Positions 1 to 33,624 of a DNA stretch of 33,624 bases are shown in pieces; the stretch's first letter is position 1; each line of letters begins with the position of its first letter. The notes below the pieces were generated by a model. The model was not told the DNA's origin, did no database searches, and worked only from the letters and a program-made list of their open reading frames with translations. The position numbers and the translations under genes were made by a program. Origin of the DNA: an uncultured Rubrobacteraceae bacterium. GTDB lineage: Bacteria; Actinomycetota; Rubrobacteria; Rubrobacterales; Rubrobacteraceae. The stretch is from NCBI GenBank assembly GCA_902805975.1, contig CADCUT010000120.1:1-33624 (forward strand), in the 5' to 3' direction.

Positions 1-158
1 GACAGCCCGGCCTCGACCTCTTCCCTGGCGCGCGCGGCCCTGTTGCTGGCGCTCTCGCTGGGGGTTCCGGCCTCCTCCAGACGACCGGCCTTGACCGCCA
101 GCCGCTCCGCCCGCTCGAAGAGCGCGGCGTGCTCGCCGGCGTGTCGTCCTATGGCCAT
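1..158 (-). CDS. Partial hypothetical protein, 5' end only
   Basis: Reading the minus strand from an ATG at 158 gives an uninterrupted frame to the window edge. It starts MAIGRHAGEHAALFER and continues as an Ala/Glu/Arg-rich, probably helical stretch. A GGGCGGGG run just upstream could serve as a weak ribosome site. It is transcribed divergently from the lipoprotein gene that begins near 307. The same frame stays open upstream of the ATG, so the start is uncertain. No family can be named from about 52 residues; the composition suggests a helical or coiled-coil protein. Confidence 0.45.
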   Translation of the reverse strand, partial: MAIGRHAGEHAALFERAERLAVKAGRLEEAGTPSESASNRAARAREEVEAGL

Positions 159-306
159 CCCCGCCCGAGATACAACGGCCGGATCCGGAGCCGGCTCGGG
201 CGTCTGTCCACGAGGCCGCCCGAAGAGACGGCCAACGGCGCGTTTCAGCGCCCCTGGCACGGACCTCGGTCTCGGGATTCCGAAAGGCGGTAGACTTCCC
301 TCGCTC

Positions 307-885
307 ATGCACCATATGATAAACCGTCAAGCGTTCTCTGTTGTGATCTTGCTCTCCACCCTCCTCCTCGCCGGTTGTTCCGGCGTCTTCGGGGAGAGCC
401 CGGGTGAGCAGGCGGACCAGGCCATCACCGAGGCAAACCGGGCCATCGACGAGCACAACAGGCTCTTCGACCAGGCGCGCGCCACCTACAACGACGTAAA
501 ACAGCAGATCGAAGATGGCAACGACCCCTCGGCCCAGCAGGACCGCATAACGCAAGCCAGGGACGATATGGAGCAGGCCCGCTCCAGGCTGCAAGACGCC
601 AGGGACTCCCTAGACGGCGTGAACGACCTCGACGTCGACCCCGCCGTGCAGCGCTACGCCAGCACCCTCTCCGACGCCATGGAGGCCCAGATCTCCGCCG
701 AGGACCGCGAGATAGAGTTCTACGCCCTCCTCGAAGAAGACCCCGCCCTGGAGAACAACCGCGAAGAGGCAGAGAACCTGCTCGAACAGGTTGGCAACGA
801 CTACGAACGCGCGGAGCAAGCCTACGCCGAAGCCAGAGACCTGGCCGACGAGAACCCGGAACTTATAGAGTCGACGCAGCAGTAG
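307..885 (+). CDS. Secreted lipoprotein with coiled-coil body
   Basis: The product is a predicted lipoprotein of about 192 residues, exported and lipid-anchored outside the membrane. The N-terminus has a short basic stretch, a hydrophobic core and a lipobox LLAGC, so the mature protein would begin at that Cys. The rest is charged, Gln/Glu/Ala/Arg-rich with heptad-like spacing, which suggests long helices or a coiled coil; no enzyme motif is visible. The ATG at 307 (or 316) is chosen because the signal peptide begins there; the frame is open further upstream but that part is Arg/Pro-rich and unlike a protein. A TAGACT box at 291-296 lies close to the start, so the leader would be very short. 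Function unknown. Confidence 0.8.
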   Translation: MHHMINRQAFSVVILLSTLLLAGCSGVFGESPGEQADQAITEANRAIDEHNRLFDQARATYNDVKQQIEDGNDPSAQQDRITQARDDMEQARSRLQDARDSLDGVNDLDVDPAVQRYASTLSDAMEAQISAEDREIEFYALLEEDPALENNREEAENLLEQVGNDYERAEQAYAEARDLADENPELIESTQQ

Positions 886-1000
886 AGGTTTCAGGCTACA
901 GGTATCAGGTTTCAGGTCTGCGGTTCGATGCGTAGACGTGGAGAGCGTGGCGCCGGGTGTTCCCATCGGCGCGGACGAAACTGACTCAAGCCCGAAACCT
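886..1000. repeat. Heptad tandem repeat and inverted repeat between convergent genes
   Basis: Five degenerate 7-bp units of the form AGGTWTC stand head to tail at about 886-920, directly after the lipoprotein stop. Related CCTxxxx units in the opposite sense occupy about 997-1020, next to the mutM stop. AGGTTTCAGGCT (886-897) and AGCCCGAAACCT (989-1000) are inverted repeats matching at 11 of 12 positions. The region separates two convergent genes and may act as a bidirectional terminator or be a short mobile repeat. Confidence 0.6.
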
Positions 1001-1020
1001 AATGCCTCAAAACCTAGAAC

Positions 1021-1836
1021 CTACAGCGGCTGACAGGTCGGGCACGCGTGGGTGCCGCGGCCCGCGACGCGGGTTTTTTCGATGGTCGTGCCGCATCGGG
1101 GGCAAGGTTCTCCTTCTCGCGTGAAGACCTGGAGCTGGTGCTGGTACTGGCCGGTCTCGCCGAAGGCGTCGTGGTAGGAGTCGAAGGTGGTGCCGCGCAA
1201 GTCTATGGCGCGGCTGAGGATGTCGCGGGTGGCGGCGTGGACCTTCTTTGTCTCTTCGGGGGTGAGGGTGTTCGCCCTGCGGGTCGGGTGGACGCCGGCG
1301 GCGAAGAGGACCTCATCCACGTAGATGTTGCCGAGCCCGGCGACGACCGACTGGTCGAGGAGGAGGCCCTTGATGTTCGCCTTTCTCCCGAAGGCCCTCG
1401 TCAGGTAATCGACGGTGAACTCTTCGGAGAACGGGTCGGGACCGAGGCGGGAGATCAGGGGATGGTTCTCTTCTTCGCCGAACTCGTAGAGGTCGAAGTA
1501 GCCGAGCCAGAGGCGGGTGAAGGCGAGGACCAGACCGCCGTCGAACTCCAGGACGGCCGTGTTCATCCTGTCAGGCTCCTGCCACTCCGGGAGGCGGAGG
1601 ACACGGCCGGAGATCACCAGGTGGACGATACCGACGACGTCGCCGAAGTCTAGGACGATGATCTTGCCCCGTCTTCCCGTCCCCAGGAGCTTCCGCCCGA
1701 CGAGCCTGCGCGGGAACTCCTGCATCTCCACGTTCGTCACGTCGGGCCGGAAGACCTCCGCCCGCAAGACCTCGCGCCCGGCGGCGAGCGCCGCGACGTC
1801 CTGAGAGATTACGGTCGTCTCGGGCAGCTCGGGCAC
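1021..1836 (-). CDS. mutM: Formamidopyrimidine-DNA glycosylase (Fpg/MutM)
   Basis: A bifunctional base-excision repair enzyme that removes oxidised purines such as 8-oxoguanine and cleaves the abasic site. The GTG start at 1836 gives 271 residues beginning PELPE after the initiator, with the catalytic Pro and Glu in place. The conserved Lys of the RRGKII segment is residue 58 counting the initiator. A helix-two-turn-helix carries GLGNIYVDE, and the C-terminus is a zinc finger with Cys245, Cys248, Cys265 and Cys268 around the RGT signature. The start overlaps the stop of the upstream HAD gene by one base (TAGTG), so the two are co-transcribed. Length and motifs fit Fpg better than Nei. Confidence 0.95.
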   Translation of the reverse strand: MPELPETTVISQDVAALAAGREVLRAEVFRPDVTNVEMQEFPRRLVGRKLLGTGRRGKIIVLDFGDVVGIVHLVISGRVLRLPEWQEPDRMNTAVLEFDGGLVLAFTRLWLGYFDLYEFGEEENHPLISRLGPDPFSEEFTVDYLTRAFGRKANIKGLLLDQSVVAGLGNIYVDEVLFAAGVHPTRRANTLTPEETKKVHAATRDILSRAIDLRGTTFDSYHDAFGETGQYQHQLQVFTREGEPCPRCGTTIEKTRVAGRGTHACPTCQPL

Positions 1837-2675
1837 TAGTAGTCCCCCAGCAGCTTCTCGACGTAGAGGGCGACCCCGTCCTCGTCCACGTTCGGGACCA
1901 CCTCGTCTGCGGCCCGGCGCACCTCGTCGGTCATCGGGCCGACGGCGACGCCGCATCCGGCGAAGCGGAGCATGTCCGCGTCGTTGTCCGCGTCCCCGAA
2001 GGCGACCGTGCGTCTAGGGTCGATCCCCCACCGTCCGCAGAGGAACTCGAGGGCGTTTGACTTTGTCCCCTCGAGTACCCCGACCTCGACGTAGTGCGGC
2101 AGGCTCCGGGTCACGAAGAGCCTGCCCCGGAACGTCTCCTGGGCCTCCCCGAGCCAGCCCTCGACGTCGTCGGGGTGGTCCACGATCACGACCTTGGTCG
2201 GCTCCTCTGCCGCGCCCGCGAGCCACTCCGCCGGGGAATCGACCACGACGACGCCCGGCTCCTCGTTACGCCTCGAGAACCGCAGGGCGGCCGGGCTGTC
2301 CGGGGAGGTGATGACGCGACCGTCCACGAGGACGCGGGCGTGCAGGCCGCGCTCCGCGGCCCACCGGAGGACTTCGAGGCCGAGGTCTCTTGGCAGCGTC
2401 CGGTGCAGGAGCGTCTCCCCGTCCATGCGGCGGATCATCGATCCCCCGTAGCAGACCACGGGGTCTCCCCCGCCGAAGCCCAGCCTCCCGGCGTGTTCGA
2501 CGGCTGACTCGTAGCGTCGGCCCGTCGCGACGACGAGGCGCATCCCGCGTTCGCGGAGGTTCTTCATCGCGGCCAGGGTGCGGTCCGTTATCCCAAGGTC
2601 CCGGCGCAATAACGTGCCGTCGAGGTCGAAGGCGCCGAGATCGAAGCGCAGCCCCCCGTTGTGTTCCGCGACCAA
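1836..2675 (-). CDS. Cof-type HAD-superfamily phosphatase
   Basis: A 279-residue haloacid-dehalogenase-like hydrolase of the Cof (type IIB cap) group; such enzymes dephosphorylate sugar phosphates, nucleotides or cofactor phosphates in the cytoplasm. Motif I is FDLDGTLL with the nucleophile Asp17 and acid Asp19, motif II is VVATGR, a TKSNAL segment supplies the conserved Lys, and motif IV is AFGDADNDADML, binding Mg. Everything expected is present. It precedes mutM with a one-base overlap; functional coupling with DNA repair is possible (for example removal of a damaged nucleotide) but this is speculation. The substrate cannot be predicted. Confidence 0.9.
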   Translation of the reverse strand: MVAEHNGGLRFDLGAFDLDGTLLRRDLGITDRTLAAMKNLRERGMRLVVATGRRYESAVEHAGRLGFGGGDPVVCYGGSMIRRMDGETLLHRTLPRDLGLEVLRWAAERGLHARVLVDGRVITSPDSPAALRFSRRNEEPGVVVVDSPAEWLAGAAEEPTKVVIVDHPDDVEGWLGEAQETFRGRLFVTRSLPHYVEVGVLEGTKSNALEFLCGRWGIDPRRTVAFGDADNDADMLRFAGCGVAVGPMTDEVRRAADEVVPNVDEDGVALYVEKLLGDY

Positions 2676-2806
2676 GGATCTCCCCTCAAAAACCGTTAGA
2701 ACCGGGCGTCCCCCCGGCCACCAAAGGTGGCCCGATGATACCGCGTCCGCGCCGTGGTGTAATGCGAAAAGGCACAGGGGGAACGGCGCGAGGGAGGGAG
2801 AGCCTT

Positions 2807-3979
2807 TTGAAGCTGGCGGGTCGTATGGGGCGTTTGGGCACGGAGACGGCGTTCTCCGTCCTGGCGAAGGCGAAGGCGCTGGAGGCGCGGGGACGGGACA
2901 TCATCCACCTGGAGATCGGGGAGCCGGACTTTGACACGGCCGACCACATCGTCGAGGCCGGCTGCCGGGCGCTCCGCTCCGGCGAGACCCACTACACCCC
3001 GACCGCGGGCATCCCACAGCTGCGCGAGGCCATCGCCGCCGACGTGGCGCGGAGCAGGGGGATCGGCGTCGACCCGGCCCAGGTCGTCGTCACGCCCGGG
3101 GGGAAGCCCATAATGTTCTTCGCCATCCTGGCGCTCGTGGAGGCGGGAGACGAGGTCCTGATGCCGAACCCCGCCTTTCCGATCTACGAGTCGATGGTCG
3201 ACTTTGTCGGGGGGACCCCGGTCTTCGTACCCCTACGCCAGGAGAACGGCTTCAGGTTCGATCTGGACGAGTTCAGGGCCGGGTTGGGCGAGAGAACGAG
3301 GCTCGTGATCCTTAACTCCCCCGCCAACCCGACCGGCGGCGTGTTTACCGCCGAAGACATAACGGGCATCGCGGAGATCCTGCGTGAACGCCCCGACGTG
3401 ATGGTGCTCTCCGACGAGATCTACGCCCGCCTCCTCTACACGGGCTCGTTCGCCAGCATCGCCTCACAATCGGGCTTCGGTCCCGACGAGAGGACCATCA
3501 TCCTCGACGGCTTCTCCAAGACCTACGCGATGACCGGCTGGCGCCTCGGCTACGGCGTGATGCCCGAAGCCCTGGCCGAGCAGGTAACGAGGCTCCAGGT
3601 CAACTCCAACTCCTGCACGGCCGCCGCCACCCAGCACGCGGGCCTCGCGGCCCTCTCGGGCCCCCAGGACGCCGTGGACCGGATGCTTGAAGAGTTCCGG
3701 GCCCGCCGGGACCTGATCGTGGCCGGCCTCAACGACCTGCCCGGCGTCGAATGCATCTCCCCCCAGGGCGCCTTCTACGCCTTCCCCAACGTCTCCGGTA
3801 CGGGCCGTCAGGCCGATGAACTGGCCGACCTGCTCCTCGAAGAGGCTGGGGTGGCCTGCCTCTCCGGCACCGCCTTCGGACGCCACGGCGAGGGCCACCT
3901 CCGGTTCTCCTACGCCAACAGCCGCGAGAACATCTCAAGCGCCCTCGACCGCATGCAAGAGGTCCTCCAGGGACTGTAA
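2807..3979 (+). CDS. Class I/II PLP-dependent aminotransferase
   Basis: A 390-residue fold-type I aminotransferase, resembling aspartate or broad amino-acid transaminases of the class I family. The N-terminus (LGTETAF then LEIGEPDFDT) and HYTPTAGIPQLREAI are typical; NSPANPTGG, SDEIYARL and SKTYAMTGWRLGY form the cofactor site, with the Schiff-base Lys at about residue 238, and the C-terminal LRFSYANS supplies the substrate-carboxylate Arg. The TTG at 2807 is preferred because GGGAGGGAG lies 5-7 bases before it; ATG at 2762 or 2825 are alternatives. It is divergent from the HAD gene. The exact amino donor is not deducible. Confidence 0.92.
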   Translation: MKLAGRMGRLGTETAFSVLAKAKALEARGRDIIHLEIGEPDFDTADHIVEAGCRALRSGETHYTPTAGIPQLREAIAADVARSRGIGVDPAQVVVTPGGKPIMFFAILALVEAGDEVLMPNPAFPIYESMVDFVGGTPVFVPLRQENGFRFDLDEFRAGLGERTRLVILNSPANPTGGVFTAEDITGIAEILRERPDVMVLSDEIYARLLYTGSFASIASQSGFGPDERTIILDGFSKTYAMTGWRLGYGVMPEALAEQVTRLQVNSNSCTAAATQHAGLAALSGPQDAVDRMLEEFRARRDLIVAGLNDLPGVECISPQGAFYAFPNVSGTGRQADELADLLLEEAGVACLSGTAFGRHGEGHLRFSYANSRENISSALDRMQEVLQGL

Positions 3980-4009
3980 ACCCGCCAGCCCCACCCCACC
4001 TCGCCGTAG

Positions 4010-4031
4010 ACTACAAACAATCGTTTGTAGT
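4010..4031. promoter_or_regulatory. Palindromic operator-like site
   Basis: ACTACAAAC and GTTTGTAGT form a perfect 9-bp inverted repeat around AATC. The AT-rich, symmetrical form resembles TetR-family operators, and the ACTAC/GTAGT ends also recall BlaI/MecI-type sites. It stands 31 bp after the aminotransferase stop and about 30 bp before the next gene, with no T-tract, so an operator is likelier than a terminator. No regulator gene lies beside it. Confidence 0.6.
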
Positions 4032-4062
4032 ACAGTGAAAACAAAGAGGCTAGCGCTCCCGC

Positions 4063-4788
4063 GTGGGGTGCAAGGGCTTCGGCGTGGGGCGGTTTGGGGG
4101 GTGGGCAGAGGTGTCAGGTCTTAGGGGTGACGAGTTGGCGGGGTTGGGGCCCACGGTGGTCTCGGTGCTGGCGCTCGTGCTCTCGCTGCTCAACCTCTAC
4201 CTTCAGAGGAGGGACCGGAGGCCGAGGCTCAAGATCCGGGTCCGCTACGAGTACCGGGTCGGGGTGCCGGAGGCGGGATCTCCGGTGGACTCCCCCGCCT
4301 CCCAGTTGCACGACGAGTCGCAGGAGGGGCTGTACATGCGGCTGGGAGACTTTCTTCGGGAGCACGGCGTGGGTTATCCGAGGGGCACCGCGGTGGTGCG
4401 GTTCGCGATCTCCAACGAGGGCGAGAGGGTCGCCTACCTGGGCGCCGTCCGGCTGGTGTTCCGCGAGGGAGGGCTGCCCGGGCGCCGGATGGTGCTCGAC
4501 CCCGTCCAGAAGCGGGTGCTGCCCCTGCACCTCGCCAGAGACGCCGCCAACGTGGCGGGGTCCGGCGCGGCGGAGGGCCTGCCCGTGGAGGTCGTCCCCG
4601 GGGACGGCGTCGGCTACAGGTTCTCGCTCACCCGACTGGCCAACACGCTCGAGAAAGAGGGCCACACCGGCAACGTCCCCCTCTCGCTGGAGGCGACCGA
4701 CAGGCTGGGTAACGCCTACAGGCGCACCTTCCGCGTCAACACCGACCTCTGGGCCTACCGCGAAGATGCAGATAAAGAGCCGGGGTGA
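4063..4788 (+). CDS. Membrane-anchored hypothetical protein with beta-rich domain
   Basis: Not a family I recognise. The product (up to 241 residues from GTG 4063; a shorter GTG start at 4111 is possible) has one hydrophobic segment at about residues 29-48, followed by RRDRRPR, and then a beta-rich soluble domain. By the positive-inside rule the basic stretch suggests the large domain is cytoplasmic. The domain contains a SNEGERVAYLG turn and a C-terminal block, PGDGVGYRFSL through RTFRVNTDLW, that resembles the end of the protein at 5414-5833. The palindrome at 4010-4031 may control it. Both start sites have poor ribosome sites. Confidence 0.7.
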   Translation: MGCKGFGVGRFGGWAEVSGLRGDELAGLGPTVVSVLALVLSLLNLYLQRRDRRPRLKIRVRYEYRVGVPEAGSPVDSPASQLHDESQEGLYMRLGDFLREHGVGYPRGTAVVRFAISNEGERVAYLGAVRLVFREGGLPGRRMVLDPVQKRVLPLHLARDAANVAGSGAAEGLPVEVVPGDGVGYRFSLTRLANTLEKEGHTGNVPLSLEATDRLGNAYRRTFRVNTDLWAYREDADKEPG

Positions 4789-4846
4789 TCCCCGCGAAGA
4801 GCGCCCGGCGGGGTCCGGGAAACTTCCGGTATCCCTCTGCGTAAAC

Positions 4847-4852
4847 TAGGAT
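4847..4852 (+). promoter_or_regulatory. Possible promoter -10 for the DUF4870 gene
   Basis: TAGGAT at 4847-4852 with TTCCGG 17 bp upstream (4824-4829) has correct spacing for a housekeeping promoter, but the -35 match is poor. The leader would be about 25 nt and includes an AAAGGAG ribosome site near 4868. Confidence 0.35.
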
Positions 4853-4881
4853 ATTACCCAAGAGAGCAAAGGAGCGCGCCC

Positions 4882-5364
4882 GTGACCGAAGAACGCGGCA
4901 ACTACGGCGTCGAGCCCGAGCCCGGCAGGTCGGCCGGCGGTTCGGGCCTCGGCGGGCCCACCACGACGATGATGAGCTCGAGGGACGAGGATACCTGGTC
5001 GGCGATGGCGCACCTCTCGGTCTTTCTCAACCTCTTCACCGGCTTTCTGGGGCCGGTGGCGGCGTTGGTGATCTGGGCGATATACAAGGACCGCTCCCCG
5101 CGGGTCGCCTTCCACGCCTTACAGTCACTCTGGTACCAGGTCGCCTGGATGGTGATCGTTCTCGGCTTCACGTTCGTGGCGTTCATCCTGACGGTCGTCA
5201 CGTTCGGCTTGGCCTCCTTCGTGGTGGCGCCCCTTGGCATCCTGCTCGCCGCCGTCCCGTTCGTGCACATGGCGTACGCGGCCTACAAGGTCAACCAGGG
5301 GGTAGATTACCGGTACCCCTGGATCTCCGACCTGGTCGACGGTGGGCAGAGCACCAGGATCTAG
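4882..5364 (+). CDS. DUF4870 domain membrane protein
   Basis: A 160-residue integral membrane protein of the DUF4870 family, whose function is unknown. Residues 1-35 are polar and Gly/Glu/Thr-rich, then DTWSAMAHLS opens the domain. Hydrophobic segments lie at about residues 42-68, 83-107 and 110-135, separated by the conserved IYKDRSPRVAFHALQSLWYQ loop. The GTG start at 4882 follows an AAAGGAG ribosome site. It sits between two proteins that look related to each other, which suggests a shared envelope function, but that is inference. Confidence 0.88.
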   Translation: MTEERGNYGVEPEPGRSAGGSGLGGPTTTMMSSRDEDTWSAMAHLSVFLNLFTGFLGPVAALVIWAIYKDRSPRVAFHALQSLWYQVAWMVIVLGFTFVAFILTVVTFGLASFVVAPLGILLAAVPFVHMAYAAYKVNQGVDYRYPWISDLVDGGQSTRI

Positions 5365-5413
5365 GTCCCCAAAGAGGCTCGCGCCGGCCCCGCCGCTACC
5401 CTATGCTGCCCCC

Positions 5414-5833
5414 GTGAAATCCTGGCTACGACGCGCGTTCGGGGGCGGCGGACCCGACCTGCGGCTCTCCCAGTCCCTCGGGGCCTTCGCCGGCCCAGAC
5501 GGGAACATCTCCCCCCTGCACGTCTTTTTCGAGGTGACCAACGCCGGGGCCGAAGCGGTCGAGGTGACCAGGGTCTACTTGTCCGCGAAGGGAGGGCCGC
5601 GTCCGGTCTACGAGGGGCCTTTCGAAGGAGATCACGCCCTGCCCTTCGCCCTGGCGCCCGGTGAATCTTCCCGGTTCCACGCCCGCGCCAAGGCGCTGGC
5701 AAGAGTCCTTAAAGATGCCGGACACGACGGCCGTCCCCGCGTAAGCCTCGTGGTCGAGGACGCTTCAGAGAACCGCAGCGAGAAGGTCTTCCGGTTCAGG
5801 GTGGACGAATACCTGCAACTAAAGGACGAATAA
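5414..5833 (+). CDS. Small beta-sandwich-like hypothetical protein
   Basis: About 139 residues from GTG 5414. No signal peptide or membrane helix is evident beyond a short basic N-terminus (KSWLRRAFGGGG). The body reads as alternating strands: FFEVTNAGAEAVEVTRVYL, then FALAPGESSRFHARA and VEDASENRSEKVFRFRVDEYL, which is like an immunoglobulin-type or adaptor fold. The C-terminal half parallels that of the 4063-4788 protein, hinting at a common ancestor. TATGCT at 5402-5407 stands only 6 nt before the start and there is no ribosome site, so a leaderless transcript is plausible. Function unknown. Confidence 0.7.
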   Translation: MKSWLRRAFGGGGPDLRLSQSLGAFAGPDGNISPLHVFFEVTNAGAEAVEVTRVYLSAKGGPRPVYEGPFEGDHALPFALAPGESSRFHARAKALARVLKDAGHDGRPRVSLVVEDASENRSEKVFRFRVDEYLQLKDE

Positions 5834-5934
5834 CGCGCCACTCGTGAGGCCCGCCGGGACCTCCGGAGGCCGGGGAACGGGGTCTGCGGGGTGCCCCGGA
5901 GCCACTTGCGCACGCGGTTGGAGTTGGTTCTCCC

Positions 5935-6717
5935 TCAGATCACGGCGCGTCGGGAGGTCAGCCCGCCGTCTATGGTGAGCACCGCGCCGCTCACGTAGCT
6001 GGCGCGGGGGCTTGCGAGGAACAGGATGGCGTCGGCCACCTCCTCCGAGGTCGCGGCACGTCCGCCCGGCAGGCGCGCGAGCCGCTCTCGCCAGCGCTCG
6101 GGGTCGCCGAACTCCTTTGCGGCCTGGCGACGCAGGAACTCCAAGCCGCGCTCGTTGGACATGTCGCCCGGGCTTACCCCGACGACCCGCACGCCGTGGT
6201 CGAGGCTCTCCCCGCCGAGCGAGCGCGTGAGCGTCGCGAGGGCCGCGTTGGCCGAGATGCCGGCCGCGTAGTCTGCGGCCCTCTGGTCGCCGGCGGTCCC
6301 GATAACGTTGACGATGACGCCGCGCCCGCGGGCGCTCATATCCGCGTAGAGCGCGCGCATCATGTTGACGTAGCCGAAGACCTTGAGGTCCCAGGCCTCG
6401 CGCCAGCGCTCGTCGTCGACCTCCTCGATCTTCCCACCCGGTATGGCCCCGGCGTTATTGACCAGGACATCCACGTCGGCGCAGGTCCCAGCCAGCCTTC
6501 GCGCGTCCTCGCCCCTGCTCAGGTCGACGGCGTGGACGGTGACCGGCACGTCGAAGTCGCGCGAGATGCCTTCCCGCGCTGCCCGGAGCTTGTCGGCCGT
6601 TCTCGCCGCGAGGTGTAGGGCGCAGCCTTCGGCGGCGAAGGCGCGGGCCGTCGCGAGGCCGATGCCTCCGGAGCCTCCCGTAATGAGGACCGAACAGCCC
6701 TTCAGCCCGAGGTCCAT
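5935..6717 (-). CDS. Atypical short-chain dehydrogenase/reductase
   Basis: A 260-residue Rossmann-fold SDR. The cofactor motif TGGSGGIG (13-20), the NNAG motif (87-90), the post-catalytic PGDMSNERG region and the C-terminal YVSGAVLTIDGG are all present. The usual YxxxK catalytic pair is not: the segment aligning with YSASKAAL reads GISANAAL (153-160), so Tyr becomes Gly and Lys becomes Asn. A recognised group of SDR-like proteins shares this GNAAL-type replacement, so it is probably a natural variant rather than damage. It may still bind NAD(P) and act by another mechanism or as a binding protein. The ATG at 6717 follows GGGAGG; the frame upstream of it is not SDR-like. Confidence 0.88.
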   Translation of the reverse strand: MDLGLKGCSVLITGGSGGIGLATARAFAAEGCALHLAARTADKLRAAREGISRDFDVPVTVHAVDLSRGEDARRLAGTCADVDVLVNNAGAIPGGKIEEVDDERWREAWDLKVFGYVNMMRALYADMSARGRGVIVNVIGTAGDQRAADYAAGISANAALATLTRSLGGESLDHGVRVVGVSPGDMSNERGLEFLRRQAAKEFGDPERWRERLARLPGGRAATSEEVADAILFLASPRASYVSGAVLTIDGGLTSRRAVI

Positions 6718-6858
6718 GTCCCTCCCGTCTAGGTCCAGCTCGTCGGACGACCGCGCGAACGGTACCAGGAAATCCGCGCCCCCGCCGCTTCTTTCCAGGG
6801 GAAGAGTACCCTCGGGCTTATGCGCGGGTCCGTTTGGGTATGACCGCTCCATGGAAAG

Positions 6859-7942
6859 ATGCTTCGGGTCGACGGCGCCCTACACCGTGGGGTGGAAGAA
6901 GAGTTCCAACTCGTCGATCCTCTCACCAGGGAGTTGGTTCCGGCCGTGGAGGCCGTGCTCCGAGCCGCCCCGGAGGATTCGGAGCGGATGGCCCGCGAGC
7001 TCTTCCAGGACTGTGTCGAGATGCGCACGCCTGTGTTCTCCGATGTCGCGGGACTCGCCCGGCGTTTGCCGGAGTTCCGCCGCGAGGTGACGAAGGCGGC
7101 AAAGGAGGCCGGCGTCGGAATCTCGGCCTCCGGGTTGCACCCCGTCTCCGATCCCTTCGCCCAGAAGTTCACCCCGGGCGAGCGCTACAGGCGGATGGAG
7201 GAAGAGCTCGGCGCCCTCGCCCGGCTCCAGATCATCTACGCCCTCCACGTCCACGTCGGGGTGCCGGACGAGGAGGCGGCCATCCAGGCGACGAACGCGC
7301 TGCTGCGCCACGTGCCCATCCTGACCGCGCTCTCGGCCAACTCCCCCTTCTGGCACGGTATGGACACGGGGTTCGCCTCCGCCCGGGTCAAGATTCGGGA
7401 CGCCTCCCCGCGTTCGGGGCTCCCACCAACCTTCGGAAGCTGGGAGGAGTTCGAAGGCTACACCGAGGCGCTCGTGGCCATGGGGAACATACCGGACTTC
7501 TCGTGGTTCTGGTGGGACGTGCGCCCGCACCCGCGCCACGGTACGGTCGAGTTGCGGGTCCCCGACGCCCAGGCCGAAGGCGACTACGCCGTCGCGCTCG
7601 CCGCCCTCGCCCAGTGCCTCGTCGCCACCGCCGGCGACTACGCCCCACAAGACGCCCGCTTCGTCTCGGAGAACAAGTGGCGCGCGATCCGCCGCGGCCT
7701 GGACGCCCGCCTCTACGACTTCGGCACGGGGGAGGAGAAGGGCGCGCGCGAGACCGCCAGGGACCTCGTCGCCCGGCTTCGCCCCGTCTCCCAGGACCTG
7801 AGATGCGAGGAGGAGCTTGGCTGCGTACTGGAGATCCCTGGACCGGGGCGACGGCGCCGAGTTACAGCGGGCGGCCTACAAGAAGCGGGGATCCCTTCGG
7901 GACGTGGCCGACTACCTGCTCGAAGCCACGGCGCCGGCCTGA
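6859..7942 (+). pseudogene. Glutamate-cysteine ligase (YbdK/GCS2 type), frameshifted near the 3' end
   Basis: Carboxylate-amine ligase of the GCS2/YbdK family, which joins glutamate to cysteine with ATP to form gamma-glutamylcysteine. GVEEEFQLVDP, the YALHVHVGVPDE metal and ATP segment, LSANSPFWHGMDTG, WFWWDVRPHPRHGTVELRV and the ENKWRA tail motif are all present. At 7836-7838 the text reads ATCCCTG where the family needs ATCCTG: after LEI the original frame degenerates, while the +1 frame continues LDRGDGAELQRAAYKKRGSL to a TGA at 7940-7942, an expected length of about 360 residues. Either one C was inserted in the genome or this is a sequencing error; the protein is otherwise intact. It is divergent from the SDR. 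Confidence 0.85.
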
Positions 7943-8029
7943 GGTGGCTTTCAACGGCCGCCCCGGAGAACGGGTGGCACGCGATCCCCGCGGCGACCCC
8001 TGAAGAGCGCAAGGCCGAAGGAGGCAACG

Positions 8030-8767
8030 ATGCTGCACCGCGACGTAGCCGACGGCGTGCACCGGATAGCCGAGCACTTCGTCAACTGGTACCTCGTAGA
8101 GGAGGGCGGCCGGCTCACGGTCGTCGACGCTGGCCTGCCGGCCTCCTGGCGTTCCTTGCTCGGGGCCCTGGAGGAGATCGGTCGCACGCCTCGCGACGTA
8201 GAGGCGCTCGTGCTCACGCACGCCCACTTCGACCACATAGGCTTCGCAGAGCGCGCGCGGGCCGAGCTCGGCGTCCCGGTGTGGGTCCACGAGAACGACG
8301 CTTCGCTGACCCGAAGGCCGTGGCTGTACATGAGCGAGCGCAGCCCGCTCACCTACCTGCGCCGTGGCAACCTGCCGATCGTGGCCTCCTTCCTCCGGGC
8401 CGGGGCGCCTCGGGTGGGCGCCATCCGCGGGGTGCGCCGGTTCGGGGACGAAGGAACTTTGGACGTGCCGGGCTCCCCGCGCGTCCTGTTCACCCCGGGG
8501 CACACTTTGGGCCACGTCTCGCTCCACCTGCCCGGGCGCGACGCGGTCATCTCGGGCGACGCGCTGGTCACGCACGACCCCTACACGAACACCCGGGGGC
8601 CCAGGATCGTCGCCCGCGGGGCAACGGCCGACAGCCAGCGGGCGCTGGCCTCGCTGGAGCGGCTGGCGGAGTCGGGCGCAGGAACGGTCCTGCCGGGTCA
8701 CGGTGAGCCCTGGACGGGCGGCGTCGAGAGCGCCGTGCGAGAAGCGCGCCGGGTCGGCGTCCTCTAG
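8030..8767 (+). CDS. MBL-fold metallo-hydrolase (glyoxalase II-like)
   Basis: A 245-residue metallo-beta-lactamase-fold hydrolase. THAHFDH supplies His64, His66, Asp68 and His69 of the two-metal site; FTPGHTLGH gives the third metal-site His, ISGDALV the bridging Asp and VLPGHGEPW the last His. This pattern is typical of glyoxalase II and related thioester or lactone hydrolases. GGAGG lies just before the ATG at 8030. It follows the glutamate-cysteine ligase on the same strand and precedes a formaldehyde-dehydrogenase-like enzyme, so a role in thiol-linked detoxification is reasonable, though the substrate is unknown. Confidence 0.88.
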   Translation: MLHRDVADGVHRIAEHFVNWYLVEEGGRLTVVDAGLPASWRSLLGALEEIGRTPRDVEALVLTHAHFDHIGFAERARAELGVPVWVHENDASLTRRPWLYMSERSPLTYLRRGNLPIVASFLRAGAPRVGAIRGVRRFGDEGTLDVPGSPRVLFTPGHTLGHVSLHLPGRDAVISGDALVTHDPYTNTRGPRIVARGATADSQRALASLERLAESGAGTVLPGHGEPWTGGVESAVREARRVGVL

Positions 8768-8887
8768 CGTTCTCCACCCGGTCCGGCTCCCGTGGGGGCG
8801 CCGAAGCTTCGATAAGCGAGCGTCCGGGCATAATCCGTCAGGACGAAGAAGAGATCCACGCAGGCCAGAGAGAAAGGGACCGCTTCC

Positions 8888-10042
8888 GTGCTCGCCATGA
8901 ATTACCGGGGGCCCCATCGGGTCCGCATCGACCATAAACCCGAACCCGAGATCCTGCATCCCCAGGATGCAATAGTCCGGGTCACGAGAACTTGTATCTG
9001 CGGCTCGGACCTGCACCTTTACAACGGGTCCGTACCGGATACCCGGGTCGGGATGACGTTCGGCCACGAGTTCACCGGGGTGGTGGAGGAGATCGGGGAC
9101 GGGGTAGAGAAGCTGAAGGTGGGCGACCACGTCCTGGTGCCGTTCAACATCGCCTGCGGAAGTTGCGTCTTCTGCCAGCAGGGGCTCTACGGGAACTGCC
9201 ACGAGTCGAACCCCCAGGCTACGGCCGTGGGCGGCATCTACGGCTACTCGCACACCGCCGGCGGCTACGACGGCGGGCAGGCCGAGTACGTCCGCGTCCC
9301 GTACGCCGACGTGAGCCCCACGGTCATCCCCGACTGGATGGATCCCGACGACGCGGTGCTGCTCACCGACGTGGTGCCGACCGGGTACCAGGGGGCCGAG
9401 ATGGGCGGCATCCAAACCGGTGACACCGTCGTGGTCTTCGGGGCCGGTCCCGTCGGCATCATGGCGGCCAGGTGCGCCTGGCTGTTCGGGGCGGGAAGGG
9501 TCATCGTAATAGATTGCGTGGACTTCCGGCTCGAGTTCGCCAGAAACTACGCGCCCTGCGAAGCCTACGATTTCAGGTCCCTCGAAGACCCGGTGGTGTT
9601 CATAAAAGGGACCACCGACTCTTTAGGTGCCGACGTGGTCATCGACGCCGTCGGGGCGGAGGCGGCCGGTAGCGCGCTGCAGACCGTCCTCGGCAGGAAG
9701 CTGCTGCTGCAGGGGGGGTCGGCCACCGCGCTTCACTGGTCCATCAACTCCGTGAAGAAGGGCGGCATCGTCTCCATCGTCGGCGTCTACGGCCCGGTGG
9801 GCACCCACGTCCCGATGGGGAACGTGGTGAACAAGGGCCTCACCATCCGGGCAAACCAGGCCTCGGTGAAGCGCCTGTTGCCGCGGCTTATCGAGCACGT
9901 GCAGAGCGGCGTCCTCGATCCGAAGGCGATGATCACCCACCGCGTCCCCCTCGAGGAGGTGTCGGACGCGTACCGGATCTTTTCGGCGAAGCTCGACGAC
10001 TGCATTAAACCGGTGCTGATGCCGCCGTCGGCCAGATCGTAG
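8888..10042 (+). CDS. Zinc-dependent alcohol dehydrogenase, formaldehyde-dehydrogenase-like
   Basis: A 384-residue medium-chain dehydrogenase. The N-terminal catalytic domain has CICGSDLH and GHEFTG, which bind the catalytic zinc, and a structural-zinc loop with Cys residues in IACGSCVFCQQGLYGNC. The NAD-binding site VFGAGPVG and the ARCAWLFGAGRVIVID segment follow. It resembles the glutathione-independent formaldehyde dehydrogenase group, oxidising aldehydes or alcohols with NAD. GTG 8888 is used; ATG 8897 is an alternative. It is followed 12 bp later by a conserved companion gene and the two form an operon. CATAAT at 8829-8834 is a possible -10. Confidence 0.9.
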   Translation: MLAMNYRGPHRVRIDHKPEPEILHPQDAIVRVTRTCICGSDLHLYNGSVPDTRVGMTFGHEFTGVVEEIGDGVEKLKVGDHVLVPFNIACGSCVFCQQGLYGNCHESNPQATAVGGIYGYSHTAGGYDGGQAEYVRVPYADVSPTVIPDWMDPDDAVLLTDVVPTGYQGAEMGGIQTGDTVVVFGAGPVGIMAARCAWLFGAGRVIVIDCVDFRLEFARNYAPCEAYDFRSLEDPVVFIKGTTDSLGADVVIDAVGAEAAGSALQTVLGRKLLLQGGSATALHWSINSVKKGGIVSIVGVYGPVGTHVPMGNVVNKGLTIRANQASVKRLLPRLIEHVQSGVLDPKAMITHRVPLEEVSDAYRIFSAKLDDCIKPVLMPPSARS

Positions 10043-10054
10043 GAGGGACGAGAC

Positions 10055-10543
10055 ATGGAACACACACCGAAGGACCCTTCGCAGGTAGAGGGATGGGGCG
10101 TGGACGTCGACCCGAAAAACGACCCGACCTACCCGATGAAGCACCGCACCGACGGCGAGCACGCGGGCTACAGTTGGGAGCGTCCGCCGCAGCAGCCGCC
10201 CACCGTCGAGGTCCTCCACTCCATCGAGCGTTCGGACCTCACGTCCGCGTTTGGCACCTCGACGCCGCCCTCGGGACCGAGCGGCGCGCTCCGCCGCTTC
10301 GCTTTCCGATACAGCGAATCCAGCTACGCCCACTGGCTGCCCCTGATGCTGGCCGACCGGGTCGGTGTCGTGGAAGGCGTCTTAGGCGATCTGGGTCACG
10401 GCCGCGTCCCCAACGTGTTAGCGGAGCGGGGCTGGAAGGCAGAGTGGGAACACAACAGGCGGGGCCTCGTCCGGCGGGTCCTCGTGCAGGCGGGCCTCGC
10501 GCTCGTCACCGTCGCCTACCTCAGGGGCAGGAAGGCCGACTAG
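10055..10543 (+). CDS. Conserved hypothetical companion of the alcohol dehydrogenase
   Basis: A 162-residue protein of unknown function. The first half is polar and carries KNDPTYPMKHRTDGEHAGY and SWERPPQQPPTVEVLHSIER; the second half has FAFRYSESSYAHWLPLMLADRVGVVEG and a C-terminal hydrophobic segment (VLVQAGLALVTVAYL) that could be a membrane anchor. AGGAGGG precedes the ATG. From memory, close homologues sit beside formaldehyde-dehydrogenase-type ADHs in other bacteria, so a paired role is likely. The last 23 bases overlap the 3' end of the RNase H gene on the other strand. Confidence 0.8.
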   Translation: MEHTPKDPSQVEGWGVDVDPKNDPTYPMKHRTDGEHAGYSWERPPQQPPTVEVLHSIERSDLTSAFGTSTPPSGPSGALRRFAFRYSESSYAHWLPLMLADRVGVVEGVLGDLGHGRVPNVLAERGWKAEWEHNRRGLVRRVLVQAGLALVTVAYLRGRKAD

Positions 10544-11051
10544 CCTCGCGCTCTGGTCTTGCAGCCGGCTCCGGGCCGCTTCCCTGGTCACCGCCGACCC
10601 TCTTCTTCGCGGCCACGGCCAGGGCGTCGGCCCGATCGTTGCCGCTCTTGTGAGCACCGGCGGTCTTCGAGTGTCCCTTGACCTTTCTCCACCGCACTTC
10701 CCGGTGGAGCCCCGCGGCGACCAGAAGCCTCTCCCACAGGTCCCTGTTCGCCACGGGCACTTTACGGTGGTTGAGCCATGCGTTCTCCCGCCATTTCTTG
10801 TACCAGCCCCTCCTCATGCAGTTGACGAGGTAGGACGAGTCTGAGTAGACGGTTACCACGCACCCTTCGTCTATCGTCTCCAGGGCCACGCACGCGGCGG
10901 TCACCTCCATCCTAAGGTTGGTGGTGTCCCCCTCGCCGCCGGAGATCTCCTCGGTCTTCCCCCCCCAGGTGACGACCGCCCCGTAGCCCCCGGGCCCCCG
11001 GGAGCCGGTCGATGCCCCGTCTGTGTAGGCGTAAGCCTCCGGTTCAGGCAA
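10521..11051 (-). CDS. rnhA: Ribonuclease HI
   Basis: Cleaves the RNA strand of RNA-DNA hybrids, during replication and R-loop removal. The 176-residue protein has the catalytic acids Asp11 (YTDGAS), Glu49 (RMEV), Asp71 (YSDSSYL) and Asp139 (NDRADALA), with the flexible-loop His near KGHSK. The last 25 or so residues (GGDQGSGPEPAARP onwards) are a disordered tail. The start is TTG 11051, with AGAGGA rather far upstream. It lies downstream of HU and the zinc-ribbon gene on the same strand. Confidence 0.93.
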   Translation of the reverse strand: MPEPEAYAYTDGASTGSRGPGGYGAVVTWGGKTEEISGGEGDTTNLRMEVTAACVALETIDEGCVVTVYSDSSYLVNCMRRGWYKKWRENAWLNHRKVPVANRDLWERLLVAAGLHREVRWRKVKGHSKTAGAHKSGNDRADALAVAAKKRVGGDQGSGPEPAARPEREASRPSCP

Positions 11052-11168
11052 GGGCGCCGGTCCTCTCGTCTATCTCTCCCCCACTCATCACCGTGATCCC
11101 ACCCCGTTCGGATCCCCTGTGACCGCCCGACGAACGCGAGAGCGTCTACCCGGCAGGCGGGAAGGCGA

Positions 11169-11474
11169 CTACGCCGAGCCCGACCGGACGGCTCCCCGGC
11201 CCGGTCTCTTCTGTCGTGCTCCTGTTGCTCCCGGGCGCGACGATGTGCCACCCGCGCGTTCTCTCCGCAGCCCGCTGAGCGCTTCGGCGAGCGGCCCGCC
11301 GCCGAGGCCCTGCTTCCCCCGCGTAAGCTCGCCGATGGCGAAGTAAGCCTCCTGCCTGCGGGCGCACGGTTCGCAGAAGAATATGCCCCGGACCTCCATG
11401 ACCGCCGGACGGGGGCAGGGATGCTCCGTCTTGCTTCCCACCTGGCACGGTTCCGGTCTCATCGCTTCGGTCAA
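11169..11474 (-). CDS. Small zinc-ribbon-like hypothetical protein
   Basis: A 101-residue protein starting at TTG 11474, which has GGAGGA 6-8 bases before it; the frame extends further upstream but without a ribosome site. The N-terminal half holds Cys residues in CQVGSKTEHPCPRP and FFCEPCARR, giving a CX9C...CX2C arrangement that could bind one zinc, followed by the helix QEAYFAIGELTRGKQGL. The tail is basic and Gly/Arg/Ser-rich. No named family. Its place between HU and RNase HI suggests a nucleic-acid role, which is only a guess. Confidence 0.65.
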   Translation of the reverse strand: MTEAMRPEPCQVGSKTEHPCPRPAVMEVRGIFFCEPCARRQEAYFAIGELTRGKQGLGGGPLAEALSGLRRERAGGTSSRPGATGARQKRPGRGAVRSGSA

Positions 11475-11536
11475 GGTGTCCTCCTTCCCGCGAACGTGGC
11501 GCGCTCTCGCCGCACCAGACACATCTATAACCAGAA

Positions 11537-11573
11537 GGACCGGGAATCCTGGCTACGAGCAGATCCCCGGTCC
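11537..11573 (-). terminator. Stem-loop between HU and the zinc-ribbon gene
   Basis: GGACCGGGAATC (11537-11548) and GATCCCCGGTCC (11562-11573) pair at 11 of 12 positions around a 13-nt loop. On the minus strand it lies downstream of the HU stop and is followed by a weak TTCTGGTT tract, so it could be a partial terminator or mRNA-stabilising hairpin. Confidence 0.45.
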
Positions 11574-11601
11574 GAAAAGGCTACCCTTGCGGGGCGCGCC
11601 C

Positions 11602-11871
11602 CTAGATTGCCCCCTTGAGGGCGTTGCCCGCGCTGAAGGAGGGAACCTTGGAGGCCGAGATCTTCATCTTCTCTCCGGTCTGGGGGTTTCTTCCCTCCCT
11701 GGCCTTGCGCTCCTTGACGGAGAACTTGCCGAAGCCCGTTATCCTGACTTCGTCGCCGCCCTTGAGCGTCTCGGTCACCACCCGCTCGAAGGCCTCGAAG
11801 TGCCTCTGGGCCTCGCTGGCGGGCACGTCGGTCTGCTCGGCGATCCTCTCGATCAGCTCCGTCTTGTTCAT
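11602..11871 (-). CDS. hup: HU-family histone-like DNA-binding protein
   Basis: An 89-residue nucleoid protein that binds and bends DNA as a dimer. The N-terminal helices (MNKTELIERIAEQTDVP), the GFGKFSVKERKAREGRNPQTG arm with its Pro that intercalates between bases, and the C-terminal KISASKVPSFSAGNALK helix are all canonical. A GGAGAGG ribosome site precedes the ATG. It has no lysine-rich extension of the mycobacterial type. The palindrome GGGGCGCGCCCC next to its stop (11591-11602) and the hairpin at 11537-11573 separate it from the next gene. Confidence 0.95.
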   Translation of the reverse strand: MNKTELIERIAEQTDVPASEAQRHFEAFERVVTETLKGGDEVRITGFGKFSVKERKAREGRNPQTGEKMKISASKVPSFSAGNALKGAI

Positions 11872-12134
11872 GGCCTCTCCTCTCTGCCGCCGTCCGTGAT
11901 TTCAGGCGGGGCCTTGTTTGGTCTAGCTGATCCTGTTTGTACGGGAGGAGGTGCCGTTTGCCACCCCCACGTTGCCGGGGGGTTTGGCGGAGTGGACCCT
12001 GTGGGGGTGTGCCGCGCGCCCCGCACCACATTTGGCACAAAGACGGGAGGCAGGCTAATTGCGGTTCTGGCACAGCAGCCTCCCTCGCCCCAGCAGCGAC
12101 CGCATGGTACGCCCGTGCGCAAACGGGCCCGCCG

Positions 12135-12947
12135 TCAGCCGTAGAACCTGTTTCGGGGTCGGTAGCGCGAGATTAGCGCCTCGTTCGCCTCGTCCCCTCC
12201 CGGCACGTTCTGCGAGGTGAAGGAGGAGGGCTCGGCCCCGGCGACCGCGCGCAGGTAGGCGACCTCCGCCACAAGCGCGTTCCAGACAAGGGCGCCGATG
12301 GCCGTGGAGAGCGGGGCGACGCGGTGCCCCCCCGCGCCGCCTGCCAGCTTGGAGAGGTCCACGGCGGCGTCGCCCGCCGGCACGCGCGTGTCGATGGCCA
12401 CGTCGGCCAACTCGAAAAGGCGTTGCCCGCTCGAGTGGCGGGGCTCGACTCCCTTGCTGTGGGCGAGCGAGGTTACAGCGACGACCCACAGGCCGGCCTC
12501 CTTCGCGGCCAGGGCCACCTCTATCGGGAGGGCGTTGATCCCGGAGTTCGAGAACACGACCATGACCTCGCCGGGACGTAACTCCTCGCCGGCGAGGAGG
12601 ACGCGGGCGTAGCCCTCCAGGCGCTCCAGCCGAGAGGTCCGCCGGCCACCAAGGAGCGTCAGGTTGGGGTCCAGGATCGGATGCACCGGCGCCAGCCCGC
12701 CCGCCCGCCAGAACGCCTCCTCCGCCATGAGGTGGGAGTGACCACAGCCGAAGACATGGATCATCCGGTCCGGCTCCCCGTCCAGGGAGCCCGCCAGCAG
12801 CCGCGCCGCCTCCAGTAGATTCTCCCTCCCTTTAGAGAGAACCGCCTCCTGCACCTCCCCCAGCCGGGCCGCGTAAGCGTCGAGCCCCGCGCCCGGCCGT
12901 CCCGCGCCCGGCCGCCCCGCGCCGTCCTCCATACCGCTAGCCGTCAA
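12135..12947 (-). CDS. SIS-domain sugar-phosphate binding protein
   Basis: About 270 residues, a sugar isomerase (SIS) domain protein resembling the YckI/UPF0309 group. FGCGHSHLMAEEAFWRAGGL and VVFSNSGINALPIEVALAAKEAGL are the two phosphosugar-binding loops; FTSQNVPGGDEANEAL ends the domain. The TTG at 12947 has GGAGGAGG 4-7 bases upstream; ATG 12932 is too far from it. The first 20 residues repeat GRPGAGRPGAG and are probably disordered. It is divergent from the PTS operon that begins at 13237, so it probably senses or isomerises the imported sugar phosphate. Confidence 0.85.
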   Translation of the reverse strand: MTASGMEDGAGRPGAGRPGAGLDAYAARLGEVQEAVLSKGRENLLEAARLLAGSLDGEPDRMIHVFGCGHSHLMAEEAFWRAGGLAPVHPILDPNLTLLGGRRTSRLERLEGYARVLLAGEELRPGEVMVVFSNSGINALPIEVALAAKEAGLWVVAVTSLAHSKGVEPRHSSGQRLFELADVAIDTRVPAGDAAVDLSKLAGGAGGHRVAPLSTAIGALVWNALVAEVAYLRAVAGAEPSSFTSQNVPGGDEANEALISRYRPRNRFYG

Positions 12948-12970
12948 AAAGCCTCCTCCGGTTCCTCTCT

Positions 12971-12985
12971 GGAGTCCTCGACTCC
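12971..12985. promoter_or_regulatory. Short palindrome before the SIS gene
   Basis: GGAGTC-CTC-GACTCC is a perfect 6-bp inverted repeat just upstream of the ribosome site of the SIS gene on the minus strand. It could be an operator or leader hairpin; evidence is only its symmetry and position. Confidence 0.3.
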
Positions 12986-13169
12986 GGCCCGTCGACGCGA
13001 CCGGCGCACGACGAACCCGGGCCCATGATCTCACGGGTCGAACCCGGCTACGAGGCCGCCTCTTCGAGCGTCAGCTTCGACGCAGGCGATCCCCTCGGGT
13101 ACGAAACGGCACCCATCGCGATGGCCGCAGCCGCGACGCAACCTCCGCTGCCGGTCCATACAGCACCGT

Positions 13170-13198
13170 TTGCTTCTAAATGCCTTAACTGGCATAGT
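13170..13198 (+). promoter_or_regulatory. Probable promoter of the PTS operon with internal inverted repeat
   Basis: TTGCTT (13170-13175) and CATAGT (13193-13198) are 17 bp apart, a workable -35/-10 pair. ATGCC (13180-13184) and GGCAT (13191-13195) form an inverted repeat within the spacer, in position for a repressor that blocks the polymerase. Further upstream, 12986-13165 shows no clear gene on either strand. Confidence 0.4.
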
Positions 13199-13236
13199 CA
13201 ACGTACGTATTCACGGGGAGGACGAAGGGAGCGATT

Positions 13237-14850
13237 ATGGCGACTCGGGCGGCGGGTGGCGGGGCGAGTGGCGGTCGTCTGCGGGGTGGGGATAGGGTTC
13301 TCGGGGCGTTCCAGAACTTCGGGCGGTCGTTGATGTTACCGATAGCGGTGTTGCCGGCGGCGGCGTTGTTGTTGCGGCTCGGGCAGCCGGACCTGCTGGA
13401 CCTTGCGTGGATGGCGGCGGCCGGGGACGCGATCTTCACCAACCTGCCCATGATCTTCGCCGTCGGCATAGCCTTCGGGCTCGCGGGGGGAGACGGGGCC
13501 GCGGCGCTCGCGGGGCTCGTCGGGTACCTGGTCTTCGACGGGGTCTTCAAGACCATCATCCCTCAGGTCGACGGCGGGCCCGATCCCGACATAACGATGG
13601 GGGTCTTGTCCGGGATCATCATCGGGCTCGTGGCGGCGGGCCTGTACCGGCGCTTCTCCGACATCCGGCTGCCCGACTACCTTGGCTTCTTCGGCGGCCG
13701 GAGGTTCGTGCCCATAGTGACGGCGCTGGCGGCGCTGGCGCTTGGCGCCGTCTTCGGGCTCGTGTGGCCGACCGTGCAGCTAGGCGTCAACGCGGTTGGC
13801 GAGGGGATCGTGGGCCTCGGCGCACTTGGGACCGGGATCTACGGCTTCCTCAACCGGCTGCTCATACCGGTCGGCCTGCACCACGTCCTCAACACCTACG
13901 TCTGGTTCCAGCTCGGCACCTTCGATGGTCCCGACGGCCCCGTGACGGGCGACCTCAACCGCTACTTCGCGGGGGACCCCTCGGCCGGATTCTTTATGTC
14001 AGGGTTCTTCCTGGTGATGATGTTCGGGTTGCCGGGGGCCTGCCTGGCGATGATCCGGCACGCCCGCTTCCCGAAGGTCGCCTCGGGCATCCTGCTCTCG
14101 GCGGCGTTCGCGTCTTTCCTGACGGGGATCACCGAACCCATCGAGTTCGCGTTCATGTTCGTCGCACCCCTGCTCTACCTCGTCCACGCGGTGCTCACCG
14201 GGACGGCGCTGGCGATCGCGACGCTGCTCAACATCAAGATCGGCTTCGGCTTCTCCGCCGGTCTCATAGACTACGTGCTCAACTTCGGCAAGGGGAACAC
14301 GACGAACCCGTTGCTCATCCTGGTCCTCGGGGCCGCGTACTTCGCCATCTACTACTTCGTGTTCGGCTTCTTTATCAAGCGCTTCAACCTCGCCACACCG
14401 GGGCGCGGGGAGGCGGGCACGGGCCTCGCGGCCGACTGGATCCTCCCCGAGAGCCAGCGCGGTCCGAGGGACGGCCAGGAGCGCGAGGCAGCACGGGAGG
14501 CCGAACGCGAGGCCGAGAGCGAGGCCGAGAGCGAAGGCGAACGCGAGCCCGCGCCCGCCGGCGCGGCGACGGCGACCGCCGCGCCCACGGCGGAGCGCGA
14601 CAGGGACGACGTGCTCGCGGAGGACGTTCTCGGGGCGCTGGGTGGCCGGGAGAACGTCGAGAGCGTCGAGGGGTGCATCACGCGCCTGCGGCTCTTCGTG
14701 GACGACCCCGAGCGCGTAGACGATGCGCGGCTCAAGGAGCTGGGTGCTGCGGGCGTCGTCAAGCGCGGCAAGGTCGCCCAGGTCGTCATGGGCACCCAGA
14801 GCGACCGGATCGCCGAGCGCATCAACCGGCTCCTGAAGGGCGGCGAGTAG
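13237..14850 (+). CDS. PTS sugar transporter, EIIC-EIIB fusion (glucose/N-acetylglucosamine type)
   Basis: A 537-residue membrane permease that imports a hexose or amino sugar while phosphorylating it. The EIIC part (about 20-390) has the SLMLPIAVLPAAALLLRLG start, NRLLIPVGLHHVLNTYVWF and GITEPIEFAFMFVAP, all typical of the Glc/GlcNAc family. A strongly acidic linker of repeated Glu-Ala-Glu-Ser units (about 410-450) leads to the EIIB domain, whose phosphorylated Cys is Cys480 in VEGCITRLR. GAAGGGAGCG precedes the ATG. EIIA is encoded by the next gene. NagB downstream makes N-acetylglucosamine or glucosamine the likeliest substrate. Confidence 0.93.
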   Translation: MATRAAGGGASGGRLRGGDRVLGAFQNFGRSLMLPIAVLPAAALLLRLGQPDLLDLAWMAAAGDAIFTNLPMIFAVGIAFGLAGGDGAAALAGLVGYLVFDGVFKTIIPQVDGGPDPDITMGVLSGIIIGLVAAGLYRRFSDIRLPDYLGFFGGRRFVPIVTALAALALGAVFGLVWPTVQLGVNAVGEGIVGLGALGTGIYGFLNRLLIPVGLHHVLNTYVWFQLGTFDGPDGPVTGDLNRYFAGDPSAGFFMSGFFLVMMFGLPGACLAMIRHARFPKVASGILLSAAFASFLTGITEPIEFAFMFVAPLLYLVHAVLTGTALAIATLLNIKIGFGFSAGLIDYVLNFGKGNTTNPLLILVLGAAYFAIYYFVFGFFIKRFNLATPGRGEAGTGLAADWILPESQRGPRDGQEREAAREAEREAESEAESEGEREPAPAGAATATAAPTAERDRDDVLAEDVLGALGGRENVESVEGCITRLRLFVDDPERVDDARLKELGAAGVVKRGKVAQVVMGTQSDRIAERINRLLKGGE

Positions 14851-15299
14851 TGCGCGTTCTCGCCCCCATCTCGGGCCGCGCCGTACCGCTCGCCGAGGTC
14901 CCTGACGAGGTCTTCGCCGAAGGGATGGCCGGACAGGGCTGCGCCATCATCCCCGAGGCCTCCGGTGAGGCCGTCGCCCCCGTCTCAGGCGTCCTCGTCA
15001 AGCTCTTCGAGGGCGGGCATGCCTTCGGAATAGCTACCGACGATGGGATGGAGATGATCGTTCACCTCGGCCTCGACACCATCGAGCTGCGCGGCAGGGG
15101 CTTCGAGAAGATAGCCACCGAAGGCGACCGGGTCGAGGCCGGCCAGCCCATCGTGCGCTTCGACCTCGAGGAGATCCGGTCCGGCGACTACGACCCCGTG
15201 ACCCCCGTCCTCGTGACGAACCCCGAAGACCATCCGGTTACCGGCACCCATACCGGCGACGTTCAGGCCGGGGAGGCACTCTTCGAGGCCGGGGACTGA
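14850..15299 (+). CDS. PTS EIIA component, glucose family
   Basis: A 149-residue phosphocarrier that passes phosphate from HPr to the EIIB Cys. GVLVKLFEGGHAFGIATDDGMEMIVHLGLDT is the conserved core: the phosphorylated His is His72 (IVHLG) and its partner is His57 (GHAFG). It keeps the normal beta-sandwich length. The GTG start shares one base with the stop of EIICB (TAGTG), so expression is coupled. It may also serve as a general EIIA-Glc signal in the cell. Confidence 0.94.
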   Translation: MRVLAPISGRAVPLAEVPDEVFAEGMAGQGCAIIPEASGEAVAPVSGVLVKLFEGGHAFGIATDDGMEMIVHLGLDTIELRGRGFEKIATEGDRVEAGQPIVRFDLEEIRSGDYDPVTPVLVTNPEDHPVTGTHTGDVQAGEALFEAGD

Positions 15300-15307
15300 A
15301 GGCGGCG

Positions 15308-16129
15308 TTGGAACCGCCCAGGCGCATCCTCGACTGCGGCCCCGCGGACTTCGCGTCGATGGACGGGGCCGGCCTGCTGAGCTCCATTCGTCGCTCGGAG
15401 GGCCGCACCGTGCTCTGCGAGGTGCTCTGGCCCGCCCCGCCGCTCGTGGACGGCACGACGAACCCGGATCTCGCCGTCGCCTTCGGCGCCGACCTCGTCC
15501 TGCTCAACAAGTTCGACGGCGCGGGGGATCTACCCGTCCTGAAACAGCGTCTCGGGCGGCCCGTGGGCGTGAACGTCGAGCCTTCGGAGGCCGTGCCGCC
15601 CCACCGCCGGGCGAGCCGCGAGAACCTGAGGAGCCTGGAGGCCGCGGACTTCGTCGTCGTCACGGCGAACCCGGACGCCGAGGTCGGAACGGAGAAGATG
15701 GCCGAGGCGGCAGTACTTGCCCGCGAGGTGTTGCCTGGTGTGCCGGTGTTCGTCGGCAAGATGCACGGGAGCGGCGGTCGCGGGCTCGTGGGCGCCGGGG
15801 AGGTCTCCCGGCTCGCGGCCCTCTCGGACGCGGTGCTACTGCCCGCGCCTGGCACGGTGCCGGGTAGCCGGGAGTCCGTGGTGGCTGAGTTGATCACGGC
15901 GGCGCACGAGGCCGGGGCGCTCGCGGTCGCGACGGTCGGGACTTCCCAGGAGGGGGCTAACGCAGAGACCGTGCGCGGGCTGGCCCTGGCCGCCAAGCGG
16001 GCCGGGGCCGACGTGCTGCACCTCGGGGACGCAGACTACTCGGGCATGGCGGAGCCAATGAACGTGCTCGCGGCCTCGATCGCGATCCGGGGCCGCCGCC
16101 ACGCCTACCGGCGCATGGCGCTCAGGTGA
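15308..16129 (+). CDS. DUF7916 family protein of the PTS operon
   Basis: A 273-residue protein from TTG 15308, of a family (DUF7916) found beside sugar PTS genes and sometimes mislabelled as haloacid dehalogenase. It has the repeated strand-helix pattern of a TIM barrel: WPAPPLVDGTTNPDLAVAFGADLVLLNKFD, VGVNVEPSE, VVVTANPDAEVGTE, VFVGKMHG and ADVLHLGDADYSGMAEP. No HAD DxD motif is present. It starts 8 bp after EIIA and overlaps NagB by four bases, so it almost certainly acts on the same sugar. The reaction is unknown. Confidence 0.85.
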   Translation: MEPPRRILDCGPADFASMDGAGLLSSIRRSEGRTVLCEVLWPAPPLVDGTTNPDLAVAFGADLVLLNKFDGAGDLPVLKQRLGRPVGVNVEPSEAVPPHRRASRENLRSLEAADFVVVTANPDAEVGTEKMAEAAVLAREVLPGVPVFVGKMHGSGGRGLVGAGEVSRLAALSDAVLLPAPGTVPGSRESVVAELITAAHEAGALAVATVGTSQEGANAETVRGLALAAKRAGADVLHLGDADYSGMAEPMNVLAASIAIRGRRHAYRRMALR

Positions 16130-16884
16130 GGGCCGCCTTGCGCACCCGCGTCCTCCCGGACTACGAGACGATGAGCGCCGCCGCGGCCGACGTGGTGGCC
16201 TCGAAGCTCCGGAAGAAGCCGCACGCCGTCTTCATGGTTCCAACGGGGACCACGCCCCTTGGGATGTACCGCGAGCTCGTCGCCAGGCACGAGGGAGATG
16301 GCCTCTCGTTCGCCCGGGCGACCTTCTTCAACCTGGACGAGTACCTGGGGCTTCCGCCGGACCACCCGGCGAGCTACCACGTCTACATGCGAAAGAACTT
16401 CTACGGCCGGGTGGACATCGAGCCAGAGAGGGTCCACGTTCCGGACGGGTTCGCCCCGGACCCCGAGGCCGAGTGCGGGCGGTACGAGCAGGAGATCCGG
16501 GCGGCCGGCGGGGTGGACCTGTGCGTGCTCGGGATCGGGCGCAACGGCCACATAGGCTTCAACGAGCCGGGCGCCTCCTTCGACTCCCGCACCCGCGTGG
16601 TGAGGCTCGCCGAGTCCACGCGCCGCGTCAACGCCACCGACTTCGAAGGCGACCGGGCGCCGGAGCGCGCCATCTCGGTGGGGATGCGGACCATCTCCGA
16701 CTCGGGGGAAGTCCTCCTCCTCGCCTCGGGTGCGAACAAGGCAAGGGCCGTCGCCGCGGCCGTCGGCGGCGAGGTCTCGGAGGAGGTGCCCGCCTCGGCA
16801 CTCCGCCGCCACCCCAACGTCTCGTTCCTTCTGGACCGCGACGCCGCCTCGGCGCTCGAAGGTTCGGCGGCCAGACGAAGTTAG
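16126..16884 (+). CDS. nagB: Glucosamine-6-phosphate deaminase
   Basis: Converts glucosamine-6-phosphate to fructose-6-phosphate and ammonia, linking amino-sugar uptake to glycolysis. The 252-residue protein has VPTGTTPLGMYREL for the phosphate loop, FFNLDEYLGL with the catalytic Asp, and GIGRNGHIGFNEPG with the catalytic His. The C-terminal LLLASGANKARAVAAAV is typical. GTG 16126 overlaps the previous stop (GTGA). No NagA deacetylase is in the window, so the substrate could be glucosamine, or NagA is elsewhere. Confidence 0.92.
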   Translation: MRAALRTRVLPDYETMSAAAADVVASKLRKKPHAVFMVPTGTTPLGMYRELVARHEGDGLSFARATFFNLDEYLGLPPDHPASYHVYMRKNFYGRVDIEPERVHVPDGFAPDPEAECGRYEQEIRAAGGVDLCVLGIGRNGHIGFNEPGASFDSRTRVVRLAESTRRVNATDFEGDRAPERAISVGMRTISDSGEVLLLASGANKARAVAAAVGGEVSEEVPASALRRHPNVSFLLDRDAASALEGSAARRS

Positions 16885-16950
16885 AGGCCGCCGGACGCGG
16901 CACGCCGGCGATGGGCCGGATATGATCCCGCAGGTCACGGATCGGTAGCG

Positions 16951-17643
16951 ATGAGTTCGACGACGGGAGTGGATTTGAGAACGTTGGAGTGCGGCGGTGT
17001 GCTCTTCGACCTCGACGGGGTGCTGGTCGACTCCGCGAGGGTCGTGGTACGTACCTGGGACACCTGGGCCGGGCAAAAGGGGCTGGACGCCGGGCGCTTT
17101 ATAGAGATCGCCCACGGGCGCAGGCCCGCCGAGACGCTACGCCTGATCGCGCCGGACCTCGACGCTGAATCAGAGGCCGCGGAGCTCGAGCGCCTGGAGG
17201 TCAACGACACGGACGGCATCCTGGAGATCGAAGGCGCCCTCGAGTTGCTCGGCAGCCTGCCCGAAGGCAGCTGGACGGTGGTCACCTCCGGCTCAAGGGC
17301 TCTCGCGTCCGGCCGCATGAGGCACGTCGGGTTGCCGCTGCCGGAGCGCTTCGTGACGGCCGACGACGTCGATAACGGCAAGCCCCACCCGGAGGCCTAC
17401 CTCAAGGGTGCAGATATCCTCGGCGCGAGCCCGGAGACGTGCGTCGTCATCGAAGACGCACCGGCCGGTATTCAATCGGCCAGGGCCGCGGGCATGAGGG
17501 TGGTGGCGGTCGCGACGACCCACCGCGAGGAGCAGCTCCGCGAGGCGGACGTCGTGGTCGGGGCCCTCTCCGACGTGCGCGTCCTTGGTCAGACCGGAAC
17601 CGGAGTCAACGCTCTCGTTCGCCTGGGGCTGACCGCAAGATAA
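16951..17643 (+). CDS. HAD-superfamily sugar-phosphate phosphatase
   Basis: A 230-residue HAD hydrolase of the beta-phosphoglucomutase/GPP-like phosphatase group. Motif I is LFDLDGVLVDS, motif II is VVTSGSRALASGRM, motif III is NGKPHPEAYLKGA and motif IV is CVVIEDAPAGIQSARAAGM; a small helical cap lies between I and II. It starts 66 bp after nagB on the same strand, probably within the same transcription unit, and could detoxify excess sugar phosphate. TATGAT near 16920 may give it its own promoter. Confidence 0.88.
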   Translation: MSSTTGVDLRTLECGGVLFDLDGVLVDSARVVVRTWDTWAGQKGLDAGRFIEIAHGRRPAETLRLIAPDLDAESEAAELERLEVNDTDGILEIEGALELLGSLPEGSWTVVTSGSRALASGRMRHVGLPLPERFVTADDVDNGKPHPEAYLKGADILGASPETCVVIEDAPAGIQSARAAGMRVVAVATTHREEQLREADVVVGALSDVRVLGQTGTGVNALVRLGLTAR

Positions 17644-17739
17644 GGGCGCACCACCCCCACCCAACCGTCGAAGGGGCCGGATCGCGACCCGTCTACCCAA
17701 CCGCTTCGACGTTCATCCTGCAAATCGTCGTATTTCGAA

Positions 17740-17783
17740 GGTGGAGCCGGGGAGATTCAAACCCCTGACCTCCGCCGTGCAAA
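17740..17783 (-). pseudogene. 3' half of a tRNA-Ala(TGC) gene, probable attachment-site remnant
   Basis: Read on the minus strand, the segment starts at the anticodon loop TTTGCAC, continues through the 3' anticodon strand GGCGG and variable loop AGGTC, the T-arm AGGGG-TTTGAAT-CTCCC and the acceptor strand GGCTCCACC. No matching 5' half (acceptor and D-arm) precedes it: the bases before it do not pair with the anticodon stem or acceptor. The T-loop TTTGAAT lacks the invariant C, and one T-stem pair is lost. Integrative elements commonly carry or leave such tRNA 3' ends at their junctions. Confidence 0.7.
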
Positions 17784-17952
17784 CGCTAGCTCGTAGGCCT
17801 GCACTCGCTATTAGATCTCCAGAAACCCGCATACATAAGCGGAATTTTCGTACATCGCGCCTGTGGTTGTCGCCGGACGTTAACCCCGGTCGCTGTCACG
17901 CAACTGCCAGATCTCCGTCAAGAGTGGGATTCCACCAGACGAAGATTCCGCG
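17784..17952. other. Non-coding stretch after the tRNA fragment
   Basis: I see no convincing gene here. A plus-strand frame from 17741 merely translates the tRNA remnant and what follows. There is a relatively AT-rich segment around 17828-17855, unlike the surroundings, as expected of foreign junction DNA. The 17644-17739 segment on the other side holds two ACCCAACCG copies 36 bp apart (17659 and 17695) and no gene. Confidence 0.4.
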
Positions 17953-18027
17953 CTGAGGGGTTCTCCGCGAACTTCGCCCTGGTAGCGTCTCCCGACCTTC
18001 GGCCTGAGGGAGTTCTCAGGAGTTCGG
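17953..18027 (+). repeat. Intergenic GAACTTC repeat, copy 1 (one and a half cores)
   Basis: A partial core (GGTTCTCCGCGAACTTCG) is followed by a second, fuller one (CCGACCTTCGGCC, GAGGGAG, TTCTCAGGAGTTCGG). The head is absent. It lies in the promoter region of the 18064 gene. Confidence 0.6.
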
Positions 18028-18050
18028 TATCGCGTCCGGGGCACCGATAG

Positions 18051-18056
18051 TACACT
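18051..18056 (+). promoter_or_regulatory. TACACT box 7 nt before the start of 18064
   Basis: TACACT is a good -10 element and is separated from the ATG by only 7 nt, with no ribosome site, implying a leaderless mRNA. No clear -35 is seen. Confidence 0.4.
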
Positions 18057-18063
18057 TGGTAGC

Positions 18064-18510
18064 ATGAGCGCGCCGACCAACGAGACGCCCCGGTCCTTGA
18101 TGAGGTTGGTAGACCGGATCGGCACCAGCCCTGACCCGGGACTCTCTGACGGCCGGCACTGGCGCTCGATCTTCTTCGGTGCGGTGATATTCGCCCTGAA
18201 CGCCTTGCCGGATCCCGGGTGGGTCTCCTCCCCCGCCGACCAGTACTCGCGGCTGCTGTGGCTCTGCCTGGGGCCGACGTTGGTCTCGCAGGGTGCGTCG
18301 GGCCTGCTGATGAGGCGGGGCAAGGAGACGCTCTCGCTGTGGTTCTCGGTCCTCCAGGCCCTGCTTACTGTTCCGATGGTCGCCTTCGGGTTCCTTCTGC
18401 TCTACGAGTGGGTGGGGCTCCCGTGGGCGGTCGGTGTGGTGGTCGCGGCCTGCGCGATCTTCTACGTGGTGCGTTCGGGGCAATCACGCCGATACGACGA
18501 GGGAGCGTGA
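18064..18510 (+). CDS. Small integral membrane protein, hypothetical
   Basis: A 148-residue membrane protein of no family I recognise. After a polar N-terminus of about 35 residues come hydrophobic segments FFGAVIFALNALP, LLWLCLGPTLVSQGASGLLM, LWFSVLQALLTVPMVAFGFLLLYEW and LPWAVGVVVAACAIFYVV, i.e. four probable helices. Its stop overlaps the GTG of the following membrane gene (GTGA), so the two are an operon. The pair could form a complex. No regulator or enzyme neighbour gives a clue. Confidence 0.75.
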   Translation: MSAPTNETPRSLMRLVDRIGTSPDPGLSDGRHWRSIFFGAVIFALNALPDPGWVSSPADQYSRLLWLCLGPTLVSQGASGLLMRRGKETLSLWFSVLQALLTVPMVAFGFLLLYEWVGLPWAVGVVVAACAIFYVVRSGQSRRYDEGA

Positions 18511-18989
18511 GCACGGCACCCATAGGACAGCCAAGGAGAGCCCGGCTGCTGCTGAGGCGGATCGTCGGCCGCCCGTCCGAGAAGCCCCCCGGCAGGGTGT
18601 CCTCGGCGATCTTCCTCCTGGTCTTCGCGGTCGGTCTCTTACTCGCCGCTCTCGCTTGGCGGGGAGGCCCCTCGCTCTTGGACCTCTCCATCGCCTGCGT
18701 CATGCTGGGCAGCTTGCTGTTCGGGCCTGCGAACGCCGCCGCTCACTACCGCTGGTGGGGGGAGCTTACGGGGGATCTGGTGCGTCTGGGGGGGATGGTT
18801 TTGTTCCTCGTCGGCCTGGGCCTGCTTATAGCGGAGATGGCGCTGACGGGGAGTTGGGGGTGGGTATGGTGGTCGGCGTTCGTCCTGGCGCTGTGCGTCG
18901 TTGTCGCCGTGGCCGGGCACTACTACGGACCGCAAGACGAAGCCCACCCCGAGGACGGCCCCCCGGAGGGGCGCAACCCGAGCACCTGA
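18507..18989 (+). CDS. Small integral membrane protein, hypothetical, second of pair
   Basis: From GTG 18507, 160 residues. A basic N-terminus (RRARLLLRRIVGR) precedes helices SSAIFLLVFAVGLLLAALAW, LLDLSIACVMLGSLLFGPA, LVRLGGMVLFLVGLGLLIAEMAL and WVWWSAFVLALCVVVAVAGHYYG; the tail is acidic and Pro-rich. GGGAG overlaps the upstream stop. It is translationally coupled to the 18064 gene. Function unknown. Confidence 0.72.
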   Translation: MSTAPIGQPRRARLLLRRIVGRPSEKPPGRVSSAIFLLVFAVGLLLAALAWRGGPSLLDLSIACVMLGSLLFGPANAAAHYRWWGELTGDLVRLGGMVLFLVGLGLLIAEMALTGSWGWVWWSAFVLALCVVVAVAGHYYGPQDEAHPEDGPPEGRNPST

Positions 18990-19000
18990 GCTATGTACCG

Positions 19001-19056
19001 AACCTCTAGAAGGGCCGTTCTGCGAACTTCTCCTTGACGGCGTTCTAGAAAGGTCG
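19001..19056 (+). repeat. Intergenic GAACTTC repeat, copy 2
   Basis: Head reduced to CCTCTAGAAGGG; arms CTGCGAACTTC and GTTCTAGAAAGGTCG. The central part differs from other copies (TCCTTGACGG). Lies between two plus-strand genes. Confidence 0.6.
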
Positions 19057-19118
19057 TCTGGAGGGATAAAGTGTCGGATAGGATGTAAGTCGCTGGGCCG
19101 GAAAGGAGGGGAGCGGCG

Positions 19119-19379
19119 GTGGACCTGCTAAACGCGATCCTTCCCTACGCCATGGCAGGCGCCTTGTTGTTCTGGCTCATCGCGGAGGACCGGGAGAGGA
19201 GCTCGCGCTCGCGGGTTCTGAGCCTCGTTTCCGACGTGATCCTCGCCCTGCTCTTCGCCGGAGAGGATCGAGACTACCATTGGTGGATCTCAGGCTCCTT
19301 TTTGATCGGGCTTGCCGCCCTGGGGATCGCCTTGGGGATCGCCTTGCTCGGGCTGCTCATCCCCGGCCCACCGCCCTAG
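19119..19379 (+). CDS. Small two-helix membrane protein, hypothetical
   Basis: An 86-residue protein from GTG 19119, with GGAGGGGAGCGG just before it. Hydrophobic segments are LLNAILPYAMAGALLFWLIA near the N-terminus and SGSFLIGLAALGIALGIALLGLLI at the C-terminus; between them is a charged loop (EDRERSSRSR). The second segment has a short repeated LGIALGIALLG pattern. No family recognised. Confidence 0.65.
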   Translation: MDLLNAILPYAMAGALLFWLIAEDRERSSRSRVLSLVSDVILALLFAGEDRDYHWWISGSFLIGLAALGIALGIALLGLLIPGPPP

Positions 19380-19414
19380 TTCATGCCTCGCCGCTTCGGT
19401 CCCTCCTCCTATCC

Positions 19415-19458
19415 TTATTCACCGGAGTGCGTGGAAGGATGGTTCCCGGAAGTTCGCC
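19415..19458 (+). repeat. Intergenic GAACTTC repeat, copy 3
   Basis: Intact head CACCGGAGTGCGTGGAAGG followed directly by a tail arm TTCCCGGAAGTTCG; the central part is deleted. Between the convergent 19119 and 19499 genes. Confidence 0.65.
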
Positions 19459-19498
19459 CCGACTGTTGCGAGGTGCCCGGGTGGAGGCACGGCGGGTT

Positions 19499-20143
19499 TC
19501 AGTTCGCCGGATGCCGGGCCATCCCGAGGATGTGCGGCATCGGGGAGAGCGGCACGGGGCTGAAGGCGAACCGCTCGCAGCGCTCGATCACGAACCCCGC
19601 CCGCCCGATCGCGGCGCCCGTGTCGCGGTCAGGGTGGCAGCCGCCGAGCATCCGCGGCCAGAAGGTCGCGTCCGCCAGGCGCTGCAACCGCGCGCAGGAC
19701 GCATTTCGCGCGACCACGTGCTCGTAGAAGCGCAGCTCGCCCCCGGGCTTGATCACCCGGAAGAGCTCCGCCAGCGCCCGCCCCTGGTCGGGGACCGTGC
19801 ACAGCACCAGCGCGGCCACGCCGGCATCGAACGATCCGTCCTCCCCTGGTAACTCCTCGGCTACGCCGTCTAGAACGGTGATCGGGACCGGCGCCGAGCT
19901 CGCGGCCCGCTCGGCCTGTCGGCGGAGGCGCCCCTCGGGCTCGATGGCCGCGACGCGCTCGACAGACGCCGGGTAGTAGGGGAAGTTCGTCCCGTGGCCC
20001 GCGCCAACTTCGATCACGCGGCCCCCGAGGCCGTGCAGGAGCCTACGGCGGTGTTCGTCCGCGCCGCGGCTCACGGACGCGGGTGCGATGACCCGCTCCC
20101 ACAGGCGGGCGAAGAGGGGGTGGTGCACCTGCTGATCGGCCAT
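19499..20143 (-). CDS. Class I SAM-dependent methyltransferase
   Basis: A 214-residue methyltransferase of the UbiE/Coq5-like Rossmann type. Motif I is VIEVGAGHGTNFPYY, followed by AAIEPEGRLRRQAE (acidic SAM-ribose residue), FDAGVAALVLCTV (motif IV) and VIKPGGELRFYEHV (motif VI). The ATG at 20143 follows GGAGGGAAGG. The substrate could be a lipid, quinone or small molecule. It lies downstream of a second, unrelated methyltransferase on the same strand. Confidence 0.9.
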   Translation of the reverse strand: MADQQVHHPLFARLWERVIAPASVSRGADEHRRRLLHGLGGRVIEVGAGHGTNFPYYPASVERVAAIEPEGRLRRQAERAASSAPVPITVLDGVAEELPGEDGSFDAGVAALVLCTVPDQGRALAELFRVIKPGGELRFYEHVVARNASCARLQRLADATFWPRMLGGCHPDRDTGAAIGRAGFVIERCERFAFSPVPLSPMPHILGMARHPAN

Positions 20144-20328
20144 CGGATCCTTCCCTCCTAACGCTTCTTTCAGCCAACATGATGACACCGGGCCGCGCAC
20201 AGCGCACGCGTCGAGAGCCTCTCCACCGAGGCGTGTGGAAGACCTGGGTCAAGACAGCGCCCTACCCGCACATAAGAACCGCGTGATACCCACCGGAGGG
20301 TATTACGCCCCCTGCAAGCTGGCCCCAT

Positions 20329-20377
20329 CGTACCGGAGCTCTGCGAACTTCGGGCTGAGGGGGTTCTAAGAAGTCGA
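20329..20377 (+). repeat. Intergenic GAACTTC repeat, copy 4
   Basis: A trimmed head ACCGGAG, then arms CTGCGAACTTCGGGC and GGGTTCTAAGAAGTCG around CTGAGG. Between two minus-strand methyltransferase genes, just past the stop of the frameshifted one. Confidence 0.65.
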
Positions 20378-20405
20378 CCGCCGGGGAGACCCGTGCCCCG
20401 GCCTC

Positions 20406-21219
20406 CTACGTCTTGCGGGCCCGAAGCGAGTACATGAGCGGGAGCCTGGGACTCCCCTCGGGGGGGGCGGTAGGTGCGAGGCGCGGACTCTTCCAGGAAC
20501 GGCCACCGCGGGAACGTGGTGTGGTCGTGCTCGCGCAAGAGCTCGATGCTCAGGCCCGCGGAGGCCGCCGCGCTCACCACCTCGCCCAGGGGGTGCCTCC
20601 ACTCGTAGGTTACGTTGTTCTCCGTCTCGGCCTCGGGGTCGGCGTAGGTGCCGGGCTCGTCCCAGACATCGGGCTCCGCTGAGTGGAAGTAGTCGCGCTC
20701 CACTGTCAGCCCCTCGTCCCCGAACACCTCCGTGAGGGGGTGGAACTCTGCCACGTAGAGGAACCCGCCGGGGCGCAGCAGCGAGGCGACCACCCCGGCC
20801 CACCCGCCCATGTCCGGCAGCCAGTTCAGGGCGCCCCGGCCGGTGTAGACGACGTCGAAGGTTCGTCCGCCCAGGGCCTCGGCGGCCTGGTAAACGTCGG
20901 ATTGCACGAACGCGGCCTCGATCCCCATCCCCGCGGCGAGCCTCTCGGCCGCCTCGACGGCCGGGGCGGAGAAGTCAAGGCCCGTGACGCGGGCGCCGCG
21001 ACGGGCCCAGCTCAAGGTGTCCATCCCGAAGTGGCACTGGAGGTGCAGGAGGTCCTTGCCCGCAACGTCGCCGACCTCGGACACTTCGAAGGGCAGCAGG
21101 CGCTCTCCACCGGCCTTGAAGGAGGCGACGTCGTAGAATCCCCCGGAGGTGTGGATCGGCACGCGCTCGTCCCAGCTTGCCCTGTTCGCCTCGCGCCACT
21201 CTTCCTGCCACTCGCTCAT
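20406..21219 (-). pseudogene. SAM-dependent methyltransferase, frameshifted in a C8 run
   Basis: An otherwise complete class I methyltransferase of about 270 residues. It begins EWREANRASWDERVPIH, and motif I is LLHLQCHFGMDTLSWARRGA with the binding acid in GLDFSAP. After FLEESAPRTYRPP the reading frame should continue EGSPRLPLMYSLRARKT and stop at 20406-20408. Instead a run of eight C (minus strand; G at 20460-20467) holds one base more than needed, and the unshifted frame runs on through unrelated sequence to about 20170. A homopolymer sequencing error or a slippage event both fit. The ATG at 21219 follows GGGAGG. Confidence 0.85.
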
Positions 21220-21380
21220 CGTTCGCCTCCCGTCTGTTGCAGGCTCTTCATCGGTAGGGGTTCGACCGGTCCGCTGTGTCGACGCCCAATACGAGCGGGC
21301 GGGAGTATATTTTGCCATACGACACGCGGCAGCTTCCGAGGATGCTCGGCCGGACAGCCTCGTCCCCTCCGCCCCTGCTC

Positions 21381-21442
21381 ACCCAACCTCGTAGAAGGCT
21401 CATTCTGCGAACTTCGGGCGTAGAGGGTTCCGCGAAGTTCCG
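21381..21442 (+). repeat. Intergenic GAACTTC repeat, copy 5
   Basis: Head CCCAACCTCGTAGAAGGC, arms TTCTGCGAACTTCGGGC and GGGTTCCGCGAAGTTCCG. The paired CGAACTTC and GAAGTTC can form a hairpin. Between the cupin gene and the methyltransferase, both on the minus strand. Confidence 0.7.
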
Positions 21443-21534
21443 TGGGCGTCCAAAAAGGAGGGTTGAAGTCGCTCTTCAAAGCGGGGCTTTGTTCCCGAAG
21501 GTCGCCGCGACACAAAGCCCCGAGTCTGCCCGCG

Positions 21535-22044
21535 CTAGGGAAGAGTCGACACCATCTCTACGCCATACATCGCCCCCACGGCGGCTAGCCTCCGGATGTC
21601 GTCCCCCATCGGCTCTCCCGTCTGCGCGGGTATCCCCTCGGTGGTCGCCGGAGGCCCTACCTCTTCGATGAAGCGCTCGTACGCCCCGCCCGGCGTCTGG
21701 CTCACCAGCATCCTGCCGGTCGTCTCGCCCGCGTTCTCGAAAGCGTGCAGGACGCCCTTGGGCACGTAGACCAGCGAGCCCGGGCCTGCCTCGATCCGCT
21801 CGCCTTCCACGACGAACCCGAAGCGGCCCTCCAGCACGTAGAAGCACTCGTCCTCGCGGTGCTGGACGTGGGGCCCCTCGCCACCCCCGGAGCCTACGGT
21901 GACCTCGAAGAGCGAGTAGGCCCCGCCGGTCTGTTCGCTGCCCACCTTGCGAGTAACGAGCTGTGCCCTCGGCATCCGTGTGGTCTGACCCTCCCCTGGC
22001 CCGACGTGCGCGGGGCCGCTGATGCTCGGGTTCCTCGGTTTCAT
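21535..22044 (-). CDS. Cupin-domain protein
   Basis: A 169-residue single-domain cupin. The core reads GEGPHVQHREDECFYVLEGRFGFVVEGER then GPGSLVYVPKGVLHAFEN, giving cupin motif 1 (HxH(x)4E, metal ligands) and motif 2 (with the C-terminal His). The N-terminal part is polar; the tail is helical (RFIEEVG). Such proteins are metal-dependent dioxygenases, isomerases or binding proteins; the substrate cannot be told. ATG 22044 follows GGAAGGA. Confidence 0.88.
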   Translation of the reverse strand: MKPRNPSISGPAHVGPGEGQTTRMPRAQLVTRKVGSEQTGGAYSLFEVTVGSGGGEGPHVQHREDECFYVLEGRFGFVVEGERIEAGPGSLVYVPKGVLHAFENAGETTGRMLVSQTPGGAYERFIEEVGPPATTEGIPAQTGEPMGDDIRRLAAVGAMYGVEMVSTLP

Positions 22045-22071
22045 CCGTCGTATCCTTCCCTGGTGCTTCGC

Positions 22072-22100
22072 GGAGGGCCGGGTCGTGCGCCCGGCCCTCC
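22072..22100 (+). terminator. Strong GC hairpin between the DUF11 and cupin genes
   Basis: GGAGGGCCGGG and CCCGGCCCTCC form a perfect 11-bp stem around a 7-nt loop, followed by TTT on the plus strand. On the minus strand, where both flanking genes are read, no T-tract follows, so it may attenuate read-through from the DUF11 gene or protect the cupin mRNA. Confidence 0.5.
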
Positions 22101-22196
22101 TTTGGGTGGTGTCGTCGGCTTTCCTTGCGGCGGTGGGCTCCCAGTATCGCTGAGAGCCTCCTCGCCACTTCCAGGAAGCCGGCCGCCGTGAGGATG

Positions 22197-22727
22197 CTAC
22201 CGACGCTGCGCCTCTACCAACGCCCTGGCCGCGTCGGAGTTGTCGGAGGTGTCCGATTCGAGCGCGCGGGCGCTCGGGCTGGTGTAGCTGGCGTAGGCCC
22301 TGTTGGTGTAGGAACCTGCCACCACCGGCTTGACGTGGATCTTTGCCGTAACCGTCTTGTCCACGCCCAGGGTGCCCAGGCGGCAGGTCACCACCCGGTC
22401 CTCTATGCCGCAGCTGCCCGGCACTTCCCTGCTCGTGGTGGCCCGAATGAACCTGACCTTGGAGGGCAGCGGGTCGGTCATCCTCACACCCTCGGCGCGA
22501 CTCGTGCCTTCGTTGGTGATCCTGATGGTGAAGGCCTGCCGTTCGCCCACCTCGACAGCCCTGGGGTAGACCGTCTTTTTGAGGACGAGGTCCGGCCCTG
22601 CTTGCGCCGTCTGCGCCCCGGCCGTGCCTCCCAGGGCCATCAGCAGTGCGGCCGTCGCCGCGAACGCCCCCGCGAGCAGCGCCGCCACCCAAAGCCGTCC
22701 CGTCCCTGCCGTTGTCGTGTTCGTCAT
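22197..22727 (-). CDS. Secreted DUF11-domain protein
   Basis: A 176-residue secreted protein. Residues 1-40 form a signal peptide (RLWVAALLAGAFAATAALLMALGGTAGAQ). The mature part is one DUF11 repeat: AGPDLVLKKTVYPRAVEVGE, ITNEGTSRAEGVRMTDPLP, and a beta-sandwich ending NRAYASYTS, as in many cell-surface proteins. There is no sorting motif, so it is probably released. Its neighbour 22800-23291 is also secreted. TGxAA-like cleavage near GTAGAQ. Confidence 0.88.
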   Translation of the reverse strand: MTNTTTAGTGRLWVAALLAGAFAATAALLMALGGTAGAQTAQAGPDLVLKKTVYPRAVEVGERQAFTIRITNEGTSRAEGVRMTDPLPSKVRFIRATTSREVPGSCGIEDRVVTCRLGTLGVDKTVTAKIHVKPVVAGSYTNRAYASYTSPSARALESDTSDNSDAARALVEAQRR

Positions 22728-22799
22728 GAAGTGCTCCCTTCTCTCTTTTGGGAGCTGGCCCGGTGAGCCGGCCAGCTCCCAACTATCCGTCTGGCCGTC

Positions 22800-23291
22800 T
22801 TAGTTGACGAACCGCTCGCAGCCCACGAAGCGGTCGAGGTCCTGGTCGGGGCCCTTCTTCACGGTGTCCGTGCCGGACCCACAGTCCACGATATCGTCGG
22901 CCCCGTCCCCGACGGAGAAGATCCTGTCGTTGCCGGGACCCGCGTTGAGCGCGTCCGAGCCGGCGTCCCCGTAGAGCGTGTCGTCGCCGGAGCCGCCGAA
23001 CACCTTGCGCTCCTCGGCCCGGTCATCTCCGGAGCCGCCGCGCACAGTGTCGTCGCCCGCCCCGCCGTAGAGGCCGTCGTTGCCGCCGTCGCCGTAGAGC
23101 GTGTCGTTCCCACCCATGCCGTGGATGGCGTCGTTGCCCCCGAGACCGTGGTAGGTGTTGGCCTTGGCAGTGCCCTTGATCAGATCCCCGCCCGCCGTGG
23201 CCTCCTCCACGGCCACCGCCGCGAAGGCCGCGCCCGTCGAGAGGGTCAACATAAGCATCAGCGCGGCGGTCATGGTCGCTATCTTCCTCAT
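22800..23291 (-). CDS. Small secreted RTX-like calcium-binding protein
   Basis: A 163-residue exported protein. The N-terminus MRKIATMTAALMLMLTLSTGAAFA is a signal peptide. The body carries about six GGxGxD nonapeptide units (GLGGNDAIHGMGGNDTLYG, GDGGNDGLYGGAGDDTVRG, GGSGDDTLYGDAGSDAL), which fold as a calcium-loaded beta-roll. The C-terminus has DIVDCGSGTDTVKKGPDQD and a Cys pair (DC...GCERF) that could form a disulfide. No enzyme domain. ATG 23291 follows AAAGGAG; it is divergent from the STAND regulator. A similar protein is encoded at 31467-32066. Confidence 0.88.
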   Translation of the reverse strand: MRKIATMTAALMLMLTLSTGAAFAAVAVEEATAGGDLIKGTAKANTYHGLGGNDAIHGMGGNDTLYGDGGNDGLYGGAGDDTVRGGSGDDRAEERKVFGGSGDDTLYGDAGSDALNAGPGNDRIFSVGDGADDIVDCGSGTDTVKKGPDQDLDRFVGCERFVN

Positions 23292-23447
23292 TTGCTTGTT
23301 TCTCCTTTTTCGGTCCTGCGGTATTTGTGTGCTTCCCTTGGGGTTTTCGCTGTGGCGTCCTTGTGTCATCCTTGTTCTCCTCCGCTTCCGGTTGCTCGAC
23401 TGACCGGAGTCTGCCGCGCCGGCGGGCGGTGGACCACGCACAGCACA

Positions 23448-23489
23448 CACACGACGCCCACACAAGGGCTGCCGTGTGGGCGTCGTGTG
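23448..23489. promoter_or_regulatory. 16-bp perfect inverted repeat between divergent genes
   Basis: CACACGACGCCCACAC (23448-23463) and GTGTGGGCGTCGTGTG (23474-23489) are exact complements around a 10-nt spacer. It lies about 155 bp from the RTX start and 80 bp from the regulator start. Neither side has a T-tract, so it reads as a two-fold operator or cruciform rather than an intrinsic terminator. The remaining DNA of 23292-23571 holds no gene. Confidence 0.6.
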
Positions 23490-23558
23490 GGAGCTACGGA
23501 GGACCTAAAGGATTAGGAGAAAGACGCCGGGGCCGGGGACGCGGGACGGGACCGTTGG

Positions 23559-23564
23559 TATCCT
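23559..23564 (+). promoter_or_regulatory. TATCCT box before the STAND regulator
   Basis: TATCCT with 7 nt to the ATG at 23572 and no ribosome site. Consistent with a leaderless promoter; no clear -35. Confidence 0.4.
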
Positions 23565-23571
23565 TGGTTCG

Positions 23572-26013
23572 ATGGGAGAACGCGACACCAAAGGCGAAGT
23601 CCCCGAAGGGGTAGCGGCCTTGCCGTTCGGCGCCCGCCTGCGAAGCATGCGGCGGGCCGCGGGGCTCACGCAGGAGGAGCTGGCCTCGCGGGCGGGCCTG
23701 AGCCCCAACGCCGTCGGCACCCTGGAGCGCGGTGCCAGGAGGCGGCCGCAGCCGCACACCGTCAGGGCTCTCTCCGACGCCCTGAACCTGCCGGAAGGCG
23801 AACGGGCGGCCCTCCTCGCATCGGTGCCCGAGCGGGGCGGGCCCACCCCGCCCGCGGAGAGACATCGCTCGGCGTCCCCCGTGGTGCCCGCTTTGCCCCG
23901 GCCCCCCACTCCGCTGGTGGGCCGCGAGCGCGAGATAGCCGAGGTGCGAGGCCTGCTCACTCAGCGGAACGCGCGGCTGCTGACGCTTACCGGCATAGGG
24001 GGCGTGGGCAAGACTCGTCTGGCCGCAGAGGTCGCACGAGAGGCCGGGGGAAACTTCCCTGACGGGACGGCTTTCGTCGGGTTGGCCTCGCTCTCCGACG
24101 CCGCCCTCCTGGTTCCGACGGTCTTGCGCTCGTTAGGCGCGCCCGAGGCGCAGGGTAGGACCCCGCTCGAGTCCTTGGTCGACCACCTGAGAAGCGAGCA
24201 TTTTCTGCTTGTACTCGACAACCTCGAGCACCTGCTCGAAGCGGCGACGGAGGTGGCGGTCCTGATCGAGGGCTGCCCGAAACTCGTCGTGCTAGCCACA
24301 AGCCGCGCGCCCTTGCGCGTAAAGGGCGAGCAGGAGTATCCCATTCCTCCCCTCGCGCTGCCCGCCTCCACGCGTGCGCCGTCCGAAGAAGGGGTACTCG
24401 CCTCGGCGTCGGGGATGCTCTTCGCCGAGCGTGCCCGGGCGGCTTCCCCCGGATTCAAGCTCACCCCTGAGAACGCCGCCTCGGTGGCGGCGATCTGCTG
24501 GCGGCTGGCGGGGCTGCCGCTGGCGCTGGAGCTTGCGGCGGCCAAGGCCAGGTTCCTGGACCCCGCGACGTTGCTCTCGCGGCTGGACCAGGCGCTGTCG
24601 ACGGCCTGGGCCCGCGACTTGCCCGAGAGGCAGCGCACGATGCGGGCGACGCTGGACTGGAGCTTCGGGCTGCTCGGCGAACCGGAGCGTAGCCTGCTCG
24701 GACGCCTCTCCGTGTTCGTCGGCGGCTTCTCGCTTCCGGCGGCCGAGGCCGTGGGGGCGGGGCCCGACGCGGTGGGAAACGCCGGGGGGGAGGACGTGAT
24801 CGACCACCTCGGTACCCTGGTGGAACAGTCGCTGGTGACGGTTGACCCGGATGCGGGCGGCGAGGCCCGCTACGGGATGCTAGAGCCGGTAAGGCAGTAC
24901 GCCAGGGAGAAGCTCGAACAAAGCGGGGAGGCGCAAGGCGTCCTGCGCGAGCACGCCGCGTTCTTCCTGGCTCTCTCCCGGCGTGCGGGTTCCGGGATGT
25001 GGGGCCCACGGCAGGGTGAGTGGCTGGAGAGGCTCGACCGAGAGAACGGCAACCTGCAGGCGGCCATAGGCTGGGCGCTTGGGGCGGGGGAGGCGGCGAC
25101 CGCCGCGCGGTTTGGCTGGATGTTGAACTCGTTCTGGTTCTTGCGCGGGTACCACCGGGAGGGACGCCGCTGGGCGGAGGCGACGCTCGAAGGCCCGCTT
25201 CCGCCCAAGCTGCGGGCCAGAGCCCACCACGCCGCCGCGGCTATGGCCTTCGCGCAAGGGGACTACCCTGCCGCCGAGGGGGGCTGGCAAGAAACCCTGC
25301 GCCTCTCCCAGAGCGAGGGAGACATCCTGGCGGAGGCCTACGCGTGGGGCGGGCTGGGGATCATCGTAATGGTCCGCTCGGACTTCGAGTTGGCGGCCTC
25401 CCGCATGGAGAAGGCCCTCTCGCTCTTGGAGCGCTACGACGAGGATCCGCCCCCGGAGGGGCAGGACTACGAAGACCCTACAAGCGTGGTTTCCGTGACG
25501 CGCGTGTTCCTCGGGACGACGATGCTCGCGCGCGGCGACCTCGGCGGGGCGCAGCGGATGTTCGAGGAGGGGCTGGAGGTCGCCCGTCGTACGGACAACC
25601 CTATGGCCACCTACGTGGGACTGTACAACCTGGCCCAGCTGGCGCTGACCCGGGATGATCTCGAGCTCGCGTCCCGCACGCTGGAGGAAGGGATAGATCT
25701 CTCCGGGCGAACGAAGGACCGGGCCAACCTGGCGCACTTCCTGGACGCACTCGCGGCGGTGGCCGCCTTTCGGGACGAGGCTAAGCGCTCCGCAACCCTG
25801 CTGGGGGCGGCCGAAGCTTTGCTGGAGGAGGTCGGGGCGCGGGTCCACAACTACTACGCCCCGGATCCCTCACTGCGGGAACGCGCCATCGCCGAGGCGC
25901 GCGCCGGTCTAGGCGCGACGGCCTTCGAGGAGGCGTGGGAGTGGGGACGAGGGATGAGTTTTGACCGGGCGGTCGAGTACGCACTCGGGGTCGATACCGA
26001 GCGTCCCATCTGA
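23572..26013 (+). CDS. XRE-type STAND ATPase regulator with TPR tail
   Basis: An 813-residue signal-transduction ATPase. Residues about 19-75 are an XRE helix-turn-helix (FGARLRSMRRAAGLTQEELA, SRAGLSPNAVGTLERG). LVGREREIAEVRGLL opens the NB-ARC/NACHT-like module, with the P-loop GIGGVGKT at 141-148 and Walker B FLLVLDNLEHLL near 211-222; the downstream CWRLAGLPLALELAA segment is the GxP motif. About 470-800 are helical repeats like TPRs (HHAAAAMAFAQGDYPAAEGGWQETL, LFNLAQLAL-like units). Such proteins detect a ligand through the repeats and then bind DNA. It is divergent from the RTX gene, its likely target. The substrate or signal is unknown. Confidence 0.9.
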   Translation: MGERDTKGEVPEGVAALPFGARLRSMRRAAGLTQEELASRAGLSPNAVGTLERGARRRPQPHTVRALSDALNLPEGERAALLASVPERGGPTPPAERHRSASPVVPALPRPPTPLVGREREIAEVRGLLTQRNARLLTLTGIGGVGKTRLAAEVAREAGGNFPDGTAFVGLASLSDAALLVPTVLRSLGAPEAQGRTPLESLVDHLRSEHFLLVLDNLEHLLEAATEVAVLIEGCPKLVVLATSRAPLRVKGEQEYPIPPLALPASTRAPSEEGVLASASGMLFAERARAASPGFKLTPENAASVAAICWRLAGLPLALELAAAKARFLDPATLLSRLDQALSTAWARDLPERQRTMRATLDWSFGLLGEPERSLLGRLSVFVGGFSLPAAEAVGAGPDAVGNAGGEDVIDHLGTLVEQSLVTVDPDAGGEARYGMLEPVRQYAREKLEQSGEAQGVLREHAAFFLALSRRAGSGMWGPRQGEWLERLDRENGNLQAAIGWALGAGEAATAARFGWMLNSFWFLRGYHREGRRWAEATLEGPLPPKLRARAHHAAAAMAFAQGDYPAAEGGWQETLRLSQSEGDILAEAYAWGGLGIIVMVRSDFELAASRMEKALSLLERYDEDPPPEGQDYEDPTSVVSVTRVFLGTTMLARGDLGGAQRMFEEGLEVARRTDNPMATYVGLYNLAQLALTRDDLELASRTLEEGIDLSGRTKDRANLAHFLDALAAVAAFRDEAKRSATLLGAAEALLEEVGARVHNYYAPDPSLRERAIAEARAGLGATAFEEAWEWGRGMSFDRAVEYALGVDTERPI

Positions 26014-26050
26014 CCCCCTCTTGGTACGACCGATGCCCCGCCCCGGGGGC

Positions 26051-26116
26051 TTATGCACCCGAGTGCGCGGAAGGTTTATTCCCCCGAACTTCGGGCCAAG
26101 AGGTTCTGAGAAGTCC
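26051..26116 (+). repeat. Intergenic GAACTTC repeat, copy 6
   Basis: Near-complete: head CACCCGAGTGCGCGGAAGG, arms CCCCGAACTTCGGGC and AGGTTCTGAGAAGTCC. Between the regulator (plus) and RidA (minus), convergent. Confidence 0.75.
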
Positions 26117-26137
26117 TTCACAAGAAGCCATGGTCCG

Positions 26138-26533
26138 CTACACCACGGCCGTGGCTTCTATCTCCACCAACATCTCCGGCAAGGCCAGCCGCGTCACGCC
26201 CACCAGCGTGCTGGCCGGTCGGCAACCGGCTTCTGCCAAGCGGCTGGCCAGGGCGCCGTAAGCTTCAAGGAAGCGGTCAACGTCGGTGGTGTAGATGTGC
26301 AAGCGCATCACGTCCGAGAGGCTGGCGCCCGCCTCCCTTAGGACGGCCTCCAGGTTGTCGAGGGTCTGGCCGATCTGGGCCCCCATGTCTTCGGGCTGCA
26401 CCGGCGAGCCCTCGCCATCGACCGACCCCTGCCCCGCGCAGTAGATGGTGCGCCCGGCGCCCGCCACCTCGTTGGCCTGTACGTAGCCCATCTGGTCCTG
26501 CCAGGTCCACGGGTTGATGATCCTTCGCTCCAC
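26138..26533 (-). CDS. RidA-family (YjgF/YER057c/UK114) deaminase
   Basis: A 131-residue RidA-family protein; typical members hydrolyse reactive enamine/imine intermediates from PLP enzymes. It has PWTWQDQMGYVQANEV near the N-terminus, YCAGQGSVDGEG, QTLDNLEAVLREAGASLSDV and CRPASTLVGVTRLALPEMLVEIEA, the last carrying the conserved Arg region and the Glu. GTG 26533 has GGAGGAGAGCG before it. A longer frame exists upstream but is not RidA-like. The aminotransferase at 2807 is far away, so no local coupling. Confidence 0.9.
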   Translation of the reverse strand: MERRIINPWTWQDQMGYVQANEVAGAGRTIYCAGQGSVDGEGSPVQPEDMGAQIGQTLDNLEAVLREAGASLSDVMRLHIYTTDVDRFLEAYGALASRLAEAGCRPASTLVGVTRLALPEMLVEIEATAVV

Positions 26534-26634
26534 CGCTCTCCTCCTTACCGGGTGCCTTACGTCGCCAACAGCCGGGGCATCATAGCTGCACCGCGAGCTG
26601 CAAAGGATCACGCCAGCGGCGTATTCTCGGCCCC

Positions 26635-26699
26635 TATTCACCCGAGTGCGTGGAAGGAAGGTCCCGCGACTTCGGCTTGAGGGGGTTCTCCGAAGTCGG
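26635..26699 (+). repeat. Intergenic GAACTTC repeat, copy 7
   Basis: Near-complete: ATTCACCCGAGTGCGTGGAAGG as head (CACCCGAGTGCGTGGAAGG), arms CCCGCGACTTCGGC and GGGGTTCTCCGAAGTCGG. Lies in the leader of the 26774 gene. Confidence 0.75.
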
Positions 26700-26773
26700 A
26701 AGTCGGGCCCCACCGCCCTAGGCGTTGTAGGATGGGCAACGAACTCCCTGTACCTATACACCCGAGGCGGTGG

Positions 26774-27196
26774 ATGCAACGGCGAAACGCGGCACCTGCG
26801 GTGGCGGCGCTCGCCTGTCTGGCGCTGGCGGGCTGCGCCCTGGTCGGACCTCGTCCCGAGGCATCTTGCGCCGCGCCCATGATCGAGGTCGAGCCACGCC
26901 GGGCGGCCCCGGGCGGGACGTTCCGTGTGCGCGGGGAGGCCTTCGGCACCTGCGACGACACGGGCCCTTTGCTCGACGCCTCGAAGCCCATGCGCAACAT
27001 CCGCCTCATCTTGCGGCGAGGCTCGTGGGAGCGGGAGGTGGCCACCGTGGACGCCGACCGCCGGCTGTCCTTCGACGCGCGCCTCCGGGTCCCGGCAGAA
27101 TCCGAGCCCGGGCGGGCGTGCGTGGTCGCCGCGGGTGCACCGGAAGCGTCCGCGGGGTGCTTCTTGGTGCTCGGCGAAGGACCGGGGTCGGAGTGA
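26774..27196 (+). CDS. Small secreted lipoprotein, hypothetical
   Basis: About 140 residues from ATG 26774. MQRRNAAPAVAALACLALAGC is a lipoprotein signal with lipobox LAGC; the mature protein begins at that Cys. Then follow MIEVEPRRAAPGGTFRVRGEAFG and a beta-rich part with SWEREVATVDADRRLSFDARLRVPAES, resembling an IPT/TIG- or Ig-like fold, with Cys residues near both ends (ASCAAPM, FGTCDD, RACVVA, GCFLV) that may pair. An ATG at 26732 gives a longer start lacking a normal signal. Function unknown. Confidence 0.72.
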   Translation: MQRRNAAPAVAALACLALAGCALVGPRPEASCAAPMIEVEPRRAAPGGTFRVRGEAFGTCDDTGPLLDASKPMRNIRLILRRGSWEREVATVDADRRLSFDARLRVPAESEPGRACVVAAGAPEASAGCFLVLGEGPGSE

Positions 27197-27210
27197 GCCG
27201 CCACCCGCGC

Positions 27211-27276
27211 TGTCCACCGGAGTGCGTGGAAGGCTTCTTCTCGGAACTTCTGGAGTAAAAGGTTCTCGGAAGTTCG
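27211..27276 (+). repeat. Intergenic GAACTTC repeat, copy 8
   Basis: Near-complete: head CACCGGAGTGCGTGGAAGG, arms TTCTCGGAACTTC and GGTTCTCGGAAGTTCG with TGGAGTAAAA between. The clearest copy; placed just after the lipoprotein stop. Confidence 0.8.
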
Positions 27277-27364
27277 CGCCGAGCCGGGGTCGGCCGGAGC
27301 GCATGGGGAACGCGGTCCGCGGGTAACATGGCCCAGGCCGGTCAATCGAAGAAGGGAGCGAACC

Positions 27365-27916
27365 GTGCCCCAGGAGTACGAGCAGAGCCAGGCGATAGAA
27401 GCGCCGCCCGGGGAGGTCTTCGCGTGGCTCTCGGACGTGGGCAACCTCCCCGAGTACCTGCCACCCGTGGTGGCATCCTCCGTGGTGGGGCCCTCCGCCG
27501 AGGGCGTCCCCGGCCAGAGGATCAGGACTACGCTCGAGTACCCGGGCGGGCAAGGCGGAACCTTCGATGCCGAGGGCTACCTGGCTGTGGACGAGGGGGA
27601 GCGCAGGATGGAGTGGGGCGCGGAGGCCGGGCGCGACTACTCGGGGTGGCTTACGGTGGCGAACCGCGGGGAGGGCGCGAGCGAGGTGGTGGTGCACCTC
27701 TCCTTTGGCGAACGCTCGGCGGAGCCGGAGATGCGAGAGCAGGCACCCGAGGGCCAAGATCCGTTGGCGGAGGGCATCTCGGCGACGCTGGAGAGCATCC
27801 GCCGGCAGATAGAGGAGGGCTCGGGCAAAGTAGAAGCGCCACCTCCTCCGGAGGGGGCCGAGCCGCAGCTGGAGGAGAACCCGGCGGTGGTGGACGAGGA
27901 CCCTCCGCGAGCGTAA
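27365..27916 (+). CDS. SRPBCC-family protein
   Basis: A 183-residue START/Bet v1-like domain protein that binds hydrophobic ligands or acts in stress adaptation. IEAPPGEVFAWLSDVGNLPEYLPPVV is the domain start; strands RRMEWGAEAGRDYSGWLTV and GASEVVVHLSFGERS follow, then helix DPLAEGISATLESIRRQIEEG. The last 30 residues (APPPPEGAEPQLEENPAVVDED) are a disordered acidic, Pro-rich tail. GAAGGGAGCG precedes GTG 27365; TAACAT at 27324-27329 is a possible -10. Ligand unknown. Confidence 0.85.
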   Translation: MPQEYEQSQAIEAPPGEVFAWLSDVGNLPEYLPPVVASSVVGPSAEGVPGQRIRTTLEYPGGQGGTFDAEGYLAVDEGERRMEWGAEAGRDYSGWLTVANRGEGASEVVVHLSFGERSAEPEMREQAPEGQDPLAEGISATLESIRRQIEEGSGKVEAPPPPEGAEPQLEENPAVVDEDPPRA

Positions 27917-27940
27917 CCGGATGCTCCGCACCCGGTCTTT

Positions 27941-27963
27941 TGGGAGTTCTGGGGAAGTCCGCG
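27941..27963 (+). repeat. Degenerate GAACTTC repeat, copy 9
   Basis: Only the tail arm is recognisable: GGGAGTTCTGGGGAAGTCCG. Between the convergent SRPBCC gene and the 27970 gene. Confidence 0.4.
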
Positions 27964-27969
27964 AGGGTG

Positions 27970-28374
27970 TTACGCTCCCTTGAGGGCCCGCAACGCCGGA
28001 CCGAGACGGGGCAGTCCCAGCAGGCGCGCCAGGAACCGCTCCCGGCCCAACCCCACCAGGGGGCCCGTCCCGTCCTCGAGCATCCCAGGCAGCGGGTCGA
28101 GGGCCACACCCCTTATGCCCCTGGACCCGCAGAGGATCGAGGCAAGCTCCCCACACCGCGTCTCCCCCACCCGCCACCCGTTCGCGGCTTCGCCGGGCCC
28201 CAAAGACCAGAGGAAGAACCTGGCTTCCTCCTCGTGGCCGAAGACCGCCAGTAGCTTGCCCCCGCCGCCCCGGGGGATGCTCATAGCCTCGACGCGCCCT
28301 GTCTGGATCCGCGAGATGATCCACCACGCCGTCTTCTGCGCCGGCCCCGCCTTCGCCCTGTTCGCCTCTATCAC
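27970..28374 (-). CDS. Hypothetical protein
   Basis: About 134 residues from GTG 28374. The N-terminus is basic and reads IEANRAKAGPAQKTAWWIISR; the centre holds LLAVFGHEEEARFFLWSLG, then GWRVGETRCGELASILCGS, GVALDPLPGM and GLGRERFLARLLGLPRLG. No signal peptide. It resembles a small conserved family I associate with Rubrobacter, but no function is known. Frame open further upstream is not protein-like, so the GTG is preferred. It is preceded by the 16-bp tandem repeat at 28405-28440. Confidence 0.65.
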   Translation of the reverse strand: MIEANRAKAGPAQKTAWWIISRIQTGRVEAMSIPRGGGGKLLAVFGHEEEARFFLWSLGPGEAANGWRVGETRCGELASILCGSRGIRGVALDPLPGMLEDGTGPLVGLGRERFLARLLGLPRLGPALRALKGA

Positions 28375-28404
28375 TAAGCCCCGTCCTCTCCCTAGCGTGC
28401 GCGG

Positions 28405-28440
28405 GCCCAAGCTAGCCCCGGCCCAAGCTAGCCCCGGCCC
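28405..28440. repeat. 16-bp tandem duplication
   Basis: GCCCAAGCTAGCCCCG occurs twice exactly head to tail (28405-28420 and 28421-28436), followed by GCCC. It lies in the promoter region of the minus-strand gene at 27970. Confidence 0.7.
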
Positions 28441-28480
28441 GATGCCGCGACGGTGATGGGGCGCACAGATGGGGCTTGCC

Positions 28481-28692
28481 CGGTCGAAAAATGGCCCCAA
28501 AGGTGCACCGAGAGAAACGAGAAGGAACCGCGCCGATGGTGGAAGGCGCGGGCCCAGCGATGTGTTGGGCGGAGGCCGCGGGCGCAGGAGCCCGGTTGGG
28601 TGATAGCGGCCTCCCGCTGTGGTGCATTCGTACCCGCTCGCGCCGCCCCTGCACCCTTCCCCGTTGCGCCCTTCGGGCCATTTTTCGGACCG
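28481..28692. mobile_element. MITE-like 212-bp element with terminal inverted repeats
   Basis: CGGTCGAAAAATGGCCC at the left end (28481-28497) and GGGCCATTTTTCGGACCG at the right (28675-28692) are inverted copies; extended, about 26-27 bp match at 23 of 27 positions. The interior forms hairpins: GGAGGCCGC with GCGGCCTCC, and GCCCA with TGGGC. No gene fits it. The AAAAATGG core is unusually AT-rich for this DNA. It could be a small non-autonomous transposon or a structured RNA; no target-site duplication is certain. Confidence 0.5.
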
Positions 28693-28804
28693 TAGCCTCC
28701 GGGCGGTCCTCGACCTGCGATGATGGCCCCACACACCAACGTCCCGTGGACGATCTTCGTGGCCTTCCTGCGCGCGGACCTTGTTCTCGCAGGGAGGAAC
28801 CAAG

Positions 28805-29191
28805 ATGACCGCACCGCGCGTGCTCGTAGCCATAGGTCCCAGGTTGTACGCGGAGGGGCTCGCCTCCTCACTGGGCACGCACCGTCCCCGCGCCGAGGTG
28901 ACGATCCTGGGCCCCTCGGAAGACGTCGAGCACGGGGCCCTTCGGGTGCGCCCGCACCTCATCGTCGCCCACCGGGTGCCGCCCGAGGCGAGGGTCGGGG
29001 CCTTCTGGATAGAGATCGCGGAGCTCGCCGGTGGCGAGGGGGACAAGCCCGTCGGCGCGGAGATAAGCGCGAACGGGTACTCAAGAAGCGTGGCCGACGT
29101 CCGCACCGAGCACGTGCTGGCGGCGCTCGACCGGGCCGAAGATGAGTTCCTCCTCGGCCGGGGCCACGCCCAGGGCGAGGGCAGGCCGTGA
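28805..29191 (+). CDS. Degenerate receiver-like protein partner
   Basis: A 128-residue protein from ATG 28805, after an AGGGAGGAACC ribosome site. Its first half looks like the start of a response-regulator receiver, with RVLVAIGPRLYAEGLASSLG and VTILGPSEDVEHGAL, then RPHLIVAHRV where the phospho-acceptor strand would be; no acidic pocket or acceptor Asp is visible. It ends in a helix (EHVLAALDRAEDEFLL). It overlaps the following response regulator (GTGA). It may be a partner or decoy for it. Function unknown. Confidence 0.7.
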   Translation: MTAPRVLVAIGPRLYAEGLASSLGTHRPRAEVTILGPSEDVEHGALRVRPHLIVAHRVPPEARVGAFWIEIAELAGGEGDKPVGAEISANGYSRSVADVRTEHVLAALDRAEDEFLLGRGHAQGEGRP

Positions 29192-29889
29192 GCGTCATGC
29201 GGGTGCACCTGGCAGACGACCACACCATGTTCAGGGAAGGATTGGAGTCCATCCTCTCCTCCCGCGAAGGGGTGGAGGTGGTCGGCACGTCGTCCACCGG
29301 GGAGGAGGCCGCCGAGCTGGTCCGCCAGGCCAGGCCGGACGTGATCATCACCCAGCTGGAGATGCAGCCCAAGACGGCCCGGGAGATCATCGAAGGGCTG
29401 CGGGAGGCCTCGCCGGACTCGAGGATCATCGTTCTCACCCTGTGGGACAACCTGCGCTACGTGCAAGCGATATCGAAGATGGGCATAGACGCCTACCTGC
29501 ACAAGTCTTCATCGACGGAGGAGCTCGTCGCCACTTTGGGCGCCATTACCCGCGAACCGGGCGGGGGGAACGCGGTGATCTCCATGCCCCGCGCCCTGCT
29601 GGAGCGCCTCGGCGACGATCCCGCCGGCGGCCTCTCAGAGAGGGAGACCGAGGTGGTGGTGCTCGCCGCCCGCGGGCTCTCCAACCGTCAGATAGGCCAG
29701 GAGCTGTTCATCTCAGAGGGCACCGTCAAGCGCCACCTGGCCAACGTCTACCAGAGGATAGGGGTCCGCTCCAGGAACGAGGCGGTGAGGAAGGCGCTCA
29801 TGGAGCAGTGGATCGGCATCTACGAGATAACCGACGCCGAATTTGCCCCCGGGGACGGCACCCCAAGCCCCGACGGCTCGCACGGGTAG
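29188..29889 (+). CDS. LuxR-type response regulator lacking the phospho-acceptor Asp
   Basis: A 233-residue NarL/LuxR response regulator. The receiver starts VHLADDHTMFREGLE with the acidic pair Asp10-Asp11, and has Thr84 (VLTLWD) and Lys106 (LHKSSS). At the acceptor position the normal Asp is Gln56 (IITQLEMQ), so phosphorylation in the usual way is not expected. The C-terminal HTH (149-196, LSERETEVVVLAARGLSNRQIG, SEGTVKRHLANVYQRIG) is intact. GTG 29188 overlaps the previous gene by four bases. The protein may be controlled by its partner or by ligand. No histidine kinase is adjacent. Confidence 0.88.
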   Translation: MSVMRVHLADDHTMFREGLESILSSREGVEVVGTSSTGEEAAELVRQARPDVIITQLEMQPKTAREIIEGLREASPDSRIIVLTLWDNLRYVQAISKMGIDAYLHKSSSTEELVATLGAITREPGGGNAVISMPRALLERLGDDPAGGLSERETEVVVLAARGLSNRQIGQELFISEGTVKRHLANVYQRIGVRSRNEAVRKALMEQWIGIYEITDAEFAPGDGTPSPDGSHG

Positions 29890-30041
29890 CGACCACCCGG
29901 GGGCCGGTCCGCGGGCCTAGCGGGCCGGGAACCCCCGGCGCAGCTCTTCGCGCGCCTCCCGCACTACAGGATCGTCGCCCCCACGGCGCCTGAGCCAATG
30001 GGGGCCAGACCAGGACATAATCCCCGTTACACCGTGTGCCG

Positions 30042-30060
30042 CGGGGCTGGCAAGGCCCCG
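30042..30060. other. Short hairpin in the 29890-30137 region
   Basis: CGGGGC and GCCCCG enclose a 7-nt loop. It follows a CATAAT copy at 30016-30021. No gene is seen in this stretch; it may be a terminator for the regulator. Confidence 0.35.
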
Positions 30061-30067
30061 GAGTTGC

Positions 30068-30108
30068 GGGCCACCGGGTTCCACGGTCGTCCGTGGTGGC
30101 CCTTTACC
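30068..30108 (+). promoter_or_regulatory. Nested inverted repeat abutting the -35 of the exporter gene
   Basis: GGGCCAC (30068-30074) with GTGGCCC (30096-30102), and within them CCACGG-TCGT-CCGTGG, give a nested inverted repeat that ends exactly where the -35 TTTACC (30103-30108) begins. An operator is a good guess. Confidence 0.5.
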
Positions 30109-30131
30109 GCGGCACCCTCCCGGGGCATAAT
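30103..30131 (+). promoter_or_regulatory. Promoter of the LysE-family gene
   Basis: TTTACC (30103-30108), 17 bp, CATAAT (30126-30131), then 6 nt to the ATG. Spacing is ideal and there is no ribosome site, so the mRNA is probably leaderless. Confidence 0.65.
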
Positions 30132-30137
30132 CCCCCT

Positions 30138-30782
30138 ATGGAAAACCTGCTTGCGACCGTCGCGGCCTTCTCCGTTGTGGCACTCCTGGCCGCCATGGTG
30201 CCGGGGGTGGACACGGCCCTCGTGACCAAGAACGCCCTCGGCAGGGGTGCGGCATCGGCGTTGCTCACCGCCGCCGGGTGCTCCACCGGCCAGCTCTTCT
30301 GGGGCGTGGCCTCCGCGTTCGGGGTGGCCGCGGTCTTGGCGGCCTCAGCCACCGCCTACTCGTTCGTGAAGCTGGCCGGGGCCTGCTACCTCGTCTACCT
30401 CGGCGTGCGCTCGCTGCTCGCCGCCCTATACCGGGAACGCCCGGCGGACGGCCCGGACGGCGGTGACGGGATCGCGGGCGAAGTCCCGCTGCGAGCCTCC
30501 TATGCAGAGGGGCTCGTGACCAACCTGCTCAACCCCAAGACGGCGCTGTTCTTCTCCTCCCTCGTCCCGCAATTCGTCTCGCCCGGGGACCCGAACTGGC
30601 TGTTCGCCGTCCTGACGGCGCTGACGGCGACGACCTCGTTGCTGTGGCTGTGCGTCCTCACGGTACTCCTGCGCTCCGCCGGGGCGTTCCTGAGCCGGTC
30701 CGGGCCCCGCCGCGTGCTCGACGGTGTCATGGGCACGGTGCTCGTCGCCCTGGGCGTCCGCGTGGCGCTCTCTCGCGGCTAA
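30138..30782 (+). CDS. LysE/RhtB-family amino-acid or metabolite exporter
   Basis: A 214-residue inner-membrane exporter of the LysE superfamily. VVALLAAMVPGVDTALVTKNALGRG is the signature N-terminal PGP-like motif (here PGVDT) after the first helix; SFVKLAGACYLVYLGVRSL is helix 3, and GLVTNLLNPKTALFFSSLVPQF is the conserved NPK block. Six helices fit the length. A short charged loop with PADGPDGGDG lies between. It exports amino acids or related metabolites, possibly as detoxification. A leaderless promoter lies immediately upstream. Confidence 0.9.
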   Translation: MENLLATVAAFSVVALLAAMVPGVDTALVTKNALGRGAASALLTAAGCSTGQLFWGVASAFGVAAVLAASATAYSFVKLAGACYLVYLGVRSLLAALYRERPADGPDGGDGIAGEVPLRASYAEGLVTNLLNPKTALFFSSLVPQFVSPGDPNWLFAVLTALTATTSLLWLCVLTVLLRSAGAFLSRSGPRRVLDGVMGTVLVALGVRVALSRG

Positions 30783-30909
30783 CGGAGGCGCTGGAGGGTT
30801 TCCAGGTGGGGAACAACGCCTCCTCCGCGCAAGCCCACCAAGGCTCGGACATTTCCTCCCCCACGACCCGGATAATGCGCCCGGCCGGCCCCGCTGCACC
30901 TGCTTCGAC

Positions 30910-30950
30910 CCTTATGCCCCGGGGTGCGTGCAAGGGGCGTTCTAGAAAGT
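30910..30950 (+). repeat. Truncated GAACTTC repeat, copy 10
   Basis: Head CCCGGGGTGCGTGCAAGG is kept, followed by TTCTAGAAAGT; the arms are missing. Between two convergent genes. Confidence 0.5.
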
Positions 30951-30988
30951 AGGTACGGCCCTCGCTCGGCAGCCGTGGGCGATGGAGG

Positions 30989-31189
30989 CTAGGACCTCCG
31001 GAAGGGCCACGTGGTCGGGTTGATGCCGTAGGCCAGGACGCACGCCAGCAGCCAGATGGCCGCCAAGCAAAACCATAGCCGGTAGACCCCGCGACCTTCC
31101 GTGAAGTACGCGGCCGGTACCACGAGCACCGCCACGATCGTCAAGACGAGCGCCACGGCCATCCCCGACAATTGACCATTATCTACCAT
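30989..31189 (-). CDS. Small two-helix membrane protein, hypothetical
   Basis: A 66-residue protein from ATG 31189, read on the minus strand. Hydrophobic segments are MAVALVLTIVAVLVVPAAYF and LWFCLAAIWLLACVLAYGI, joined by TEGRGVYR; the end NPTTWPFRRS is basic. A TATACT box lies about 15 nt upstream. A longer frame upstream gives charged residues unlike a membrane start. No family recognised. Confidence 0.55.
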   Translation of the reverse strand: MVDNGQLSGMAVALVLTIVAVLVVPAAYFTEGRGVYRLWFCLAAIWLLACVLAYGINPTTWPFRRS

Positions 31190-31253
31190 CGCTACCCGGC
31201 CCCAGTATACCCCGTCCGTTCCGGGGTCGTTCTCGGAACCTCGCCCGAAACCC

Positions 31254-31320
31254 ATCCAACCGGGTGCGGTAAAGACCCTTTCTGCGAACTTCGGCTGTAG
31301 GGAGTCCTCCGAAGTTTGCG
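31254..31320 (+). repeat. Intergenic GAACTTC repeat, copy 11
   Basis: Head CCAACCGGGTGCGGTAAAG, arms TTCTGCGAACTTCGGC and GAGTCCTCCGAAGTTTGCG. The paired CGAACTTC / GAAGTTTG can fold. In the divergent space before the RTX gene. Confidence 0.7.
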
Positions 31321-31466
31321 ACCCTTAAGGTCTAGGCCTCGGCCCGGAAGATGGGACCCTGGTACCACGGCCCGCGCGTATCCCGCTGCTAGAATCCGGC
31401 TGATCCCCTTCCGGTAGATCGGTTTGCCGGGCCGCGGGCTGTGGAGGGCTAACGAGGAGGGTATGC

Positions 31467-32066
31467 GTGGCGAAGAGGATGATGCTGGTGCTCTCGATAG
31501 GGACCCTGCTCGTGGTACTGGCGGGCGGGGTCGCGCTGGCGAAGACGTTCACCGGCACCGGCGGCAACGACAACATCGAGGGAACCCGCAACGCCGACGA
31601 GATCTCCGCTCGCGCTGGCAACGACACGGTCGATGGCAACAACGGCGGCGACACGATCAACGGCGGCGCGGGAAAGGACGATATCCACGGCGGCCCCGGT
31701 AACGACACCACCTACGGTCTCGCCGGCGTAGACAGGCTATCCGACAGCGAGGGCGACGACCGCGTCTTCGGCTTCGGTGGATCCGACGAGATCATCACCT
31801 CGCATCCCGGCGACGACCAGTTTCACGGCGGCGAGGGCGGCGACTACTTTGGTGGCCCCCCCTGCTGCAGCTACGGCTCCATAGGCACCGACCTGTTCGA
31901 CGGCGGGGACGGCGACGACACCATCGAAGCAACCGATCAGATGGGCCTCTCGCCCAACCAGCCGGACGTCGTCGAGTGCGGCCCTGGCACGGACAAGGTC
32001 AGAGCTGACCCCGACGACGATGTGGCCGCCGACTGCGAAGACGTGAGGCTCGTCCGGAACGAGTAA
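31467..32066 (+). CDS. Small secreted RTX-like calcium-binding protein, second
   Basis: A 199-residue exported protein, signal peptide MAKRMMLVLSIGTLLVVLAGGVALA. The mature protein contains GGxGxD-type repeats (GTGGNDNIEGTRNADEI, ARAGNDTVDGNNGGDTIN, GGPGNDTTYGLAG, GSDEIITSHPGDDQFHGGEGGD) forming a calcium-bound beta-roll, then GGPPCCSYGSIGTDLFDGG. The C-terminus DVVECGPGTDKVRADPDDDVAADCEDV parallels the end of the 22800 protein. GAGGAGGG precedes GTG 31467; TAGAAT at 31390-31395 is a possible -10. Function unknown, probably extracellular matrix or binding. Confidence 0.87.
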   Translation: MAKRMMLVLSIGTLLVVLAGGVALAKTFTGTGGNDNIEGTRNADEISARAGNDTVDGNNGGDTINGGAGKDDIHGGPGNDTTYGLAGVDRLSDSEGDDRVFGFGGSDEIITSHPGDDQFHGGEGGDYFGGPPCCSYGSIGTDLFDGGDGDDTIEATDQMGLSPNQPDVVECGPGTDKVRADPDDDVAADCEDVRLVRNE

Positions 32067-32158
32067 CGCACCCGCAGGGTGGGCGCGTCGGCCAGAATAT
32101 CTGTCGCTACGCGACTTTCTAACATGGGCGCCACCGCCTGCGCGGCGCTCCTTGCCTC

Positions 32159-32227
32159 CATGCACCGGGGTGCCTAGAAGGGTAGTTCTCCGAATTTCGG
32201 GCCGAGGTGGTTCTCGGAAGTCCTCCG
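32159..32227 (+). repeat. Intergenic GAACTTC repeat, copy 12
   Basis: Head CACCGGGGTGCCTAGAAGGG, arms TTCTCCGAATTTCGGGCC and GGTTCTCGGAAGTCCTCCG. Between the RTX and P-domain-like genes. Confidence 0.75.
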
Positions 32228-32360
32228 ACTAAGGTACTAGGCGATCCAGCCCATTCGTGCGATGCGCTCGCTCGTGAACTCTCTTGATACTGGGGGTGCT
32301 TTAGCGGCACCGGGCGGGGGACGCCCCCGCCCCGGCCCACCACACAGAAGGAGAGCGGGC

Positions 32361-33008
32361 ATGGCAAGAACGGGAAAACTAGGACCGGGGTTGATCGCCA
32401 CGGGGATGGCTGTGGTGTTGGCCGCGGTCCTGCTGGCGCTGCTGGCGTCGGGACCGGCGGACGCCGCATCCCGCTATAAGACCGTCACCAGGACCTTCTC
32501 CAACGCGCAGCCGATCGCGGTCCCCGATGCGGCAACAGAGTTCACGAGCGGCGCGGCTAAGCCCTACCCCTCGGAAATCTCCGTCGCGGGCTTTAGGAAG
32601 GGCAAGGTCCTCGACGCCAACGTGACCCTCAAGGGCTTCGGACACGCGGTCCCCGAAGACGTGCACGTGATGCTCTCCCACGGGGCAACGAACCGTACCG
32701 TGCTGAGCAGCGTGGGCGGAGGCGTCAGCGTCAACGACATCACCCTGAGGCTCGACGACGAGGCGGCCCTACCGATGGGCTACGGAGGCGGTCTCATCAG
32801 CGGCACGTTCAAGCCCACCAACGTCTGGGACGGCGACTTCTTCCCCGCCCCCGCGCCCGCCGCGAGCGATCTGGATAAACTCTCCGGGTTCGACGGCTCG
32901 AACCCCAACGGGCCCTGGCAGCTGTGGATCAGGGACTCCCTCGGAGACTACGTGGGGCAGGTCGACGGGGGCTGGAGCGTCACGATCAAGGCGAGGGTCC
33001 TCCGCTAA
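32361..33008 (+). CDS. Secreted protein with P-domain-like C-terminus
   Basis: A 215-residue secreted protein. MARTGKLGPGLIATGMAVVLAAVLLALLASGPADA is a signal sequence. The mature part is beta-rich: FSNAQPIAVPDAATE, GFGHAVPEDVHVMLSHGATNRTVLSSVGGG, and a final FDGSNPNGPWQLWIRDSLGDYVGQVDGGW, which matches the proprotein-convertase P/Homo B domain pattern, where a Trp-rich GxW...D segment closes the jelly roll. No protease domain is attached, so it may be a structural or binding protein. GGAGAGCGGGC precedes the ATG. Confidence 0.82.
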   Translation: MARTGKLGPGLIATGMAVVLAAVLLALLASGPADAASRYKTVTRTFSNAQPIAVPDAATEFTSGAAKPYPSEISVAGFRKGKVLDANVTLKGFGHAVPEDVHVMLSHGATNRTVLSSVGGGVSVNDITLRLDDEAALPMGYGGGLISGTFKPTNVWDGDFFPAPAPAASDLDKLSGFDGSNPNGPWQLWIRDSLGDYVGQVDGGWSVTIKARVLR

Positions 33009-33172
33009 CGAGGCTCGGGCTGGGGCGGAGGTCTGGCACCCTTGTTCCTCCGTCCCGCTGAAGAAGAAGTCATGGAGGTGCCCGGCGCAAGGCTCCGCCG
33101 ACGCAACCCCGAGGTTCACTCACCGCTTGGCCTCGTAACGGGTGCCGTAACGTTCGGGAGACGGGCGTCCGG

Positions 33173-33178
33173 TAGAGT
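33173..33178 (+). promoter_or_regulatory. TAGAGT box before the partial sensor gene
   Basis: TAGAGT stands 6 nt before ATG 33185 with no ribosome site, another leaderless-type arrangement. The intergenic 33009-33172 shows no gene or repeat. Confidence 0.4.
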
Positions 33179-33184
33179 GGTGGC

Positions 33185-33624
33185 ATGAGGCAACAGACGA
33201 GCGGGCAGGGCCGAGGGGTCGGCGGCATGGGCGACCGAGCTGCCGCCTGGCTGGCCTGGTCGCTGGTGGTAGTGTCAGTGGTTCTGCCCGTTGGCGGGAT
33301 CTCGTTCGCCCTGATGACCCGGTCGCCCGTCCCAGAGCGTCCAACCTACAGCTCAGTAACGCTGCTGGTCCTGGCGCTCGCCTTCTCGGTGGTAGGCGCT
33401 ACCATCGCCTCCCGCCAGCCCCGCAACGCCATAGGCTGGCTCTTCTGCGGCGTGGGCGTCACGATAGGCCTCAACTCCTTCGCGGGAGACTACGCCCAGT
33501 TCTGGCTCGCGGGCGGATTCGGGATGGGCGCCCTCGGCGAGACGGCGGCGTGGTTCTCGTCGTGGTCGTGGGCGCTTCTGGTATTCGTCCCCACGAGCTT
33601 CTTGTTGCTGTTGTTCCCCGACGG
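33185..33624 (+). CDS. Membrane sensor protein (histidine-kinase-like N-terminus), cut at the window edge
   Basis: An open frame of about 146 codons that runs to the edge. Hydrophobic segments are WLAWSLVVVSVVLPVGGISFAL, YSSVTLLVLALAFSVVGATIA, GWLFCGVGVTIGLNSFAG and SSWSWALLVFVPTSFLLLLFP. The ASRQPRNAIGWLFCGVG block is typical of the membrane part of actinobacterial sensor histidine kinases with an extended N-terminal membrane module. The kinase part would lie outside the window, so the identification rests on this segment. A TAGAGT box is 6 nt upstream. Confidence 0.7.
   Translation, partial: MRQQTSGQGRGVGGMGDRAAAWLAWSLVVVSVVLPVGGISFALMTRSPVPERPTYSSVTLLVLALAFSVVGATIASRQPRNAIGWLFCGVGVTIGLNSFAGDYAQFWLAGGFGMGALGETAAWFSSWSWALLVFVPTSFLLLLFPD

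What the first reader, a model, noticed from the sequence alone, without database searches (positions are those of the whole stretch)
17953..32227. Family of intergenic repeats with a conserved head and pairing arms
Twelve copies were found by eye. The fullest ones (26051, 26635, 27211, 31254, 32159) share a head close to CACCGGAGTGCGTGGAAGG, then TTCTCCGAACTTCGG, a GA-rich middle, then GGTTCTCGGAAGTTCG. CGAACTTC and GAAGTTCG can form a hairpin; the two arms are also near-direct repeats. Every copy is in the same orientation whatever the direction of neighbouring genes. This is unlike a random gene leader and looks like a REP/MITE-type or RNA element I cannot match to a named family.
Basis: seen in the sequence. 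Interest (0 to 1): 0.85.

Follow-up and report, generated by a model that had tools for sequence, protein, structure and literature searches.

The report
Gene-cassette arrays without integron parts
The repeats look like one-way joints between exchangeable gene cassettes, strung in arrays as in an integron, in uncultured soil bacteria where neither the integron enzyme nor folded integron sites were found.

Summary
The repeat is real and, in the window, always on the + strand. It is neither a REP/MITE nor a demonstrable RNA: the hairpin shows no covariation (85.5% of cells paired; 85.1% shuffled). The own genome has at least 137 matches; 24 of 39 Rubrobacteraceae genomes have one. Copies form same-strand arrays (271 neighbour pairs same, 22 opposite). 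Each copy is a joint between gene cassettes: the conserved 23-nt head ends the upstream cassette; after a variable 3-nt linker the TTCTCCGAACTTCG arm begins the next. Homology between loci stops there: alignments continue through 8 of 374 element encounters, 33 of 160 element-free intergenic encounters and 264 of 401 gene-interior encounters in the same arrays. Five window cassettes recur beside other neighbours. It works like an integron cassette array, but no element-rich genome reached the integron-integrase cut-off, the sites show no unusual fold and cargo genes point either way (176 with, 157 against). The recombinase was not found. My reading: an integron-like cassette system with sequence-defined sites, so far seen only in uncultured Rubrobacteraceae and unclassified actinobacterial bins.

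The parts
17959..18029 (+). first element of the window's array: tandem arms (left ends), no recognisable head
   Evidence: nhmmer model positions 31-68 at 17989, extra arm at 17963
18992..19056 (+). element (diverged head, arm 1, arm 2)
   Evidence: DNA from 18990 on is 94% identical to G020 contig C247 (L092) and differs upstream
19415..19462 (+). element: head CACCGGAGTGCGTGGAAGG plus one arm
20338..20376 (+). element: arms, head absent or diverged
21375..21440 (+). element with variant head CACCCAACCTCGTAGAAGG and both arms
26051..26117 (+). full element
26633..26699 (+). full element
27210..27277 (+). full element
30911..30946 (+). element: head (right end of the upstream cassette), weak arm
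31252..31319 (+). full element with diverged head
32158..32226 (+). full element, last one found in the window
27211..27233 (+). example of the right end (RE) of a cassette: TGTCCACCGGAGTGCGTGGAAGG
   Evidence: information profile of 280 headed copies; right change points of the two most identical pairs end here
27234..27236 (+). example of the variable 3-nt linker (CTT)
   Evidence: linker is 3 nt in 230 of 317 heads, 46 different triplets
27237..27252 (+). example of the left end (LE) of the next cassette: CTTCTCGGAACTTCTG
18030..18991 (+). cassette with two small genes without Pfam match; 18508-18974 is 66% identical to L198 343-812, which lies between two elements
19057..19414 (+). cassette with one small ORF; 18990-19287 is 94% identical to L092, beside other neighbours
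26118..26632 (+). cassette carrying a RidA/L-PSP-family gene on the opposite strand; 26137-26549 is 77% identical to L074 3449-3860 (G022), which also lies between two elements
   Evidence: Pfam
28800..29838 (+). cassette cargo without Pfam match, 75-85% identical (whole or in part) to cargo near elements in L038, L046 and L056 (same genome) and 82% to L121 (G020)
30947..31251 (+). short cassette; with its right-hand element 82% identical to L036 903-1250
17741..17786 (-). 3' half of a tRNA-Ala(TGC), 91% over 46 nt, 173 bp before the first element
   Evidence: ARAGORN finds no complete tRNA in the window

Best explanation
The repeats are the recombination joints of gene-cassette arrays. A cassette is: left end (LE: 3-4 variable nt, then TTCTCCGAACTTCG, often with a second arm 25 nt further on), one or a few genes in either direction, and right end (RE: TATTCACCSGAGTGCGTGGAAGG). 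Cassettes stand head to tail, so a joint reads RE, linker, LE in one direction. Shown: the joint, its fixed spacing and orientation, the stop of homology at the joint, and reuse of single cassettes at other places and in other genomes. Inferred: a site-specific recombinase cuts at or next to the end of the RE and moves cassettes one at a time, probably as circles, as an integron does. Which enzyme does it was not found. A tyrosine recombinase is only my best guess: the site has the look of two short half-sites around a variable middle, and of the three recombinase classes searched it is the only one with a match in every element-bearing genome.
For: Homology stops at joints: blocks continue through 8 of 374 element encounters, 33 of 160 element-free intergenic encounters and 264 of 401 gene-interior encounters; 2 of 455 blocks contain a copy, against 29.2 (sd 3.9) for random intergenic places. 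Block ends near copies: 538 of 1726, shifted copies 277 (sd 25, 20 repeats). Example: a 3.1-kb stretch, 99.3% identical between G021 (L081) and G020 (L110), with unrelated DNA on both sides; identity ends on the right directly after the head. Change points: 30 of 32 left ends at or after model position 26; 20 of 34 right ends at or before 27. Head, then exactly 3 nt, then arm: 230 of 317 heads. The linker varies with the arm's first base (z 7.0-9.4) more than with any head position (highest z 4.8), so it goes mainly with the downstream cassette. Same orientation 271 to 22. One called gene in 177 of 271 cassettes. Tyrosine recombinases match in 39 of 39 genomes; serine recombinases and IS110 have no match in G019, which has 15 elements.
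Against: No recombinase was tied to the arrays: none of the element-rich genomes has a TIGR02249 match over cut-off, and the integrase gene that abuts one array (L109) has orthologues with no significant element match in the 8 other loci held, which reach 0.3-1.5 kb downstream of the gene. Change points scatter: 14 of 34 right ones lie beyond position 40, and 10 of 32 left ones fall at 42-48, between the two arms, so one fixed cut does not explain all pairs unless arm 1 is a separate unit. 45 of 317 heads have no arm within 130 nt and 105 of 313 arm clusters have no head within 7 mismatches. The midpoints of 43 of 447 elements fall inside a called gene. Neighbouring linkers are slightly more alike than random (mean distance 1.85 against 2.04, sd 0.07). 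The element-rich genomes are metagenome bins, so mis-binning could mimic some between-genome cases.
Confidence: 0.75

Rival explanations
1. Dispersed intergenic repeats whose only role is to be short stretches of similarity; ordinary homologous recombination between them shuffles the genes, with no dedicated enzyme.
For: 32 copies share a mean column identity of 74% over about 70 nt. No recombinase was found. Change points scatter over the element.
Against: Left and right change points would follow one distribution; instead 30 of 32 left ones lie at or after 26 and 20 of 34 right ones at or before 27. The exact 3-nt spacing of a variable linker and the 271 to 22 orientation bias are not expected.
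Confidence: 0.15
2. A true but divergent integron: arrays of attC-like sites made by an IntI encoded elsewhere (a CALIN).
For: Tandem one-way cassettes, mostly one gene, cassette reuse. G030 of the same family has a TIGR02249 match over cut-off.
Against: TIGR02249 over cut-off in 1 of 39 genomes, and that genome (G030) has 1 element match. Sites are conserved in sequence with no supported fold, the reverse of attC as described in PMC9024848. Gene orientation 176 to 157.
Confidence: 0.07
3. REP/MITE-type mobile repeat that inserted beside genes.
For: Mostly intergenic, about 70 nt, many copies.
Against: No empty site: 2 of 455 blocks run through a copy and in both the partners carry equal numbers of copies. 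No identical short flank duplication (linkers equal in 9 of 138 neighbouring pairs, 7.3 expected).
Confidence: 0.02
4. Structured RNA or terminator-type regulatory element.
For: Arms can pair in single copies.
Against: No covariation beyond shuffling, no unusual stability in 8 window copies folded, no Rfam match in the window, no fixed direction relative to genes.
Confidence: 0.01

Closest known systems
Integron cassette array / CALIN
   Same: Tandem small gene cassettes, one joint per cassette, joints in one direction, single cassettes reused at different places.
   Different: No integron-integrase match over cut-off in the element-rich genomes; joints conserved in sequence with no supported fold; cargo genes in both directions; several separate arrays per genome, some beside tRNA genes or tRNA halves. 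[quoted passage not shown]
pdif (Xer) modules of Acinetobacter
   Same: Gene modules bounded by short recombination sites.
   Different: Only the opening of the abstract of PMC12907356 was seen, in a search listing; that pdif sites are about 28-bp dif copies, often in alternating orientation, is recalled. Here most joints of an array point one way; likeness to dif was not tested.
IS1111/IS110 elements that insert into attC (recalled; PMC11187229 seen as a search listing only)
   Same: Here too insertion sequences sit inside the joint: a MITE of about 141 bp at one fixed point of the RE, and one IS110-type gene between the halves of an arm.
   Different: They look like parasites of the joint, not the cassette system itself.

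Membership tests
Integron | IntI integrase (TIGR02249 over cut-off) in the genome | tested here: not met
   1 of 39 family genomes over cut-off, G030, with 1 element match; none of the element-rich ones. These are bins of 75-100% completeness, so absence in one is not proof.
Integron | attC sites variable in sequence, conserved in folded structure | tested here: not met
   Sequence conserved; no covariation beyond shuffling; z -0.04 to -1.25 for the 8 of 11 window sites folded, bottom strand. The attC covariance models themselves were not available.
Integron | attI platform beside the integrase | tested here: inconclusive
   A 38-nt sequence before the first arm is identical in L109 and L082, but it follows the ends of two different genes that look shortened (by eye); 8 loci with orthologues of the L109 integrase show no significant element match in the stretch held.
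Integron | tandem one-way cassettes, mostly one gene each | tested here: met
   271 to 22 orientation; 177 of 271 cassettes with one called gene.
Integron | cassette genes mostly in one direction relative to the site (recalled) | tested here: not met
   176 same, 157 opposite (simple gene caller).
Integron | cassettes excised as circles and recombined in vivo | not testable with these tools
   Only sequence comparison was possible.
MITE/REP | insertion into otherwise colinear DNA (empty sites) | tested here: not met
   0 of 455 blocks show one partner with and one without a copy inside.
MITE/REP | short target duplication at both sides | tested here: not met
   9 of 138 neighbouring linkers identical, 7.3 expected; mean distance slightly below random.
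Rfam RNA family | match at gathering score | tested here: not met
   0 matches in the window.
pdif/Xer modules | site is a copy of the chromosomal dif | not tested
   The dif site of these genomes was not located.

The most novel reading that the evidence does not exclude
An independently evolved gene-cassette capture system, an integron analogue that recognises a double-stranded sequence joint instead of folded attC hairpins, has built arrays with about a hundred or more joints per genome in several uncultured Rubrobacteraceae, members of a phylum in which one survey of complete RefSeq genomes (PMC9024848) found no complete integron.
Probability: 0.55. Interest if true: 0.9.

Novelty: new variant of a known kind. 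Interest (0 to 1): 0.8.

Why it matters
Integrons are, to my knowledge, the main known device that stores, shuffles and captures single genes in long arrays. A second, unrelated way of doing so would show that the strategy evolved more than once, would add a pool of exchangeable genes in soil bacteria, and may yield a recombinase that joins DNA at a short sequence with a freely variable 3-nt middle. The joints are easy to find by sequence, so the idea can be tested at once in long-read genomes.

Tried and rejected
Hairpin/RNA: covariation, folding and Rfam gave no support. A wider pair scan of 282 copies gave single pairs up to z 6.8 and a best 4-pair helix sum of 10.4, mostly at positions 38-67, in the arms where an ungapped alignment slips; I do not read this as structure, but it is not excluded.

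Replication polarity: base skew of contigs did not, by eye, sort with orientation, and strands switch inside contigs such as L060.

Integron: integron integrase searched in 39 genomes.

Other recombinases: Phage_integrase in 4 genomes gave mostly diverged integrases plus two orthologous groups present in all four (one labelled Xer-like by me). By my count, 4 of 41 integrase hits in G000, G021 and G022 lie within 2.5 kb of an element. Serine recombinases and IS110 have no match in G019, which has 15 elements. The integrase of L109 looked like an IntI with an attI; its orthologues are 56-84% identical, but the 8 other loci held show no significant element match in the 0.3-1.5 kb downstream, and in L109 its last residues differ from theirs, as if the array had cut into it. 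Rejected as the cassette enzyme for lack of evidence.

Target duplication: equal linkers on both sides of a cassette were looked for and not found above expectation.

Outside the family the full model was not run; only the exact 23-nt head was searched, in genome contigs (88 stretches) and viral contigs (0). Anti-phage defence models matched few cassette proteins (6 families, at most 2 of 127 members).

Literature: six searches listed no paper that by title or abstract describes this system; the library lacks most subscription papers. PMC9024848 and PMC8618304 were read as passages; all other papers only as search listings.
Full report
Observation. Reference-free repeat finding groups them, an nhmmer model places 11 copies in the window, all on the + strand, and the head pattern gives 66 hits in the 3.53-Mb assembly against 2 for the reversed pattern. 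A sequence-only model built from 32 copies finds at least 137 matches in the own genome (only 150 of 1447 first-look candidates were scored, so this is a lower bound), 119 and 97 in G021 and G022, at least 150 in G020, and matches in 24 of 39 genomes of the family, the own one included. Two single-contig members of the family (G014, G015) have none, and the two-contig G024 of the same genus has 4. The named records with the exact head (88 stretches) are labelled Rubrobacteraceae, Rubrobacter or unclassified actinobacterial bins (records near the window may be left out there). By contig number and length G020, G021 and G022 appear to be the bins AVDCRST_MAG01, MAG02 and MAG58 (inference).

Anatomy. 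In 280 headed copies the information profile shows a 23-nt block TATTCACCSGAGTGCGTGGAAGG, three to four variable positions, then TTCTCCGAACTTCG, and a weaker second arm; beyond about 70 nt nothing is conserved except a mild pyrimidine bias upstream. Of 317 heads, 230 are followed by an arm after exactly 3 nt, with 46 different triplets; 45 have no arm within 130 nt; a second arm follows at 25 nt in 104 of the 141 copies with two or more arms; 105 of 313 arm clusters have no head.

Hairpin not supported. Eight arm pairs over 32 copies: 85.5% of cells paired, 85.1% after shuffling, covariation score reached by 133 of 500 shuffles. Eight of the 11 window copies, folded as single-stranded DNA on the bottom strand, give z between -0.04 and -1.25.

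Arrays and cassettes. In 117 sequences (1.23 Mb) from G000, G020, G021 and G022, 447 elements were found; neighbours closer than 2.5 kb are on the same strand 271 times and opposite 22 times, with a median same-strand gap of 756 bp. With a simple gene caller, 177 of 271 cassettes hold one gene, 34 none, and genes point with the elements 176 times and against them 157 times; 43 of 447 element midpoints fall inside a called gene, which may be wrong calls or real overlaps. In the window the array region carries two methyltransferases, a cupin, a DUF11 protein, two RTX-repeat proteins, a RidA protein, a polyketide-cyclase-type protein, a LysE transporter, a large HTH/NB-ARC/TPR regulator and genes without Pfam match. 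Cargo is varied: 127 cassette proteins, chosen as one per blastp cluster, match 97 Pfam families, none in more than 4 members; some cargo is repeated, the largest cluster holding 50 of 1299 called genes.

Homology stops at the elements. Of 455 homologous blocks of at least 250 bp between loci, 2 contain an element, against 114 (sd 12.5) for shifted elements and 29.2 (sd 3.9) for random intergenic positions. Within the same arrays, blocks that reach an element continue through it in 8 of 374 cases, through element-free intergenic gaps in 33 of 160, and through gene interiors in 264 of 401. Clear cases: L036 1242-2258 (own genome), lying between two elements, matches L067 912-1878 (G022), where the right-hand element is also present, at 76%; L081 and L110, 3.1 kb at 99.3% with unrelated DNA on both sides. 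In the window, the segments at 18030-18991, 19057-19414, 26118-26632, 28800-29838 and 30947-31251 have counterparts elsewhere (66-94% identical over the parts listed).

Where the exchange point lies. In the two most identical usable pairs the right end of the shared block is the last base of the head (L081/L110, L076/L105), and in three pairs the left end starts at the linker (positions 26-27). Over all pairs with at least 78% identity, 20 of 34 right change points are at or before 27 and 14 beyond 40; of 32 left ones 2 lie before 26, 3 at 26-27, 10 at 42-48, 15 at 54-73 and 2 later. The group at 42-48 would mean that arm 2 travels with the downstream cassette while arm 1 is exchanged by itself, as if arm 1 were a cassette without cargo; this is inference. 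The linker depends on the arm's first base (z 7.0-9.4), less on the head (highest z 4.8), and is not duplicated on both sides of a cassette (9 of 138 pairs equal, 7.3 expected; mean distance slightly below random, 1.85 against 2.04, sd 0.07). So the cut most likely falls at or next to the end of the head.

Mechanism and enzyme. The pattern is that of site-specific recombination acting on single cassettes. I could not name the enzyme. No integron integrase over cut-off in the element-rich genomes; no serine recombinase or IS110 transposase common to all element-bearing genomes (G019 has 15 elements and neither); no array-linked integrase family shared among the genomes examined. A tyrosine recombinase, perhaps a host Xer protein, remains possible; the head end and the arm form imperfect inverted half-sites (about 6 of 9 positions by eye, not tested) around the variable middle, which is weak evidence.

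Context. The window's array starts 173 bp from the 3' half of a tRNA-Ala. In the 117 sequences I count 13 partial tRNA matches covering the 3' half (one, in L053, is cut by a contig end), 6 of them within 500 bp of an element, and 8 complete tRNAs, 4 of them within 500 bp. No null was computed; it suggests that some arrays ride on islands inserted at tRNA genes. Insertion sequences seem to use the joint as a target: 27 heads (28 rows, one place held twice) are split at the same point by the end GAGACTGTCTGG or a variant; where the far end was found (9 places) the insert is 140-142 bp, with GGA on both sides in 6 of the 9.

Comparison. [quoted passage not shown] PMC8618304 (passages) describes cassettes as generally an ORF plus attC, moved by IntI, and lists Actinobacteriota among phyla with integrons. 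The present arrays behave like integron cassettes but fail the defining tests on IntI and on site structure that I could run. Six literature searches listed no description of it.

Limits. The element-rich genomes are metagenome bins of 75-100% completeness; several counts are lower bounds because searches score at most 128-150 candidates; gene calls are simple; the full model was not run outside the family; some between-genome cases could be mis-binning, but within-genome cases (L048/L054, window/L036, L038/L046/L056) show the same behaviour.

Noticed in passing
L031 5531, L038 4898, L099 2871, L109 9090 and others (28 rows, 27 places): An insert with the end GAGACTGTCTGG (or a variant) sits at one fixed point inside the head; in the 9 places where the far end was found it is 140-142 bp, with GGA on both sides in 6 (a MITE). 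An IS4/5-type transposase gene (L031 1421-2293) lies beside a head split by the same kind of end.
   Followed up: partly
L109 about 4475-5715: An IS110-type transposase gene lies between the two halves of an arm (GGGGGTTCTCGG ... GGAAGTTCGC), as if inserted into the recombination joint; one case seen.
   Followed up: partly
window 17741-17786; L066 13523-13568; L134 3857-3901; L061 14616-14668: 3' halves of tRNA genes within 18-173 bp of an element, possibly old attachment sites of islands.
   Followed up: partly
L109 4412-4449 and L082 2721-2758: An identical 38-nt sequence stands directly before the first arm of two arrays in two genomes, each time after the end of a recombinase or transposase gene that looks shortened.
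   Followed up: partly
L109 3313-4398; orthologues in L278-L284: A tyrosine recombinase group (56-84% identical to the L109 protein) found in 8 Rubrobacteraceae genomes, with fragments in G023 and G032; the G021 copy has three internal stops.
   Followed up: partly
window 23572-26013: A large HTH / NB-ARC / TPR regulator with DNA relatives (66-73%) in the same genome (L040, L059, L138, L140) and in G020 (L109).
   Followed up: no
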